Shown here piece after piece: positions 1 to 64,000 of a stretch of DNA of 64,000 bases. This stretch comes from Chelativorans sp. YIM 93263 (GTDB lineage Bacteria; Pseudomonadota; Alphaproteobacteria; Rhizobiales; Rhizobiaceae). The notes below the pieces were generated by a model. It did not search any database. It saw only the letters and a list, made by a program, of their open reading frames with translations, and was not told the DNA's origin. The position numbers and the translations under genes were made by a program. The first letter of the stretch is position 1. Each line of letters starts with the position of its first letter. The DNA lies in NCBI RefSeq assembly GCF_028767125.1, contig NZ_JAKCWP010000001.1, forward strand, positions 682,001 to 746,000, given 5' to 3'.

Positions 1-253
1 CGACCGCGTGGCTCTGATTGGCTTTGGCGATCTTGACTTCGGGCGTGACAGCGTGCCGGCGTTGAGCACGGTCGCGCCGCCGCGCACGGACATTGGCGAG
101 CGCGTCGCTGACCAGATTCTGGCAGGGCCCGACAGCGGGGACGAGGGCCGTATCCGGATCGATCTTGGCTTCGAGCTCACTGTCCGGGAAAGCTCCGCTC
201 GCGGCGCGATCTCTGCTATCTCAGGTCGGCACGATAATGCGCCTGCTCGGTAA
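1..253 (+). CDS. LacI-family transcriptional regulator, C-terminal fragment (cut by window edge)
   Basis: The reading frame is open from the left edge and stops at 251-253. It encodes about 83 residues that resemble the end of the sugar-binding (Peripla_BP_3) domain of LacI/GntR-gluconate-type repressors: a core strand reading VALIGFGDLDFG, then STVAPPRTDIGERVADQIL, then a closing DLGFEL strand. The DNA-binding half lies outside the window, so the ligand and targets are unknown. Its last 38 bp overlap the 3' end of the GntR gene on the opposite strand, so the two genes converge. It could regulate genes further left rather than the sulfolactate cluster. Confidence 0.75.
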   Translation, partial: DRVALIGFGDLDFGRDSVPALSTVAPPRTDIGERVADQILAGPDSGDEGRIRIDLGFELTVRESSARGAISAISGRHDNAPAR

Positions 254-953
254 GGCAGCGTGAGACGCGCAGTTCGACGGGCGCCTGCGCGAGATCGAAA
301 GCCGTGCGCGAGATCTCCAGCAGTGGCGTTCCGGGCGCGCAGCCGAGAACGCGCGCGTCCTCGGCGCTTGCGCTGATCGCCTTCAGCGCCTCCGATGCGC
401 CGCCGATCGTGATTCCCCAGGTCTGGGAATAGAGCCGGTAGACATTGTTGGGGATCGCCGCGAGTGCCTCGAATTCGGGAAAGCGCGCGGCCGGCAAAGT
501 GATCGTTTCGATCAGCAGCGGCTTGGCGTCCTCGAGCGTGCGCACACGCTCGATCCGCCAGACCTCCGCGCCCGCTTCTGTATTGAGCCCTTCGGCCTCG
601 GCCTTGCTCGCGCGCGCTCGGTCCCGGTGCAGCACGCGCGAGTTCGGAAAGGAGCGCTCTCCATTGTCGGGCACGAGGTGGAAGAACTGGAAGAGGATTC
701 GGCTCTCCTCTGGCTCGGCCACGCGGGTTCCGCGCCCCTGGCGGCTGATGAGGAGGTTTTCGGCCCGCATGACGTCGAGTGCCTTGCGCACGGTTCCTTG
801 GCTTATCCCGAGCTCGCGCGCAAGCTCCATCTCCGATGGAATGAGCTGGCCGGGCTGCCAGCTTCCGTCAATCAGCCGGCGGACCAGACTCTCCCTGACC
901 TGGAGGTAGAGGGGCCGGAACCCGAAGGCCCTGGGCTTGGTGTCCTCGGTCAT
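216..953 (-). CDS. GntR-family (HutC subfamily, UTRA domain) regulator, probable repressor of the sulfolactate genes
   Basis: This is a 245-residue protein. Residues about 15-75 form a winged helix-turn-helix of GntR type (LVRRLIDGSWQPGQLIPSE, then LARELGISQGTVRKALDVM). Residues about 95-240 form a UTRA effector domain ending in a typical SRCLTEQAHYRADL-like segment. Length and layout are normal for HutC-type regulators, which usually sense a substrate of the adjacent pathway. It diverges from suyA across about 125 bp, and a 12-bp palindrome there overlaps the predicted suyA -10 region. Sulfolactate or sulfopyruvate as effector is inferred from position only. The 3' end overlaps the convergent LacI gene by 38 bp. 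Confidence 0.85.
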   Translation of the reverse strand: MTEDTKPRAFGFRPLYLQVRESLVRRLIDGSWQPGQLIPSEMELARELGISQGTVRKALDVMRAENLLISRQGRGTRVAEPEESRILFQFFHLVPDNGERSFPNSRVLHRDRARASKAEAEGLNTEAGAEVWRIERVRTLEDAKPLLIETITLPAARFPEFEALAAIPNNVYRLYSQTWGITIGGASEALKAISASAEDARVLGCAPGTPLLEISRTAFDLAQAPVELRVSRCLTEQAHYRADLR

Positions 954-1008
954 GGTGCGTGCCCTCGTTTGCGAGAAGAATGCTGCGGACCTTTTGCGTG
1001 CCCGCCGA

Positions 1009-1049
1009 TTGACATGGCTTCTAACTTATGACCTATATCTTATATAAGA
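1009..1049 (+). promoter_or_regulatory. Predicted suyA promoter with palindromic operator
   Basis: A consensus -35 box TTGACA lies at 1009-1014 and an AT-rich -10 candidate TATATC at 1034-1039. The spacing is 19 bp, slightly long; a weaker CTATAT gives 18. The perfect 12-bp palindrome TCTTATATAAGA at 1038-1049 overlaps the -10 region. A related half-site, TGTAAGAT, follows about 10 bp downstream. The layout fits repression by the divergent GntR protein. The operator assignment is inference. Confidence 0.6.
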
Positions 1050-1078
1050 CATTAAATGTAAGATAGCAGAGAGACAAG

Positions 1079-1366
1079 ATGCAAAGTCCGCACCTTCTCG
1101 TGCATGAGCACCAGGACAATGTCGGCGTCGTCGTCGTGGAAGGCCTCAAGGCCGGCACGGATATGCTGTGCGTCGTCACCGCCGATAATTCGAGCTTTCA
1201 ACTCACGGCGAAGGCCGATGTGCCGATCGGCCACAAGATCGCGCTCAAGGATCTCAAGAACGGCGATACAGCGATCAAATACGGCGAGGACATCGGCAAG
1301 TTCATCGCCGACGTCGAAAAGGGCGGACACGTGCACGTCCACAATCTCAAGACCAAGCGCTGGTAG
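1079..1366 (+). CDS. suyA: (2R)-sulfolactate sulfo-lyase, small subunit SuyA
   Basis: This 95-residue protein is a stand-alone SAF-type domain like the N-terminus of altronate dehydratase (UxaA family). SuyA is the small partner of SuyB in sulfolactate sulfo-lyase (EC 4.4.1.24), which cleaves (R)-3-sulfolactate to pyruvate and sulfite in the cytoplasm. The sequence VGVVVVEGLKAGTD, then DVPIGHKIALKDLKNGD, then IKYGEDIG is the usual SAF pattern. SuyB follows after 18 bp, and split small and large subunits are the hallmark of this enzyme. Uronate dehydratases share the fold, so the transporter and dehydrogenases downstream matter for the substrate call. Confidence 0.88.
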   Translation: MQSPHLLVHEHQDNVGVVVVEGLKAGTDMLCVVTADNSSFQLTAKADVPIGHKIALKDLKNGDTAIKYGEDIGKFIADVEKGGHVHVHNLKTKRW

Positions 1367-1384
1367 GCCGAAGAGGGCAGTTCA

Positions 1385-2566
1385 ATGGCATCCAAGTATT
1401 CGAATATCACCTTCAAGGGATATCGTCGCGACAATGGCCGTGTCGGCGTGCGCAACCACGTGGTCATTTTGCCGGTCGATGACATTTCCAACGCCGCCTG
1501 TGAGGCAGTGGCCAACAACATCAAGGGCACGCTGGCCCTGCCGCACGCCTATGGCCGGCTGCAATTCGGCCCGGATCTCGATCTGCATTTCCGCACCATG
1601 ATCGGCACCGGAGCGAACCCGAACGTCGCGGCGGTGGTCGTGATCGGCATCGAGCCCGGCTGGACGAAGAGAATCGTCGACGGCATCGCCGAGACGGGAA
1701 AGCCGGTCGTCGGTTTCTCCATCGAGCAGAACGGCGACCACAAGACGGTCATGGACGCTTCCCGCAAGGCCAAGGAATTCGTTCATTACGCCACCGAACT
1801 GCAGCGTGAGGAGTGCTCCATCTCCGAGTTGTGGGTTTCCACCAAGTGCGGTGAGAGTGACACCACCACGGGGCTGGGTTCCTGCCCGACCGTCGGCAAC
1901 ATGTACGATAAGCTTCTGCCGGAGGGCATCTATGGCTGCTTCGGCGAGACTTCCGAGATCACCGGCGCCGAGCACATTGCCAAGGCCCGCGCCATCAATC
2001 CGGAAGTGGGCGAGCGCTGGTACAAGATGTGGAAGGCCTATCAGGAGGAGGTGATCGAGGCGAACAAGGTCGACGACCTCTCCGAAAGCCAGCCGACGAA
2101 GGGTAATATCGAGGGCGGTCTGACGACCATCGAGGAAAAGGCGCTCGGAAACCTGGAAAAGATCGGCCGCACTTCGAAGTATATCGATATTCTCGAGCCG
2201 GCCGAGGCGCCGAAATCCGGGAACGGTCTCTACTTCATGGACAGTTCTTCGGCCGCGGCCGAGTGCGTGACGCTGATGGCGGCGGGTGGTTACGTGGTCC
2301 ACACCTTCCCCACGGGCCAGGGCAACGTGGTCGGCAACCCGATCGTCCCGGTCATCAAGATCTCGGCCAATCCGCGCACGGTACGCACTATGGGCGAGCA
2401 TATCGATGTGGATGTCTCCGGCATTCTGCGCCGCGAGATGACGCTCGATAACGCGGGTGACGCCCTGATCGATATGATCGCGCGGACCGCCAATGGCCGT
2501 AGCACCGCCGCAGAGGCGCTCGGTCATCGCGAGTTCGTCATGACCAAGCTCTACCGGAGCGCCTGA
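1385..2566 (+). CDS. suyB: (2R)-sulfolactate sulfo-lyase, large subunit SuyB
   Basis: This 393-residue protein belongs to the UxaA-family large-subunit (altronate dehydratase C-terminal) group and is the catalytic subunit of sulfolactate sulfo-lyase. Visible family features are the N-terminal [19 protein letters not shown] segment, the [11 protein letters not shown] cysteine motif near residue 150 that is expected to bind iron, and a C-terminal [20 protein letters not shown] segment. Length matches SuyB of known sulfolactate degraders. The sulfite released must be oxidised or exported; no sulfite dehydrogenase is in the window, but a YeiH-type exporter closes the cluster. A 12-bp hairpin follows the stop codon. 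Confidence 0.9.
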
Positions 2567-2575
2567 CGACAAAAA

Positions 2576-2617
2576 AGAATGGCATCGCTTCGGATTTTCG
2601 CGAATCGATGCCATTCT
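2576..2617 (+). other. Stable intergenic hairpin between suyB and the binding-protein gene
   Basis: Perfect 12-bp arms AGAATGGCATCG (2576-2587) and CGATGCCATTCT (2606-2617) enclose an 18-nt loop that can form a small inner TTCG/CGAA stem. There is no U-run after it, so it looks more like an mRNA 3'-end stabiliser or processing site than a full terminator. Confidence 0.65.
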
Positions 2618-2706
2618 GCAGAAGGCGGTGGCTGCAAAGCCTCCGTCGTCTCGGCGGCAGGAAGGCTTCGCCTGATGCCGACTTCAAACCTGTTGGGAGG
2701 AATACC

Positions 2707-3654
2707 ATGATCTTCAAGAAACTAACGATGCTGGCCGCGGCCGCGGCGTTTGCCGGCGTTTCGGGGGCCGCCTGGGCCTATCCGGACAAGCCGATCAACT
2801 ACATCATCCCGTTCAATCCTGGTGGTGAAAGCGATATTTCCGCGCGCCTGCAGTCGCCGTATTTCAACAAGGTGACCGGGCAGGATGTCGTTATCCAGTA
2901 CCAGGCCGGCGCGGGCGGTGCACAGGCCTGGTCCGTGCTTAACGACCAGCCGGGCGACGGTTACACGATCATGGGCACCAACCTGCCCCACATCGTGCTG
3001 CAGCCGCTGCTTCAGGATCCGGGTTACGAGACCGACGATCTCACCAACGTCTATATGTTTCACTTCACGCCGGATGCGCTGATCGTTCGCGCCGACAGCG
3101 AGTTCGAAACCGTGCAGGACGTCATTGATGCCGCCAGCGAGGCGCCGGGCGCTCTCACGGCGGGCGGCTCCGCCACGAACTCGGCCAACCACATCGCCAA
3201 TCAGCTCTTCGCCAACGAGACCGGCGCGCAGCTGACCTACATCCCATATACCGGCACTGGCGCTTCCATTCCGGGGCTGCTGGGCGGCGAGGTCGAAATG
3301 CTGTGGGGCTACACCACCGTTGCCGCGGGCCAGGGCGACGAGGTTCGCATGCTCGCCGTCGCGCAGGAGGAGCGGCATCCCTTGTTCCCGGATGTGCCCA
3401 CCTTCAAGGAGCTTGGCATAGACATGGTCGGCGGCGCCTATCGCGGCATCGCGGTGCCGGAGTCGACGCCGGAGGATATCCGTCAGCAACTCTCCGACAT
3501 CATCGGCGAGATCAACGCCGATCCCGAATTTATCGCACAGATGGAGGAAGCCGGCTTCGCCATGCTCGACGTCCCTTACGACGAAATGGACGCCTTCATG
3601 GAGGAGCGGAAGCGGGTTTACGGCGAAATCGCCGAACAGCTCAACGACGAGTAA
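2707..3654 (+). CDS. TctC-family periplasmic binding protein of a tripartite tricarboxylate transporter (probable sulfolactate binding)
   Basis: This 315-residue protein begins with a Sec signal peptide (MIFKKLTMLAAAAAFAG, probable cut after AWA). The mature protein begins YPDKPINYIIPFNPGGESD, the canonical TctC/Bug opening, and carries YIPYTGTGASIPGLLGGEV in the second lobe. The ATG at 2707 has a strong GGGAGGAA ribosome site. It is the solute receptor for the TctA-TctB permease encoded next. In sulfolactate degraders this type of system is called SlcHFG; sulfolactate as ligand is inferred from its position between suyAB and the dehydrogenases. Confidence 0.87.
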   Translation: MIFKKLTMLAAAAAFAGVSGAAWAYPDKPINYIIPFNPGGESDISARLQSPYFNKVTGQDVVIQYQAGAGGAQAWSVLNDQPGDGYTIMGTNLPHIVLQPLLQDPGYETDDLTNVYMFHFTPDALIVRADSEFETVQDVIDAASEAPGALTAGGSATNSANHIANQLFANETGAQLTYIPYTGTGASIPGLLGGEVEMLWGYTTVAAGQGDEVRMLAVAQEERHPLFPDVPTFKELGIDMVGGAYRGIAVPESTPEDIRQQLSDIIGEINADPEFIAQMEEAGFAMLDVPYDEMDAFMEERKRVYGEIAEQLNDE

Positions 3655-3665
3655 CACACATCCTT

Positions 3666-3695
3666 TCCGGCCGCGGGATGCTGCCCGCGGCCGGA
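3666..3695 (+). other. GC-rich hairpin between tctC and tctA
   Basis: Perfect 12-bp arms TCCGGCCGCGGG (3666-3677) and CCCGCGGCCGGA (3684-3695) enclose a 6-nt loop. There is no U-tract. Such hairpins behind binding-protein genes commonly protect the upstream mRNA so that the receptor is made in excess over the permease. That role is inferred here. Confidence 0.6.
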
Positions 3696-3723
3696 GATCT
3701 TGTTGCAAACGAGGAACCCGGTC

Positions 3724-5241
3724 ATGGACATCGATTTCGGGTTTGTCCTTTCCCAGGCTTTCAGCCCGTTCAATCTCTTTCTGGCGCTGATCGGCGTCGT
3801 TCTCGGCACGGTCATCGGCGCGCTTCCCGGTCTTTCGGCGACCATGGCGATTGCGGTCCTAGTGCCCTTCACCTTCACCATGGATCCGGCCTCAGGGCTG
3901 ATCATGCTGGGCGCGATCTATACGGGAGCGATCTATGGCGGAGCCTATGCCGCCATTCTCGTCAATACGCCGGGAACGCCTTCGGCGATCGCCACGACTT
4001 TCGACGGTTTTCCGATGGCCAAGGGGGGCAATGGCGATCTCGCCATGACGCTTGCCTCGCTTGCCAGCGTGACAGGCGGCGTGGTCGGCGCCATTCTGCT
4101 CATGACCCTTTCGCCGATGCTGGCGCAGATTGCCCTCGCCTTTCACTCCAGCGAATATTTCTGGCTGGCCATTCTGGGGCTCACCCTGGTTGCCAGCCTC
4201 TCCTCCGGCAATGTGCTGAAGGGATTGATCGGAGGCGCATTTGGCTTGACGCTCTCGATGATCGGCGTCGCGGTGATCGGTGGCGATACGCGCTATACTT
4301 TCAACACCACCGCGCTTCTGGGTGGCATTGATATCGTATCGGCACTCATCGGCCTCTACTGCATCCCTGTTCTCATAGACATGGTCGCGCGTCCGGACCG
4401 GCACCTGGAGCCTGCGCCGCTTGGCCGTGGCTTCCGTCTTTTCGAGGCGATCGGCATCTGTGCCAAAAACGGCTTCAATCTCATCCGTTCCTCGATCATC
4501 GGTACGTTGGTGGGGATCTTGCCGGGTGCCGGCGGCTCCATCGCCTCACTCGTGTCATATTCGGAGGCGCGGCGCGCCAGCCGTCATCCCGAGCGCTTCG
4601 GCAAGGGCGAGCCGGCCGGCCTTCTGGCCACCGAAAGCGCCAATAACGCCACCGTCGGCGGCGGTTTCATTCCGACCCTGGTGCTGGGCATTCCAGGTAC
4701 GCCGCCCGACGCCGTCATTCTCGGTGCGCTGCTGGTGCAGGGCATCCGCATCGGGCCGGAGCTTTTCACCCAACAAAGCGGCATCGTCTACGTCTTCATG
4801 TTCGGCCTACTTATAGCCACGCTGTTGATGCTGCCGATGGGACTCCTCATCGGGCGATATGCCTATCGGTTTATCGTCAACACGCCGAAGGGCCTGCTGG
4901 TGCCGTTGATCGCCTTCATGACAGTGGTCGGCAGCTTTGCCATCCATGCCAATCCGCACGACGTGGTGGTGATGGTGTCGATGGGGCTTCTGGGCTGGCT
5001 GCTCGGCCTCGCCGGCTACGGCCCATCGCCCATCGTCCTCGGCCTCGTGCTCGGGCAGATCGCCGAGCAGGGCTTCATGCGCGCCTACATGATCGGCGGG
5101 GCCCGCGGCGATTTCGCCGGCCAACTTCTGTTCAACCGCCCGATCAGCTGGGGCATCGTTGCGCTCATTGTCATTACGCTGGCCGTGCCGATCTTCAGAC
5201 ACTTTCGCGCGAACGGGAAGGCGAAAGAGGTGCGCCCATGA
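3724..5241 (+). CDS. TctA-family large permease subunit of the tripartite tricarboxylate transporter
   Basis: This 505-residue polytopic membrane protein has the duplicated TctA signatures GTVIGALPGLSATMAIAVL near residue 25 and GTLVGILPGAGGSIASLVSY in the second half. Both are typical of the twelve-helix large subunit. The start at 3724 follows GAGGAA; an upstream TTG at 3700 would add eight non-homologous residues. It is expected to work with the adjacent TctB and the TctC-type receptor as an ion-driven uptake system for an organic anion, here probably 3-sulfolactate. Its stop overlaps the tctB start by 4 bp, indicating translational coupling. Confidence 0.9.
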   Translation: MDIDFGFVLSQAFSPFNLFLALIGVVLGTVIGALPGLSATMAIAVLVPFTFTMDPASGLIMLGAIYTGAIYGGAYAAILVNTPGTPSAIATTFDGFPMAKGGNGDLAMTLASLASVTGGVVGAILLMTLSPMLAQIALAFHSSEYFWLAILGLTLVASLSSGNVLKGLIGGAFGLTLSMIGVAVIGGDTRYTFNTTALLGGIDIVSALIGLYCIPVLIDMVARPDRHLEPAPLGRGFRLFEAIGICAKNGFNLIRSSIIGTLVGILPGAGGSIASLVSYSEARRASRHPERFGKGEPAGLLATESANNATVGGGFIPTLVLGIPGTPPDAVILGALLVQGIRIGPELFTQQSGIVYVFMFGLLIATLLMLPMGLLIGRYAYRFIVNTPKGLLVPLIAFMTVVGSFAIHANPHDVVVMVSMGLLGWLLGLAGYGPSPIVLGLVLGQIAEQGFMRAYMIGGARGDFAGQLLFNRPISWGIVALIVITLAVPIFRHFRANGKAKEVRP

Positions 5242-5741
5242 GCCAGGATACGGATAACCAGACCACCCCTGCCGGCGAAAAGGACTGGGCGGGCGCGGTT
5301 GGCTCGGTGTTCTTCCTGATTGTCGGTCTCTATACGTTTGTGACCAGTTTCGGCATGAGCGACATGGCGGCCATGTTCCCGCGCACCATCGGCGCCGTCA
5401 TGGCGGCGTTGGCGGTCCTGCAGATTCTGGCATCCGTAACAGGCCGCAGCGGAAAATCGCTGGAACGGGGCAGCAGCGTGGCCGAGCAGGCCGAGGGGCT
5501 CGGCCGCCGGCTGGTTCTGGTTGCGGTGATGGCCGGCTGGGCGCTTCTGTTCCCAATCATCGGCATGTTCGTCACGAGTTTCATTGCCTGTGTGATTCTG
5601 ATGGCCACCGGCACCTTCGCCCGCCTCTCGCCCCTGCGGCTCGGGATCTTGCTCGGGACGGTTCTGGTCATGGTGACCTTCTTCTACTTCCTCATGACCA
5701 ACGTGCTGAATATTCCTATGCCGCGTGGCCTTCTGTTCTAA
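5238..5741 (+). CDS. TctB-family small permease subunit of the tripartite tricarboxylate transporter
   Basis: This 167-residue protein has four predicted membrane helices, at about residues 15-35, 40-60, 85-115 and 130-150. It has the family opening GAVGSVFFLIVGLYTFVTSFGM and the phrase MAAMFPRTIG that marks TctB proteins. It forms the small membrane subunit of the uptake system with the preceding TctA and overlaps that gene by ATGA. Sequence conservation in this family is low, so the call rests partly on size, topology and operon position. Confidence 0.85.
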   Translation: MSQDTDNQTTPAGEKDWAGAVGSVFFLIVGLYTFVTSFGMSDMAAMFPRTIGAVMAALAVLQILASVTGRSGKSLERGSSVAEQAEGLGRRLVLVAVMAGWALLFPIIGMFVTSFIACVILMATGTFARLSPLRLGILLGTVLVMVTFFYFLMTNVLNIPMPRGLLF

Positions 5742-5766
5742 CCCTCGGGGAGATTGTTACACATCC

Positions 5767-6699
5767 ATGTCCGATATCGTCATTAGTGAGTTTATGGATG
5801 AAGCCGCGGTGGAAAACCTGCGCGCGCGCTTCGATACGCTCTACGAGCCGACCCTGGTCGACCGTCCGGCCGAGCTTGCGCAGGCTTTGGAGAAGGCCCG
5901 TGCGCTCATCGTGCGCAACCGCACGCAGGTAAGGGAAGCTTTGCTCGAGGCCGCGCCGGCGCTCGAATGCATCGGTCGCCTCGGCGTCGGGCTCGACAAT
6001 ATCGATATGGACGCCTGCAAGGCGCGCGGCGTCACGGTGTATCCCGCGACCGGGGCCAATGACCTGGCCGTCGCCGAATATGTCATCACGACGGCGCTCG
6101 TCCTCCTGCGCGGCGCATATTACGCGAGCGACGCAGTCGCCGGCGGAACCTGGCCGCGCCAGGCCCTGATCGGCGGTGAGGCCTCCGGCCGGACGATCGG
6201 ACTTGTTGGGTTCGGCTCCATCGCCCGCGAGGTGGCGCGCCGGGCGGATGCGCTCGGAATGTCGGTGATTGCCTATGACCCGTTTCTGCCGGCGGACAAT
6301 CCCGCCTGGGAGGCGGCAAGAAACGTCTCGCTCGAGGATCTCCTGGCCGAGGCCGATGCCGTGAGTCTCCACACGCCGCTGACGCCGGATACCCGTCACA
6401 TAATCGACGCCGCCGCCTTTGCCCGCATGAAGAAGGAGGCGGTGCTCATCAACGCCGCGCGTGGCGGCATTGTCGATGAGGAAGCTCTCTGTGCGGCCAT
6501 GCGCGAGGGGCAGATCGCTGGCGCGGCGCTCGACGTGTTCGAGGAGGAGCCACTATCAGCCGGTAGCGGCGAGAAATTCCGCGGGCTCAAGAATATGGTG
6601 CTCACCCCTCACATTGCCGGCGTGACGCACGAATCGAACGTGCGCGTCAGCCGAAAGACCGCTGAAAGCGTTCTTCAGCATCTCGGAGGCAAGGCATGA
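5767..6699 (+). CDS. slcC: (S)-sulfolactate dehydrogenase, D-2-hydroxyacid dehydrogenase family
   Basis: This 310-residue NAD-dependent dehydrogenase resembles phosphoglycerate dehydrogenase. The Rossmann motif GLVGFGSIAREVARRA lies near residue 150. The catalytic triad is visible as Arg in INAARGGIVDEEAL, Glu in ALDVFEEEP and His in TPHIAGVTHES. In known sulfolactate degraders SlcC (EC 1.1.1.310) oxidises (S)-sulfolactate to 3-sulfopyruvate, which ComC then reduces to the R form that SuyAB can cleave. Pairing with a malate/lactate-type dehydrogenase immediately downstream (4-bp overlap) supports this role. By sequence alone it is only a D-2-hydroxyacid dehydrogenase. ATG 5767 is chosen because upstream in-frame codons overlap tctB. 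Confidence 0.82.
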   Translation: MSDIVISEFMDEAAVENLRARFDTLYEPTLVDRPAELAQALEKARALIVRNRTQVREALLEAAPALECIGRLGVGLDNIDMDACKARGVTVYPATGANDLAVAEYVITTALVLLRGAYYASDAVAGGTWPRQALIGGEASGRTIGLVGFGSIAREVARRADALGMSVIAYDPFLPADNPAWEAARNVSLEDLLAEADAVSLHTPLTPDTRHIIDAAAFARMKKEAVLINAARGGIVDEEALCAAMREGQIAGAALDVFEEEPLSAGSGEKFRGLKNMVLTPHIAGVTHESNVRVSRKTAESVLQHLGGKA

Positions 6700-7697
6700 G
6701 TTCAAACCGATTGTCGATCGAAGAGGCGACCGGGCTGGTCGTCGAAACGCTCATGCGCTGCCGCACGTCCAGACCCAATGCCGAGGCCGTCGCTCGCGCG
6801 TTGATTGGCGCTGAGCTTGCCGGCCAGGCAGGGCACGGTCTCCGCCGTATGCCCTCCTATTGCGCTCAGGCGCTGAGTGGGAAAGTGGACGGCATGGCGG
6901 AGCCGCAAAAGGCGGAGACCCGGCCGGGTGCTCTGGCCGTGGACGCCGCCAACGGCTTTGCCTATCCCGCGCTCGAGCTGGCGCTGGAATGGCTGCCCGG
7001 TGCGGCGCGCAAACAGGGTGTAGCCATTGCAGGCATTCGCCGCTCGCATCACAGCGGGGTTACGGGGCTGTTCGTGGAGCGGCTGGCGGAAGCGGGCCTG
7101 CTCGGACTCATGGTCGCCAATTCGCCGGCCGCCATGGCGCCTTGGGGCGGAAAGCGGGCGCTCTTTGGCACCAACCCGATCGCATTCGCCGCGCCGCTCG
7201 ACGGCGCGGATCCGCTCGTCGTTGACGTTTCGCTTTCCAAGGTGGCGCGCGGCAAGATCATGGCCGCCAAGCAGAAGGGCGAACCAATTCCCGAGGGCTG
7301 GGCGCTCGATGCCGACGGCAATCCGACCTCCGATCCCGATGCCGCGCTCGCCGGCACCATGGTGCCCATGGGCGACGCCAAGGGTACCGCGCTTGCGATG
7401 ATGGTCGAGATGCTGTGCGCCGGGCTCACCGGTGCCAATTATGCCTACGAAGCCACCTCCTTCTTCGAGGGCGAGGGCACCCCGCCCGGGACCGGACAGA
7501 CCCTGATCGCCATCGATCCGGCCGCCTTTGGCGAAGGCGCCACGGCCCGTTTCACCGAAATGGCGCGGCTGATCGAGGAGATGGATGGTGCGCGCCTGCC
7601 GGGCCGCCGCCGCCAAGCCCTGAAAAGGGATTTGGAGAAGGAAGGCATACCCGCCGACCCTGAGTTGATGCGCCAGATCGAGGTGCTCGGCCGGTGA
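6696..7697 (+). CDS. comC: (R)-sulfolactate dehydrogenase, Ldh/malate dehydrogenase-2 family
   Basis: This 333-residue protein belongs to the Ldh_2 (YlbC/ComC) oxidoreductase family. Recognisable segments are GHGLRRMPSYC near residue 48, GIRRSHHSGVTGLFVERLAEAGLLGLM with the catalytic His region, GTNPIAFAAP, and a C-terminal GRRRQALKRDLEKEGIP. ComC (EC 1.1.1.338) uses NAD(P)H to interconvert sulfopyruvate and (R)-sulfolactate. Here it would complete a two-dehydrogenase racemisation with SlcC. The start overlaps the slcC stop by ATGA. Other 2-hydroxyacids are possible substrates; the call rests on the suyAB neighbourhood. Confidence 0.82.
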   Translation: MSSNRLSIEEATGLVVETLMRCRTSRPNAEAVARALIGAELAGQAGHGLRRMPSYCAQALSGKVDGMAEPQKAETRPGALAVDAANGFAYPALELALEWLPGAARKQGVAIAGIRRSHHSGVTGLFVERLAEAGLLGLMVANSPAAMAPWGGKRALFGTNPIAFAAPLDGADPLVVDVSLSKVARGKIMAAKQKGEPIPEGWALDADGNPTSDPDAALAGTMVPMGDAKGTALAMMVEMLCAGLTGANYAYEATSFFEGEGTPPGTGQTLIAIDPAAFGEGATARFTEMARLIEEMDGARLPGRRRQALKRDLEKEGIPADPELMRQIEVLGR

Positions 7698-7752
7698 AGG
7701 ACAAGGATTCCCAATTGCCGCTTCGACCTCTTGTGATCTGAGCATTTTCCTG

Positions 7753-8742
7753 ATGGCCACCCATGTACAGCGCCTGGAAAGGCTGAAAGGGCTGGCGCCT
7801 GGCGTCATGCTCGCGCTCCTCATCGCGCTCGCCGCGACTTTCCTGTCGGAGCACTACGGCGCGCCCGTCATGCTCTTCGCCCTTCTTTTGGGAATGGCGC
7901 TTCATTTCCTGTCGGAAGAGCCGCGCAGCGCCGCGGGAATCGAGTTTTCATCAAAAAGCCTGCTGCGCCTCGGCGTTGGGCTTTTGGGCGCGCGCATCAC
8001 ATTCGAGGACATCGGCGCGCTCGGCTTTGGGCCGGTCCTGCTCGTGCTTGTCTGCGTCACCGCCACCATCGGCTTCGGCCTTCTCATGGCGCGGCTTTTC
8101 CGCCGGCACTGGACCTTCGGCATGCTTACCGGTGGCGCGGTGGCGATCTGCGGTGCTTCGGCCGCGCTCGCCATCTCCGCCGTGCTGCCGGACCGGCCGG
8201 AGCGCGAAAAAGACACGCTTTTCACCGTGATCGCGGTGACGGGTCTCTCCACTATCGCCATGATCGTCTATCCGATCCTCTTTTCCGCGCTGGGGTTTGA
8301 TGATCGGGAGATCGGCGTCATGATCGGCGCGACGATCCACGATGTGGCACAGGTCGTGGGCGCGGGTTATGCCGTCTCCGAACAGGCGGGCGATACGGCG
8401 ACCTTCGTTAAGCTGCTTCGCGTCGCGCTCCTTCCCGTCGTGGTGATCGCGATCATGCTTTTCGTGCGCCGCGGCGAAGGTAGCCAGGGCGTGTCACTGC
8501 CCGGTTTTGTCCTTCTGTTCGCCGCGCTTGTCGTGCTCAACAGTATCGGCTTCATTCCCGTGCGGGTGGCGGATTTCCTGTCCGAGCTGTCACGCTGGCT
8601 GCTGGTGACGGCGATTGCCGCGCTCGGCATGAAGACGGCTCTGAAGGAGATGTTCGCGCTCGGCGCCGGACACATCAATGTGGTGGTTTCGATAACCCTC
8701 TTCCTGATGCTCTTCGCGCTGGGCCTTTCGCGGCTCGTCTGA
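7753..8742 (+). CDS. YeiH-family inorganic sulfur anion exporter (SuyZ/CuyZ-like)
   Basis: This 329-residue polytopic membrane protein belongs to the YeiH / sulfate-exporter family (COG2855 type). It has about ten hydrophobic helices and the typical segments LLRLGVGLLGARITFEDI, CGASAALAISAVLP and MIGATIHDVAQVVGAGYAVS. Members encoded beside organosulfonate degradation genes are proposed to export sulfite or sulfate released by C-S cleavage. Here it closes the suyAB-slcC-comC cluster, 55 bp after comC, which fits that job. The transported ion has not been established for most members. The 317 bp downstream hold no recognised gene. Confidence 0.85.
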   Translation: MATHVQRLERLKGLAPGVMLALLIALAATFLSEHYGAPVMLFALLLGMALHFLSEEPRSAAGIEFSSKSLLRLGVGLLGARITFEDIGALGFGPVLLVLVCVTATIGFGLLMARLFRRHWTFGMLTGGAVAICGASAALAISAVLPDRPEREKDTLFTVIAVTGLSTIAMIVYPILFSALGFDDREIGVMIGATIHDVAQVVGAGYAVSEQAGDTATFVKLLRVALLPVVVIAIMLFVRRGEGSQGVSLPGFVLLFAALVVLNSIGFIPVRVADFLSELSRWLLVTAIAALGMKTALKEMFALGAGHINVVVSITLFLMLFALGLSRLV

Positions 8743-9059
8743 CGGGGTCGTATACCATGTACCGATCCCAGTAACCCCCTGGCGGGTCGATCCGCTCCGC
8801 CACGTCGACCCAGGTTCAGTGTTGCTGAATTTGCCTTCACGAGTGCATCTGGCGCGTCGCCGGGTGATCTGACCCGCGGCACCCCCATAAACGGGAAGAA
8901 AGCTGAGGGCTCTCAGGTAACCAGAGTGATTGGTGTCCCATTCTGAAACTTCGTTGGCTTGGTGTAATCCAAATCGCACAGATATCGGCCAGAAAGCGGT
9001 GGCACGTGACTTGCGTTGTCCATTGGGCGTAGTCCTCGCACGCCTCAAGGAGGTAGAAA
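8743..9059. other. Gap with no recognised gene
   Basis: Neither strand carries a frame with a convincing ribosome site and known family. A minus-strand frame near 8750-8830 reads like a short coding scrap (VDVAERIDPPGGYWDRYM) but has no start nearby and a stop just upstream. It may be a decayed gene end. I see no promoter or terminator that I can defend. Confidence 0.4.
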
Positions 9060-9281
9060 ATGAGACTGCTGGCCCGCCCTGGAAAGAGAGTTGGTGACCC
9101 CAAGATCCTCTACAGTCAGCCCCTTACGGTGGAGAATATCGAAGTAAGGACTACGGGTGAGGTTGTTCTTACGGTGCTTGCCGCCGATATCTACACGCCC
9201 AAGGCGACACAGCGGTTCTCCATCACGTTCAGCCCGGCGGAGATCCATATGATATGTACGGCAGCGAAATCTCAGGCGTGA
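9060..9281 (+). CDS. Hypothetical small protein (73 residues)
   Basis: The gene is not recognised. The ATG at 9060 is preceded by a near-perfect ribosome site (AAGGAGG with 6-nt spacing), the main reason to believe it is translated. The protein is basic at its N-terminus (MRLLARPGKRVGD) and then has alternating hydrophobic strands (VENIEVRTTGEVVLTVLAAD, RFSITFSPAEIHMICTAAK), suggesting a small beta-rich fold. It has no signal peptide or membrane helix. It is isolated between the sulfolactate cluster and the oxidase genes and converges on another orphan small ORF 20 bp away. Confidence 0.55.
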   Translation: MRLLARPGKRVGDPKILYSQPLTVENIEVRTTGEVVLTVLAADIYTPKATQRFSITFSPAEIHMICTAAKSQA

Positions 9282-9301
9282 GCTGCCGTAATGGCTCATA
9301 G

Positions 9302-9418
9302 TTATCGTTGTCCACCCCGGACGTTAGTCTGGCCGTAGTTCCCAAAATGTGGGCCATGGTATCCGCCTAAATCTCGTGGCCGAAGCAGGTAACGCAAATG
9401 TGGCGTGGTGGTGCTCAT
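9302..9418 (-). CDS. Putative 38-residue peptide, strong ribosome site
   Basis: The ORF runs from ATG at 9418 to TAA at 9302 on the minus strand, with GGGAGG four bases before the start. It encodes a basic peptide with a Thr-rich start (MSTTTPHLRYLLRP) and a Gly/His/Tyr/Asn-rich second half (GGYHGPHFGNYG). It has no cysteine. It does not match PqqA, which has a conserved Glu-x3-Tyr. No function can be assigned. It is too short for most gene callers and could be chance, but the ribosome site is unusually good. Confidence 0.35.
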   Translation of the reverse strand: MSTTTPHLRYLLRPRDLGGYHGPHFGNYGQTNVRGGQR

Positions 9419-9604
9419 GCTGCCTCCCTCGCGTTGTTGTTGGCCGCTAACCGACGAGACCCCGCAACTAGCTCACTGTTGACGTTCTTAACGGGTCATC
9501 AGGTAGCGCTCACGGTTCAGCCTGCGATCGAGCACGAGCGGGGGACCAGAAACCTCTAGAGTGTCGGGCGGGTTTCCGTTGGAAACGTTTCTCTTGCGTT
9601 TGCG

Positions 9605-10006
9605 TCAGCCGCCGCATGGGTTGGTCCAGGCGATCGGCAACCCAATCCATAGTGTCGCGACAAAGAATAGGCCCGCACTGAGCATCGCACCTTCGGCAAG
9701 GAAGCGCGATTGGACTGCGCCGTCGTCTCCTTCCGCATTCTCCCGGCGGATACGCCGGAAGGCGAGTCCAGACCAGATTCCGACGACCAGAATGGCCGCT
9801 GCAGTGAGCACCGTCAGAGCGGTGAGCAGAAGCCGGAGCGTCCCGAAGCCGAGATAACCCGCCTCGATGGCCGCACAGCCCGCACCCTGCACCGAATAGA
9901 TCGCGACGAAGAAACCTGCCCATACCACGGGTGGGAGGAGAAAACCCTTGGCGTCGGCCGGGAAACCGTATTTGGGTGCGGGAGCGAACTTTTCGGGCTT
10001 GGCCAT
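9605..10006 (-). CDS. Small membrane protein of the cytochrome c oxidase operon
   Basis: This 133-residue protein has three or four predicted membrane helices, near residues 28-50, 55-80 and 105-128. It follows the oxidase subunit I-III gene after 6 bp on the same strand and is surely co-transcribed. It resembles in size and place the fourth gene of coxMNOP-type alternative oxidases, and an accessory or subunit-IV-like role is likely. I cannot match a specific family by sequence. A cysteine in an AGCAA segment and another in TNPCGG at the end are the only visible special residues. Confidence 0.7.
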   Translation of the reverse strand: MAKPEKFAPAPKYGFPADAKGFLLPPVVWAGFFVAIYSVQGAGCAAIEAGYLGFGTLRLLLTALTVLTAAAILVVGIWSGLAFRRIRRENAEGDDGAVQSRFLAEGAMLSAGLFFVATLWIGLPIAWTNPCGG

Positions 10007-10012
10007 CGTGTC

Positions 10013-12544
10013 TCACCCAAAGGCTGTCGGCGATAGATAGATGACGGCGAACGCCACCAGCCCGACCACCGCGGAATAGAGACTGAGCTGCGTGAAGACA
10101 AGTGCGGAGACGTCCTTGTGCGGTACTGCCCCGCCGATAAAAAAGCGCGCAAGTGAGAAGAGCGCCGAGCAAAGCGACAGCAACACATGCAGCGCAAAAT
10201 AACCGCCGATAAAGACCACCAGCGCTCCATAGGCGTGGCTCTTCAGATTGAAGGGTAGCTCGCCCCAGGCCGCGAACAGCGCATAGGCGAGGCCGCCCAG
10301 GACCGGGAGGCTAAGGAAGAGTCCCAGAAGGATACCACGCCGGTTGTGATGGCTGGCTGCCCAATGAGTCAGCCCGACCACTATAAGGGAAAGCACTGTG
10401 AGCGCGAGTACGATGATGGCGGACGTTCCGGTCTCCGGTGCAAAGCCCGGCGGCGGCCACACGGCGGCGGAGGTCCAGAGATAGAAGTAGGCGTAGACGA
10501 GCGACGCGAAGACCGCCCCGTCGACGAAGATGAAGATCAAGCAGCCCAGCCAGTCATGCGCGCCGGTGCTGCCCGAGCCGATCGGAAGGGTGAGCCCGTT
10601 ACCGACATATTTCTCATGCTTCTCGTGCGGTTCCTCCCATAGCCAGAACAGGAGGATGAGGAGGAAGGTGGCCGCACCGGCCGCTGCGATCCAGTATTTC
10701 GAGATGAGAAAGCCAATGAAGGTCGCGGCGGTGGCGAGTGCCGCCAGGAGCGGCACGAAGCTGGGGCTCGGCAAGCGCAGCACATATTCCGGTGCAGCAC
10801 CTACGACCGAGGTGGCAAGCACCTCGCGCTTGCCTTCGGTGGCGGTCGGCAGATATTCGCGTGCGCTCTCGATGCGGTCGTGCAGGCCCGGCTGGTCCCA
10901 CAGCGGATTATAGCTGGTAACACGGGGAATGCTGCGGATGTTGTAGGGCGGGATGGGCGATGGGTTTGCCCATTCCAGCCCTCCCGCTTCCCAGGGATTA
11001 TCACCCGCCGGCTCACCCCAACGCACATGCCAGAACACGTTGACGACAAACACGACCGCGCCGGCAGCGAACATGTAAGCGCCCAGAGTCGAAGTTAGGT
11101 TCAGCCAATCCCAGCCGAGACCAGCGGGATAGGTGTAGACACGCCGGGGCATACCTAGGAGCCCGGTCAGATGCATCGGGAAAAAGGAGACGTTGAAACC
11201 GATGAAGAGCATCCAAAAGCTGATCTTGCCCATCGTTTCCGAGAGCATTCGTCCCGTCGCGCGTGGGAGGTAAAAGAAGAGCGCAGCGAAGAGTGGGAAG
11301 ACCATGCCGCCGATCAGCACGTAGTGGAAATGAGCGACCACGAAATAGGTGTCGTGCACCTGCCAGTCGAAAGGTACCATGGCGACCATGACGCCGGTCA
11401 GTCCGCCTATGACGAAGATGATGATGAAGCCAATAACGAAAAGAAGTGGCGTGCGCAGGAGCGGGCGGCCTTCCCACAGAGTGGCGATCCAGGCGAAGAC
11501 CTGGATTCCGCTCGGGATCGAGACGGCAAGGCTTGCCCCGGCGAAGAAGGAGAGCGCCAAGCGCGGAATGCCGGTAGCGTACATGTGGTGGACCCAAAGG
11601 CCGAAGCTCAGGAAGGCGGTGCCCACCACGGCCAGAACGAGCAGGCTGTAACCCACCAGCGGTCCGCGCGACAGTGTCGGCAGCATGGCGCTGACGAGCC
11701 CCGCCGCCGGCAGGAAGATGATGTAGACCTCGGGATGCCCGAAAATCCAGAAAAGATGCTGCCATAGGAGGGGATCGCCGCCGCGTGTCACGTCGTAAAA
11801 CGGAATGCCGAAGGCGCGTTCGGCCTCAAGCAGGATGCTGGCGAGGATCAGCGGCGGGAAACCGAAGATGATCATGAAGGAGACCGCCAGCATGTACCAC
11901 GCGAAGATCGCCATGCGGTGGAGCGACATGCCGGGAGCGCGCATCCTCAGGATGGTGACGATCAGTTCCAGCGCGCCCGTAATGCTGGCGATTTCGACGA
12001 AGGTGACGCCGAGCAGCCAGAAATCCTGATTGATGCCGGGGGAGAACTCCTTGGTCGTGAGCGGCACATACATGAACCAGCCGCCATCAGGCGCGGAGCC
12101 GATCAGGAAACTCGAATAGAGCAGCAGCCCGCCGAACAGGAAGCACCAGTAGCCGAAAGCGCTGAGGCGTGGAAAGCAGAGGTCCCGCGTGCCGATCATC
12201 GACGGTATGAGATAGACGCCGAAGGCCTCCATCATGGGCACGGCGAAGAGAAACATCATCGTCGTGCCGTGCATGGTGAAGAACTGGTTGTAGACCTCGG
12301 TCGAAAGCAGGTCGTTCTCCGGCACGATGAGTTGCGTGCGTATGAGGAGCGCGAGCACACCGCCGGCGAGGAAGAACATGAAGGTGGTGAGAATAAAGCG
12401 CCGGCCGATCACCGAGTTGTTGACGGCGCTGATGCGGCGCCATCCGCTCGGCTTCTCCCAGACACGCTCGAACTGCGCCTCCGCCTCGGGGCCCACGACC
12501 TCGGCGGCCAGGGGGGAGCGGAATTTTTCCGCCGCGTCATTCAT
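10013..12544 (-). CDS. aa3-type cytochrome c oxidase, fused subunits I and III
   Basis: This 843-residue fusion has residues about 25-560 as subunit I. It shows GHPEVYIIFLPAAG with the Cu-B histidine and the cross-linked Tyr, VHHMYATG, and HDTYFVVAHFHYVL with the haem a3 and haem a ligands. Residues about 640-843 form a subunit III domain with five to seven helices (HDWLGCLIFIFVDGAVF, FIGGYFALHVLLSL). I-III fusions are known in several bacteria. It would be the terminal oxidase reducing oxygen in the inner membrane, taking electrons from the fused cytochrome c of subunit II. The operon places it downstream of a PQQ dehydrogenase, suggesting a dedicated chain. Its start overlaps the subunit II stop by 4 bp. 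Confidence 0.93.
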   Translation of the reverse strand: MNDAAEKFRSPLAAEVVGPEAEAQFERVWEKPSGWRRISAVNNSVIGRRFILTTFMFFLAGGVLALLIRTQLIVPENDLLSTEVYNQFFTMHGTTMMFLFAVPMMEAFGVYLIPSMIGTRDLCFPRLSAFGYWCFLFGGLLLYSSFLIGSAPDGGWFMYVPLTTKEFSPGINQDFWLLGVTFVEIASITGALELIVTILRMRAPGMSLHRMAIFAWYMLAVSFMIIFGFPPLILASILLEAERAFGIPFYDVTRGGDPLLWQHLFWIFGHPEVYIIFLPAAGLVSAMLPTLSRGPLVGYSLLVLAVVGTAFLSFGLWVHHMYATGIPRLALSFFAGASLAVSIPSGIQVFAWIATLWEGRPLLRTPLLFVIGFIIIFVIGGLTGVMVAMVPFDWQVHDTYFVVAHFHYVLIGGMVFPLFAALFFYLPRATGRMLSETMGKISFWMLFIGFNVSFFPMHLTGLLGMPRRVYTYPAGLGWDWLNLTSTLGAYMFAAGAVVFVVNVFWHVRWGEPAGDNPWEAGGLEWANPSPIPPYNIRSIPRVTSYNPLWDQPGLHDRIESAREYLPTATEGKREVLATSVVGAAPEYVLRLPSPSFVPLLAALATAATFIGFLISKYWIAAAGAATFLLILLFWLWEEPHEKHEKYVGNGLTLPIGSGSTGAHDWLGCLIFIFVDGAVFASLVYAYFYLWTSAAVWPPPGFAPETGTSAIIVLALTVLSLIVVGLTHWAASHHNRRGILLGLFLSLPVLGGLAYALFAAWGELPFNLKSHAYGALVVFIGGYFALHVLLSLCSALFSLARFFIGGAVPHKDVSALVFTQLSLYSAVVGLVAFAVIYLSPTAFG

Positions 12545-13557
12545 TGGAGGCTCTCCAGATAGGCGGCGATGGAGAGCCGCGTTTCACGGTCGAGATGCGG
12601 AAATTCCGGCATCTTGTTGCCGGGCTTCATGTCGTCGTTGCGGGCGATCCAGGCGGCGACGTTCTCCCGGGTATTGTCGAAGGTGCCTGCTGCGATGGTG
12701 AGCCGGCTGCCCAGATGAGTAAGATCCGGACCTTCCGTTCCCCAGGCGCCTCCCCCGCGCACCGTGTGGCAGACGACGCAGCCGCTCGCGTCGAAGGCGT
12801 CCTTTCCGGCATGGACGGCTCGCGTTTCGGGCGGCGTGGCCGGCGAGCGCTGCCGCTCGGCCCATGCCTCGAATTTCTCCTGTGGTACAGCCACGGCATA
12901 GAAGGCCATTTGTGCATGGGCCAATCCGCAGAACTCCGCACATTGGCCGCGAAAGACGCCCGGCTCCTCCGCCTCGATGACGAGACGGTTGGTTTGGCTG
13001 GGGATGAGGTCGAGCTTACCGGCCAGCCGCGGCAGCCAGAGACTGTGGATGACGTCCGAAGAGGTCATGAGCAGCTCAACCGGCTGGTTTACCGGCAGAT
13101 ATAGCTCGTTGGCCGTGGTGAAGTTGCGGCTGGGATCGCGATGGTCGACATATTCAATATCCCACCACCACTGATGCGCCGTCACGCGGATGCTGATTGC
13201 GTTTTCCGGCAGATCGGCACTCACACCGGAGCCTGCCCTCAGGCCGAAAACCAGGAGGATGGAGAGCGCAACGATGGGAAGCACAACGCCGCCCGCGACG
13301 ATCATCTTCACCGGTGCAATGCGCCAGCGTCTTTCCGGCGCTTGAAAGCTGGCATAGAGCAGCAAGCCGAGAACGAGTAGAAAGATCGCGGTGCCTGCCC
13401 AGAACATTGCCCACCACAGATAGGCCACCTCGCGCGCGGCGGCGCCGCTCGGCTGCAGCGCCGATTGCGGGCCCGCGCAGCCTGTGGATAGAAAAACGGC
13501 TGCGGCGACAAGACCGGCGAAATACCGGGCAGCGAATCCCAATGCTGGCGAGATCAT
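12541..13557 (-). CDS. Cytochrome c oxidase subunit II with fused cytochrome c domain (CoxM-like lipoprotein)
   Basis: The protein has 338 residues from ATG 13557, chosen over a GTG 39 bp upstream because it gives a clean lipoprotein signal with lipobox LSTGC and a GAGGT ribosome site. Two membrane helices follow (about residues 50-75 and 90-112). A CuA cupredoxin domain has the ligand set QCAEFCGLAHAQM. A C-terminal cytochrome c domain contains CVVCH and the distal Met in KPGNKMPEFP. It docks the electron donor and passes electrons to subunit I. A fused haem domain is typical of CoxM-type alternative oxidases. Confidence 0.9.
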   Translation of the reverse strand: MISPALGFAARYFAGLVAAAVFLSTGCAGPQSALQPSGAAAREVAYLWWAMFWAGTAIFLLVLGLLLYASFQAPERRWRIAPVKMIVAGGVVLPIVALSILLVFGLRAGSGVSADLPENAISIRVTAHQWWWDIEYVDHRDPSRNFTTANELYLPVNQPVELLMTSSDVIHSLWLPRLAGKLDLIPSQTNRLVIEAEEPGVFRGQCAEFCGLAHAQMAFYAVAVPQEKFEAWAERQRSPATPPETRAVHAGKDAFDASGCVVCHTVRGGGAWGTEGPDLTHLGSRLTIAAGTFDNTRENVAAWIARNDDMKPGNKMPEFPHLDRETRLSIAAYLESLQ

Positions 13558-13617
13558 CGGCGCCGGTACCTCATCGTCTTCCCGGAGGTCGATCACCGGC
13601 AGTTTGCCGGGGGGCCA

Positions 13618-14448
13618 CTATCCTCCCCCCGCGTCGGTTCCGGTATCGGGCTGCTGCTCTTCGCCGCTGTCATCGGGTTGCTCGTAGCGACCGCCCTCCT
13701 CGAAGCCGAGCTCGGCAGCGTAATCCTCGATCTCACTCAGAGTCCCAATATAGGCGACCATCTCCCACGCCGTCTTGCGCGGCAGCATGGAAGCCCAGGC
13801 GGGCATCCCGTTACCGCGGCCATGCATGATGCTGAGGTAAATCTGGGCCGGTTCCCCACCGTAGATCCAGTCATTGTCGCTGAGCGGTGGGCCCATCCCT
13901 CCGCCACCGAGGGGGGCATGGCAGCCGGCGCAATTATAGGCCGCGAAATGGCGTTCACCGGCGGCAATAGCATCGGTATCGCCGGAATAAGGGTTCTCGA
14001 TATGCGGATCGACGCGCGCCATACCCGGAAAGAGCGTCGTGGCCGGAATGAGGATGGAGCGCCCGTCTCCGGTCGGCAGTCGGCCTTCCCAGATCCCTTC
14101 CTCCTCCTCGACCCGAGGCGTGAAAGTGCCGGCGGGAGACTGTGCCTGCTGCGGCTCGCCAGGTTCCTCCGGCGCTGCGGGCGCATCGCTTCCTGCGGGT
14201 TCGGTAAGTTGGACCGGCTCCCCCCCATCGCCGGGCTCGCCAGGTTCGGAGCTATCTGTTGCCTGTGCGATTTCGGTCGGGCCAGGGGTCTCGGTACGGT
14301 CCGCAGCAGCCTGCTCCCGCATCGTTGCCAACGGGTCGATCTGCGGCTCCGTTTCGGCGGTGTCGCCTGGCTGGTCGCAGGCGGCAAGGGCCAATCCCAG
14401 CGCCGATATCACGTAGATCCGGACGCTTGCCCGCTTTTTTGGAGTCAT
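13618..14448 (-). CDS. Lipoprotein c-type cytochrome with acidic proline-rich linker
   Basis: The protein has 276 residues from ATG 14448, which follows AAGGAGCAGGTA, a strong ribosome site. A signal peptide ends in a lipobox (LALAAC), so it is probably membrane anchored in the periplasm. Residues about 20-90 are rich in Glu, Pro, Gly and Ala and look disordered. A class-I cytochrome c domain follows, with haem motif CAGCH near residue 172 and distal Met in GNGMPAW. The last 35 residues are again acidic. Its place between the XoxJ-like gene and the oxidase suggests it carries electrons from the PQQ dehydrogenase to the oxidase. It is not a typical small XoxG. Confidence 0.82.
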   Translation of the reverse strand: MTPKKRASVRIYVISALGLALAACDQPGDTAETEPQIDPLATMREQAAADRTETPGPTEIAQATDSSEPGEPGDGGEPVQLTEPAGSDAPAAPEEPGEPQQAQSPAGTFTPRVEEEEGIWEGRLPTGDGRSILIPATTLFPGMARVDPHIENPYSGDTDAIAAGERHFAAYNCAGCHAPLGGGGMGPPLSDNDWIYGGEPAQIYLSIMHGRGNGMPAWASMLPRKTAWEMVAYIGTLSEIEDYAAELGFEEGGRYEQPDDSGEEQQPDTGTDAGGG

Positions 14449-14476
14449 TACCTGCTCCTTGATTGTGCCTCCGCTT

Positions 14477-15295
14477 TCAGCCGTCCACCAAAGGCACGCC
14501 GTATTCCTCGAGCACAGCGCGGACGTCATCCTGCCGGCGCTGCAGGAAATCGTTCAATTCCTCCCTCAGCGCCTGGTCGTCCTTGCCCACGCCCATTGCA
14601 ATCGAGAAGTCGAAGCGGAGAGATGAGGCGTCCTCAGTGTCAGTGATCGGCACCGCCCTCATGGTGACCGGCGCTCGCGTGGCGAAATAACCCCCAAGCG
14701 GCCCCCAGACCGCGGCCACGTCGAGCTTGCCCGATGCCACCGCGTCTATGATGCGCGCCGGCGGGTTCGGCTCGCGATAGTCGCCGTAGATCATATAGCC
14801 GGAAACATTGTCGACGATCCCCTGGTTGCCCAGAGCATGGGCGGGCGGGGTGTTGGCGCCGTCGTCGCCGATCAGGTGCACGCCGATCTTCAGCTCTTTC
14901 AGGCGCGGATCGCTGATGGAGTGGAGATCAAGGCCACTCTCTTCGCGATAGACGTAGACATAGGTCGAGCGGTAATATGGCTTGGTCGTCTCCACCAGTT
15001 CGTAACCCGCCGGCACGCCCATGATGACGTCGCAATCACCGGCATTGAGCGTGTTGCGGACGAAGCCGCGCCGCTGCGCCCACCAGGTGTAGGAGAGTTC
15101 GGCACCGAAATCCTCGGCGATCAGCTCAGCTATCCTGTTCTCAAATCCCTCGCCCTTTTCATTAGAGAACGGCAGGTTGTTAGGATCGGAGCACACGCGC
15201 AACTCGCGCGTGTCGGCTGCCGCACCGTGAGTAAGAACGGCGCCTAGTGTGGCAATGGACCCGGCGAAAAGCCACTTTCGGTATCCACCCGTCAT
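14477..15295 (-). CDS. XoxJ/MxaJ-like periplasmic protein linked to quinoprotein dehydrogenase
   Basis: This 272-residue protein has a Sec signal peptide and an extracellular solute-binding (SBP_bac_3-like) fold: RELRVCSDPNNLPFSNEKGEG at the mature start, ELSYTWWAQRRGFVRNTL, and GDCDVIMGVPAGYE. These features mark the MxaJ/XoxJ group always found beside methanol-dehydrogenase-type quinoproteins. Current structural work suggests that such proteins help activate or load the dehydrogenase rather than import a solute. It overlaps the dehydrogenase stop by 4 bp. The acidic periplasmic neighbours and the oxidase genes downstream indicate one transcription unit. Confidence 0.88.
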   Translation of the reverse strand: MTGGYRKWLFAGSIATLGAVLTHGAAADTRELRVCSDPNNLPFSNEKGEGFENRIAELIAEDFGAELSYTWWAQRRGFVRNTLNAGDCDVIMGVPAGYELVETTKPYYRSTYVYVYREESGLDLHSISDPRLKELKIGVHLIGDDGANTPPAHALGNQGIVDNVSGYMIYGDYREPNPPARIIDAVASGKLDVAAVWGPLGGYFATRAPVTMRAVPITDTEDASSLRFDFSIAMGVGKDDQALREELNDFLQRRQDDVRAVLEEYGVPLVDG

Positions 15296-17364
15296 TGCCC
15301 TTCCTCCTCATCGAGTAGAGGTTCAACAGGGGCAGGTGCTGGAGGTTCAGGTTCCGTTGGCGCTCCGGTCTGAGCATCTTCCTCCGGCTCTGCGCCTGGT
15401 TGGATACCCGAATCCGGCTCGACCTGCGGGGGCGGTGCTTCCGTCCCGATCTCCTCTTGCGGCTCGGCAGGTGCCGCAGCTTCGGTTCCAGGCTCGGTAT
15501 CGGCTGGTGGAGCTTCTTGTGAGTTGATCGTATCCGCACGCTCCTCGGGCAGGGCGAAGACGTAGAGCGTGCCGCCAGGGCCGGTGTGCTCCGGGAGATC
15601 CTGCATCGCGCCGACGAAACCCAGCGCGCCGAAGGGCACATTGGTGTCGAGATCGCCGGCCACCACCGCGCCTGCCCATCCGCCGACGCCGGCCAGCACG
15701 GCGACATACTGCCTGCCGTCCGATCCCTGATAGGTAATCGGCTGGCCGATGATGCCCGAATCCACCCGGAACTGCCACAAAAGCTCGCCCGAGCGTGCGT
15801 CGACCGCCTTGAACCAGCGGTCCATGGTTCCGTAGAAGGCGACGTCTCCGGCCGTTACCACGGTTCCGCTCCAGACCGGAAAATTCTCCTCGATTGCCCA
15901 GACCTTCTCGGCGTTGACGGGATCCCAGGCCATGTATTCACCGCGATAGCCGCCGGGGCCGGCATACATCTCCACCTCTGCGCCGACGAAGGGCGTGCCG
16001 GCGATGTAGTTGGTCTCAACCACCTTCATGTCCATGCACAGATGCTGGTGCGGTACGTAGACGAGGCCCGTCTGGGGAGAATAGGCGGAGGGCTGCCAGT
16101 CCTTCGCACCTGGGGCGGCGGGACAGATATCGCGCGTGATCTCGCCCTCGCGCGGCTCCTTCTCCGGGACATGGATCGGCCGGCCTGTCTCCAAATCGAT
16201 GCCACGGGTGACGGTCACATGCTCGTATTCCTCGGCCGAAAGCACCTTGCCGGTGGTCCGGTCCATCACATACATGTGGCCGTTGCGCTCCGGGCGTACG
16301 AGCACCTGGCGCATCTCGCCGTCGATCTCCAGGTCCATCAGGATGTTCTCGTTGACCCCGTCATAGTCGAACAGGTCGTGCGGGCCCCATTGAAAGGCCC
16401 AGCGCGCCATGCCCGTATCCGGATTGCGGGCGAAGATAGAGGCGGTCCACTTGTTGTCGCCCAGCCGCTGATTGTGGTTCCACGGCCCTGGATTGGCGGT
16501 GCCGTAGTAGATGAGGTCCAGCTCAGGGTCGTAAGAAATCCAGCCCCAAACGGTGCCGCCGCCGATCTCCCATCGTCCCGGCGGCCATGTAGTCACGCCG
16601 AGATCGGGCTCGGCATCCTGAGGGTAGGGCGGCTGGAAGTCCTCACCGATGAGCACTTCCTCGTCCGGCCCGGTGGAATAGGCGCGCCAGGCGATCTCGC
16701 CCGTTTCCACTTCGAGCGCGGTCAGCCAGCCGCGCACGCCCAGCTCGCCACCGCTGTTGCCGACCAGAACCTTATCTTTCACCACCAGCGGCGCCATGGT
16801 CATGGTCTCTCCGCGGTTGATGTCGCCAAGTTTGGTCTTCCAGATTTCTTCGCCGGTCTCCGCGTCCACAGCCACCGCGTGGTTGTCTAGGGTGTTGAAG
16901 AAGATCCTTCCTTCGAGATACGCGGCGCCCCGGTTCACCACATCGCAGCAGGCGACACCCTGCGCCGCGCGATCCGGCTCCGGTTCGTAGGACCACTTCA
17001 ACGAACCGTCGGTGATGTCGAGCGCATAGAGAATGTTGGGCCACGGCGTGACGATGTACATTGTGTCGCCGACGACGAGCGGTGCAGCCTCGTGCCCACG
17101 CACCAGGCCGGTGGAAAAGGTCCACGCCACATCCAAGTCCTGCACGTTCTCGGCATTGATCTGGTCGAGGCCGCTGAAGCGCGTCGAAGCGTAGTTCTTC
17201 GCCGGCATGACCCACTGCGTATCATCCTCAGAAAGCTCGACCAGCGTTTCATTCGCCTGGGCGCCTGAACAGAAGGTGCAGAAGAATGCTGCGCTGGCTG
17301 TCAATGCAAAGCGGCGTAGTCCTCCATGAGCAATGATCCCCGCGACCGGAATGGCGATGTTCAT
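15292..17364 (-). CDS. PQQ-dependent alcohol dehydrogenase, lanthanide type (XoxF/PedH-like), with C-terminal tail
   Basis: The protein has 690 residues from ATG 17364 (ribosome site AGGGGAGGG). It has a signal peptide and an eight-bladed quinoprotein propeller. Visible are the adjacent-cysteine disulfide (GVACCDVVNRG, about residues 139-140) above PQQ and the catalytic loop HDLFDYDGVNE. In that loop Asp333 is the expected base and Asp335 is the extra Asp that marks lanthanide-dependent enzymes; calcium enzymes have Ala there. The XoxJ-like gene favours methanol or another short alcohol, but the ABC/beta-propeller neighbours recall ethanol/phenylethanol loci, so the substrate is open. After the normal family end (TLYVFALP) there are about 88 extra Pro/Glu/Ala-rich residues. 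Confidence 0.9.
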   Translation of the reverse strand: MNIAIPVAGIIAHGGLRRFALTASAAFFCTFCSGAQANETLVELSEDDTQWVMPAKNYASTRFSGLDQINAENVQDLDVAWTFSTGLVRGHEAAPLVVGDTMYIVTPWPNILYALDITDGSLKWSYEPEPDRAAQGVACCDVVNRGAAYLEGRIFFNTLDNHAVAVDAETGEEIWKTKLGDINRGETMTMAPLVVKDKVLVGNSGGELGVRGWLTALEVETGEIAWRAYSTGPDEEVLIGEDFQPPYPQDAEPDLGVTTWPPGRWEIGGGTVWGWISYDPELDLIYYGTANPGPWNHNQRLGDNKWTASIFARNPDTGMARWAFQWGPHDLFDYDGVNENILMDLEIDGEMRQVLVRPERNGHMYVMDRTTGKVLSAEEYEHVTVTRGIDLETGRPIHVPEKEPREGEITRDICPAAPGAKDWQPSAYSPQTGLVYVPHQHLCMDMKVVETNYIAGTPFVGAEVEMYAGPGGYRGEYMAWDPVNAEKVWAIEENFPVWSGTVVTAGDVAFYGTMDRWFKAVDARSGELLWQFRVDSGIIGQPITYQGSDGRQYVAVLAGVGGWAGAVVAGDLDTNVPFGALGFVGAMQDLPEHTGPGGTLYVFALPEERADTINSQEAPPADTEPGTEAAAPAEPQEEIGTEAPPPQVEPDSGIQPGAEPEEDAQTGAPTEPEPPAPAPVEPLLDEEEGQ

Positions 17365-17443
17365 TGTCCCTCCCCTGGTGATGTGGCCGGTCCTGATATG
17401 GCGCCGGCTCATCCGCCGGACGCCCTCGGCCCGACAAGTTGCT

Positions 17444-17479
17444 CATTTGCGGAACAATCATGCTCCGCAAATGTTCCGC
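17444..17479. promoter_or_regulatory. Two interlocked inverted repeats in the divergent dehydrogenase / cytochrome c promoter
   Basis: Arms CATTTGCGGA (17444-17453) and TCCGCAAATG (17464-17473) are a perfect 10-bp repeat around a 10-nt spacer. Arms GCGGAACA (17449-17456) and TGTTCCGC (17472-17479) form a second perfect 8-bp repeat over the same bases. They lie in the 171-bp region between the two divergent arms, so one regulator could control both. The regulator is not in the window. Confidence 0.6.
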
Positions 17480-17535
17480 TTTTAGAACTACGCCATGGAT
17501 GTCGACTCCTGAGCCGCTGAACGAGCGAGGATGAA

Positions 17536-17868
17536 ATGCGCGCAAGAGCGACCGCTATACTGGCTGCCGCAGCGACCTTCATTTCCGGGACTTCCCAAGC
17601 GTTCGCGGGCGGAGACCTCGTGTCGGGGCGCGAGAAGGCACAGCAATGCGTGGCCTGTCATGGCCCCGGGGGAGTGGCCCCCAATCCGACCTTTCCGCAT
17701 CTTGCCGGCCAGAACGCCGCCTACCTCGAGATACAACTCGAATATTTTAAGAATGGGCAGCGGTTTCACCCGGTTATGACCCCGGTAGCCGAGGCGCTGA
17801 CCCCGCAGGATATCGAGGACCTCTCCGCTTATTTCAGCGCAGTCGGCCCACTGGCGGACGCACCTTAG
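17536..17868 (+). CDS. Small periplasmic c-type cytochrome
   Basis: This 110-residue protein has a signal peptide (MRARATAILAAAATFISG, cut near AFA). It carries a single-haem class-I cytochrome domain: haem motif CVACH near residue 40, a PHLAGQ segment, and the distal Met in HPVMTPVAEALT. This is the cytochrome c4/c553-like pattern (AYLEIQLEYFKNGQR). It is the first gene of the right arm, divergent from the PQQ dehydrogenase. A role as an electron acceptor of that enzyme or a shuttle to the oxidase is likely by context. The ABC receptor gene follows after 27 bp. Confidence 0.87.
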   Translation: MRARATAILAAAATFISGTSQAFAGGDLVSGREKAQQCVACHGPGGVAPNPTFPHLAGQNAAYLEIQLEYFKNGQRFHPVMTPVAEALTPQDIEDLSAYFSAVGPLADAP

Positions 17869-17895
17869 AGAGAGATTTAACCAGGGGGACAACAC

Positions 17896-18951
17896 TTGAC
17901 TAATGAATTGCCCAAACGGCCGACGCCTTCGTCCTGCGCTCGCGTTTCCGGGTTGCGGCCGCTGCTGCTGGCAACCTTCATGGCTGTGCTGACTTTCGGG
18001 CGGCCCGCTTTCGCTGCCGACATCCGCGTCGGGATTCTTGAGTACGGCACCGTTGCCTGGGAACTCGACGTCATCGACCACCACGGACTGGCGGAGAAGC
18101 GAGACCTTGATCTCGAAATCGTCCGCTACGGTGGTGAGGGCGCGCTTGACGTGGCACTCAATGCCGGCGCAGTCGACATTGTGGTGAGCGACTGGTTGTG
18201 GGTCTCGCGCCAACGCCATGAGGGTCGGTCCTTCACGCTTGTGCCTTATTCGACCATGGTCGGCTCGCTGATGGTTTCGCCCGATGCTGACGCCGCCACG
18301 CTCGCTGATCTGAAAGGCAAGCAGATCGGCATAGCCGGTGGGGCACTGGACAAGAACTGGCTGCTCATGCGGGCCTATGCACGCAGTGAGGAGGGCGCCG
18401 ACCTCGCCGACATCGCGGAACCGACCTTTGCCGCCCCGCCATTGCTCAATGAACTGATGCTGCGCGGCGATCTGCCAGCCGTCATCAACTACTGGCATTA
18501 CGGCGCACGGCTGGAAGCAGCCGGCATGAAGCGCCTCATCGATGTCGAAGACATTCTGGAAGGCCTCGGCGTGCATGACAGCGTGCCGCTGCTCGGCTGG
18601 GTCTTTGATGAAGACTGGGCGGAGGAGAATAGCAAGAAGGTGCAAGCCTTCCTGGACGCCTCCTACGAGGCAAAAAAGATCCTGGGTGAATCGGAGGAGG
18701 AATGGACGCGCATCAGGCCCTTGGTACAGGCGGAAGACGACGCGACGCTGAAAGCGCTGATGATCAATTATCGCCGGGGCATTCCACGAACCTTCGGAGA
18801 ACGTCAGGTGGAAGCGGCCGAGGAAACCTTCGCGGTGCTTTATCGCGAGGGTGGTGGCGAGTTGACAGGCGGCGCGGAGAACCTGACGCCGGGCACGTTC
18901 TGGTCGGGGTTCCGGCTTCAGGACAGCGCGAGCTCAACGGCGCAGCCCTAA
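17896..18951 (+). CDS. NitT/TauT-type ABC transporter substrate-binding protein
   Basis: This 351-residue protein has an N-terminal extension and signal peptide (LLLATFMAVLTFGRPAFA), then a periplasmic fold of the SsuA/TauA/NMT1 class (DIRVGILEYGTVAWELDVI, GGEGALDVALNAGAVDIVVSDWLWV, LKGKQIGIAGGALDKNWLL). It is the receptor for the permease and ATPase encoded next. The ligand cannot be read from sequence; the operon suggests a compound connected with PQQ-dependent alcohol oxidation, such as a substrate, cofactor or metal carrier. TTG at 17896 is the listed start; downstream Met43 is too late to keep the signal peptide. Confidence 0.8.
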   Translation: MTNELPKRPTPSSCARVSGLRPLLLATFMAVLTFGRPAFAADIRVGILEYGTVAWELDVIDHHGLAEKRDLDLEIVRYGGEGALDVALNAGAVDIVVSDWLWVSRQRHEGRSFTLVPYSTMVGSLMVSPDADAATLADLKGKQIGIAGGALDKNWLLMRAYARSEEGADLADIAEPTFAAPPLLNELMLRGDLPAVINYWHYGARLEAAGMKRLIDVEDILEGLGVHDSVPLLGWVFDEDWAEENSKKVQAFLDASYEAKKILGESEEEWTRIRPLVQAEDDATLKALMINYRRGIPRTFGERQVEAAEETFAVLYREGGGELTGGAENLTPGTFWSGFRLQDSASSTAQP

Positions 18952-19673
18952 GAGCGCTTTGTTTCGTCGCTCTGCTTCTGGCTTGGCAAGCTGCAGCTTT
19001 TTGGGCCGGCGGCCGGGTTTTGCCAGCCCCGGGCACGGTTCTCGTCGCGCTATCGCAGCACTTGACCGAGGGAAACCTGCTTTTCCACCTTGCCGCTACT
19101 CTTGCGCGCGTCCTGGCCGCCTTCGCCGTAGCGATGGTCGTGGGCTCGATCATGGGCATCGCCATGGGGCGCTGGCGCCGCGCCGATTATTCCCTGGATG
19201 GAGCGCTCGTTCTCGGGCTCAACATCCCTGCACTGGTGATCATCATACTGTGCTACGTCTGGTTCGGTCTGACGGAAGCCGCCGCCATCCTTGCCGTCTC
19301 AATCAACAAGATCCCCACCGTCGCCGTGACCATGCGTGAGGGCGCGCGAGCCGTCGACCGGCAGCTCATGGACGTGGCGACAGCCTTTGACCTGCCGCCA
19401 TCGCGCACTCTGCGAAAGGTGTATCTACCCCAACTCTACCCCTACTTCATGGCCGCCGCGCGTAGCGGTCTGGCCCTTACTTGGAAAGTTGTTCTCGTTG
19501 TCGAACTACTCGGCCGCTCAAGCGGCGTCGGCTTCCAGCTCGGCCTTTTCTTCCAGATGTTCGATATCGCCGGCATCCTTGCCTACACGCTCGCCTTCGC
19601 AGCGGTGATCCTGACGCTGGAGGCGGCGGTTCTCCGCCCAGCCGACCGGCGAGTAGCCAGGTGGCGGGCATGA
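18702..19673 (+). CDS. NitT/TauT-type ABC transporter permease (start unclear)
   Basis: The homologous part runs from about 18930 (ALRALCFVALLLAWQAAAFW) to 19673. It is a typical SsuC/TauC permease with six helices and the EAA loop (MDVATAFDLPPSRTLRKVYLPQL). No ATG, GTG or TTG exists in frame between the ATG at 18702 and a TTG at 19020. The ATG at 18702, given here, has a GGAGGAGG site but lies deep inside the receptor gene and would add about 76 residues of shadow-like sequence. The TTG would remove the first helix. A -1 frameshift from the receptor, a rare start codon or a sequence error are alternatives. Its stop overlaps the ATPase start. Confidence 0.75.
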   Translation: MDAHQALGTGGRRRDAESADDQLSPGHSTNLRRTSGGSGRGNLRGALSRGWWRVDRRRGEPDAGHVLVGVPASGQRELNGAALRALCFVALLLAWQAAAFWAGGRVLPAPGTVLVALSQHLTEGNLLFHLAATLARVLAAFAVAMVVGSIMGIAMGRWRRADYSLDGALVLGLNIPALVIIILCYVWFGLTEAAAILAVSINKIPTVAVTMREGARAVDRQLMDVATAFDLPPSRTLRKVYLPQLYPYFMAAARSGLALTWKVVLVVELLGRSSGVGFQLGLFFQMFDIAGILAYTLAFAAVILTLEAAVLRPADRRVARWRA

Positions 19674-20428
19674 CGGCGCTCTCCATCGACATTGCGCGCA
19701 AGGAATACACGCCGAGCGACATAGTGGCGCTCGAGGGGCTGCGCTTCAATGTGGAGAAAGGCTCCTTCGTTTCGCTGGTCGGTCCCTCGGGTGCCGGCAA
19801 ATCGACACTGCTGAAGCTCATTCTCGGCATCGACCGGGCGTTCGATGGCAGCATCCATTTCCTGGACGGAGGCACGCGCATCGGCTGCGTGTTTCAGGAG
19901 CCCCGTCTGATGCCATGGCTGTCCACCCTTGAGAACATCCTGCTGGTGACCGGCGATGGTCCTGGGGAACGCGAGCGCGCCAGAGAACTCATCACCGCGA
20001 CGGGGTTGGCGGGCTTCGAGGATGCCTTTCCGCGCGAGCTCTCCGGCGGCATGCAGCGGCGGGCGGCACTGGCGCGCGCTTTTGCGGTACAGCCGAGCCT
20101 TCTTCTGATGGACGAGCCCTTCGTCTCGCTCGACCGGCCCGCTGCCTCTGCCCTGCGCGAACTTCTGCTCGATCTCTGGCGCGAGACCCGGCCAACCATC
20201 CTCTATGTGACCCACGATCTGCACGAGGCGCTGGCGCTCGCCGACCGTGTCGTCTTCATCCGCAGGCGGCCGGGGCGCGTGGTGCTGGACTTCTCCATCG
20301 ACCTGCCGCGCCCGCGCAGTGTCGACGACGTTGCCATTCATGCACTCCATCAGGAGTTATTGGAAAGCCATCCAGGCCTGCTGCAAGGCATCCTTCGGGA
20401 AGAGAGGGAGGCGATGCCGGATGGATAG
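19670..20428 (+). CDS. NitT/TauT-type ABC transporter ATP-binding protein
   Basis: This 252-residue ATPase starts at ATG 19670, overlapping the permease stop by ATGA. It has Walker A GPSGAGKST near residue 41, a Q-loop in CVFQEPRLMPWL, signature LSGGMQRRAALARA, Walker B LLLMDEPF, and His switch YVTHDLHEAL. The PRLMPW phrase and the C-terminal RPGRVVLDFSIDLPRPR are typical of SsuB/TauB/NrtD ATPases. It drives the importer formed with the two preceding genes. The ORF can be extended upstream, but only across the permease gene in a shadow frame. Confidence 0.9.
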   Translation: MTALSIDIARKEYTPSDIVALEGLRFNVEKGSFVSLVGPSGAGKSTLLKLILGIDRAFDGSIHFLDGGTRIGCVFQEPRLMPWLSTLENILLVTGDGPGERERARELITATGLAGFEDAFPRELSGGMQRRAALARAFAVQPSLLLMDEPFVSLDRPAASALRELLLDLWRETRPTILYVTHDLHEALALADRVVFIRRRPGRVVLDFSIDLPRPRSVDDVAIHALHQELLESHPGLLQGILREEREAMPDG

Positions 20429-21173
20429 CAACCGCCCCCTCCTCGAAGTCACCAGCCTTGCCAAGAGCTACGGCGGCAGGACGGGGCTTGCAGGGATCGA
20501 CCTTGCGGTCGGCGCGGGCGAATTCGTCGTCCTGCTGGGCCCGAACGGCGCCGGCAAGACGACGCTCTTCAACATCCTGTGCGGGCTTCTCCCCCCTGAC
20601 GCCGGCGAGGTGCGGATCGGCGGCGGCCGCCCGGGCGATGCCGGCGCAAGGCGCGCACTTGGCATCGTCTTCCAACAGCCCACCCTCGACCTCGATTTGT
20701 CGGTTCGCGCCAATCTGCGCTTCCACGGCGCACTCTATGGGATGGGCGGTCGCATGCTTGAAAGCCGGATGGAGGAAGAGCTTGCTCGCGCCGGTCTCGT
20801 TGAAGCCGGCCGACAGGTCTGCCGCACACTCTCGGGAGGCAACCGGCGCAAGGTGGAGCTTGCCCGCGCGCTGCTGCACGAGCCTACAGTCCTTCTCATG
20901 GATGAGGCGACTGCGGGGCTGGACCACGCCTCCCGCCGCGCCCTTGTGGAGGATGTGCGCCGGCTCGCCAACCGGCGCGGGGTCGGTGTGCTGTGGGCGA
21001 CGCATTTGGTGGATGAAGCAAGCGAGGCAGACCGCATCGTCGTGCTCCATGAGGGCCGCGTCCTCAGCGACGCCGCACCGGCAGAGTTCACCTTCAGAAC
21101 GGGCAAGCCGACGGTGGATGCTGCCTTTCTGGCGATCACCAAGGCAGGCGCACCACGCGAGTCAACAATATGA
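20421..21173 (+). CDS. ABC transporter ATP-binding protein of the PQQ-alcohol-dehydrogenase-associated system
   Basis: This 250-residue ATPase starts at ATG 20421, 8 bp inside the preceding ATPase gene. Walker A is GPNGAGKTT, the signature LSGGNRRKVELARAL, Walker B VLLMDEAT, with a His switch WATHLVDEA. The order and sequence fit the ATPase that pairs with ABC-2 permeases, and it is distinct from the NitT-type ATPase upstream. Together with the beta-propeller protein, the second binding protein and the ABC-2 permease downstream it forms the set repeatedly found beside PQQ-dependent ethanol/phenylethanol dehydrogenases. The cargo is unknown. Confidence 0.87.
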   Translation: MDSNRPLLEVTSLAKSYGGRTGLAGIDLAVGAGEFVVLLGPNGAGKTTLFNILCGLLPPDAGEVRIGGGRPGDAGARRALGIVFQQPTLDLDLSVRANLRFHGALYGMGGRMLESRMEEELARAGLVEAGRQVCRTLSGGNRRKVELARALLHEPTVLLMDEATAGLDHASRRALVEDVRRLANRRGVGVLWATHLVDEASEADRIVVLHEGRVLSDAAPAEFTFRTGKPTVDAAFLAITKAGAPRESTI

Positions 21174-21187
21174 ATGGAGGACCCCTC

Positions 21188-22168
21188 ATGCGGACGCTTC
21201 GCCGGATTATTCTTTCCCTGTTTCTCCTGACGGTACCGTTTATCGCCGCACAGGCGCAGGAAAGCGGGCGCGTCTTCGTCAGCAGCGAGAAGGATAACGC
21301 AGTTATCGTCTTCGACGCGGGCACATTGGAGAAGACGGCGGAGATACCCACCAGCGAGCGGCCGCGTGCCCTGCAGCTCAGCCCCGACCGGCGCCTGCTT
21401 TATGCAGCTTGCGGCGACGGCGACGCGATCGACGTCATCGACCTCGAGGCAATGGAGGTGATCGACCGCCTCGAGGTGGGGGACGATCCGGAGATGTTCG
21501 ACCTCAGCCCGGACGGCAAACTGATCTACGTCTCCAATGAGGATGACGCGCTTTTGACGGTCTTCGATATTGCCGCCAAGGAAGCGGTGGCCGAGGTAGA
21601 GGTTGGCGAGGAACCCGAAGGCGTTCTTGCCGCCCCCAACGGTTCGGTGGTCTACGTCACCTCCGAGGTGGCGAATATGGTGCATGTAGTCGATGCCGAA
21701 ACCCATGAACTTCTCGCCAACACGCTGGTCGGCAACCGCCCGCGCCGGTTTGCGCTGACGCCGGACGGCAGCGAGCTGTGGGTGACCAACGAGTTGAGCG
21801 GCAGCGTTTCCATCCTCGATACCGGCAGCTACGAAGTGACGGAAGAAATCGCCTTCGAGCCGCAGGGCTTTCGCCGTGAGAACGTGACGCCTGTGGGCAT
21901 CGTCATGACCGAGGACGGCAGCACTGCCTATGTCGGGCTGGGCAGGGCGAACCATGTGGCCGCCGTCGATGTCGCGGCGAAATCCGTGCGCGAGTATGTG
22001 CTGGTCGGCGAGCGCGCGTGGGGTCTGGCACTCAACGGCGACGAGTCCACGCTCTACGTTGCGAACGGGCTCAGCGACGACATGTCGGTGGTCGATACAG
22101 CTTCCCTGAGCGTGGCGAAATCGGTGCCCGTGGCGCGAACGCCGCATAGCGTCGTCGTGGTGGATTGA
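21188..22168 (+). CDS. PQQ-dependent catabolism-associated beta-propeller protein (YVTN repeats)
   Basis: This 326-residue periplasmic protein starts at ATG 21188, which is preceded by GGAGGA at good spacing; the earlier ATG at 21170 lacks this. A signal peptide (LFLLTVPFIAAQAQ) is followed by about seven YVTN-type beta-propeller repeats with recurring phrases such as RLLYAACGDGDAIDVIDL, KLIYVSNEDDALLTVFDI and STLYVANGLSDDMSVVDT. Proteins of this kind accompany the ABC-2-type system beside PQQ-dependent dehydrogenases. The exact function is not known; propellers of this kind often bind partner proteins or small ligands. Confidence 0.88.
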   Translation: MRTLRRIILSLFLLTVPFIAAQAQESGRVFVSSEKDNAVIVFDAGTLEKTAEIPTSERPRALQLSPDRRLLYAACGDGDAIDVIDLEAMEVIDRLEVGDDPEMFDLSPDGKLIYVSNEDDALLTVFDIAAKEAVAEVEVGEEPEGVLAAPNGSVVYVTSEVANMVHVVDAETHELLANTLVGNRPRRFALTPDGSELWVTNELSGSVSILDTGSYEVTEEIAFEPQGFRRENVTPVGIVMTEDGSTAYVGLGRANHVAAVDVAAKSVREYVLVGERAWGLALNGDESTLYVANGLSDDMSVVDTASLSVAKSVPVARTPHSVVVVD

Positions 22169-22169
22169 G

Positions 22170-23339
22170 ATGCGCATCATCGCGGCGATTCTCTTTTTCC
22201 TGCTGGCGGTGGTCCCGGCCGCCGCCGAGACGGTCACCTTTGGCTTCCTCTCGCTGGAAGGCGACCCGCGCTATTCGGAAAGCCGGCTCGATATGCGGCT
22301 TCCGGCACAGCCCTGGGGCAAGCCCGACCAGGGCGCGGAGGTTGCTTTGCGGGAAAGCCGTTTCGTGGGCTCTGCCCTCGGGGTTGAGTTCGATCTGGAA
22401 AGCGTGGTCGTCGCCGAGCCGAAGGAAGCCGCAAGCGCGCTGGACGCGTTTATCGAGCAGGAAATCTCTTTCGTGCTGCTCGATCTGCCGGGCGAGCTCG
22501 TTGCGCAACTCGCCCAGGCCACGGCCGGGCGCGACGTGATGCTCTTCAACATCTCCGCACCGGATGATGCTCTGCGGCAGACCGCCTGCTCGGAAAACCT
22601 TCTCAACATCGGGCCGAGCCGAGCCATGCTGTCGGACGCGCTGGCACAATATCTCGTTCGCCAGGACTGGCGCGACGTGATGGTGCTGAAGGGCGAGGCG
22701 CCGGAGGACGAGGCGGTGTTCGCCGCCTTCGAGCGCTCGGCGAAACGCTACGGGCTGAACATCACCGAGGTGCGCCCCTTCGTTCTGGGCAGCGACCCGC
22801 GCGAACGCCAGCGCAACAACGTGGCGCTTCTCACCTCGGACGCGGAGTACGATGTGCTTTTCATCGCCGAGGCAAGCGGCGAGTTCGCGCGCGAAGTGCC
22901 GTTCCGCACCCAGCATCCGCGTCCGGCGGTCGGTGCAGCGGGGCTGACGCCGAACTTTTGGCATTGGGCGTGGGAGCGGCATGGCGCAGCACAGCTCAAC
23001 AATCGCTTTGAGCGGCAGGCGGAGCGCTTCATGACCGGCTACGATTGGGCCGCCTGGATCGCGACGAAAGCAGTGGTGGAGGCGGTGGTGCGCACCGAAA
23101 CGACAGAGTTCGGCGCCGTCGCCGATTATGTCCGGAGCGAGGAGATCGTGCTCGACGGCTTCAAAGGCTATCCGCTGAATTTTCGTCCTTGGAACAATCA
23201 GCTGCGCCAACCGGTCTTTCTCACCATGCCCAATTGGGTGGTCGACCGGGCGCCTTTCGAAGGTTTCCTGCACGAGACCAACAATCTCGACACGCTCGGC
23301 TTCGACGAGAGGGAGACGCAATGCGCGCTCAGCCGATGA
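22170..23339 (+). CDS. ABC substrate-binding-like protein, PQQ-alcohol-dehydrogenase system
   Basis: This 389-residue protein has a signal peptide (MRIIAAILFFLLAVVPAAA) and a type-I periplasmic binding fold related to branched-chain amino-acid receptors. Visible segments are VTFGFLSLEGDPRY at the mature start, DVMLFNISAPDDALRQTACSENLLNIGPSRAM in the middle, and MTGYDWAAWIATKAVVEAVV. This matches the binding protein that accompanies the ATPase and ABC-2 permease in PQQ-dependent alcohol dehydrogenase loci. It begins one base after the propeller stop and overlaps the permease gene. Combining a receptor with an exporter-type permease is unusual, so it may act as a sensor or chaperone. Confidence 0.87.
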   Translation: MRIIAAILFFLLAVVPAAAETVTFGFLSLEGDPRYSESRLDMRLPAQPWGKPDQGAEVALRESRFVGSALGVEFDLESVVVAEPKEAASALDAFIEQEISFVLLDLPGELVAQLAQATAGRDVMLFNISAPDDALRQTACSENLLNIGPSRAMLSDALAQYLVRQDWRDVMVLKGEAPEDEAVFAAFERSAKRYGLNITEVRPFVLGSDPRERQRNNVALLTSDAEYDVLFIAEASGEFAREVPFRTQHPRPAVGAAGLTPNFWHWAWERHGAAQLNNRFERQAERFMTGYDWAAWIATKAVVEAVVRTETTEFGAVADYVRSEEIVLDGFKGYPLNFRPWNNQLRQPVFLTMPNWVVDRAPFEGFLHETNNLDTLGFDERETQCALSR

Positions 23340-24193
23340 CCGCTGAAGCGATTTCGGGCCGAACCGGCACTCCCTCCGGGTTCGGGGCCGCACACGCGGC
23401 CCGCGCGCTTGGCGCCATCGTGCAGCGCGATCTCTTCCGCTTCGTGCACCAGCGCGGCCGGCTCGTTGCCGCGGTGGTTCGCCCGAGTCTGTGGCTGCTC
23501 GTCTTCGCGCTCGGCTTCCGCAACGTCTTCGGCGTCTCAATCATCCCGCCTTACGAGACCTATGTGGAATACCAGGTTTATGTGGTGCCGGGGCTGCTCG
23601 GCATGGTGCTGCTGTTCAACGGCATGCAGTCTTCGCTCGCCATGGTCTACGATCGCGAGATGGGGTTCATGCGGCTCCTGCTCGCCGCACCGTTGCCGCG
23701 CTGGTATCTGCTCCTGTCCAAACTGGTCTCGGGCACGGTCCTCTCGGTGCTGCAGGCCTTTGGCTTTCTCGCCGTTGCGGCAGCCTTCGGCGTCGACATT
23801 CCCTGGATGGGATGGTTGTGGGCGCTGCCGGCACTGCTCCTTGTCGGCATGATGCTGGGCGCGCTCGGGCTCGCGTTATCAGTCCACATCCGCCAGATCG
23901 AGAACTTCGCCGGCGCGATGAACTTCGTCATCTTCCCGATGTTCTTCATCTCCCCGGCGCTTTATCCGCTTTGGCGCTTCGAGGAAGCCGGCGCGCAGAT
24001 CGTCCATGTGGCCGCCCAGCTCAATCCCTTCACCTATGGCGTCCAGCTGATCCGTTTTACCCTATACGGACAATTCCACACACTCGCCGCTGCAGTCGTG
24101 GGCGGCTGCCTCGTAGCCTTCTTTGCACTGGCGGTCGCCGGCTATCGGTTGCGCAGCCCGCCGGCTGCTCCCCGAAACCCGCAATCCACATGA
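23321..24193 (+). CDS. ABC-2 type transporter permease (PedC-like)
   Basis: This 290-residue membrane protein has six predicted helices after a cytoplasmic N-terminus, with the ABC-2 signatures RPSLWLLVFALGFRN, YVVPGLLGMVLLFNGMQSSLAMVYDREMGFMRLL and FPMFFISPALYPL. ABC-2 permeases normally export polymers, drugs or haem-like compounds. This one belongs with the ATPase at 20421-21173, since the NitT-type ATPase already has a partner. ATG 23321 follows GGGAG; ATG 23336, overlapping the preceding stop, is an alternative. In P. putida-type ped loci the equivalent is required for growth on certain alcohols, but its cargo remains unresolved. Confidence 0.86.
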   Translation: MRAQPMTAEAISGRTGTPSGFGAAHAARALGAIVQRDLFRFVHQRGRLVAAVVRPSLWLLVFALGFRNVFGVSIIPPYETYVEYQVYVVPGLLGMVLLFNGMQSSLAMVYDREMGFMRLLLAAPLPRWYLLLSKLVSGTVLSVLQAFGFLAVAAAFGVDIPWMGWLWALPALLLVGMMLGALGLALSVHIRQIENFAGAMNFVIFPMFFISPALYPLWRFEEAGAQIVHVAAQLNPFTYGVQLIRFTLYGQFHTLAAAVVGGCLVAFFALAVAGYRLRSPPAAPRNPQST

Positions 24194-24213
24194 CCCGGAA
24201 AAGGAGGTCCGTG

Positions 24214-25095
24214 ATGAAATGTGCAGCTTCCGCCGTCACCCTAGCCGCTACATTGGGCGTTGTTGTCCTGCCGGCCGCAGCGCAGGAAGAACCTGCCGAG
24301 CCCCTGGTACCACGCGAGGAAGGTGCGGAGCCGCAGGCGCAAGAGCAGCCGGCACCGCAAGCGCAGGCGGAACAGGCGCCCGATTGCGCCGGCCTCCCCG
24401 ATCATGGACAACTCACCTCTTCGCTGCGCGAAGTGGTGGCTCCAGGCGATCCGTCCGTCAATGGTGGCCTCGGCAATCATATGTGGGCGGTCGTTGTGAA
24501 CCGGGCAGGCGTGGTCTGCGCGGTCGCGCGCTCCGGTGAGAACTTCGGCGACCAGTGGCCGGGCAGCCGCGCCATCGCGCTGTCCAAGGCGCATACGGCC
24601 AACGCTTTCAGCCTGCCGGGTTTTGCGCTTTCCACCGCCAATCTCTACTGGCCTTCACAGCCGGGCAGCGCCCTCTACGGGCTAGAAGCAAGCCATCCCG
24701 CCGCCGGCGCGGTTCAGGAAGGCTCTGCCGAGGATTGGGGCACGGAGGGTGACCCGCTGGTTGGACAGCCCGCCAGCGGAGTGACGGTGTTCGGCGGTGG
24801 ATTGGCCCTCTACACCGGAGAGGACGAGCTTGCTGGCGCCCTCGGGCTCAGCGGCGACGAGGCCTGCACCGACCACGTGATCGCCTGGAAAGTACGCCAC
24901 TCGCTCGATCTGGACCACGTGCCAGACGGCGTGACCGACGCAGGCAACGACAACATCATTCATGATCTCACGGTCGATCCGGCCACCGGCAGGCAAGAGA
25001 GCTCGAGCGGCTACGGTCATCCGACCTGCAGTCCCACGGCTGAAAGAATTTCGGAGAACTTTGGGGAGACCCACCCAACAGGCGGTGCTTCATAG
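24214..25095 (+). CDS. Secreted GlcG/HbpS-family (haem-degrading-like) protein
   Basis: The protein has 293 residues from ATG 24214, directly after AAGGAGG. A signal peptide (TLAATLGVVVLPAAAQ) is followed by a Glu/Pro/Gln-rich segment (about residues 26-60), then a GlcG/HbpS (formerly DUF336) domain: MWAVVVNRAGVVCAVARSG, SRAIALSKAHTANAFS and GVTVFGGGLALY. The family binds haem or cobalamin-like ligands and often sits beside quinohaemoprotein and glycolate genes. It is the last gene of the right arm. Haem capture or repair for the cluster's cytochromes is a guess from the family and place. Confidence 0.83.
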   Translation: MKCAASAVTLAATLGVVVLPAAAQEEPAEPLVPREEGAEPQAQEQPAPQAQAEQAPDCAGLPDHGQLTSSLREVVAPGDPSVNGGLGNHMWAVVVNRAGVVCAVARSGENFGDQWPGSRAIALSKAHTANAFSLPGFALSTANLYWPSQPGSALYGLEASHPAAGAVQEGSAEDWGTEGDPLVGQPASGVTVFGGGLALYTGEDELAGALGLSGDEACTDHVIAWKVRHSLDLDHVPDGVTDAGNDNIIHDLTVDPATGRQESSSGYGHPTCSPTAERISENFGETHPTGGAS

Positions 25096-25187
25096 CCGCC
25101 ACGTCGGCGGCAGTAGAGATCACTCCATGGAATTCCGCTTCCAAGTGGTTGGCTGTTAGACTGAGGAATACTGATAGGAGGGGTCTA

Positions 25188-25655
25188 GTGGATTTCGTTG
25201 AGGCGACGGCTGACCAAGACGACATCATTGTCCGTCATTACATGGCCATCTGGGAAAGCTACGGTACCCCTCCTGATCAGCTACAGGTTGATGCAGAAGC
25301 GATCGTGCGGAACTTTCTCGTTTCGGGACGCGAAGAGAGAAGCCTTGCCAGCTTCATTGCGTTCGATGGAGTGGTCGCCGCAGGTTCTGCCTCCTGCCAG
25401 CTTCACTCAATGCCGTATCCTGCGGTTGTGAAAAGCGAGCGTATGTTGCCAGGTTACATCTGGGCAGTCTACGTCGCCCCACAATATCGGAGGCAGGGCA
25501 TCTCCAAGACGTTGACCAGGATGGCTGTCGATCATCTACGACGTGCGGGCTGCACCGATGTCGTGTTGCATTCATCCGAGGCAGGAGAAGCACTTTATCG
25601 CGGACTTGGTTTCAAGCCTGCGAGCGAGATGCGGTTGAAGTTCGGCGACAAGTGA
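25188..25655 (+). CDS. GNAT-family N-acetyltransferase
   Basis: The protein has 155 residues from GTG 25188, supported by AGGAGGGG seven bases upstream; an in-frame TTG at 25149 has no such site. The acetyl-CoA-binding A motif is visible as YVAPQYRRQGISKTLTRMAVDHL, followed by the closing strand VVLHSSEAGEALYRGLGFKPASEMRLKF. The substrate is unknown; members of this size acetylate small amines, antibiotics or protein N-termini. It stands alone in the accessory zone between the dehydrogenase island and a LysR remnant. Confidence 0.83.
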   Translation: MDFVEATADQDDIIVRHYMAIWESYGTPPDQLQVDAEAIVRNFLVSGREERSLASFIAFDGVVAAGSASCQLHSMPYPAVVKSERMLPGYIWAVYVAPQYRRQGISKTLTRMAVDHLRRAGCTDVVLHSSEAGEALYRGLGFKPASEMRLKFGDK

Positions 25656-25838
25656 GCAACCGCTATGGTAGTGGGGTAGCGCATCGAAACATTCACTTCA
25701 CCGGTGGTGTTGCCGCGCTCGACAGCTTTCAAAACCTTGGCGGCTTGTGCACCGCAACGCCCCGATCATCACGAGCACCACCCCAATATCCTCAAGGATG
25801 AGCATAGGTGCGCCGAAGGGCTTGAACGCTTGCTGAAC

Positions 25839-26351
25839 GCCAGCGACCGATTTGTTGACGTTGTTCAGGAGGGCTACGACATCACACTGCGGGACCACTT
25901 TAGCCCGCTGCCGGACTCCGGATTGGTTCAGCGGCGTATCCGAACAGAATCGTTCTGGCTCGTCGCCGCGCCGGATTATTTAGCAGACGAACAGGTTCCG
26001 CTCGACCCAGCAGATATCGACGGTTGGCAAGGTCTGTTCGCTGCCCAGGGCGAAACAGGCTGGACGCTCCAGAACAAGGAAGGGGCTTCTTTGGCGGTAA
26101 CATTGCAACCGCGCTACTACGCGAACGAAGGTGCGGGCCTTTTGGCAGCCGCCATTGCCGGCCTCGGCATTGCCTGCCTGCCGAGCTCGATGTGCCAGAG
26201 CGCAGTACGCTCTGGAGCGCTTACGAGGGTGGTGCCGGATTGGGACGCAGGCAGTGTGACGATCACGCTTCTGATGCCGCACCGACGCGGCCAGCTTCCC
26301 TCCGTTCGTGTCGTGGCGGATTTGATCGTTGAGCAACTCAAGCGTGACTGA
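25839..26351 (+). pseudogene. LysR-family regulator remnant (effector domain only)
   Basis: The frame reads SDRFVDVVQEGYDITLRDHF, then LVQRRIRTESFWLVAAPDYL, then GAGLLAAAIAGLGIACLPSSM and SVRVVADLIVEQLK. This is the last 170 or so residues of a LysR effector domain (AaeR/DsdC-like group). The helix-turn-helix and first effector strand are missing, and the about 45 in-frame residues before 25839 are unrelated to LysR proteins. No regulator-like frame is seen on either strand just upstream. It is best read as a 5'-truncated gene. Confidence 0.75.
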
Positions 26352-26610
26352 GAGCGGTTTTCCGATGATCGAATCCACATCACCTTTTGTGGCGGCAGGG
26401 CGGTCGCGCCAAGGACAACGCTAGGATTCCCCAACCGCACCACATCACCAGACGCCGCGGCGAAGCGGGGAATGCGGTAAAATGCTCCCACACCATGTCG
26501 CATCACTGTGGACGCCTTCCTTTCTTTGAAGTTGCGGGATTGATCACCGCATGAGTGCCGCGGTCATAGAACGCGGATACTTCTTAACGTCCCATTGCTC
26601 GCGGATGAAT

Positions 26611-26639
26611 GTCATGGTTTTAAGGAACAAAACCATGAC
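26611..26639. promoter_or_regulatory. Perfect 11-bp palindrome upstream of the CGNR regulator gene
   Basis: Arms GTCATGGTTTT (26611-26621) and AAAACCATGAC (26629-26639) are perfectly complementary around a 7-nt spacer. The repeat ends 17 bp before the CGNR start codon. There is no U-run, and it lies between promoter space and the start, so an operator is more likely than a terminator. Autoregulation by the CGNR protein is inference. Confidence 0.65.
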
Positions 26640-26656
26640 ATGGCGGTTTCGATCAC

Positions 26657-27223
26657 ATGTCGAATGAAAAGTGGAACTGGCTCGGCGATCACATCGCAAT
26701 CGATCTCGCCAACACCGTTAGGCGCTGCGGTGGACAAACGCGCGAACTGCTCGAAGTGACGGACGACCTCGCAGAGTGGCTTCACCTAGAGCGGCACCGC
26801 TTGCCCGTTCCACGGCATGTGGACGAGGTCCTCCTGCACGAATTTATCGTGTTGCGAAACCATTGCCTTGATCTGCTCGATGCTGCCCTTGCAGGCACGG
26901 AATTGCCCCGACAGGCAGTGATGTGGGTGAACGATATCGTTGCCAGCCATCCCCTTCCGCGAATTCTGAGATCGAGTACCAATCGCGTCGAGACACTCCC
27001 GGCCTCATCTGGCGATCTCCGACACGATCTGAAGGCCACCCTCGCCGCCGCCATTGTAGATCTCCTGGCCGCGGAGGACCTCTATGAGTTGGCATTCTGT
27101 GATGCTCCCAGTTGCGGCCAATTCTTCCATCGCCGCCGGCCAAACCAGGCTTGGTGCTGTCCGGCCTGCGGCGATCGCGCTCGGACCGCGCGCTACCACA
27201 AGCGAAAAAGGAAACCACGATGA
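26657..27223 (+). CDS. CGNR zinc-finger (ABATE-type) putative transcriptional regulator
   Basis: The 188-residue protein has an N-terminal ABATE-like helical domain (WLGDHIAIDLANTVRRC at the start) and a C-terminal CGNR-type zinc finger: FCDAPSCGQFF, then WCCPACGDRARTARYHKRK. These cysteines would bind zinc, and the basic tail would touch DNA. In this protein the CGNR motif reads CGDR. Such regulators are usually encoded next to exporters; here LysE and EamA exporters follow, the first with a 4-bp overlap. It probably controls its own operon through the palindrome at 26611-26639. Confidence 0.85.
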   Translation: MSNEKWNWLGDHIAIDLANTVRRCGGQTRELLEVTDDLAEWLHLERHRLPVPRHVDEVLLHEFIVLRNHCLDLLDAALAGTELPRQAVMWVNDIVASHPLPRILRSSTNRVETLPASSGDLRHDLKATLAAAIVDLLAAEDLYELAFCDAPSCGQFFHRRRPNQAWCCPACGDRARTARYHKRKRKPR

Positions 27224-27873
27224 CCATCAATCTTGCGGGCTTCATCGCGGTTGTCGCGATTGCCTATCTAGTGCCCGGTCCGGATTTCCTGATCGTGACG
27301 CGCTATTCCGCGCGAAATACGGCAGCTGGCCGGGCGTCGGCTTTGGGTGCGCAGGCAGGCCTTTGTGTTCACATGCTGGTCGCGGCGTCGGGCCTGTCAG
27401 CCTTGCTCATCCATTCAAGCTACGCTCTAGCCGTGGTGAAGTTGCTTGGTGCCGCCTATCTCATTTGGCTTGGCTCCACCACGCTTTGGCGCAGTCTGCG
27501 AGAACGGCGTCGCACCGACAATAGGCAAGGTCCAGATACTCCGTCGGAACGCGGAAATGAGGCGATCGCTGTGAGCGTCGGCTCTGCGTTTCGTGCCGGC
27601 TGCATGACTAATCTGCTGAACCCAAAGGCGATGCTTTTCTTCGCTAGTGTCCTGCCCCAGTTCGTCGATCCGTCAGCGCCCATTCTTCCTCAGGTGCTCC
27701 TGCTAGCTCTCTTGGACATCGTGTTGGGCGTTGCCTACTGGCTGGTTGTTATCGGCATGGCTCGAAAGCTCATACGGTCCGGCTCCGCCGCCCACCATCG
27801 AGAATGGTGGGAGCGCACGTGCGGTGCCGCGCTTGTTGCTGCGGGCGCAGCATTGGCCCGTGCTGGCGTTTAA
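27220..27873 (+). CDS. LysE/RhtB-family amino acid exporter
   Basis: The protein has 217 residues from ATG 27220, overlapping the regulator stop. It has five or six helices and the LysE/RhtB signatures VPGPDFLIVTRYSARNTAAGRASALGAQ (in two parts, near residues 18-45), GAAYLIWLGSTTL and GCMTNLLNPKAMLFFASVLPQF. The family exports amino acids or their derivatives by proton exchange. Pairing with an EamA exporter and a CGNR regulator suggests a relief system for an amino-acid-like compound whose identity is not visible. Confidence 0.88.
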   Translation: MTINLAGFIAVVAIAYLVPGPDFLIVTRYSARNTAAGRASALGAQAGLCVHMLVAASGLSALLIHSSYALAVVKLLGAAYLIWLGSTTLWRSLRERRRTDNRQGPDTPSERGNEAIAVSVGSAFRAGCMTNLLNPKAMLFFASVLPQFVDPSAPILPQVLLLALLDIVLGVAYWLVVIGMARKLIRSGSAAHHREWWERTCGAALVAAGAALARAGV

Positions 27874-27881
27874 GCGCGAGT

Positions 27882-28760
27882 ATGGCGTTCACCCAAAACA
27901 GATCACGTCCCCGGTTTCCCGCCTCGCTTCTGGTGCTCGGCAGCGTTCTGAGCATCCAGTTCGGTCAGGCCTTCGGCAAGGACATGTTCTCACTGGTGGG
28001 GAGTGCTGCCGGCGTCGCATTTCTGCGTCTGGCATTCGCCGCCGCCATACTGCTGGTCATCTGGCGCCCCCGGCTCCCCCAGGATCGCGCCTCTTGGCTG
28101 TTGACCATCGGCTTTGGCACGGCCATCGCGGGGATGAACCTTATCTATCCCGCGATGCAGTATCTGCCACTTGGAATGGCAACGTCATTGCAACTACTCG
28201 GTCCGCTCTGCCTCGCGCTGGCTACCTCCTTGCGGAAGGTGGATTTCTTGTGGAGCATACTGGCGATTGGCGGCGTTGCTCTGTTTTATCTTCCGAGGGG
28301 AACGGAGTTTTCGCTGCCGGGTCTACTTTTCGCACTGGCCTCTGGGCTGGCGATGGCGCTTTATCTTTTGCTTTCCAAAAGAAGTGGCGGTGCTTGCGGG
28401 GATGGCTCATTTCTTGCGCTTGCAGTCACATGGGCCGCACTGCTGTACATGCCCGCAGGCTTGACTCAATCCGGCTTCGAATTCCTCAGCGCAGAAGTTG
28501 CCGCTGTTGGACTCGCATTGGCAGTGCTTTCTGCTGTTGTACCTTACAGTCTCGACCAAGCCGCATTGCGCCGCCTCCCACCTCGACTGGTCGGGGTACT
28601 GGAAAGCCTCGAGCCTGTCGTTGCGGGAATTGCTGGCGTGATCGTACTACAGGAGTATCTTCAGCCACTCCAGTGGCTGGCAATCGCATGCATATCCCTT
28701 GCATCTCTCGGCGCGATTTCATCAGAGGCCGGGCGGAAGGGGAGTGGCGCGACGGACTGA
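27882..28760 (+). CDS. EamA/RhtA-family drug-metabolite exporter
   Basis: The protein has 292 residues from ATG 27882, eight bases after the LysE stop. Ten hydrophobic helices are organised as two EamA repeats: GVAFLRLAFAAAILLVIWRP in the first, and VPYSLDQAALRRLPPRLVGVLESLEPVVAG in the second. The latter is the RhtA hallmark, so export of threonine/homoserine-like amino acids is plausible. It completes a three-gene regulator-exporter operon. The tRNA-Arg gene lies downstream on the opposite strand. Confidence 0.87.
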   Translation: MAFTQNRSRPRFPASLLVLGSVLSIQFGQAFGKDMFSLVGSAAGVAFLRLAFAAAILLVIWRPRLPQDRASWLLTIGFGTAIAGMNLIYPAMQYLPLGMATSLQLLGPLCLALATSLRKVDFLWSILAIGGVALFYLPRGTEFSLPGLLFALASGLAMALYLLLSKRSGGACGDGSFLALAVTWAALLYMPAGLTQSGFEFLSAEVAAVGLALAVLSAVVPYSLDQAALRRLPPRLVGVLESLEPVVAGIAGVIVLQEYLQPLQWLAIACISLASLGAISSEAGRKGSGATD

Positions 28761-28830
28761 GCTAAGGACCAGGGATTTCGATGCCGCGCTTGGCGGTAAT
28801 TTCGTGTTGGCGCGATGGAAATGGTAGCAC

Positions 28831-28907
<77 letters not shown>

Positions 28908-29480
28908 TCGAAGTCATCGTAATCGACGATGGTCGCGCCTACATAACCGAACGCCACCTGCGCATCAATGCCAAATTGGTATTACGCGAACCCTGAAGGC
29001 AGAGATACCGGGTTCGAATGCTGACGGATGCGTAGCGGTTTTGTGCCCCGAGTGACCGGCCCGAAACGCGCCAATGTAGTGTGCGTCCTCTGTGGGTGAT
29101 CGAGTGGCAAACTGGCTAGACCGGCCAATACTGCTGGGAGAGGTAGAGGCAGGCGCCAACCACCCGCTGTCCGAACTATCCCGTCCGCCGTTCTCGCCAC
29201 AGCACACGGACCGATCTAGTCGTCGTCATCAGCATCTTCGTCGAGGGTGAACCCGGTCTTGATAACGACCTGAAAAACGACGCACCCCGCCGCATTCGAC
29301 ATGGCCGCGTATCGCGCCATCATGATTGAACGGCACTCACTGGCGCCCGGCTGAAATTGCAAGTGCGAGCGCGCAGCAGCTTGCACCATTTACACAATTT
29401 GCACGGGGACAATGCTCCCGCACGTGTGAAGCACATGAATTTGTTGATAGGCTTGGTGCGAATTTTTGCGGGGAGGTCAG
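28908..29480. other. Gap with no recognised gene
   Basis: The first 100 bp must hold the tRNA promoter (minus strand). The rest has no frame with a ribosome site and family resemblance. A minus-strand frame ending at 29218 encodes about 35 residues with an acidic end (LDEDADDDD), but no ribosome site precedes it. The region is less GC-rich than its surroundings. Confidence 0.4.
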
Positions 29481-31634
29481 ATGTTTTTCAGAAACGCAGC
29501 GGCATTGGGGTTCCTTTTTCTTTCCAGCTTTTCGTCAGCACAAGGAGAGCCACAGCCCATCACGGACTCCGAAAATTTCCGGCTATACTGCAATGATGGA
29601 AATGGCTGTGGCACCGAGGACGATCCAGCGTTGATGGCCACGCTGGACGATCTCCTTGCCAAACTGGAGGATGCGCGCGCATGGTTGAGCGATCTCGGTT
29701 TCCCAGTGTTTGAAAGTCACCTGGAATCGGGAAATGAAGACATCGGTCTTCTCCGTCTGGATCCCAGCCCTCCGAACCAAAACCGATGCCCGAACGCCGT
29801 TGCCTGTCACGTGCTGCAGCCTGGATATTATTCCAGGATGTTTGTGCCCCTGCATCGAGCCGAGGATATCGCGCAAGATCCCTCGACACTGGCTCACGAA
29901 TACCTGCATACAATACAGCCCGAACGGGATCCCGGCGAACTCAAGTGGTTCAATGAGGCGGTTGCGACCGCAGTGGGAACAGCTTTCGGGCGACGACACG
30001 GCTTCGCGGCGGGAGTTTTCCCTCCGGACTACTTTATGTCACTTGACCGACCGTTCTATGATGCGGTCGACGCTGGGTATGGGAACTGGGCCTATCTCCT
30101 CGGCGTGGGGCAGGCGCTCGGTAGCGAAGACTGGGTGGCTTACCTGGCGCAACCAGGTATTCTGAATGCAGCGGAGATTTTTGCTGGCCAGCCCGCATCG
30201 GCTGGCATGATCCCTCTTTATGATGACGGCCTCGTCGGATCCGAGACCTTCGACAAGGTATTTCCGAAATTTGTCGCCACCTTCAACAATGTTGGGAAGT
30301 CATCCGCACCGCACGATAGCGCCTATCACTACTACACCGACATCGACCGGCATACCGTCGAGATCCTCTCCACCGACCAGGCGTATTCCGAGGTGTTCAA
30401 GGGTACATCACCCACCTATGCGGTGGCACCAATGCTCATGCAGCTGGAGCTAACGCCGCAACCGGATGCACGGGCTCGTGATACGCTCATGATGGCCGAG
30501 CTTGAGGTGATGAAAGGGGAGCCGCTCGACGATCTAACTCTGGTCACCGAGCACAAGCGGGCGGACGAACGCCTGAGCGAAAAGCTGATGCTCAATGGCT
30601 CTAACGCACCGGATGAGCTCGGTTTCGTGCGCGTCGTGAATGCGCCTTCGCAGGCTCAAGGTGACGCAAAGCCGAATGAATTTGAACTGCGCGTCAGTGC
30701 CCGTCCCATTGAATTCGGTCCACCGATCTGTTTCCAGGCAGGCGAACCGTCCACGTTCGACACAAACGGCTTCGATCCGGATGAGGGAACCAACTGGCGG
30801 CTGACCACCGACAACGGCACGGTAAACGGCGTAACCATTACGCCGGCGGGAGCGGGCGAGATGAATGTTCACCTGGAGATCGACAGCCCAATCACGCGCG
30901 CTGATACGGGTCTGGCCCCCGTCGAGCCGGCGACCACGAAGGTCAAATTGGGCCGTTTCGATGTGATGGATGAAGACTGCATCTTGGTCGGGAACATGAC
31001 AGCGCATTTCAGCGGCGCCTTTGCAGGCTCACCCAATGAGATCCCCTTTGCCGAGAAGGCGACGGTGCGATGGCAGGCGGTTCTCAACATTGAGACCGGG
31101 TCGCCCGAGACGGAGACCGATCCCGTTACGGAGAAAGAGCGCCTCGTCTACCCGGATGATGGGTCGGAATGGATGCTGAGCGGCAGCTACCTGCACGAGC
31201 GCTGTGCCCCAGGGCATCCAGAGATATGCAACTACTGGACGGAGGAGATTTTTTCGGGCGCCGGATCGATAGCCGACGGCGGTGGCGAATTGCGGATTGT
31301 GTCGGATGACGATGTGGTGCGCCTGGAGGCCAAACTGCCGGTCACCGTGACGACAACCGTCCACGGGCCTTCCGGCGAAGAGACCAGATCCCGGACGCAT
31401 TTTTGGGCGCTTACGTGTTACTCACCGGGGAGATGGTGGGGATTTGGCCCGCACATGACGCACGCTGGCCCTCCGGACGGTGCGCTGGACGGGTCCTGGG
31501 CCAGCGACGCCCGCGAGGTGGTCAACTTTGACTGCCGTCAAGAAAGGCAGCCGGAGGTTTACGGTCCGGGTAGCGGTGAGAGCGGCAGCACGAGCCTGTC
31601 CCTGAAAGGGCGGGTCAAGGTGCAGTCTCGTTGA
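29481..31634 (+). CDS. Orphan secreted putative zinc metallopeptidase (717 residues)
   Basis: Start ATG 29481 follows GGGGAGG. A signal peptide (FFRNAAALGFLFLSSFSSAQG) targets it outside the cytoplasm. Residues 139-143 read HEYLH, and Glu159 in LKWFNEAVATAVG lies 16 residues on. This is a gluzincin-like HExxH...E zinc site preceded by a helix (PSTLAHEYLHTIQ). The remaining 500 residues show no known domain; they are acidic and probably beta-rich, with several Cys that could form disulfides. No transporter or partner gene is adjacent. A protease or peptidase role is inferred from the motif only; the natural substrate is unknown. Confidence 0.7.
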   Translation: MFFRNAAALGFLFLSSFSSAQGEPQPITDSENFRLYCNDGNGCGTEDDPALMATLDDLLAKLEDARAWLSDLGFPVFESHLESGNEDIGLLRLDPSPPNQNRCPNAVACHVLQPGYYSRMFVPLHRAEDIAQDPSTLAHEYLHTIQPERDPGELKWFNEAVATAVGTAFGRRHGFAAGVFPPDYFMSLDRPFYDAVDAGYGNWAYLLGVGQALGSEDWVAYLAQPGILNAAEIFAGQPASAGMIPLYDDGLVGSETFDKVFPKFVATFNNVGKSSAPHDSAYHYYTDIDRHTVEILSTDQAYSEVFKGTSPTYAVAPMLMQLELTPQPDARARDTLMMAELEVMKGEPLDDLTLVTEHKRADERLSEKLMLNGSNAPDELGFVRVVNAPSQAQGDAKPNEFELRVSARPIEFGPPICFQAGEPSTFDTNGFDPDEGTNWRLTTDNGTVNGVTITPAGAGEMNVHLEIDSPITRADTGLAPVEPATTKVKLGRFDVMDEDCILVGNMTAHFSGAFAGSPNEIPFAEKATVRWQAVLNIETGSPETETDPVTEKERLVYPDDGSEWMLSGSYLHERCAPGHPEICNYWTEEIFSGAGSIADGGGELRIVSDDDVVRLEAKLPVTVTTTVHGPSGEETRSRTHFWALTCYSPGRWWGFGPHMTHAGPPDGALDGSWASDAREVVNFDCRQERQPEVYGPGSGESGSTSLSLKGRVKVQSR

Positions 31635-31930
31635 ATGGGATTGGACGTCTCGCATGGAAACCGCGACCCCAAGAACCCTCTGAAGAGTGAAAGATGGAGG
31701 GCCGCCAAACGATTTGTCAAACGGACGTGACAACGCTTTGGGAATCGGCATACGACGCTTAAGCGCGGGACCCGCTCACCGCTCTCAGATAGTTCACCAT
31801 TCGCTGAGGACTGCTCACCGGCGACCGTTGCGAATTTACTGGTTAACCAGCCACGCGCGTCCTTTGCAGCCTCGGGTTTAGGCCCTAGCGATGAGGACGA
31901 CTCGCCCGGCTACCAACAAGGACTAACACA

Positions 31931-31999
31931 TGTTCGGAGGCTCCGCCTCCGGACCCTGGGAGCGGTTTCGGCATTTGCCGAAGCCGCTTGTTCTTTGAG
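31931..31999 (+). other. Possible 22-codon ORF lying on two hairpins
   Basis: ATG at 31931 follows AAGGA eight bases upstream and the frame ends TGA at 31997-31999. The coding bases fold into CGGAGGC/GCCTCCG (about 31935-31951) and a 13-bp stem at 31961-31988. It could be a leader-like peptide, or simply a terminator that happens to be open. There is no downstream gene for over 300 bp. Confidence 0.25.
31961..31988 (+). terminator. Hairpin, possible terminator downstream of the metallopeptidase
   Basis: Arms AGCGGTTTCGGCA and TGCCGAAGCCGCT pair over 13 positions with one G-T and a 2-nt tip. The bases TGTTCTTTG follow. It is about 330 bp beyond the metallopeptidase stop, so it may end another transcript. 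Confidence 0.45.
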
Positions 32000-32243
32000 T
32001 AGGTAATTTCCGTCTACGCATAATGTGATCGAGTGCATCGATTGGCTTGGAACCGAGATTCCGCTCGATTGTTAGAGCGTTCGAACGTGTTTAACGGAAC
32101 GTCGGAAGCCCGCCAATCGCAACGATGGACCGACACTCGCACTGAGCTGAAAATCATTGAGGAGCAGGCACTTTATCTCGAAGATTTCGGCTAACGGTGG
32201 CCACGCACTCGCTAAGGCCCGATCCTCCCAGGGCTGACGGCGG

Positions 32244-32280
32244 AAGGCCGTCCCGGTTCGCGCGCCGGGGCGGCCTTTCA
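32244..32280. terminator. Strong hairpin upstream of the hydantoinase-like gene
   Basis: Arms AAGGCCGTCCCGG (32244-32256) and CCGGGGCGGCCTT (32265-32277) pair over 13 positions with one G-T, around an 8-nt loop, followed by TTTCA. It insulates the gene starting at 32336 from whatever is transcribed upstream. The transcript it ends is not identified. Confidence 0.6.
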
Positions 32281-32335
32281 CTTCGCTGTATATTTAAGCT
32301 TTCCGCGCGCTTTCTGCTGCGCTACAGCCCAGCCC

Positions 32336-34372
32336 ATGAACTCTGCGCTGCAGACTGATCGACCGGATGGCGCCACGAGCGGACCCTTCCTGCTCGGGAT
32401 AGATACGGGGGGCACCTATACCGACGCGGTGCTTTATCGAGAAGGTGAAGGCGTTGTCGCCAAGGCGAAGGCGCTTACCACCCGCCATGAGCTATCCGTT
32501 GGCATTTCCCGCGCGGTCGACTGTGCGTTGGCGCAGGCTGGTAGCGCAGAGATCGGTCTCGTATCGATGTCCACCACTCTGGCGACCAATGCCCTTGTCG
32601 AAGGCCATGGCGGGCGGGCCGGGCTGGTGATGGTCGGATTCAGTGAACAGGATTTGCAGCGTGACGGCCTGCGTGGTGCGCTTGGCGGGGATCCGGTCGT
32701 TTTTCTTCCGGGCGGGCACGATGTGTACGGAATTGAGAAGCCGCTGGACATGTGCGCTCTCAATCCCTGGCTCGAGGAGGTCTCCGCAGGCGTGGACGGG
32801 TTTGCGGTCTGTGGTTATTTCGCGGTGCGCAATCCGGCGCACGAGATCGCGGTCTGCGAGCGCATCCGCGAGATCACCGGCAAGCCCGTCACGGCGAGCC
32901 ATGAACTTTCAGCAAGGCTGGGCGGCCCGCGCCGGGCACTGACTACACTCCTGAACGCGCGGCTGATTTCGCTCATCGACCGTTTGATCCGGGCGACTGC
33001 CGATTCCCTGGAGCAGCGCGGCATTCACGCGCCGCTCATGGTCGTGCGAGGCGACGGCGCGCTCATAACCGCTTCGCTTGCCCGTGCACGGCCCATCGAA
33101 ACCATTCTGTCCGGCCCGGCGGCAAGCCTGGTAGGTGCGCGCCACTTGACCGGGATCGACGATGCGATCGTCTCCGATATCGGCGGCACGACCACCGATA
33201 TCGCATTGCTTTCCGGCGGGCGCCCGCGTCTTGCACCGGAAGGTGCGGTGATCGGCGGTTTCCGGACCATGGTTGAGGCGGTCGCCATGCGCACTTTCGG
33301 CCTCGGCGGCGATTCGGAAGTCGCTCTGAGGGACGGCGGGCTTGAAGCGGGCATCAGCCTCGGTCCGCGTCGCCTGGTGCCGCTCTCACTCGCCGAGACG
33401 CTTCACCCCGGCGCGATCCGGCCGGAACTGGAGCGGCAGTTGCGTCATCAGCGACCGGCGCGACTAGCCGGACGCTTTGCCTTCGCGACGGGGCTGCCCG
33501 AAAGTGCGGCTCAAGGGCTGACGGCAACGGAGGAGCGTGTCTTAATCCGCTTGGAGGCGAAGCCACGACCGCTTGGCGAGGTGGTGGAGGCCGCCCCACA
33601 ACAGGCGGCCCTTCAGCGCCTTCTCGCGCGCGGCCTGGCGCAGCTCTGCGGCTTCACACCTTCGGACGCGGCCCACGTTCTGGGCCGCCAATCCACCTGG
33701 GATCCGGAAGCGGCGAGACTTGGGGCCGAGCTCTTCGCCCGCCGCAAGGATGCGAGGGGGCGGCCTCTGGCGGAAGGTGCCGAGGCAATCTCCGCGCGCG
33801 TGCTCGAGGTGCTCAAGCGCCGTTCCGCAGAAGCCGTCCTCGAAACCGCCTTCGCCGAGGATGGGCTGGAGGAGATCATTTCACCCTCGCATCCGGTGGT
33901 TCAGAGGGCTTTGGATGGGTTTGAAGGTGTTTCAAGATTTCGGCTGTCCGTCGACCGTCCGATTGTCGCTCTTGGTGCCTCGGCCCGGCTGCACTATGAA
34001 GGGCTTGAGGGGTATCTGGACCAGCAATGCATGCTGCCCGACGACCTCGACGTGGCAAACGCCATCGGGGCGGTCGCTGGGCAGGTGCGCATCAAGGTGG
34101 AAGCTAAGGTGACCCAGCCCAAGCAGGGGGTTTTCCGCGCAAGTGCGGGCGCGCAAACCTGCGACTTCGGGACTGAGGAAGAGGCCGTTTCCTTTGCCGA
34201 GGAGCGCGCACGCGCCCTCGCGGCTCTGCGTGCGGGAGAAGCGGGTGCAAGCGAGCCGAACGTCTCCGTTTCCCGCGCGCTGAAAACGGTCGATGTCGAT
34301 GGTGAGCGCCTTTTCATCGAGGCGACAGTGATTGCGACGGCGAGCGGCCGCCCGCGTATAACAAGCGATTGA
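32336..34372 (+). CDS. Hydantoinase A / oxoprolinase-family protein, unpaired
   Basis: The 678-residue protein has N-terminal Hydant_A_N ([21 protein letters not shown]) and hydantoinase_A domains ([20 protein letters not shown]) with two phosphate-binding GGT motifs of the actin-like ATPase fold. [16 protein letters not shown] and [13 protein letters not shown] are classic family segments. Known relatives hydrolyse hydantoins, 5-oxoproline or acetone (carboxylase beta subunits) using ATP, usually with a HyuB partner. No HyuB gene is nearby, so the reaction is uncertain. Malate synthase follows after 59 bp on the same strand. Confidence 0.85.
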
Positions 34373-34431
34373 CCCCTGGGCGGGAGCATGATCAAAAAAC
34401 CGACCAATACGAAGACCGGGAGGAGCTTTCC

Positions 34432-36603
34432 ATGACTGACCGCGTCGAAACTAACGGGCTGAAAATTGCGAATGTTCTGCACGATTTCGTGGTGAATGAG
34501 GCGCTTCCCGGAACAGGGATCGAGGCCGGCTCTTTCTGGCGCGCCCTTTCTGACCTGATTCATGACTACGTGCCCAGGAACCGTGAGCTTCTGGCCGCGC
34601 GCGACGATATGCAGGCAAAGCTCGATGCGTGGCATCGGGAGAATGGCGCGCCAAGCGATATGGAAGCTTATGAAGCCTTCCTGCGTGAGATAGGCTATCT
34701 CGTGCCCGAAGGGCCGGATTTCGAGGCGACGACCGCCAATGTCGATCCGGAAATAGCGGAGGTTGCAGGCCCGCAGCTCGTAGTGCCGGTAATGAACGCG
34801 CGCTATGCGCTGAATGCCGCCAACGCTCGCTGGGGTTCACTCTACGATGCGCTTTACGGAACCGATGCTATTCCCGAAACGGGCGGCTCTGGGAAAGGGC
34901 CGGACTACAATCCAAGACGCGGCAAGAAGGTGATCGCGTGGGGACGCGCCCTTCTCGATGAGAGCGTACCGCTTGACGGTGCGCAATGGTCCGATGCGAC
35001 AGCCTTTGCGGTCGTGGATGAAAAACTGTTGGTCACGACCACGGCAGGTACGGCGACACTGAAGGAGCCCGCCCGCTTCACCGGCTTTGAAGGTGAGCCG
35101 TCCTCCCCGGGCGCTATCATTCTGGAGCGCAACGGCCTTCATGCGCGCGTCGTCATCGATCCATCCCATCCGATCGGCAAGACCGACAAGGCGGGCATTG
35201 CGGACATTGTTCTCGAATCGGCCATGACGACCATCATGGATTGCGAGGATTCCATCGCTGCCGTCGATGCCGAGGACAAGATCCTCGTCTACCGCAATTG
35301 GCTCGGGCTCATGAAAGGCGATCTGGAAGCAGAGGTATCCAAGGGCGGGCGGAGCTTCACCCGCCGGCTCAACCCGGACATCGCCTATCGTTCACCGGCA
35401 GGCGACGAGCGTTCGCTCAAGGGTCGCTCGCTTATGCTGGTCAGGAATGTCGGGCATCTAATGATCAATCCCGCCATTCTCGACCGGGATGGCAACGAAG
35501 TGCCGGAAGGCATGATGGACGCCATGTTCACTGCACTCATTGCGCTTCACGACATCGGCCCGGACGGTCGGCGCATGAACAGCAGGACCGGCTCCATGTA
35601 TGTTGTTAAGCCAAAAATGCACGGGCCGGAGGAAGTGTCCTTCGCGGTCGAAATTTTCGGCCGGGTGGAAGATGCGCTCGGCATGGAGCGCAATACCATA
35701 AAGATCGGCATCATGGACGAGGAGCGCCGCACGACGATCAATCTCAAGGAGTGTATCCGCGTGGCATCAGAGCGCGTCGTCTTCATCAACACCGGGTTCC
35801 TTGACCGCACGGGCGACGAGATCCATACCGCGATGGAAGCTGGCCCCATGATCCGCAAGGGCGACATGAAGCAGTCGGCCTGGATTTCGGCCTATGAAAA
35901 CTGGAATGTCGATGTGGGCTTGCGCTGTGGGCTTTCCGGCCGCGCTCAGATCGGCAAGGGCATGTGGGCGATGCCGGAGCTGATGGCCGCCATGCTGGAA
36001 CAGAAGATCGGACATCCGAAGGCGGGTGCGAATACGGCCTGGGTTCCCTCACCGACCGCAGCGACGTTGCACGCCACCCATTACCACAAGGTGGATGTGA
36101 AGGCGGTTCAGCAGGAACTGAGAAATCGGGAGCACGCTAAACTCTCCGATATCCTTTCGGTCCCAGTGGCAAGCCGTCCGAACTGGGCGCCCGAGGAGAT
36201 CAAGCAGGAGCTGGACAACAATGCGCAAGGCATTCTCGGCTATGTCGTGCGCTGGGTCGACCAGGGCGTGGGCTGTTCCAAGGTGCCCGACATCAGTGAT
36301 ATCGGGCTGATGGAAGACCGGGCCACGCTGCGCATCTCCTCCCAGCACATCGCCAACTGGCTGCACCACGATGTCGTCACGGAAGAGCAGGTGATGGAGA
36401 CGATGAAGCGGATGGCCGAGGTCGTAGATCGCCAGAATGCCGGTGATCCGGATTATGAGCCGATGGCGGCGGATTTCGACAACTCCGTCGCCTTCCAGGC
36501 CGCCTGCGATCTCGTCTTCAAGGGCCGTGAGCAGCCGAACGGCTACACCGAGCCGGTGCTGCATGCGCGCAGGCTGGAGAAGAAGGCACGGGCAAGCGGG
36601 TGA
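34432..36603 (+). CDS. glcB: Malate synthase G
   Basis: The protein has 723 residues from ATG 34432, preceded by GGGAGGAGC. It condenses glyoxylate with acetyl-CoA to malate, completing the glyoxylate bypass or glycolate assimilation. Visible are the G-isoform N-terminal and inserted domain (residues about 1-330), the catalytic Arg/Glu region with [18 protein letters not shown], the [24 protein letters not shown] segment (split near residue 385), and the conserved [12 protein letters not shown] region near residue 510 onward. Length is normal for isoform G. No isocitrate lyase or regulator is adjacent. ORFs upstream of 34432 in frame overlap the hydantoinase gene and are rejected. Confidence 0.95.
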
Positions 36604-36631
36604 TCTTGAGGGATGCCGTGGAAATGAACCA

Positions 36632-37312
36632 ATGATCATTCTTGCCATCGACACCGCCGCGTCGCTTTGTGCTGCCTGCGTTTACGATTCCGTCGCGGGG
36701 CGTGAGCTCGGCCGAGCCGTGCTTGATCTTGGAAAGGGCCATGCCGAGCACGTGATGGCGACGGTTGAAGAGGCATTGGAAAAAGCTGGTCTAACTTACG
36801 AGGCGCTGCGGGCGATCGCCGTTTCGGTCGGCCCTGGCTCCTTCACCGGCGTTCGCGTCGGCGTTTCCGCTGTCCGCGGCTTCGCTCTCGCACTCGACGT
36901 TCCGGCCATCGGCGTGAATACGCTGGAAGCCCTGGCGGCAGAAGTGCGCGAGACCGTTCCCGAGCGCAAGGTACTTGCCGTCACGGGCAAGCGGGCCGAC
37001 AGTCTGGCCATGGGGCTCTTCGACGGAGAAGGCGCGGTGCTGGAGGAGCCGAAACTTGTATCTGCTGGTGAAGCGGGCATGATCGCAATCCGCGCGGGCG
37101 CCGTGGTAACTGGTGAGGCGGCGGACCTCGTCGCTGCCGAACGCAAGGGCAAACTTGAGATTGCCGGGCGGGCGGCCACTGCGGATATTCGTTACTATGC
37201 CAGGCTGGCATCGCTGCGAGGAGCGAGGGGCGGCAAACCCACTCCGCTTTATCTGCGCGCGCCCGATGCAAAACCGCAAAGCCAATTCGCTCTGCCGCTG
37301 AAGGCTCGGTGA
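36632..37312 (+). CDS. tsaB: tRNA threonylcarbamoyladenosine biosynthesis protein TsaB
   Basis: The 226-residue protein begins MIILAIDTAASLCAACVYD, the ASKHA phosphate loop of TsaB, followed by GHAEHVMATVEEAL and VSVGPGSFTGVRVGVSAVRGFALAL, the family hallmark. TsaB is the non-catalytic scaffold that pairs with TsaD in making the t6A modification at position 37 of ANN-decoding tRNAs. The rimI gene starts within its stop codon, a common pairing. A longer in-frame ORF from 36437 exists only inside glcB and is rejected. Confidence 0.94.
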   Translation: MIILAIDTAASLCAACVYDSVAGRELGRAVLDLGKGHAEHVMATVEEALEKAGLTYEALRAIAVSVGPGSFTGVRVGVSAVRGFALALDVPAIGVNTLEALAAEVRETVPERKVLAVTGKRADSLAMGLFDGEGAVLEEPKLVSAGEAGMIAIRAGAVVTGEAADLVAAERKGKLEIAGRAATADIRYYARLASLRGARGGKPTPLYLRAPDAKPQSQFALPLKAR

Positions 37313-37803
37313 TGCCGTTACTGCCATCCTTCCGGCGCAAGAGATTCACTGTGCGGCCGCTCGAAAGCGATGACAGCGAAACGCTGGCCACACTTCACGA
37401 GGAGGATTTTGCGCGGCCTTGGACCGAGGATGAGTTTGAAAGTCTCCTGCTGCAGGAGAACGTCTTCGGTTTCGCCGCGGTCGAGGAAGGCATGTCCCGC
37501 GCGAGACCCGTCGGCTTCGTGCTTGCCCGGCTTGCCGCGGGAGAGGCGGAAATACTGACCGTAACGGTTACGCGCGCCTTCAGGCGCCGGGGCATTGGCC
37601 ATGCTCTGATGGACGCTGTATTACGCACGCTGCATGGCGAGCGCGCCGAGGTGCTTTTCCTCGAAGTCGATGAGAAAAATCAGGCCGCTATCGCGCTTTA
37701 TCGCCGCCTCGGTTTTCGCGAGGCGGGCCGGCGGCCGGACTACTATCGCGATAGTGCAGCCCAGCGCAGCAGCGCGATCACCATGCGCCGCGATTTGCGG
37801 TAG
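37312..37803 (+). CDS. rimI: Ribosomal protein S18-alanine N-acetyltransferase RimI-like
   Basis: The protein has 163 residues of the GNAT family with the acetyl-CoA motif VTVTRAFRRRGIGHALMDAVLRTL and the RimI-like ending VLFLEVDEKNQAAIALYRRLGF, then RRPDYYRD. RimI acetylates the N-terminal alanine of S18 and in some bacteria other proteins. ATG 37312 overlaps the tsaB stop; a GTG immediately before it is the alternative. The tsaB-rimI coupling is widely conserved. Which substrate this protein modifies cannot be told from sequence. Confidence 0.88.
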   Translation: MPLLPSFRRKRFTVRPLESDDSETLATLHEEDFARPWTEDEFESLLLQENVFGFAAVEEGMSRARPVGFVLARLAAGEAEILTVTVTRAFRRRGIGHALMDAVLRTLHGERAEVLFLEVDEKNQAAIALYRRLGFREAGRRPDYYRDSAAQRSSAITMRRDLR

Positions 37804-37814
37804 AACAATCCGCG

Positions 37815-38648
37815 ATGAGACGATTGAAAACCGCACGCTCGACAATAAGCGCCGCCCTCAAGCTGGCTTTCGTGGCGGTATACACCCTGCCGCTGATCGC
37901 GGTGCAGGAGATCGCCTTGCGCACCGGCTGGTGGGGTGACCGCACCGTGCCGCAGCTCTGGCATCGCATCACATTGAAGGTGCTTGGCATCCGCGTCGTC
38001 GCGAAAGGCGAGCCTGCGGCGGGCCGGCCGCTCCTGATCACCTCCAACCATGTTTCGTGGACGGATATTCTTGTGCTGGGATCCATGATGGGGGTGCACT
38101 TCGTGGCCAAGGCAGAGGTGAGAGGCTGGCCGATCATGGGAACCTTCGCTCGCCTCCAACGCTCGGTCTTCGTCGAGCGCGAGCGCCGGCGCGCCTCCCC
38201 CGAGCAGGCGCGGGAAATCGCCGCACGTCTGACCGACGGCGACCCGATGGTTCTCTTCGCCGAGGGCACGACCGGGGAGGGGAGCCGTGTTCTTCCCTTC
38301 AAGAGCACGCTTTTCGGCGCTGCCCAGCTTGCACTCGAAGCCATGGAAACCGATTGTGTGTTGGTGCAACCCGTTGCCATCGCCTATATGCGCCGGAATG
38401 GCCTACCGCTCGACCGTCGTGAGCGCGGGCGCATAGCCTGGATCGGGGACATGGATTTCGTTCCGCATGTGAAGGAGCTGCTGAAGGCCGGCGCGATCGA
38501 TGTCGAGGTGCACTATGGGAAGCCGATCCCCTTTTCGACGCAATCGAACCGCAAGAAAGTGGCCCGCGCTGCCGAATGCGCCGTGCGGGATTTGCTGACT
38601 GACGTGCTTTACGGTTGCAAATCGCAAATCGGACGGGCTGATGCTTAA
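37815..38648 (+). CDS. 1-acyl-sn-glycerol-3-phosphate acyltransferase (PlsC family)
   Basis: The 277-residue membrane-associated acyltransferase has a hydrophobic N-terminal helix ([19 protein letters not shown]) and the HX4D catalytic motif [13 protein letters not shown] near residue 77. Motif III is [20 protein letters not shown]. It transfers acyl chains to lysophosphatidate or, in some rhizobia, to lyso-ornithine lipid (OlsA), in the inner membrane. Position between rimI and miaB is conserved in Rhizobiales. The paralogue (PlsC or OlsA) cannot be decided from sequence alone. Confidence 0.88.
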
Positions 38649-38692
38649 GAATCGTCTGTTTTTTGACAGGCAAAAAGGTTAGGAAAGCCGGC

Positions 38693-40132
38693 ATGGAACA
38701 GAATGTGACGCCGGAAATTACGGAGAACCCCTCCAGGGCCGCAGCCAAGAAGGTCTTCGTCAAGACCTACGGCTGCCAGATGAACGTTTACGACTCACAG
38801 CGCATGGCCGATGCGCTGGCGAGCGAGGGCTATGGTCCGACGGAGCATATTGAGGACGCTGACCTGGTGCTTCTCAATACATGCCACATCCGGGAGAAGG
38901 CGGCGGAAAAGGTTTATTCCGAGCTTGGCCGCATCCGGCTGCTCAAGGAGGAGCGGGCGAAGAAGGGCTGGAACACCGTGATTGGCGTGGCCGGCTGTGT
39001 GGCCCAGGCCGAAGGACAGGAAATTCTGCGCCGCGCACCGGTGGTGGACCTTGTAATCGGACCGCAGACATATCATCGACTTCCCGATGTCGTGCAGCGG
39101 GTGAAGTCGGGCGAGAAGATCGTCGAGACCGAACATGCCATCGAAGACAAATTCGAGTATCTGCCGGCCCCGCAAGCGACAATCGTAAGGAAACGCGGTG
39201 TAACCGCCTTCCTCACCGTCCAGGAAGGCTGCGACAAGTTCTGTACCTTCTGCGTGGTCCCTTATACACGTGGTGCGGAAGTGTCACGGGCAGTAGCGCA
39301 GATCGTCGCCGAGGCCGAGCGCCTTGCCGCCTCCGGCGTGCGCGAGGTGACCTTGCTCGGCCAGAACGTCAATGCCTGGCACGGCGAGGGTCCGGGCGGA
39401 ATTGAATGGGGTCTGGGGCGGCTCCTCTTTCGGCTCGCGGAAATTCCCGGTCTCGACCGGTTGCGCTACACGACCAGCCATCCGCGCGACATGGATGACG
39501 AATTGATCGCCGCGCATCGCGACCTGCCGGAACTGATGCCGTATCTGCATCTGCCGGTGCAGGCCGGCTCCAACCGGATTTTGAAGGCCATGAACCGCCG
39601 CCACACGGCGGATGAATATCTGCGGTTGATCGATCGCATCCGCGTGGCCCGTCCGGACATCGCCATGTCGGGCGATTTTATCGTCGGCTTTCCGGGCGAG
39701 ACCGAAGAGGATTTTGAAGACACCATGCGCATCGTGCGTGAGGTGGGTTATGCGCAGGCTTTCTCCTTCAAGTACTCGCCGCGCCCCGGCACGCCGGGTG
39801 CCGAGCTTTCGGAGCAGGTGCCAGAGGAAGTGAAGGGCGAACGTCTCCATCGGCTCCAGGCGCTGCTGCACGAACAGCAGCGTGCTTTCGCGGAAAGCCT
39901 CGTCGGCAGCACGATAGAGCTGCTTCTCGAGAAACCCGGCCGGCAGAGCGGTCAGCTCGTCGGCCGTTCGCCCTGGCTTCAGCCTGTAATCGTTGATGAG
40001 AGCGCGGGTGAAATCGGCGACATCGTCGATGTGCGTATCACCAAGGCGGGCAGCAACAGCCTGTTTTCCGAGCCAGTTTCAGTGCGACCGGCAGCGGCGC
40101 AAGCCACACTTGCCGAAGGAGGGCGCTTTTGA
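38693..40132 (+). CDS. miaB: tRNA-2-methylthio-N6-dimethylallyladenosine synthase MiaB
   Basis: The protein has 479 residues from ATG 38693, which follows AGGAAA. The N-terminal UPF0004 domain has [20 protein letters not shown] with auxiliary-cluster cysteines. The radical-SAM motif CDKFCTFC lies near residue 178, and a C-terminal TRAM domain ends the protein. It adds the methylthio group to i6A37 of tRNAs reading UNN codons, using two 4Fe-4S clusters. A TTG 30 bp upstream is a weaker start. The phoH start overlaps the stop. Confidence 0.95.
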
Positions 40133-41172
40133 CGTCCGATACCCAGCTGAATACCTCGCCATCCGGAGCCTCGGATATGGCACACATTGTGCTAAGCTTC
40201 GATAACAATAAGCTTGCCGGTGCGCTCTACGGACCCTTTGACGAGCATCTGGCGCGCATAGAGCAGAAGCTCGGAGTGGATATCAGCTCGAAGGGCAACC
40301 AGCTTGCGATCCGGGGCGACATGGTCGCCGCCGAACAGGCACGCCGCGCGCTCGATTATCTCTACGGGCTCGTTCAGGGAGGAACGGAGCTTTCCACCTC
40401 TGAAGTGGACGGGGCTGTGAGACTCGCGCAGGCTGCGGACGACCAGCTCAGCCTGCCTACCATGGAAAAGAAGGGAAAATTGGCCGCAGCTCAGATATCG
40501 ACGCGCAAACGCACCGTTTATGCCCGTTCGGCCAACCAGGACGCCTATATGCGCGCCCTGGAGCGTTCCGAGCTCGTCTTCGGCATCGGGCCGGCCGGAA
40601 CGGGAAAAACGTTCCTCGCCGTCGCTTATGCCGCCATGCTCCTGGAGCGCGGCATGGTGGATCGCATCGTACTTTCCCGCCCCGCGGTCGAAGCGGGCGA
40701 GCGGCTGGGTTTTCTCCCGGGCGATATGCGCGAGAAGGTCGATCCCTACCTGCGCCCTCTCTACGATGCCCTTTACGACATGATGCCCGCCGAGCGTGTG
40801 GAAAGGGCAATTGCCGCTGATGTGATCGAGATCGCGCCGCTCGCCTTCATGCGCGGGCGTACGCTTTCCAACGCGGTTGTCATCCTGGATGAGGCGCAGA
40901 ATGTGACGCCCATGCAGATGAAGATGTTCTTGACGCGGCTCGGCGAAAACGGACGCATGATCGTGACCGGTGATCCCAGCCAGATTGACCTGCCGCACAA
41001 CACCACCTCGGGCCTGGTCGAGGCGTTGCAGGTTCTCAAGGACGTGGAAGACATTGTCACCGTCCGTTTCAATGAGAAGGATGTCGTGCGCCATCCCCTC
41101 GTGGCGGCGATCGTCAATGCCTATGATCGCAAGACACGTCGCGACAAGCCGGCGCGGGAGAACGATGTCTGA
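40129..41172 (+). CDS. PhoH-family ATPase
   Basis: The protein has 347 residues from TTG 40129, supported by GGAGG eight bases upstream and overlapping the miaB stop (TTGA). ATG 40177 is the alternative. An N-terminal KH-like/PIN-adjacent region is followed by the PhoH P-loop domain: Walker [29 protein letters not shown], and Walker [24 protein letters not shown]. It is probably an RNA-associated ATPase working with YbeY, whose gene overlaps its end; this phoH-ybeY pairing is general in bacteria. The exact function is unsettled. Confidence 0.92.
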
Positions 41173-41662
41173 TAGGCCAACGGCCCCGCCGCGATCGGGG
41201 CCTGTCTTTGAAATCGTCGTCGAAGCCGGCGACTGGCCGGAACAGTTCGCCTTGGAGCCGCTCGTGGGCGAAGCACTCGGCGCTGCCGCCGCCGAGGTCA
41301 AGGTTCAGCCCGGTGCGTCGGTTACCCTCCTCTTTTCCGATGACGAGACGATCCGCGGTCTCAACGATCGATTTCGCGGCAAGGATAAACCCACGAACGT
41401 GCTTTCCTTCCCGGTTCTTTCCGGAACTGTTCCGCCCGATGAACCAGCGCCTCTGGGTGACATCGCGCTGGCCTTTGAAACGGTTTCACGAGAGTCGGCG
41501 GCCGAAGGGAAATCCTTCGATCATCACTTGGCCCATCTGATTGTTCACGGATTTCTTCATCTTCTGGGCTATGATCATGAAAGCTCCCACGAAGCAGAGG
41601 AAATGGAAGACCTTGAAGGACGTATTCTTGAACGTCTTGCTATTGCGGACCCTTACACCTAA
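41165..41662 (+). CDS. ybeY: Endoribonuclease YbeY (rRNA maturation)
   Basis: The protein has 165 residues from ATG 41165, inside the end of phoH (8-bp overlap). The zinc-binding motif HLIVHGFLHLLGYDH (HGxxHxxGxDH) is intact near residue 130, and the substrate region reads LNDRFRGKDKPTNVLSFP. YbeY is a metal-dependent RNase needed for 16S rRNA 3' processing and ribosome quality control. Length and order phoH-ybeY-corC are as expected. There is no anomaly. Confidence 0.95.
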   Translation: MSDRPTAPPRSGPVFEIVVEAGDWPEQFALEPLVGEALGAAAAEVKVQPGASVTLLFSDDETIRGLNDRFRGKDKPTNVLSFPVLSGTVPPDEPAPLGDIALAFETVSRESAAEGKSFDHHLAHLIVHGFLHLLGYDHESSHEAEEMEDLEGRILERLAIADPYT

Positions 41663-41690
41663 TTGAAGGGCTTGAAACAACTGAACGACG

Positions 41691-42731
41691 ATGACTGACA
41701 GTTCCATGATCGCCGCCGCCGGCAACACTTCGGACGGCGAAACCGGTTCCCCCGTGGAGGGGGAAGAGGGGTCGAGTAGAAACGAGCAGGCCCGCGCACC
41801 GCTGCTGCACAGGCTTGCGGCGTTCCTGCGTTTACGAAACGGCTCTTCTCTGCGCGAGGATCTTGCCGATGCGCTTGGCGAGGAAACGGGCACTGCGTCC
41901 TTTTCGCCAGGCGAGCGCGCAATGCTCAAGAATATTCTTCGCCTTCGCGAGTTGCGCGTCGACGATGTCATGGTGCCGCGCGCAGATATCCAGGCGGTCG
42001 AGCTTTCCACGACGCTCGCCGATCTCATGAACATTTTCGAGCGCGGCGCCCATTCCCGTATGCCCGTCTATCTGGAAAGTCTGGATGATCCGCGCGGCAT
42101 GGTGCACATCCGTGATGTGATGGGACATATCATCCGTTCCTCGCGGCAGAAAAAGACGCGTGGGCAGAATGGCAGCCATGACCGCTCGCTTCAGCTTGGC
42201 AATGTCGATCTCGAACGTACGATCGGAGAACTCGAGATCATGCGTCCCCTGCTCTTCGTTCCACCTTCCATGCTCGCATCGGACCTGATGGCGCGCATGC
42301 AGGCGGGCCGGACCCAAATGGCCCTTGTTATCGATGAGTATGGCGGCACAGACGGGCTTATCTCGCTTGAGGATATCGTCGAGATGGTCGTCGGCGACAT
42401 CGAGGACGAGCACGACGAAGACGAGCCGATGATCGAGAAGACCGGGGACGGTATCTTCGTCGTCGATGCGCGGGCGGAGATCGAGGACGTTGCCGAGGCC
42501 ATTGGGGATGGCTTCAGGGCGGGCGAGCATGGCGAAGAGGTCGACACGATCGGCGGTATCATTTTCAGTGCGCTCGGCCGTGTCCCGGCGCGCGGCGAGG
42601 TGGTGCAGGCCATACCCGGCTTCGAGTTCCATGTGCTCGACGCGGATCCGCGGCGTGTAAAGCGCGTACGCATCGTCCAGGGCCGCACGGCTGATCGCCG
42701 CCGGCGCTTCATCCGCCCGCCCGAAGGGTAA
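41691..42731 (+). CDS. CorC/TlyC-family CBS-domain protein
   Basis: This 346-residue soluble protein has an acidic N-terminus, two CBS domains (VDDVMVPRADIQAVELS onward and LLFVPPSMLASDLMARMQ onward) and a C-terminal CorC/HlyC transporter-associated domain (VDTIGGIIFSALGRVPARGE). EYGGTDGLISLEDIVE is the family hallmark. CorC-type proteins are linked to magnesium/cobalt efflux; the old haemolysin label is not supported. In Rhizobiales the gene stands before lnt, as here. The gap to ybeY is 28 bp, so they probably share a transcript. Confidence 0.9.
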   Translation: MTDSSMIAAAGNTSDGETGSPVEGEEGSSRNEQARAPLLHRLAAFLRLRNGSSLREDLADALGEETGTASFSPGERAMLKNILRLRELRVDDVMVPRADIQAVELSTTLADLMNIFERGAHSRMPVYLESLDDPRGMVHIRDVMGHIIRSSRQKKTRGQNGSHDRSLQLGNVDLERTIGELEIMRPLLFVPPSMLASDLMARMQAGRTQMALVIDEYGGTDGLISLEDIVEMVVGDIEDEHDEDEPMIEKTGDGIFVVDARAEIEDVAEAIGDGFRAGEHGEEVDTIGGIIFSALGRVPARGEVVQAIPGFEFHVLDADPRRVKRVRIVQGRTADRRRRFIRPPEG

Positions 42732-42799
42732 GCAGAGCTGTTCCAAATGGCGGACCGATGGTCTAACTGTGGACCACTGATTCGTGTCCGTGGGGGTCG

Positions 42800-44329
42800 A
42801 TGGAGCGTCTTGCCGGTCGAGTGATTCTGCTGTGGGGCTGGCGGCGTTGGCTCGTTGCCACGGTTGCTGGCGCGGTCGCCTCGTTGGCGCTTGCGCCGTT
42901 CGATTTTCCTGCCGCAGGCTTCGTTGCCTTTCCCGTTCTGGTTTGGCTGCTGGACGGCGCGGTTGCCGCGCGCGGGCGATGGGCCAGCCTCCTGTCCTTC
43001 TTTACCGTCGGCTGGTTCTTTGGCTTCGGCTATTTCCTTGCGGGAATGGGGTGGGTCGGAACGCCGTTTGCGAGGGCGGAAAGCGTAGTTCCTTTCCTCT
43101 TCAATACAATGGGCCTGCCGGCGGCGCTTGCGCTGTTCTACGGCGTTGCGGCGCTGCTCTCCCGTTTGCTTTGGAGCGACGGGCTCGGGCGCATTGCGGC
43201 CCTCGCTTTCGCTTTCGCCGTCGCCGAATGGCTCCGCGTCACGCTTCTCGCCGGTTTCGCCTGGAATGCCATAGGGTACGTCATCACGCCGCTGCCGATC
43301 TTCATGCAAGTCGTTCAGGTCGTCGGCCTTATGGGATTGAATGCGGCGGCAGTCTTCGTCTTCGCGGCGCCCGCGCTCATCGGAACCCGGCGACATTTGG
43401 CCGCAGGGCTCGCCTTGGCTGCTGCGCTGGTGGCTATGCAATTGGGATACGGCTACTTCCAAATCGCCTCCCCTACGGCAGGCGAGTTCGTGCAGGTCCG
43501 GCTGGTGAAACTGGCCAATGCGGAAGCGACTGATTTCCAGAAGGCTTTCGCATCTTACCGAGAACTCACCGCCGCTCCCGCCGCTGGCGAGATCCCCGCG
43601 CTTGTCCTATGGCCGGAAAATGCCGTTCCGTTCGTTCTCACCGAGCGGGGCGACCTGCTGACCGCGCTGGGGGAGACGGTTGCGGCCGGGCAGGTTTTGG
43701 TCCTCGGGACGAAGCGCCGTGAATATGCCGGGGATGAGGCTGTTCACGACGCGGTTGCCGTCATCACGAATGACGGCGAGATCGCCGATGCCGCAGACAG
43801 GCAGGATCTCTTTTTATTGGCCAACGATACACCTTTCGTTGGTATCGCTCGTGTTCCGGACCTGCGGACGATAATGTCCGCCGCTCTTGGCTCATCTGAA
43901 AGACCGAGGCGGCTCCTCAAAATTGATGAAGAGATCAGGGCATTGCCTCTTATAGGTACCGAGGCAATAATCCCCGGCGCGGCTGGGAACGAGGTCGAAG
44001 CGGATGTCATTCTCAACCCGGCAGACTATAGCGTATTCGTCGGCACGCCAGCGCCTTATCAGCATCTGCGGCAGGCCCAGATTCAGGCCGTCGAGGCTGG
44101 ACGTTCGCTGGTTTTGGCCATGCCAAGTGGCATTGTAGCGGCGATCGATTCCCGGGGCCGGATTCTCGCCGCCATGGGCCCAGGCAGTCGCGGGACTCTT
44201 GATATTTCTTTGCCTGTGACAAAAGAAAACGTTGTCACGTTGGGGATTAGATTCTACGCAGGGCTTACATTTGCCGTATTTTTTGGCATTCTCGCCCTGC
44301 TCATTAGTATGCGAGACCGCTTGATGTGA
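42800..44329 (+). CDS. Lnt-like protein (apolipoprotein N-acyltransferase fold) lacking catalytic residues
   Basis: The 509-residue protein sits in the conserved lnt position. An N-terminal membrane part of about six helices (residues 10-215) and a nitrilase-like domain fit the family, including LVLWPENA with Glu273 and the late APYQHLRQAQIQAVEAGRSLV. The other catalytic positions are replaced: the Lys of the YDKxHLVPFGE motif is Arg334 in ADRQDLFLLAN, and the nucleophilic Cys of the LICYE motif is Gly386 in PLIGTEAIIPG. E. coli Lnt needs Glu267, Lys335 and Cys387. As read, it should not N-acylate lipoproteins by the known mechanism. It may be a pseudoenzyme, with an active Lnt elsewhere. Confidence 0.85.
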   Translation: MERLAGRVILLWGWRRWLVATVAGAVASLALAPFDFPAAGFVAFPVLVWLLDGAVAARGRWASLLSFFTVGWFFGFGYFLAGMGWVGTPFARAESVVPFLFNTMGLPAALALFYGVAALLSRLLWSDGLGRIAALAFAFAVAEWLRVTLLAGFAWNAIGYVITPLPIFMQVVQVVGLMGLNAAAVFVFAAPALIGTRRHLAAGLALAAALVAMQLGYGYFQIASPTAGEFVQVRLVKLANAEATDFQKAFASYRELTAAPAAGEIPALVLWPENAVPFVLTERGDLLTALGETVAAGQVLVLGTKRREYAGDEAVHDAVAVITNDGEIADAADRQDLFLLANDTPFVGIARVPDLRTIMSAALGSSERPRRLLKIDEEIRALPLIGTEAIIPGAAGNEVEADVILNPADYSVFVGTPAPYQHLRQAQIQAVEAGRSLVLAMPSGIVAAIDSRGRILAAMGPGSRGTLDISLPVTKENVVTLGIRFYAGLTFAVFFGILALLISMRDRLM

Positions 44330-44446
44330 TATCAGATATTGTGCAAAAAAGTTAGATAAACCGACTTTCACGTACGGAGGCTCGAGCATAATGGGAGGGC
44401 GTGACCTCGTCGGTCTCTATAAGCCGAATCGAACGACGGGGAATAA

Positions 44447-44860
44447 ATGAACACCAAGAAAAGCCCGAATCCTATCGACGTTCATGTCGGTAGCCGGATC
44501 AGACTTCGCCGCAACATTTTGGGCATGAGTCAGGAGAAGCTGGGCGAGAACCTCGGCATCACGTTTCAGCAGGTCCAGAAGTACGAGAAGGGCACGAATC
44601 GCGTCGGCGCCAGCCGGCTTCAGGCGATAGCATCCATTCTCAACGCGCCCGTGTCCTTCTTCTTCGAGGGGGCTCCCGGCGAGAACGGCATGGAAGCTCC
44701 GGGGGTTGCCGAGGATGGGGCCAATTATGTGTCTGACTTTCTCAGCAGCTCGGAGGGAATCCAACTCAACCGGGCTTTCGTGCGCATTCACGACGCGAAG
44801 GTGCGGCGGAAGGTGCTTGACCTGGTGAAGGCGCTGGCGAGCGAACCTGCCACAGACTGA
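44447..44860 (+). CDS. XRE-family (Cro/CI helix-turn-helix) transcriptional regulator
   Basis: The 137-residue protein has a helix-turn-helix at residues about 14-68 (GSRIRLRRNILGMSQEKLGENLGI, in two parts, then FQQVQKYEKGTNRVGASRLQAIA). A short tail includes SSEGIQLNRAFVRIHDAKVRRKVLDLVKAL. This small XRE type between lnt and metK is conserved in Rhizobiales and related alphaproteobacteria. Targets are not known from sequence. The ATG at 44447 follows GGGGAATAA. Confidence 0.9.
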   Translation: MNTKKSPNPIDVHVGSRIRLRRNILGMSQEKLGENLGITFQQVQKYEKGTNRVGASRLQAIASILNAPVSFFFEGAPGENGMEAPGVAEDGANYVSDFLSSSEGIQLNRAFVRIHDAKVRRKVLDLVKALASEPATD

Positions 44861-44996
44861 TCCTGATGCTGACGATCCTGCCGAAGTTGCCGCCGCGGTT
44901 TGCGAGCCATTTTCCTTGACCATTTCTGCGGCGATTGGCTAACAAGGCGCCTGCCGTTGGCTGGGAGTCGGCGGCTTGTTCTCAGAGGGGTCGCCC

Positions 44997-46274
44997 GTGG
45001 CACGCAAGCATTATCTCTTTACAAGCGAATCCGTTTCCGAAGGTCACCCGGACAAGGTGTGCGACCGCATTTCGGATGAAATCGTGGACCTGGTCTATCG
45101 CGAGGCCCGCAAGGAAGGCATGGATCCGTGGAAGGTCCGTGTCGCCTGTGAAACGCTGACCACCACGAACCGCGTCGTGATCGCGGGAGAGGTGCGCGTA
45201 CCGGACAGCCTGCTCAAGCGTGACAAGGATGGTAACGTCGCGAAGGATAGTCACGGTAATCCGCTCGTGAACCCGACCAAGTTCCGTTCCGCGGCACGCC
45301 GGGCCATCCGGGCCATCGGCTATGAGCAGGATGGCTTCCACTGGAAGAAGGCGCGCATCGATGTGCTTCTTCACGGACAATCCCCTGATATCGGCCAGGG
45401 CGTCGACAGCGCATCCGACCGGCAGGGCGAGGAAGGTGCCGGCGACCAGGGCATCATGTTTGGCTATGCCTGCCGCGAAACGCCGGATCTCATGCCGGCG
45501 CCGATCTATTATTCTCATCGCATTCTCCAGCTTCTCGCCGAGGCGCGTAAAGCCGGCCAGGGTGATGCCGCCAAGCTTGGCCCCGACGCCAAGAGCCAGG
45601 TGACCGTGCGCTATGTCGACGGCAAACCGGCCGCCGCGACAGAGATCGTTCTATCGACCCAGCACCTCGATCCCGACTGGGACAATAAGAAGGTTCGGGA
45701 GGTTGTGGAGCCTTATATCCGCCAGGCGCTGGCGAGCGGTGGACTGGCGGTCGGCGACGACTGTCATTGGTACATCAATCCCACCGGCAAGTTCGTCATC
45801 GGCGGGCCGGACGGAGATGCTGGCCTGACGGGGCGCAAGATCATCGTTGACACCTATGGCGGCGCAGCACCCCATGGCGGTGGCGCCTTCTCTGGCAAGG
45901 ATACGACCAAGGTCGACCGCTCTGCCGCCTACGCCGCGCGGTATCTGGCCAAGAATGTGGTCGCCGCAGGCCTCGCCGAGCGGTGCACGATCCAGCTTTC
46001 ATACGCCATCGGCGTGGCCCAGCCGCTCTCTGTCTACGTGGACCTTCACGGGACGGGAACGGTTACCGAGGAAGAGGTCGAGATCGCGCTTCGCCAGGTC
46101 ATGGACCTGTCGCCCTCGGGCATCCGCCGACACCTTGATCTCAATCGCCCGGTCTATGCCAAGACGGCAGCTTATGGCCATTTTGGCCGCAAGCCTGGCC
46201 GGGATGGTTCCTTTTCGTGGGAGCGCATGGATTTGGTCAAGGCCCTGAAGCAGGCTCTGGCGGCCGCAGCCTGA
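44997..46274 (+). CDS. metK: S-adenosylmethionine synthase
   Basis: The protein has 425 residues from GTG 44997, which follows AGAGGGG; an upstream TTG gives non-family sequence. It makes S-adenosylmethionine from methionine and ATP. Conserved segments are [39 protein letters not shown] with the flexible loop, and the [20 protein letters not shown] domain. It carries an alphaproteobacterial-type insertion ([19 protein letters not shown]). The trmB gene follows after 12 bp. I could not recognise a SAM riboswitch in the 136-bp upstream gap. Confidence 0.95.
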
Positions 46275-46286
46275 CGAAGTATTGTC

Positions 46287-46985
46287 GTGAACGCCGGACA
46301 TCCAGAACGTTCGACGGAGGCGTTTTTCGGTCGACGCCGCGGCAAGCGTTTGCGCCCGCGGCAAGTCTCGACGCTGGAAACGCTCCTTCCGCACTTGCGC
46401 ATTGATCTTGAGGTGCCCGCGCCGGACGATCCGAGGGCGCTCTTTGCGGCGACTGTAGGCGAGGTGCGGTTGGAAATCGGTTTCGGCGGCGGTGAGCACC
46501 TGCTCACCCAGCTGGAGCGTTACCCCGAGACCGGCTTCATAGGGGTTGAGCCGTTCGTCAACGGGATGGCAAAGCTGCTAACCGCGCTTGAAGGTAATGA
46601 GCCCAAGAACCTTCGGCTCTACGACGATGACGCCACGCGGCTGCTGGATTGGCTGCCGGAGGCTTCTCTATCGGGGATCGATCTGCTCTACGCCGATCCT
46701 TGGCCAAAAAAACGCCATTGGAAGCGGCGCTTTATCAACCGGGACAATCTGGACCGGTTTGCTCGGGTGATGAAGCCTGGCGCTGTTCTACGCTTCGCTT
46801 CCGATATTGAAAGCTACATCAACTGGACGCTGCTTCATTGTCGGGAGCATCCGTCTTTTTCCTGGCGGGCCGCCAGCGCGGATGATTGGCGTCAGCCCTA
46901 TGCGAACTGGCCTGGCACCCGCTACGAGGCGAAAGCCGTTCGCCAAGGCCGCGTTCCGGCCTATTTGAGCTTCGTGCGTGTTTGA
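46287..46985 (+). CDS. trmB: tRNA (guanine-N7-)-methyltransferase TrmB
   Basis: The 232-residue SAM-dependent methyltransferase starts at GTG 46287. The SAM-binding motif is [12 protein letters not shown] near residue 63, and the family signature is [19 protein letters not shown]. TrmB methylates G46 in the variable loop of tRNAs. It directly follows metK, which makes its methyl donor. A bidirectional hairpin ends the gene, and a minus-strand small ORF converges on it. Confidence 0.94.
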
Positions 46986-46986
46986 A

Positions 46987-47013
46987 AATCCGGTATCTTA
47001 GCGATACCGGATT
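46987..47013. terminator. Bidirectional hairpin between trmB and the converging small ORF
   Basis: Perfect 11-bp arms AATCCGGTATC (46987-46997) and GATACCGGATT (47003-47013) enclose a 5-nt loop. The stop codon of the minus-strand small ORF lies in the loop. A-rich sequence (TTTGAAAA) precedes it on the plus strand, giving a U-rich tail for the minus-strand transcript. Confidence 0.65.
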
Positions 47014-47162
47014 CGCTGAAATTGCTCTGGGTCGATTCCCAGACGGCTAAGGTCGGCGGGATTGGCGGCGCGACGATCACGGACGGCAGCCGAAACGGCG
47101 ATTGCACTGCCCATGGCTCCGAAAAAATTTCCAACGCCAGCCAGATAACGATGACGACTCAT
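46998..47162 (-). CDS. Small protein of 54 residues, unknown function
   Basis: ATG 47162 is preceded by GGAGA at 7-nt spacing on the minus strand. The peptide opens MSRHRYLAGVGNFFGAMGSA, a short hydrophobic stretch, and ends in ADLSRLGIDPEQFQRI. The ending resembles the compact helical ends of small DUF1127-like rhizobial proteins, but I cannot assign a family. The stop codon lies in a strong terminator-like hairpin, which supports a real transcript. It lies opposite to the surrounding housekeeping genes. Confidence 0.5.
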   Translation of the reverse strand: MSRHRYLAGVGNFFGAMGSAIAVSAAVRDRRAANPADLSRLGIDPEQFQRIRYR

Positions 47163-47278
47163 GGTCAAATCTCCATTCTTGTGCGGTGCACACAACATAA
47201 GAACCATCGCCCATGAAATGGAGGGCTTTCTTCGCAGGTCTGCCATGCGTTTTGTGCAACGCAATATCCGGTTATGGC

Positions 47279-47307
47279 TTGAAACCTTTGTTCGGCTCGG
47301 CTATATC
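47279..47307 (+). promoter_or_regulatory. Predicted promoter of the rimP-nusA-infB operon
   Basis: TTGAAA at 47279-47284 and TATATC at 47302-47307 are separated by exactly 17 bp. Transcription would begin near 47314, upstream of the hairpin at 47335-47366 and 79 bp before rimP. Confidence 0.55.
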
Positions 47308-47334
47308 ACCTCTCAAATCTTGGTCTTAATGGCG

Positions 47335-47366
47335 AAGAGTGGGTCCCACCGGTCCCGCTCTTTTTT
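47335..47366 (+). terminator. Intrinsic terminator inside the rimP leader (possible attenuator)
   Basis: A stem of 11 positions (AGAGTGGGTCC with GGTCCCGCTCT, one G-T and one mismatch) closes a 4-nt loop. A run of six T follows at 47361-47366. It lies after the predicted rimP promoter and 26 bp before the rimP start codon. It could only act as a partial terminator or attenuator of the operon, or end a short upstream RNA. Confidence 0.7.
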
Positions 47367-47392
47367 GTTAAGCCGTGGAGGCTGAAATACGT

Positions 47393-47995
47393 ATGCCTGA
47401 TAGGCAGATAGCAGACGACCGCATCATTCGCGAGACCGGGCTCGAGGCGCGCATCGCCGGGATTGTCATTCCCGTGTTATCCGCGGCCGGCTACCGGCTC
47501 GTCCGTGTCCACCTGTCGGGTCAGGATAGCCTGACATTGCAGATCATGGCCGAGCAGCCGGACGGCTCCATGACCGTCGAGGATTGCGAGATCGTAACCC
47601 GCGCCGTCTCGCCCGTGCTCGATGTGGAGGACCCGATCGACAGGGCCTATGAGCTGGAGGTATCCTCGCCGGGCATTGACCGTCCGCTTGTGCGCATAGG
47701 CGATTTTGAAGCCGCGGTCGGGCATACGGCAAAGATGGAAACTTCGGTGATGGTCGGCGGGCGCAAGCGGTTCCGCGGACGGATAACCGAGGTTACTGGT
47801 GACAAGCTCCTGCTGGAGCGCGAAAAGGTCGCCGAAGACGAAGATCCGACGTCCGAGATTCCGCTTGAGGCGATCGGCGAGGCCAAGCTCGTGCTGACGG
47901 ATGATCTCATTCGCGAGGCTCTGAGGAAAGAAAAGAAGGAACGGCAGCAGCTCAAGAAGGCGCGCCGGGGCAAAAATTCAGGAGCGGACGCTTGA
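47393..47995 (+). CDS. rimP: Ribosome maturation factor RimP
   Basis: The protein has 200 residues from ATG 47393 (GGAGG 11 bases upstream); the GTG at 47375 overlaps that site and is less likely. RimP assists maturation of the 30S subunit. The family segment [21 protein letters not shown] is intact near residue 85. The C-terminal 30 residues are lysine/arginine-rich ([16 protein letters not shown]), usual in alphaproteobacteria. It is the first gene of the rimP-nusA-ylxR-infB block. Confidence 0.94.
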
Positions 47996-48041
47996 TGCGC
48001 GCTCCGTCGTTCAGGGCGAGAATCGGCCCAGGGAGACTGAA

Positions 48042-49649
48042 ATGGCAGTAAGTGCAAATAGGCTGGAACTCTTGCAGATTGCCGACGCGGTTGCGCGGGA
48101 GAAGGCGATCGACAAGGAAATCGTCATTTCCGCGATGGCTGATGCAATCCAGAAAGCGGCGCGTTCCCGCTACGGTCAGGAGACCAACATTCGGGCCGAC
48201 ATCAATCCGAAAACAGGCGAGCTAAAGCTGCAGCGCCTGATGGAGGTGGTCGAGGACGTCGAGGAGCCGGCGCGACAGGTTCCGCTTTCGCTTGCGCGCG
48301 GCCGCAATCCCGATGCCCAGGTGGGCGACTTCCTAGCCGAGCAGCTTCCGCCGATGGATTTCGGCCGTATCGCCGCCCAGTCCGCCAAGCAGGTGATCGT
48401 GCAGAAGGTGCGCGAGGCCGAGCGCGACCGCCAATACGATGAATACAAGGACCGCATCGGCGAGGTCGTCAACGGCACGGTCAAGCGCGTCGAATACGGG
48501 AATGTGATCGTCGATCTCGGTCGCGGCGAGGCCATTATCCGTCGTGACGAGTTGATCCCGCGAGAGGTTTTCAAATATGGCGACCGCGTGCGCGCCTATG
48601 TCTATGACGTGCGGCGTGAGCAGCGCGGCCCGCAGATTTTCCTCTCGCGCACGCATCCGCAGTTCATGGCGAAGCTGTTCACCATGGAGGTGCCGGAGAT
48701 CTATGACGGCATCATCGAAATCAAGTCTGTGGCCCGTGATCCGGGCTCGCGGGCCAAGATCGCCGTCATCAGCAACGATACCTCTATCGACCCTGTTGGC
48801 GCCTGTGTCGGTATGCGTGGCTCCCGTGTGCAGGCTGTCGTGGGTGAGCTCCAGGGCGAGAAAATCGACATCATCCCTTGGAATGAGAACGCGGCGCACT
48901 TCATCGTTAACGCCCTGCAGCCGGCCGAAGTGGCGAAGGTGGTCCTGGACGAAGACGCCGAGCGTATCGAGGTCGTGGTCCCCGACGATCAGCTCTCGCT
49001 GGCAATCGGTCGGCGTGGTCAGAATGTGCGGCTCGCATCGCAGCTTACCGGCTGGGATATCGACATCATGACCGAGGAGGAAGAGTCCCAGCGCCGGCAG
49101 AAAGAGTTCAGCGAGCGCTCGACGTTGTTCATGGATGCGCTTAACGTCGATGAGATGGTGGGGCAGGTTCTGGCATCCGAGGGCTTCACCAGCGTCGAGG
49201 AAGTTGCCTATGTGGAGGGCGACGAGATTGCCTCCATCGACGGATTTGACGAGGACACCGCGCACGAAATCCAGACTCGCGCACGCGAGTATCTGGAGCA
49301 GATCGAAGCCGAGCACGATACCAAGCGCAAGGAGTTGGGTGTCTCCGACGAGCTGCGTGAGATTCCTGGCATCACCACGGCGATGATGGTGTCGCTGGGC
49401 CAGGATGATGTGAAGACTGTCGAGGATTTCGCCGGCTATGCCGTGGACGATCTCGTGGGTTGGCGGGAACGTAAGAACGGTGAGACCACCTTCCTCCCCG
49501 GTGTGCTGTCCGACTTTGATGTCTCGCGCGCGGAGGCGGAGCAGATGGTCGTCGCAGCGCGCTTAAAGGTCGGCTGGATCACCGAGGAAGATCTCCAGCC
49601 GAACGAGGAAGATACCGGCTCCGCTGACGCCGAGACTGCGGATAGCTGA
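48042..49649 (+). CDS. nusA: Transcription termination/antitermination factor NusA
   Basis: The 535-residue protein has an N-terminal RNA-polymerase-binding domain, an S1 domain (GEVVNGTVKRVEYGNVIVDLG near residue 140), two KH domains (IDPVGACVGMRGSRVQAVV and SLAIGRRGQNVRLASQLTGW) and a C-terminal pair of acidic helix-hairpin repeats. NusA controls pausing, termination and antitermination. The operon order after rimP is standard, and its own level is often controlled through the operon leader. Confidence 0.96.
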   Translation: MAVSANRLELLQIADAVAREKAIDKEIVISAMADAIQKAARSRYGQETNIRADINPKTGELKLQRLMEVVEDVEEPARQVPLSLARGRNPDAQVGDFLAEQLPPMDFGRIAAQSAKQVIVQKVREAERDRQYDEYKDRIGEVVNGTVKRVEYGNVIVDLGRGEAIIRRDELIPREVFKYGDRVRAYVYDVRREQRGPQIFLSRTHPQFMAKLFTMEVPEIYDGIIEIKSVARDPGSRAKIAVISNDTSIDPVGACVGMRGSRVQAVVGELQGEKIDIIPWNENAAHFIVNALQPAEVAKVVLDEDAERIEVVVPDDQLSLAIGRRGQNVRLASQLTGWDIDIMTEEEESQRRQKEFSERSTLFMDALNVDEMVGQVLASEGFTSVEEVAYVEGDEIASIDGFDEDTAHEIQTRAREYLEQIEAEHDTKRKELGVSDELREIPGITTAMMVSLGQDDVKTVEDFAGYAVDDLVGWRERKNGETTFLPGVLSDFDVSRAEAEQMVVAARLKVGWITEEDLQPNEEDTGSADAETADS

Positions 49650-49673
49650 AAATGAATTTGCCACTGGCAGGTC

Positions 49674-50321
49674 TTGCGAAACGTGAAGAACGAACGCACA
49701 TGTATCGTAACGCGCGTGGCGCAACATCCGGATGGTCTCATCCGGTTCGTGGCTGGGCCGGACGGTACGATTGTTCCCGACCTGAAGCAGAATCTGCCGG
49801 GGCGCGGTTGCTGGGTCGGTGCTGAAAAGGCGCTGGTCGAGAAAGCCGCAAAGAGAAATCTGTTCGCCAGGGCGCTGAAGGCTCCGGTCACGGTGCCAGC
49901 GGATTTGACTGCACGGGTTGAATCGCTCATGGGGTCGGCAACCCTGGGTACGCTTGGTCTTGCGCGCAAGGCCGGAGCCGTGGCATTGGGAACGGAGAAG
50001 GTCGCAGCCTCGGTGCGAAGCGGTAAGGCTGCTGCCGTCCTGCATGCGCTCGAAGCGTCGGCGGACGGCGTGCGGAAGGTGACCGCCGCCCGCAAATTTG
50101 CCTTTTATGCCGGTAGGTCGGATGTACCGGCTTACAAACTCTTTTCGGCAGCTGAAATGAGTTTGGCATTGGGGGCGGCAAATGTGATACATGCTGCCGT
50201 GCTCGACCAAGGGCCGGGCGTGGCAGCGCTTAGGCGCGTCAAAGCGCTGGCGAGATACCGAGGCATCGCCCCGGACAGGGAAGCGTCGAGTGCGGCAGGT
50301 TCCGCAGAGGGATTGGAATGA
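49674..50321 (+). CDS. YlxR/DUF448-family RNA-binding protein with L7Ae-like domain
   Basis: The 215-residue protein fuses a YlxR domain ([20 protein letters not shown], then [18 protein letters not shown]) to an L7Ae/L30e-like RNA-binding domain ([35 protein letters not shown], in two halves). This two-domain form is typical of alphaproteobacteria and sits between nusA and infB. A role in RNA binding or translation is likely but not defined. The start is TTG 49674 or GTG 49683; an in-frame stop just upstream excludes longer forms. Confidence 0.88.
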
Positions 50322-52879
50322 CAGATACGAAGACCGGTGACGATAAGACGCTGAGCGTCAACCCGAAAAAGACGCTGACGCTGAAGCGGCCGGAGCAAGG
50401 CACGGTGCGCCAGAACTTTTCGCATGGGCGCACCAAATCTGTTGTCGTCGAGACGAAGAAGCGGAAGTTCTCCAAGCCGGAGGAACGCGCTGAGCCGACG
50501 CCGACCCAGGCTCCGGTTCAAAAAGAGGCGCCCGCCAAGGCGCCCGCGCCTAAGGCCCCCGCGCCCGAGCGTGAGAGGCCAAGGCAGCAGCAGGCTCGCT
50601 CGGGTGTCGTGCTCAATGAGCTTTCAGCTGGCGAGATGGAGGCGCGCCGCCGCGCGCTCCAGGATTCCAAGCTGCGCGAGACCGAGGAGCGCAAGCGCGC
50701 CGAGGAAGAAGCCAAGCGCCGCGCCGAGGAAGATGAGCGTCGTCAGAAGGAGCGCGAGGAATCCGCTCGCCGCCAAGCCGAGGAAGAAGAGCGGCTGAAA
50801 GCCGAGGCCGAGGCTCGCCAGCGCGCCGAGGAAGAAGCGCGCGCGCGCGAGGTTGTTGCCAAGCCCGCACCCGAGCCCGAGGTCGAACGCGAAGATCGCG
50901 GCCGTGGCGGCGCTGGTGGTAAGCGCGGCGCGCCGCAGAAGGCCGCCGAAGCACCGCCCCGTCCGTCAAAGCCCCGCGGCGAGGACCAGCGGCGTCGTGG
51001 CAAGCTGACACTCAACTCTGCGCTTTCGGGCGACGAGACCCGCGGCCGCTCGCTGTCTTCGATGCGCCGCCGCCAGGAGAAGTTCAAGCGCGCGCAGAAC
51101 CAGGAACCGCGCGAGAAGATTTCGCGTGAGGTCGTGGTGCCGGAGACGATCACCATTCAGGAGCTTGCCAACCGCATGTCGGAGCGGGCCGTGGATGTCG
51201 TGAAGTATTTCATGAAGCAGGGTCAGATGATGAAGCCCGGCGACGTGATCGACGCAGATATGGCCGAGCTCGTCGCCGTCGAATTCGGCCACACGGTCAA
51301 GCGGGTAGCTGAATCGGACGTGGAGGAAGGCCTGTTCGATATCGAGGACAAGCCCGAGAGCTTGCGCCCGCGCCCGCCGGTTGTCACCATCATGGGCCAT
51401 GTCGACCACGGCAAGACTTCGCTGCTCGATGCAATCCGTAAGGCGAATGTGGTTTCGGGTGAGGCCGGTGGCATCACCCAGCACATCGGCGCCTATCAGG
51501 TGGAGCAGAACGGGCAAACGATCACCTTCATCGACACTCCCGGCCACGCGGCCTTCACGGCCATGCGTGCCCGCGGAGCCGAGGCGACCGACATCGCCAT
51601 CCTGGTCGTTGCTGCTGATGACAGCGTGATGCCGCAGACGATCGAGTCCATCAATCACGCCAAAGCGGCGGGTGTGCCGATCATCGTCGCCATCAACAAG
51701 ATCGATCGCCCCGAGGCCGACCCGCAGAAGGTACGCACGGAACTCCTGCAGCACGAGGTATTCGTCGAATCCATGGGCGGCGACGTGCTCGATGTCGAGG
51801 TCTCTGCGATCCAGCAGACCAATCTGGACAAGCTGCTCGAGGCAATCGTGCTGCAGTCGGAGTTGCTGGAACTCAAGGCAAATCCGGAACGCACGGCCGA
51901 AGGCGTCGTCATCGAGGCCAAGCTAGATCGCGGCCGCGGCTCCGTCGCCACGGTTCTTGTGCAGGCGGGTACACTCAAGCCGGGCGATATCATTGTTGCC
52001 GGCAACGAGTGGGGCCGTGTTCGCGCACTCATCAACGAACGGAGCGAGCAGGTCCAGGACGCGCCGCCTTCGACGCCGGTTGAGGTGTTGGGGCTCCAGG
52101 GCACGCCTCAGGCGGGCGATCGCTTCGCCGTGGTGGCGAACGAGGCGCAGGCGCGCGAAATCTCCGAATACCGTCAGCGCAAGGCGCGCGAGCGGGCGGT
52201 GGCGCGTCAGGCCGGGCAGCGCGGCTCGCTGGAACAGATGATGTCGCAATTGCAGACCAGCGGCTTGAAGGAATTCCCGCTGATCATCAAAGGCGACGTC
52301 CAGGGTTCGATTGAGGCCATCACTATTGCGCTCGAGAAGCTGGGCACGGAGGAAGTGCGCGCGCGCATCGTGCATTCCGGCGCTGGTGCCATCACCGAGA
52401 GCGACATTTCGCTTGCCGAGACCTCGGAGGCTGCGATCATCGGCTTCAACGTCCGCGCCAACAAGCAGGCGCGCGACGCAGCCGAGAAGTCTGGCGTCGA
52501 AATTCGCTACTACAACATCATCTACGACCTGGTGGACGATATCAAAGCGGCCATGTCCGGTCTGTTGTCGCCCGAACGCCGCGAGACCTTCACCGGATAC
52601 GCCGAGATCCTTGAGGTCTTCAACATCACCAAGGTCGGCAGGGTAGCCGGCTGCCGCGTAACGGAAGGCAAGGTCGAGCGTGGTGCCGGCGTGCGCCTAC
52701 TGCGCGACAATGTCGTAATCCACGAGGGCAAGCTGAAGACGCTGAAGCGCTTCAAGGATGAAGTGGGCGAAGTGCCCGCCGGTCAGGAATGCGGAATGGC
52801 CTTCGAGAACTACGAAGACATCCGTGCCGGCGACGTCATCGAGGCCTTCCGCGTCGAGCACGTAACGCGGACATTATAA
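50318..52879 (+). CDS. infB: Translation initiation factor IF-2
   Basis: The protein has 853 residues from ATG 50318, overlapping the ylxR stop. A long charged N-terminal region (about residues 30-240) is rich in Glu/Arg/Ala coiled-coil sequence. IF2_N follows ([20 protein letters not shown]). The G domain has [12 protein letters not shown], the DTPGHAAF G3 and NKID G4. Two beta-barrel domains and the C-terminal fMet-tRNA-binding part follow. It places initiator tRNA on the 30S subunit. A hairpin follows the stop. Confidence 0.96.
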
Positions 52880-52886
52880 TGGGCTA

Positions 52887-52916
52887 AACCCAAGCGGCCG
52901 TGCGGTCGCTTGGGTT
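52887..52916. terminator. Bidirectional hairpin after infB
   Basis: Arms AACCCAAGCGGCC and GGTCGCTTGGGTT pair over 13 positions (one G-T) around a GTGC tetraloop. No long U-run follows on either strand, so it may be a weak terminator. It also lies 51 bp beyond the stop of the minus-strand small ORF at 52968. Confidence 0.6.
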
Positions 52917-52967
52917 GCTCGGAACGGGCGCGATGAAACAGGGTGCGTACGCGCTGTCGGGCGCATT

Positions 52968-53102
52968 CTACGGGTTTTTCTCGCTAGGTGTCGCGTTTGC
53001 GGAGGTCTGCTGTCTGTCGGCCTCGCCGTCTCGTTCGTAGCGGTTTTTAGCCTCGCGGTAATCGGCTTGTTGAGTATTGAAGTGTTTTGGGCAGAGCGAC
53101 AT
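52968..53102 (-). CDS. Small hydrophilic protein of 44 residues, unknown function
   Basis: ATG 53102 follows GAGGAAAG at normal spacing on the minus strand. The peptide begins MSLCPKHFNTQQADYREAKN and continues with a charged helix (RYERDGEADRQQ). It is soluble, with one Cys. It converges with infB on the hairpin at 52887-52916. I do not recognise the family. The orientation against a conserved housekeeping operon, together with the 412-bp infB-rbfA gap, is the main reason to keep it as a candidate. Confidence 0.42.
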   Translation of the reverse strand: MSLCPKHFNTQQADYREAKNRYERDGEADRQQTSANATPSEKNP

Positions 53103-53291
53103 ATGGGCTTTCCTCGGTGCAGGAAGGATGCCGTTTCGGCTATCCCGTGGCGACCATCTTTCTTGGTGCAACGTTCGCTTTGTCAGTCCTGCTACTAAGG
53201 AGCCGGTATTTCCTATGTTTTTAAGAAGTGCGCGGGCTTCGGTCATGCTGGCAACAGCGATTGGAGCCTTACTTGTGTCTAATCGACGGGT

Positions 53292-53699
53292 ATGGCAGCC
53301 ATGACAAACAAAGCCCCCTCCCAGCGCCAGCTTCGCGTCGGCGAGCAGGCGCGGCATGCATTGGCGGAGATCCTGCAGCGTGGCGAGGTGCGCGACCCGG
53401 TAGTGGAAGATGCGGTAATCTCCGTTTCGGAAGTGAGCATGTCCCCTGATCTCAAGATTGCCACCGCCTTTGTCTCCCCGCTTGGCGCCGGCGACAAGGA
53501 TGAAGTGGTTGCCGCGCTTAATCGCAACGCACGGTTCATCCGTGGACGGGCAACCGGGGCACTCAGGCAGTTGAAATATATGCCCGAGTTTCGTTTTCGC
53601 CTCGACACGAGCTATGAAAATTTCCAGAAGATCGACCGGATTCTGAAGTCCCCCGAGGTCGCCCGCGATATCGAACGCGATCGCGACGAAGAAAGCTGA
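53292..53699 (+). CDS. rbfA: 30S ribosome-binding factor RbfA
   Basis: The protein has 135 residues with the RbfA KH-like fold: [20 protein letters not shown], then [21 protein letters not shown], then [22 protein letters not shown]. RbfA helps process the 5' end of 16S rRNA and late 30S assembly. ATG 53292 and ATG 53301 are both possible. A gap of 412 bp separates it from infB, unusually long, so it may have its own promoter. The truB gene follows after 32 bp. Confidence 0.94.
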
Positions 53700-53731
53700 T
53701 CGGCGCAAAAGAAGAAAAAGAAAGGAACTCG

Positions 53732-54670
53732 ATGGCGCGTCGCGGGAAGAAAAAGGGCCGGCCGGTTTCGGGCTGGCTTGTGCTGGACAAACCGGCTGGC
53801 ATGGGTTCGACGGAAGCCGTTTCCAAGGCAAAGTGGCTGTTCGGCGCGCAAAAGGCGGGACATGCGGGCACTCTCGACCCGCTTGCCTCAGGCATGCTGC
53901 CGATTGCCCTCGGCGAAGCGACGAAGACAGTTCCCTATGTAATGGAGGGCGCCAAGGTTTACCGTTTCACGGTCGCCTGGGGGGAGGAGCGTACCACCGA
54001 CGACCTGGAAGGGCCGGTGGTGGAAAGCTCGGAGAAGCGTCCCACTGAGGCGGATATTCGCGCGCTATTGCCGCGCTATACCGGGCTGGTCATGCAAAAA
54101 CCGCCGCAGTTCTCCGCCATCAAGATCGGCGGTGAGCGTGCCTACGATCTGGCGCGGGAAGGCGAGGCAATTGAGATCCCGGCGCGTGAAGTCGAGATAG
54201 GCCGGCTTGATCTCGTCTCCGTTCCCGAGCCGGGCAATGCCGTCTTCGAAGTGGAGTGCGGCAAGGGGACCTATGTACGCAGCATTGCCCGCGACATGGG
54301 CCGTGATCTTGGTTGTTACGGACACGTGGCCGAACTACGCCGCACCGAGGTGTACCCGTTTGAAACCGCACAGCTCGTTCCGCTGAAGGAATTGGATGAC
54401 GCCGCATCCGAGGCGGAAGACCAGGACGCGCGTTTCGCCGCGCTTGATCCTTATTTGCTCGATACGGCCGCAGCACTTGATGGCGTACCCGAAATAGGGC
54501 TCAGCGACGATGCGGCCGCGCGCCTGCGGCTCGGCAATTCGGTCATCGTTCGCGGGCGTGACGCCCCAGTCGAGGCACCGGAAGCATGGGCCAGCGCGCG
54601 CGGGCGGCTGGTCGCGATAGGCATGGTTGAAGCCGGCATGTTCAAGCCAAAACGCGTTTTCAGCATCTGA
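53732..54670 (+). CDS. truB: tRNA pseudouridine(55) synthase TruB
   Basis: The protein has 312 residues from ATG 53732 (AAAGGAAC upstream). The catalytic motif [23 protein letters not shown], with the active Asp, lies near residue 50. [17 protein letters not shown]-like and [22 protein letters not shown] segments are present. TruB makes psi55 in the T loop of tRNAs and also assists tRNA folding. Length is normal. The downstream neighbour is unexpectedly a histidine kinase rather than rpsO. Confidence 0.95.
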
Positions 54671-54761
54671 CGGTAGATCGGGAAAAGCTGGTGTAACTGG
54701 CTGGTATTGCAACGAATGCCGGAGTCCCGCATTGACAAGACACTGCGGTTGGGCTGGCACG

Positions 54762-56492
54762 ATGACGACAGACGGGAACAATCCAGGCGTGAGCGCCCCC
54801 GAGACCAAACTCAGCTTTGGGCGAAGGCTGCGAACCAGTCTTGCCAGCCCGAAGCCCATTGGCTTTTATCTCTTTCTACTTATCGCGGTGACGGTCATCC
54901 CGGCCATTGCAATCGCTGCTGTCCTGCTCCACCGAAATGACGCCGCTCAACGGGAAGTTGTGCAGACGCTCGCGGAGGCAATGGCGGACTCGATATCCGA
55001 GGCGGTAGAGCGTGAGTTGACTGGCATGACGACCGCACTCCGTGTCCTCTCCACCACGCCATCCCTGACGTCCGGAAACATCGAGGAGTTTTACAGCCGG
55101 GCCAGAACGGCGCTGGCCGAAACAGGTTCATATCTCATTCTGCTGGATGAGAACCTCAATCAACTTATGAATACGCGCGTTCCTTATGGCACACCGCTAG
55201 GCCGCACGTCGGACCCCAGGTCATCTCGGCAGGCGCTGGAATCGCGCACCGCCACTATTTCCGGCGTTTTCTTTGGTCAAACATCGCAGCAATGGGTCTT
55301 CAATGTCGCTATGCCCCTCTGGCCGGAGGATGAACCGCCGCGCGTCCTGATCATGACGCGCGATGCGGCCTCGATGGCAGACACACTGTCCCAGTCGATG
55401 TTGCGCGGGGGATGGAACGCCACGTTGGTCGACCAGAATGGAATCGTAATCGCTTCTTCATTTCTGTCAACAGACACGGGCAAGCCGTTCTTTCTCGACG
55501 TAACAAACGGCTCCTCGCGCCAGACGGCGCGTCTGACCGATCAGATGAATGAGGAATCCTATATCGCTATTGTCGATGAATCGCAGTTCAGCGGCTGGCG
55601 TGTGGTGGTCTGGGCGCCGGCGGCTGTTGTCGAGGAGCCAACACGGCGGTCATTGCGGTTTCTCTTCGGCGGAAGTCTGGTCGTAATCGCCATAGGCACA
55701 CTCGCCGCCTGGTATCTCGGCCGCCAAATCGCCAAGCCCGTGCGCCACCTAGCCCAGGATGCCCATCGCCTTGGGGCGGGGGAGACAGTGGACGCGACCT
55801 CCTATCCCGTGGCTGAGGCTACAACGGTTTCCGCCGCGCTGGCGGAAGCGGCCCTCGACCGCAAAGCAGCGGAAAACGAGATCCGGCTCCTCATGCGGGA
55901 AGTTGCGCATCGCGCCAAGAACCAGCTCACCGTGGTTGCTTCCATGGCCAAGCAGACGGCGCGCACGACGCAATCCGTCCCGGCGTTCCTCGATTCCTTT
56001 CAGAAGCGGCTCTATGGCCTTGCGCGCTCGACCGACCTTCTGATCGCCGGCGGTGCGACGGGTGTGGAACTGCGAGAGCTTCTTCTCGTGCAGATCGAAC
56101 CATTCAAGCCGGACGACCCGACACGCCTTGAGCTTTCGGGGCCGTCATTTCGGCTCGACAGCCAGGCCGCTCAGACGGTCGGGCTGGCCATTCATGAATT
56201 GGCCACCAACGCGGCTAAATATGGCGCCTTCGCTGCCAGGAATGGGCGGCTGGCCATTACCTGGCGCATAGAGGAAAAGATGCTGGTCATCGTGTGGCGT
56301 GAGTATCTGCCGGCTCTCCGGCACCGCCCCGGGGAAAGCGGCTTCGGGACGAAAATTATCGAAAGAATGATAGGCGGCACGCTGGAGGCGCAGATTTCCC
56401 GAAAGTTTCATAGCGATGGGCTCGAATGTATTTTTCGCATTCCGGCGCATCGGGTATTGCCGAACGATGGTCGGAACGCCCCATCGGTGTAG
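54762..56492 (+). CDS. Membrane sensor histidine kinase, HWE family
   Basis: The protein has 576 residues from ATG 54762. Two membrane helices (about residues 32-54 and 285-310) enclose a 230-residue periplasmic sensor of dCache-like type (NIEEFYSRARTALAETGSYLILLDENLNQLMN, split by strands). A HAMP-like linker follows. The H-box reads EVAHRAKNQLTVVASMA with His383. The N-box HELATNAAKYGAF and the WREYL motif define the HWE/HisKA_2 group. These kinases often act in the general stress (PhyR) pathway or light sensing. No response regulator is adjacent. Its place between truB and rpsO is unusual. Confidence 0.88.
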   Translation: MTTDGNNPGVSAPETKLSFGRRLRTSLASPKPIGFYLFLLIAVTVIPAIAIAAVLLHRNDAAQREVVQTLAEAMADSISEAVERELTGMTTALRVLSTTPSLTSGNIEEFYSRARTALAETGSYLILLDENLNQLMNTRVPYGTPLGRTSDPRSSRQALESRTATISGVFFGQTSQQWVFNVAMPLWPEDEPPRVLIMTRDAASMADTLSQSMLRGGWNATLVDQNGIVIASSFLSTDTGKPFFLDVTNGSSRQTARLTDQMNEESYIAIVDESQFSGWRVVVWAPAAVVEEPTRRSLRFLFGGSLVVIAIGTLAAWYLGRQIAKPVRHLAQDAHRLGAGETVDATSYPVAEATTVSAALAEAALDRKAAENEIRLLMREVAHRAKNQLTVVASMAKQTARTTQSVPAFLDSFQKRLYGLARSTDLLIAGGATGVELRELLLVQIEPFKPDDPTRLELSGPSFRLDSQAAQTVGLAIHELATNAAKYGAFAARNGRLAITWRIEEKMLVIVWREYLPALRHRPGESGFGTKIIERMIGGTLEAQISRKFHSDGLECIFRIPAHRVLPNDGRNAPSV

Positions 56493-56539
56493 CGGGCGCG
56501 CGATTTTCGCTGGCAAACCTGCGTGTTATACACTATATG

Positions 56540-56634
56540 CGCTCCATCATTGCGTGTTGACGCATGATGGATGGCCCTTGCTGGACGACATCCTGGCTAC
56601 GGGCGACTTTTCCTCGATTTAGAAAGGGTATGCG
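56540..56634 (+). ncRNA. Structured rpsO leader, candidate S15-binding autoregulatory element
   Basis: A hairpin with arms CCATCAT-GCG (56544-56554, one bulged T) and CGC-ATGATGG (56561-56570) lies 65 bp before the rpsO start. S15 of several bacterial groups, including alphaproteobacteria, represses its own translation through a structured leader. The second hairpin needed for the full motif is not clear by eye, so this remains a candidate. Confidence 0.4.
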
Positions 56635-56904
56635 ATGTCGATAACTGCCGAGCGCAAGCAGGAAATCATGACTGAATTCGCGACCGCCAAGGACGATACC
56701 GGTTCGCCGGAAGTCCAGGTCGCGATCCTGACGGAGCGCATCAAGAACCTGACCGAGCATTTCAAGGACCACAAAAAGGATAATCATTCCCGCCGTGGTC
56801 TGCTTCAGCTCGTCTCGCAGCGCCGCCGACTCCTTGATTACGTCAAGAAGAAGGATAACGAGCGCTACAGATCGCTGATTGAAAGGCTTGGCCTGCGCCG
56901 CTAA
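56635..56904 (+). CDS. rpsO: 30S ribosomal protein S15
   Basis: The protein has 89 residues, full family length, with [21 protein letters not shown] at the start, [21 protein letters not shown], and [21 protein letters not shown]. The HxxDxxS-like contact region reads [12 protein letters not shown]15 binds the central domain of 16S rRNA early in 30S assembly. AAAGGG precedes the ATG. A perfect 11-bp hairpin follows. The rpsO-pnp order is conserved in bacteria. Confidence 0.97.
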
Positions 56905-56913
56905 TTATCGGTT

Positions 56914-56938
56914 GGCGGATCCCCGGCGGGGATCCGCC
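56914..56938. terminator. rpsO downstream hairpin
   Basis: Perfect 11-bp arms GGCGGATCCCC (56914-56924) and GGGGATCCGCC (56928-56938) enclose a GGC loop. A second small stem GGCCGC/GCGGCC lies about 15 bp further on. There is no U-run; it may be a partial terminator or an RNase processing site ahead of pnp. Confidence 0.55.
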
Positions 56939-57157
56939 TCCGGTGAAGGGCCGGCCGCCAAGCGGCCTTGCGAAACCTCCTGGAGATCCGGGAGAAGTCG
57001 ACGGACAGGTCATGGGGCAGGATTGCAGGATTCTTGAAGCTGCCGAGCGGCATATACGAGCCTCCTGTTGTCTTGCCCGTGGCTCGTCCCGAATGGAAGA
57101 CGAAGGAATGCGTGCGCCGAGAGATTGCGGACGGCCTTCGATAGCTAAGGACAAGAC

Positions 57158-59296
57158 ATGTTTAACGAACATAAAGTGGAAATTGAGTGGGCGGGACGTC
57201 CGCTCACCCTGGAAACGGGCAAGATCGCCCGCCAGGCAGACGGTGCCGTAGTCGCCACCTACGGAGAGACGGTGGTTCTGGCCACGGTCGTTTCGGCGAA
57301 GGAGCCGAAGCCGGGTCTCGATTTCTTCCCGCTCACCGTGAACTACCAGGAAAAGACCTTCGCCGCGGGCAAGATCCCCGGCGGCTTTTTTAAACGGGAA
57401 GGTCGCCCGAGCGAAAAGGAAACGCTCACTTCCCGTCTTATCGACCGGCCCATCCGCCCGCTGTTTGTCGATGGATACAAGAACGATACGCAGATCATCC
57501 TGACCGTATTGCAGCACGACCTTGAGAATGACCCGGACATCGTCGCCATGGTTGCGACCTCGGCCGCGCTCACACTTTCCGGCGTGCCTTTCATGGGCCC
57601 CATCGGTGCGGCGCGGGTTGGCTATATCGGCGGCGATTATGTTATCAATCCGCACATTGACGAGATGGACGAGTCGCAACTTGACCTCGTGGTGGCCGGC
57701 ACGAGCGACGCTGTTCTGATGGTCGAGTCGGAGGCGCAGCAGCTTTCCGAAGATGTGATGCTCGGCGCGGTCATGCATGGCCACAAGCATTTCCAGCCGG
57801 TTATCGACGCTATTGTCAAGCTGGCGGAAGTGGCTGCCAAGGAGCCGCGTGAGTTCCTTCCGGAGGATCTCTCCGAACTCGAAGGCGAAATGCTGAAGGT
57901 CGTCGAGAACGATCTGCGCGAGGCCTATAAAATCACCGACAAGCAGGAGCGCTACGCCGCGGTCGATGCCGTTAAGGCCAAGGTAAAGGAGACTTTCCTT
58001 CCCGAAGATGCCGAGGAGCACGCGTGGGCGCCGGAACAGGTCGCGACCGTTTTCAAGGCGCTGCAGGCCAAGATCGTCCGCTGGAACATCCTTGATACCG
58101 GCACCCGCATCGATGGCCGTGATCTGAAGACCGTCCGGCCCATCAACGCGGAAGTCGGCGTTTTCCCGCGCACGCACGGATCGGCCGTCTTCACCCGCGG
58201 CGAGACGCAGGCCATGGTGGTTGCGACGCTGGGAACAGGCGAGGACGAGCAGTTTGTCGACGCCTTGACCGGCACCTACAAGGAAAGCTTCCTTCTTCAC
58301 TACAATTTCCCGCCCTATTCCGTGGGCGAGACCGGACGCGTGGGTGCACCCGGCCGCCGCGAAATCGGCCATGGCAAGCTGGCATGGCGGGCCATTCATC
58401 CGCTGCTGCCCGGTCCGGATCAGTTCCCTTACACGATCCGTGTCGTCTCGGAAATCACCGAGTCCAACGGCTCCTCCTCCATGGCGACCGTATGCGGCAC
58501 GTCGTTGGCTTTGATGGACGCAGGTGTTCCAATCAGCAAGCCCGTTGCCGGCATCGCCATGGGGTTGATCAAGGAAGACGATCGTTTCGCCGTTCTTTCC
58601 GACATTCTGGGCGATGAGGATCATCTGGGCGACATGGACTTCAAGGTTGCCGGAACGGACGACGGCATTACCTCGCTTCAGATGGACATCAAGATCACCG
58701 GCATCACCGAGGAAATCATGCAGGTCGCTCTCGACCAGGCCAAGGGTGGCCGCATGCATATTCTTGATGAGATGGCGAACGCTCTGTCGGAGAGCCGCGG
58801 TGAGATCGGCGAATTCGCGCCACGCATCGAAGTGATGCAGATCCCGACCGACAAGATCCGCGACGTGATCGGCACCGGCGGTAAGGTCATCCGCGAGATC
58901 GTCGAGAAGACCGGCGCTAAGATCAACATCGAGGACGACGGCACGGTGAAGATCGCCTCGTCCAACGCAAAGGAGATCGAGGCGGCGAAGAAGTGGATTC
59001 ACTCCCTGACGGCGGAGCCGGAAGTCGGAGAGATCTACGAGGGCACGGTCGTTAAGACCGCCGACTTCGGCGCCTTTGTGAACTTCTTCGGTCCGAAGGA
59101 CGGTCTGGTGCATATTTCTCAGCTCGCACCGGAGCGCGTGCAGAAAACCACCGATGTCGTCAAGGAAGGCGACAAGGTCTTCGTCAAGCTGATGGGCTTT
59201 GACGAGCGCGGTAAGGTACGGCTGTCCATGAAGGTCGTCGATCAGGAGACCGGCGAGGAGATCAAGAAAGAGCAGGCCGAAGCGGCTGATAGCTGA
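57158..59296 (+). CDS. pnp: Polyribonucleotide nucleotidyltransferase (PNPase)
   Basis: The protein has 712 residues from ATG 57158. Two RNase PH domains (first with [33 protein letters not shown] in two parts, second with [11 protein letters not shown]-like [25 protein letters not shown]) are followed by a KH domain ([22 protein letters not shown]) and an S1 domain ([21 protein letters not shown]). It is a phosphorolytic 3'-5' exoribonuclease of the degradosome. The 253-bp leader is large, as expected for RNase III-dependent autoregulation. A clear terminator follows. Confidence 0.97.
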
Positions 59297-59316
59297 TTTC
59301 TTCGCACATGCATTAT

Positions 59317-59348
59317 AAAACGGGCGCGGCTCATGCCGCGCCCATTTT
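59317..59348 (+). terminator. Intrinsic terminator of pnp
   Basis: GC-rich arms GGGCGCGGC (59322-59330) and GCCGCGCCC (59335-59343) enclose loop TCAT. They are flanked by AAAA before and ATTTTGTTG after. This is the clearest rho-independent terminator in the window. Confidence 0.85.
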
Positions 59349-59373
59349 GTTGTCACCATGATCTAGCTCGTTT

Positions 59374-60387
59374 ATGTCCAATTCCCTCGCCACCCTTTTC
59401 TTCCCGTTTCACCATGGACTCCTGGATGCACCGCGTGCAGGAGAGCGTCTTGTTGTGTTCGGTGCGGGCGCCGGTTTGCGCCTTCCTCCGGACTTCAGGT
59501 CCGAGATTGTGGCGGTGCAGGGCTTGCGGCCGGACTACCTGAGCCTGGAAAGGGCCGGGTACAAGGTCACGCCGACTCTCGAGGGCGAGAATTTCGATGC
59601 AGCCTTTGTGCTCCTCGGCCGCCACCGGCGCGAGAACGAGCTGCAACTCGCCCAATCTCTCGCCTGCCTGAAACCGGGTGGTCTTCTTGCTGCGGCCGGT
59701 GCGAAGAAAGACGGTGCCGCAAGCCTGGCCAAGCGGGTGGCGAAGCTTCTGCCGCTGGAGAACCAGTTGTCGAAGCATCATGGCGTGGTGTTCTGGGCGC
59801 GTCGCCCGAATACACCGGATGCGGTTCCGCTTCAGGCACTCCTCGCGCATCCGATCAGGACAGGGGAAGGCTATGAGACAGCCATTGGCGGCTTTTCGGA
59901 GGGCGGGGTCGATCCGGGGTCGCGCTTGCTGGCCGATAGCCTGCCGGACGATATTTCAGGCAGCGTTGCAGATTTTGGGGCGGGTTGGGGATATCTGTCC
60001 CTGCGGCTGGCCAAACGTTTCTCCTTGCAGATGCTCGATCTGTACGAGGCGCACAACCGGTCGCTCGATGCTGCGCGCGGTAATCTTGCCGCGCATGCCT
60101 CTGAAACGCCCTGCCACTTCTTCTGGCAGGATCTTTTGAGCGAGCCCGTGGAACAACGCTACGACGTCATAGTCATGAATCCGCCCTTTCACCGCGGACG
60201 CGCCGCGGAGCCCGACCTGGGGCAGGCAATGATTCTGGCCGCATCCAAGGCTGTGAAACCACGCGGGCGGCTCTTTCTGGTCGCAAACCGCGCTTTGCCA
60301 TACGAGACGGTCGTGAAGGCAAACTTTACCCGCCAAGGCGAAATCTGCCGCGATTCCTCTTTCAAGGTTCTTTGGGCGGTCAAATAG
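59374..60387 (+). CDS. RsmC-like class I SAM-dependent RNA methyltransferase
   Basis: The 337-residue protein has a degenerate N-terminal methyltransferase-like domain and a C-terminal catalytic domain with SAM motif SVADFGAGWGYLSLRLA near residue 193 and catalytic NPPF motif VIVMNPPFHRGRAAEPDLGQAM near residue 268. The two-domain layout and NPPFH motif fit RsmC, which methylates G1207 of 16S rRNA. RlmG is a close alternative. It lies after the pnp terminator and converges with fabI. Confidence 0.85.
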   Translation: MSNSLATLFFPFHHGLLDAPRAGERLVVFGAGAGLRLPPDFRSEIVAVQGLRPDYLSLERAGYKVTPTLEGENFDAAFVLLGRHRRENELQLAQSLACLKPGGLLAAAGAKKDGAASLAKRVAKLLPLENQLSKHHGVVFWARRPNTPDAVPLQALLAHPIRTGEGYETAIGGFSEGGVDPGSRLLADSLPDDISGSVADFGAGWGYLSLRLAKRFSLQMLDLYEAHNRSLDAARGNLAAHASETPCHFFWQDLLSEPVEQRYDVIVMNPPFHRGRAAEPDLGQAMILAASKAVKPRGRLFLVANRALPYETVVKANFTRQGEICRDSSFKVLWAVK

Positions 60388-60425
60388 TTTCAGGCTCGAG
60401 CGAAACAAACGCTGTGAGAGCGCCG

Positions 60426-61256
60426 CTATTGCTCCTGTTCGGCTTCTTCCGCTGCCTCTCCGGAGTGTTTCAACTCCTTCAGCGTTGGCATTGAGACCGT
60501 ATTATAGCCCGAATCCACGTAATGAATCTCACCGGTCACACCCGACGACAGGTCCGATAGCAGGTAAAGGGCCGAACCGCCGATTTCGTCGATGGAGACC
60601 GTGCGGCGCAGCGGCGAGTTGCGGCTCTGATAGGTGAACATATGCCGGGCATCGGAGATACCGGCACCTGCCAGCGTACGCACCGGGCCGGCGGAAATGG
60701 CGTTGACGCGGATGCCGCGCGGGCCGAAATCATTGGCCAAATACCGCACACTCGCCTCCAGCCCCGCTTTCGCCACGCCCATCACATTGTAGTTCGGCAT
60801 TACCCGCATCGATCCGGCATAGGTGAGCGTCAGAAGCCCACCGCCGTTCTCCATCATCGCCGCCGCATGGCGGGAGACTTCCGTGAAGGAGTAGCAGGAG
60901 ATCACCATCGTGCGGATGAAGTTTTCCCGCGTGGTATCGGCGTAGAGCCCCTTGAGCTGGTTGCGGTCGGAATAGCCGATGGCATGGACCAGGAAATCGA
61001 GGGAACCCCACTCTTCCTTCAGCGTATCGAAAACGTGCTCGATGGAGCCGCTATCCTCCACATCACAGGGAAGCAGGAGCTTCGATCCGGCTTCCGCGGC
61101 GAGGGGCTTGACGCGGCGTCCGAACGCCTCTCCTTGATAGGTAAAGGCGAGCTCCGCGCCATGTTGGGCAAGCGTCTTGGCGATTCCCCATGCGATAGAG
61201 TGATCGTTGGCGACCCCCATGATCAGGCCGCGCTTGCCCTTCAGCAAAGTGTCCAT
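60426..61256 (-). CDS. fabI: Enoyl-[acyl-carrier-protein] reductase, NADH
   Basis: The protein has 276 residues from ATG 61256; in-frame sequence further upstream overlaps fabB. This is a short-chain-dehydrogenase fold with GLIMGVANDHSIAWGIAKTLAQ (NADH loop) and a Tyr-x6-Lys pair in YNVMGVAK. FabI performs the last reduction in each round of type-II fatty acid synthesis and is the triclosan/isoniazid-type target. The last 20 residues are acidic. It is the third gene of a fabA-fabB-fabI unit conserved near irr. Confidence 0.95.
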   Translation of the reverse strand: MDTLLKGKRGLIMGVANDHSIAWGIAKTLAQHGAELAFTYQGEAFGRRVKPLAAEAGSKLLLPCDVEDSGSIEHVFDTLKEEWGSLDFLVHAIGYSDRNQLKGLYADTTRENFIRTMVISCYSFTEVSRHAAAMMENGGGLLTLTYAGSMRVMPNYNVMGVAKAGLEASVRYLANDFGPRGIRVNAISAGPVRTLAGAGISDARHMFTYQSRNSPLRRTVSIDEIGGSALYLLSDLSSGVTGEIHYVDSGYNTVSMPTLKELKHSGEAAEEAEQEQ

Positions 61257-61263
61257 TCCGTCC

Positions 61264-62484
61264 TCAGTCTGCGTAACGCTGAAAAACGAGCGTCGCATTG
61301 GTGCCGCCGAAACCGAAGGAATTCGACAACACGGTGTCGATCTTGGCGTTGTCGATGCGTTCACGCACGATCGGCACACCTTCGAACTCGGGATCGAGCT
61401 CCTCGATATGCGCGCTTTCGCCGATGAAGCCTTCCTTCATCATCAGAAGGCCGTAGATGGATTCCTGCGCGCCTGCAGCGCCCAACGAGTGGCCCGTCAG
61501 TGACTTGGTCGAGGCGATATGGGGCATGTCGTCCCCGAAAACCTCGCGGATACCGGCGATCTCGCGCGAGTCGCCCACATCCGTCGCCGTGCCATGCGTA
61601 TTGACGTAATCGACCTTACCGTCGACGGTGGAGAGCGCCTGGCGCATGCAGCGCATCGCCCCTTCGCCGGAGGGCGCCACCATATCGAAGCCATCCGATG
61701 TCGCGCCGTAGCCGACGATCTCGCCATAGATTTTGGCGCCGCGCGCTTTCGCGTGTTCCAGTTCCTCCAGAACCAGAACGCCCGCGCCGCCGGCGATGAC
61801 GAAGCCGTCGCGATTGGCATCATAGGCGCGCGAGGCCGTTGCGGGCGTGTCGTTGAACTTGGACGACATCGCACCCATGGCGTCGAAGAGGTTCGACATG
61901 GTCCAGTCGAGATCCTCGTGTCCGCCGGCGAAGACCATGTCCTGCTTGCCCCACTGGATCAGCTCGTAGGCGTTGCCGATACAGTGCGCCGATGTGGAGC
62001 ATGCGGATGTGATGGTGTAGTTGACGCCATGGATCTTGAACCAGGTCGCCAGCGTGGCAGAAGCCGTCGAAGACATGGCTTTTGGCACTGCGAAGGGGCC
62101 GATACGCTTGGGGCTGCCTTTCTCCCGCGTTGTATCCGCCGCTTCGACGATCGTGCGCGTGGAGGGGCCGCCCGAGCCCATGATGATGCCGGTACGCTCG
62201 TTGGTGATGTCGTCCTGCTCGAGCCCGGCATCGGCGATGGCCTGGTCCATGGCGACGTGGTTCCACGCCCCGCCCTTGGATAGGAAGCGCATGGCCCTCC
62301 GGTCGACCAGTTCGCTCGGATCGAGCGTCGGCGCGCCCCATACCCGGCAGCGGAAGCCGTGTTCGGCGAAATCCTCCGAAAATGTGATGCCGGACCTGGC
62401 GTCGCGCAAAGAGGCTGTAACCTCCTCCGCGTTATTGCCGATCGATGATACAATGCCGAGGCCGGTAACTACGACGCGTCTCAT
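61264..62484 (-). CDS. fabB: 3-oxoacyl-[acyl-carrier-protein] synthase I
   Basis: The 406-residue condensing enzyme starts [21 protein letters not shown]. The catalytic Cys lies in [12 protein letters not shown] near residue 163, with His in [11 protein letters not shown] and [11 protein letters not shown], and a closing [14 protein letters not shown]. FabB extends unsaturated acyl-ACPs made by FabA, so it is needed for unsaturated fatty acids by the anaerobic route. It is paired here with fabA (60 bp upstream) and followed by fabI after 7 bp. Confidence 0.95.
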
Positions 62485-62544
62485 GTCGCTCTCCCTGGGG
62501 CTTCGAGGCGGGTCGCCCGCATCTGTTCGTGGTACACGGCCGGC

Positions 62545-63060
62545 CTATGCAGTTTCCTGCTTGGACAGGCCGACCCTGAGGTCGGTTGCCTTGTAGATCG
62601 GCTCTCCGTCGGCTTTTAGCCAGCCATCGGCGATGCCCAACACAAGGCGGCCGCGCATAACGCGCTTGAAGTCGACACCGTACTCCACCTTTTTGACATC
62701 GGGTGTGACCATACCCTTGAATTTAACCTCGCCGGTCGACAGCGCCATGCCCTTGCCGGGCAGGCCGAGCCAACCGAGAAAGAACCCGGTCAGCTGCCAC
62801 ATCGCGTCGAGACCGAGACAGCCGGGCATGACTGGATTGCCGATGAAGTGGCATTCGAAGAACCAAAGATCGGGCTTCACGTCGAGTTCCGCTCGAATGC
62901 AGCCCTTGCCGAACTCTCCGCCTTCTTCGCTCACTTCGGTGATCCGGTCGAACATCAGCATGGGCGGCGCGGGGAGTTGCGCATTGCCGGGTCCGAATAG
63001 CTCGCCGCGGGCACAAGCCAAGAGATCTTCGTAATCGTAGCTGGATTTCGTCTGCGCCAT
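62545..63060 (-). CDS. fabA: 3-hydroxyacyl-[acyl-carrier-protein] dehydratase/isomerase FabA
   Basis: The 171-residue hot-dog-fold enzyme has [26 protein letters not shown] with catalytic His and Asp. FabA dehydrates 3-hydroxydecanoyl-ACP and isomerises the double bond, starting unsaturated fatty acid synthesis. Length matches the family. It is the first gene of the minus-strand fab unit, whose promoter would lie in the 237-bp gap before irr. That gap contains a 7-bp inverted repeat. Confidence 0.95.
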
Positions 63061-63126
63061 CTGTTCCCGTTCTCATTGTCCGCCCTGTTGCCGGGCTGGT
63101 GTAATCTGGAATTCCCTATCACAGCT

Positions 63127-63144
63127 TGTTTCCGGTAGGAAACA
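63127..63144. promoter_or_regulatory. Inverted repeat between fabA and irr
   Basis: Arms TGTTTCC (63127-63133) and GGAAACA (63138-63144) surround GGTA. It lies 67 bp upstream of the fabA start and about 150 bp from irr, in the divergent promoter region. It could be an operator for the fab genes. It does not look like the iron-control-element consensus as I know it. Confidence 0.4.
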
Positions 63145-63297
63145 GGTGGAAGCTAATATCCGATGGCGATTTGCCACGCCAGAAGGTGTTGGGGTCTTAC
63201 AGCTATTGATCGGCCGTATTTGGCGGAATATATGTGGAAACATGATGGAGCCCCCTTTGCGTGGGCCTGGAAACGAATCTGAGCGACAGGAAATTTC

Positions 63298-63723
63298 TTG
63301 ACCGCTGAACTTAACGCTTTTGCGCTGGAAAATCGTGTTCGCGAGGCGGGTTTGCGCCCGACCCGTCAGCGCATTGCGTTGGCCGAGTTGCTCTTCGCCA
63401 CCGGCGACCGGCACATATCCGCCGAGGAGCTGCACGAGGAGGCTCAGGAGGCGGGCGTCCGCGTCTCTCTTGCCACGGTTTATAATACTCTGCACCAGTT
63501 CACCGAGGCCGGCATGCTGCGTATTCTGCCGGTGGAGGGCTCGAAGACCTATTTCGATACCAACACCTCCGACCACCATCACTTTTTCCTGGAGGGAGAA
63601 AACCGGCTGGTCGATATACCAGAAGGTCCGGTGACGTTGGCCAATCTGCCGTCCCCGCCGGAAGACATGGAAATCGCCCATGTCGACATCGTCGTGCGGC
63701 TCCGACCGAAAGCGACCAGCTGA
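63298..63723 (+). CDS. irr: Fur-family iron response regulator Irr
   Basis: The protein has 141 residues from TTG 63298, since an in-frame stop lies 16 bp upstream. The Fur-type winged helix has VREAGLRPTRQRIALAELLF, then VSLATVYNTLHQFTEAGMLR. The metal/haem region has SDHHHFF, the histidine cluster used for haem sensing in rhizobial Irr. There is no cysteine at all, so the N-terminal GCP-type haem regulatory motif of Bradyrhizobium Irr is absent, as in other Irr of Rhizobiaceae. Irr represses iron-demanding genes when haem is low. The adjacent fabA-fabB-fabI order is conserved in Rhizobiales. Confidence 0.92.
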   Translation: MTAELNAFALENRVREAGLRPTRQRIALAELLFATGDRHISAEELHEEAQEAGVRVSLATVYNTLHQFTEAGMLRILPVEGSKTYFDTNTSDHHHFFLEGENRLVDIPEGPVTLANLPSPPEDMEIAHVDIVVRLRPKATS

Positions 63724-63754
63724 TCCGGCCCTCGGTAACGCGGCGGCGAGCATC

Positions 63755-64000
63755 TCAACCGTTCTTCAGAACCTTCTCGATATCCCACGTGGTGTGGTTC
63801 GTCAGTGTTTTCGGCACTTCTCCGGCAACACGGCTGAGCACCTCCTTGTGGAGCGTTTTGCGTAGCGAGCCCAGCACTTGCGGCGGCGCAACCAGGATAA
63901 TTTTTTCGAAGCCCCCGCGATGGGCGAGCTTGTACAGGCGCCCCGCCATTTCATCGGCAAAGCGCTCCTGCTCGATGCGGTGCCAATCCGTCTCGTCGAA
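63755..64000 (-). CDS. Host attachment family protein, C-terminal part (cut by window edge)
   Basis: The minus-strand frame is open to the right edge. It encodes 81 residues, with RIEQERFADEMAGRLYKLA, then KIILVAPPQVLGSLRKTLHK, then ending NHTTWDIEKVL. This matches the end of the PF10116-type 'protein required for attachment to host cells' (AtsE-like), related to archaeal/eukaryotic release-factor-like baeRF proteins. The real role is unclear; despite the name it is found in many free-living Proteobacteria. Confidence 0.8.
   Translation of the reverse strand, partial: FDETDWHRIEQERFADEMAGRLYKLAHRGGFEKIILVAPPQVLGSLRKTLHKEVLSRVAGEVPKTLTNHTTWDIEKVLKNG

Follow-up and report, generated by a model that had tools for sequence, protein, structure and literature searches.

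Gene clusters that combine a PQQ dehydrogenase with a terminal oxidase are already in print. Published XoxF3 clusters contain CoxI/II/III, CtaG, XoxG, and XoxJ, as listed in the part of PMC10875860 that deals with them, and COX operon type a-II was found with PQQ dehydrogenases, according to the section on that operon type in Degli Esposti 2014 (PMC4013037). On the side of cofactor supply, PedA1A2BC of P. putida and LutA/E/F of M. extorquens serve lanthanide uptake (uptake sections of PMC6839425 and PMC7391723), and PDB entry 9B1V is PqqT, so named in PMC12828617.

This work concerns a 64,000-nucleotide stretch of the Chelativorans sp. YIM 93263 genome (here, the window), in which two divergent, tightly packed operons occupy positions 9605-17412 (minus strand) and 17536-25095 (plus strand). 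The locus is a new composite of known modules, and we consider it, with a probability of about 0.68, to be a horizontally acquired composite island for methanol respiration. An earlier interpretation from the letters alone (the sequence-only reading) had put the locus forward as its best candidate for an undescribed system, a view that the clusters described in PMC10875860 and PMC4013037, as far as those accounts extend, contradict. The genes that it named in 9605-25095 were all recovered by family matches: a lanthanide-type quinoprotein, a XoxJ-like protein, a cytochrome lipoprotein, and a fused oxidase on the left arm, and a small cytochrome, NitT-type genes, a ped-like ATPase/propeller/receptor/ABC-2 set, and GlcG on the right arm. 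The features are as follows.

9605-10006, minus: A, 133-aa small membrane protein, probable oxidase accessory subunit judging by position; relative of the small hypothetical protein that XoxF3 clusters encode between CoxIII and CtaG
10013-12544, minus: B, fused subunits I and III of an A1-like cytochrome c oxidase, with glutamine in place of the K-channel lysine (TIGR02891, 720 bits; motifs)
12541-13596, minus: C, oxidase subunit II, CuA domain plus C-terminal cytochrome c (TIGR02866, 167 bits; PF00116, PF00034)
13618-14449, minus: D, cytochrome c lipoprotein (PF13442), likely electron acceptor of the dehydrogenase in a putative XoxG role; frame open to 14529, the start at 14449 being our choice
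14477-15295, minus: E, XoxJ-like periplasmic binding protein (TIGR03871, 319 bits; cutoff, 212)
15292-17412, minus: F, predicted lanthanide PQQ methanol dehydrogenase of the XoxF3 type, its C-terminal tail rich in Pro and Glu (TIGR03075, 670 bits; cutoff, 480; tree; HDLFDYDGVNE)
17413-17535, no strand: 123-base upstream region shared by the divergent operons; overlapping inverted repeats at 17444-17479, a candidate operator
17536-17868, plus: G (cytS), small exported cytochrome c (PF00034, PF13442)
17896-18951, plus: H, PqqT-like periplasmic protein, predicted to bind PQQ (PDB 9b1u/9b1v, E 3e-61, 210 bits)
18702-19673, plus: I, permease of the NitT/SsuC type, presumably working with H (sub-cutoff SsuC-like match in NCBIfam, 90 bits; frame open from 18702)
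19661-20428, plus: J, ATPase of the NitT type, presumably working with H (sub-cutoff SsuB-like match in NCBIfam, 164 bits; start 19661 or 19670)
20421-21173, plus: K, PedB/LutE-like ATPase (TIGR03864, 277 bits, below the cutoff of 302 yet the best family)
21170-22168, plus: L, PedA2-like YVTN beta-propeller (TIGR03866, 346 bits)
22170-23339, plus: M, PedA1/LutA-like periplasmic binding protein (TIGR03863, 430 bits; cutoff, 414)
23321-24193, plus: N, PedC/LutF-like ABC-2 permease (TIGR03861, 346 bits; start 23321 or 23336)
24190-25095, plus: O, GlcG/HbpS-like exported protein (PF03928), beside G in loci L004, L005, and L006
28831-28907, minus: tRNA-Arg (CCG), right of the locus at the edge of a variable segment, outside the system

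Gaps of -4, 27, 21, -4, and 6 bases between the left-arm genes (the value of 27 depends on the chosen start of D) make it likely that F through A form a single operon. The oxidase genes are packed behind F in this apparent shared operon, in line with the earlier proposal that the oxidase is tied to the dehydrogenase. The XoxF3 and oxidase gene set of the left arm was seen again in other organisms and the right-arm set in family relatives, and thus neither is a chance neighborhood. Of 43 loci returned by the locus search, 33 were set aside; further examination covered L004-L013, chosen as the 10 best or most informative.

In the phylogenetic tree, which was built without L051 and L055, F falls in a 13-row clade (support, 99/100) with a plasmid gene of Methylocella tundrae T4, apart from the XoxF1, XoxF2, XoxF5, and MxaF references (one of each, plus one annotated XoxF5; XoxF4 is not represented). 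We infer the XoxF3 identity of the Methylocella tundrae gene from the T4 xoxFGJ cluster, T4_00353-5 (PMC11102522), and from locus-tag order, and the predicted XoxF3-type assignment of F follows that label. The additional lanthanide-binding aspartate is present within HDLFDYDGVNE, where the Ca-type MxaF reference has Ala. Together with the TIGR03075 and TIGR03871 matches and the XoxF-type tree position, this residue upholds the proposed lanthanide-type quinoprotein with a XoxJ partner.

Since F is XoxF3-like, methanol is its likeliest predicted substrate. Among structures, F scores highest against 4mae, a XoxF2 methanol dehydrogenase, at 701 bits, compared to 334-342 bits for the quinoprotein ethanol dehydrogenases 6zcv/6zcw; this difference, the XoxF-type tree position, and the encoded XoxJ partner make it unlikely that F acts chiefly on a different short alcohol, such as ethanol, and that the chain serves that substrate. 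Three observations would nevertheless suit such a substrate. A search that detected 2 of 14 controls did not turn up the formaldehyde-activating enzyme Fae; XoxF3 is without published biochemistry according to the passage on this clade in PMC10875860; and next to the catalytic Asp, at a position variable within the XoxF3 clade, F has Phe where five PDB references have Trp. The ethanol/phenylethanol flavor that had been read into the ped-like set was rejected, as published mutants, in the relevant sections of PMC6839425 and PMC7391723, tie this set to lanthanide rather than to carbon intermediates; in both P. putida and M. extorquens it imports lanthanide, and it is uninformative on substrate.

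Protein B is an 843-aa fusion that aligns with fused I/III proteins, with a CtaD match over residues 39-542 and a subunit III half lacking a named-family match. The fusion announced from sequence therefore stands, and the type is corrected from aa3 to caa3-like, since subunit II carries cytochrome c. A1-type caa3 features are present (GHPEVY, conserved metal-ligand histidine motifs, CuA, and a cytochrome domain), but Gln occupies the position of the K-channel lysine, for which reason we call the oxidase A1-like rather than canonical A1. The caa3 oxidase of Thermus presumably also has a subunit II with cytochrome c, as in C. The island oxidase differs from it in its A1-like GHPEVY and K-channel Gln, a contrast that depends on what we take to be the A1/A2 assignment of the Thermus enzyme. 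A subunit I/III fusion, as in B, is found in the Thermus entry as well (PDB 2yev, listed as polypeptide I+III).

Like COX type a-II, the locus has a PQQ dehydrogenase of the methanol type next to genes for a haem A oxidase; filing it under that type was rejected, as type a-II is a COX1-COX4 fusion in the operon description of PMC4013037 and the island has a COX1-COX3 fusion. With the XoxF3 clusters, both those outlined in PMC10875860 and five plasmid XoxF3 loci (Methylocella, Mesorhizobium, Bradyrhizobium, Methylocystis, and Sinorhizobium), it shares an XoxF3-class dehydrogenase, XoxJ, cytochrome c, coxII, coxI, coxIII, and a small membrane protein, with a GlcG-like heme-binding protein gene in 3/5 plasmid loci. 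Subunits I and III are unfused in all five, unlike in the island. An assembly-protein gene is present in 5/5 plasmid loci, and CtaG belongs to the clusters reported in that part of PMC10875860, whereas no CtaG match was found among the island proteins scanned. The putative lanthanide and PQQ importer genes inside the island locus also set it apart from the XoxF3 oxidase clusters known from these accounts. Protein A gave no match in Pfam, NCBIfam, or PDB; aligned with seven small proteins from other loci (21-38% identity), it shares invariant M1, P26, C44, F102, A104, and C131. For D, weak MoxG and PedF matches both lie below cutoff.

In the proposed mechanism, XoxF3 would oxidize methanol in the periplasm with PQQ and lanthanide. 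Electrons would pass to the cytochrome c lipoprotein D, possibly also to the small cytochrome G, and from there, through the cytochrome domain and then CuA in the island's caa3-like oxidase, on to O2, with no need for the bc1 complex.

All four PedA1A2BC/Lut families (binding protein, the propeller PedA2, ATPase, and ABC-2 permease) occur together in K-N, three above cutoff and the ATPase family TIGR03864 below; these are ABC families associated with PQQ. The set differs from the Ped/Lut systems, as presented in the cited sections, in lying inside a XoxF3-oxidase locus, and no TonB receptor was seen in the locus. By analogy, the cargo of K-N would be lanthanide. M-like proteins were found in 78/199 genomes at E 1e-3; 51 exceeded the cutoff, and only these were used.

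The closest PDB entries to H are those of PqqT from M. extorquens AM1, with near full-length homology (residues 43-335). K153 of H aligns with the PqqT contact lysine K142, assuming an offset of 27 between chain and full-protein numbering, and this lysine is kept in 12/12 relatives examined. The NitT-type importer genes were thus correctly recognized, but they are better read as a PQQ importer; nitrate/taurine/sulfonate import was rejected, the PqqT match being far stronger. H-I-J probably import PQQ. That they carry a non-PQQ cargo (e.g., a sulfonate or a lanthanide chelate), the PqqT match reflecting fold and context only, seems to us the least probable of the alternatives: although NCBIfam weakly groups H with sulfonate-binding proteins (35 bits) and just one contact residue is checkable, the sulfonate-binding structure 2x26 scores 20 bits against 210 for PqqT, and an F-like PQQ dehydrogenase is encoded in 51/53 family genomes having H. 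For these counts, 53/54 genomes were kept; G195 was dropped at 26% identity, as were weak second matches from G177. Across the 199 family genomes, H and M occur together in 47, only one of them in 10, and neither in 142.

Unlike PqqT of M. extorquens AM1, H is encoded together with a permease and an ATPase in a proposed methanol island, in a host that apparently makes no PQQ. The host genome is 99.99% complete. PqqE was not found in it, the same search detecting PqqE in 55/199 family genomes, nor was PqqC, which was present in 5/10 genomes searched together; the host is apparently unable to make PQQ. Two TonB receptors were found in the host, and neither matches PqqU above cutoff. PqqT-like proteins are equally common in PQQ makers with F (40/45 genomes) and in nonmakers (11/15), and therefore H alone is no marker of scavenging. 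The main prediction is that methanol respiration in this host would need external PQQ and lanthanide, the former bound and imported by H-I-J. A second PQQ dehydrogenase, encoded on another contig, could also use imported PQQ.

More tentatively, and with the odds somewhat against it, a single acquired locus (dehydrogenase, private oxidase bypassing bc1, and both cofactor importers) may turn a PQQ nonmaker into a rare-earth methanol respirer dependent on PQQ and lanthanide from its surroundings or neighbors, with an oxidase lineage lacking the K-channel lysine that may conserve energy differently. If so, rare-earth methanol oxidation can reach bacteria unable to make PQQ by spreading as an accessory trait, and community supply of PQQ and lanthanide would control methanol oxidation. 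With the locus, two questions could be tested in a compact setting: why quinoprotein users take up both cofactors at all, given a periplasmic enzyme, and whether a XoxF enzyme hands electrons directly to a dedicated oxidase.

Horizontal transfer, as had been suggested, has support: F is nearest to gammaproteobacterial loci (79-82% identity) rather than to the XoxF3 of its own family, grouping with L004 and L006 (support, 99/98), and the locus lies within a variable segment near tRNA-Arg. A defined tRNA-borne integrative element was rejected, as no integrase was found among the subset of window proteins scanned and no exact copy of at least 16 bases of the tRNA-Arg occurs elsewhere in the window.

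In the three nearest relatives (L004, L005, and L006), G and O adjoin; in the host, the seven cofactor-import genes H-N sit between them. We infer that these genes entered a XoxF3-oxidase locus between cytS and glcG. The sequence-only reading had envisaged a complete unit and had named independent occurrence of the arms as evidence against it; in 4/4 informative family relatives, H and M are not within 30 kb of the XoxF3-class enzyme (a fifth, G043, lies on a 5894-base contig, too short to judge), so a fixed unit is not supported. This separation, the presence of H-N in other genomes next to PQQ dehydrogenases that are XoxF5-like or more distant, and the second host enzyme could mean that two modules are merely adjacent: a XoxF3-oxidase locus and a general PQQ/lanthanide uptake cluster for any quinoprotein, with no joint respiratory unit. 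We regard this as improbable, because the import genes lie inside the XoxF3 locus, because Marinobacter L006, a partial counterexample to the separation, carries two of the four ped-like genes (M-like and L-like) next to its XoxF3-oxidase genes, and because one 123-base upstream region is common to both operons. A promoter-consensus scan gave 0 matches (3.4 expected from shuffles), and the inverted repeats in the shared upstream region were not conserved in L004, L005, or L006. Against 2000 shuffles, the 8-bp repeat count was reached in none, and any 10-bp repeat occurred in 3.

We inspected the locus in each reading frame and searched it with the NCBIfam and Pfam families; all of the gene classes named by the sequence-only reading, which had proposed a self-contained alcohol oxidation island, proved to be present:

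9605-17412, minus strand: left operon, in the order PQQ dehydrogenase (F), XoxJ-like protein (E), cytochrome lipoprotein (D), oxidase subunit II with cytochrome c (C), fused oxidase subunit I/III (B), 133-aa membrane protein (A)
17444-17479, between the operons: overlapping inverted repeats CATTTGCGGA/TCCGCAAATG and GCGGAACA/TGTTCCGC
17536-25095, plus strand: right operon, in the order small cytochrome (G); NitT-type importer with PqqT-like protein, permease and ATPase (H-I-J); PQQ-associated ABC-2 set (K-L-M-N); GlcG-like protein (O)

Gaps in the left operon are -4, 27, 21, -4, and 6 bases (the value of 27 depends on the chosen start of D); from gene packing, we infer that each arm is a single transcript. 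The 123 bases common to both arms contain the inverted repeats, a candidate operator with no counterpart in the nearest related loci (L004, L005, and L006).

The modules assembled here are already in print; PQQ dehydrogenases within COX type a-II operons, for instance, are described in excerpts of PMC4013037. In excerpts of the open-licence literature, no report was found of PqqT or a whole Ped importer inside a XoxF3-oxidase locus. We therefore regard the locus as a new combination of known modules, for which a testable dependence on external PQQ is predicted. In the proposed working, F would oxidise methanol using PQQ and a lanthanide, electrons would pass to cytochrome D, perhaps also G, then through C (cytochrome domain, CuA) to B and on to O2, and H-J and K-N would supply the cofactors.

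Among solved structures, F matched XoxF2 (4mae) best, at 701 bits, followed by 4tqo, 6oc5, and 7o6z at 589 to 603 bits; the quinoprotein ethanol dehydrogenases 6zcv/6zcw scored 334 to 342 bits. Its motif HDLFDYDGVNE keeps both the catalytic and the lanthanide aspartates, the latter of which is replaced by Ala in the Ca-type MxaF reference. In a 34-row tree, which is without XoxF4, F falls inside a 13-row clade (support 99/100) together with a Methylocella tundrae T4 plasmid gene, and the XoxF1, XoxF2, XoxF5, and MxaF references fall outside; judging by cluster content and tag order in excerpts of PMC11102522, the plasmid gene would be the XoxF3 of T4. Within the clade, F pairs with genes from a gammaproteobacterial MAG (L004) and Marinobacter salicampi (L006) with support of 99/98 and identities of 81% and 79%, respectively (up to 82% in the tree alignment). 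Four family relatives (L061-L064) have XoxF3-class genes that cluster apart from F, alongside plasmid genes of Bradyrhizobium and Methylocystis (100/100), and the gene of a fifth relative (L007) clusters with Methylocella and Mesorhizobium. Since F groups with gammaproteobacterial genes and the family genes lie elsewhere, the tree is evidence of transfer between classes, in either direction.

The products of A, B, and C make up a caa3-like enzyme, and gene position suggests that the small membrane protein A is an oxidase subunit; a protein in a similar position is likened to vesicle transport proteins in excerpts of PMC10875860. Matches to B occur in 74 of 199 family genomes (E up to 1e-150, unfused ones counted too). 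The host has a second fused copy (contig C25, 51% identity) in a second caa3-like operon (L052:787-8335), in which the fused subunit I/III adjoins a GMC-type oxidoreductase and cytochromes and which includes a small protein related to A (25% identity). B (10013-12544) retains GHPEVY and the histidine motifs but carries Gln where the K-channel lysine would be, as do 20/20 fused family oxidases fetched from the B matches (L090-L109). We also compared 14 oxidases (the window's, 12 from other XoxF3 loci, and the host's second copy): the lysine is absent from all, with Gln in eight and Ala or Ser in six. Those six, the unfused subunit I partners of XoxF3 in L047, L005, L050, L061, L062, and L063, also carry Trp for the glutamate of GHPEVY (HPWVY). 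K-channel variants and losses are discussed on a mostly archaeal COX1 tree in excerpts of PMC8239418. Separately, the small membrane proteins (window 9605-10006; L004, L006, and L047-L052) have two invariant cysteines and occur both in XoxF3 loci and in the GMC-linked oxidase operon.

H aligned to PDB 9b1u/9b1v across residues 43-335 (210 bits); according to excerpts of the respective papers, 9B1V is PqqT with PQQ and Gd (PMC12828617), and PqqT binds PQQ with a Kd of 50 nM (PMC12124388, citing Ho and Cotruvo 2019). Given a chain-numbering offset of 27, K153 of H probably corresponds to K142 of PqqT, and the position is Lys in 12/12 relatives compared. K, L, M, and N matched TIGR03864, TIGR03866, TIGR03863, and TIGR03861 (ATPase K below cut-off), and they correspond to PedB, PedA2, PedA1, and PedC. 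In excerpts of PMC6839425, P. putida without pedA1A2BC needs ∼100-fold more La3+, and its growth on oxidised intermediates of 2-phenylethanol is unchanged; in M. extorquens, lanthanide transport is by LutA/E/F (excerpts of PMC7391723).

Among the 199 family genomes, the host included, H (at least 39% identity) occurs in 53, M (counted only over its cut-off) in 51, and both in 47 (Fisher p ∼4e-34, which overstates the association because the genomes are related, not independent). M lies within 20 kb in 26 of the 53 H loci and an F-like PQQ dehydrogenase in 31, and a joint import set is visible in the gene order of fetched loci; in Salipiger abyssi, part of the set adjoins a PQQ dehydrogenase of the methanol/ethanol family, and pqqE lies close by. 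An F-like dehydrogenase (E up to 1e-60) is present in 60 family genomes, 45 with PqqE and 15 without; H is found in 40/45 and 11/15, respectively, and thus accompanies PQQ alcohol dehydrogenases in PQQ producers as well as non-producers.

The host genome, with a listed completeness of 99.99%, gave no PqqE match, against matches in 55/199 family genomes and none in 14 named controls. PqqC was likewise not found in a first search, which matched no genome at all, and in a second covering 10 genomes, five of which matched. A second PQQ dehydrogenase on contig C24 (L053:3655-5784) is of the glucose/quinate type (563 bits versus a family cut-off of 833). Two TonB receptors were seen, one of heme type and one siderophore-like, the latter scoring 31 bits as PqqU against a cut-off of 1200.

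In all three nearest loci, O and G adjoin each other beside F, with ∼120 to 330 bases between matched stretches; the window has the seven genes H-N in this interval. The simplest history is insertion of cofactor-import genes into a XoxF3-oxidase locus. In L006, M- and L-like genes lie on the other side, beyond the oxidase genes and after a CtaG-like gene. An 11.5-kb Sulfitobacter contig (L010) has relatives of H through N next to a distant dehydrogenase; it gave no oxidase match. Nor did the arms hold together as a fixed unit: in 4/4 informative family relatives with a XoxF3-class gene (G192, G027, G193, and G022), M and H are in the genome but neither is within 30 kb of that gene, and in G022 no oxidase match was seen in the 19 kb fetched. 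The left and right arms are modular. As a separate observation, a GlcG/HbpS-like protein repeatedly adjoins XoxF3 dehydrogenases (L004:2677-3408, L006:8292-8993, L005:4906-5682, L048, and L049).

F, H, and M were not found, at the limits used, in the two congeners of the family sample (G090 and G167). The block to the left, present in some congeners, ends at ∼8742; in 5/5 fetched, the match breaks off at 8711-8746 and gives way to different sequence. The right block, from ∼32384, is conserved in 6/6 congeners fetched, with tRNA-Arg(CCG) ahead of it in four (not found in one; one contig too short). In G211 and G167 the two blocks share a contig but are widely separated, and in G215, G204, and G208 they occupy separate contigs, so these congeners offer no clean empty site. 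Window 2608-8742 encodes a tripartite tricarboxylate transporter (TctC, TctA, and TctB), a 2-hydroxyacid dehydrogenase, a PF03601 membrane protein, and, by our own reading, an apparent Ldh2-like dehydrogenase; the set is kept in some congeners and might serve sulfolactate use. In the variable segment, 25704-26351 matches a LysR substrate domain without the DNA-binding domain and is possibly a truncated regulator.
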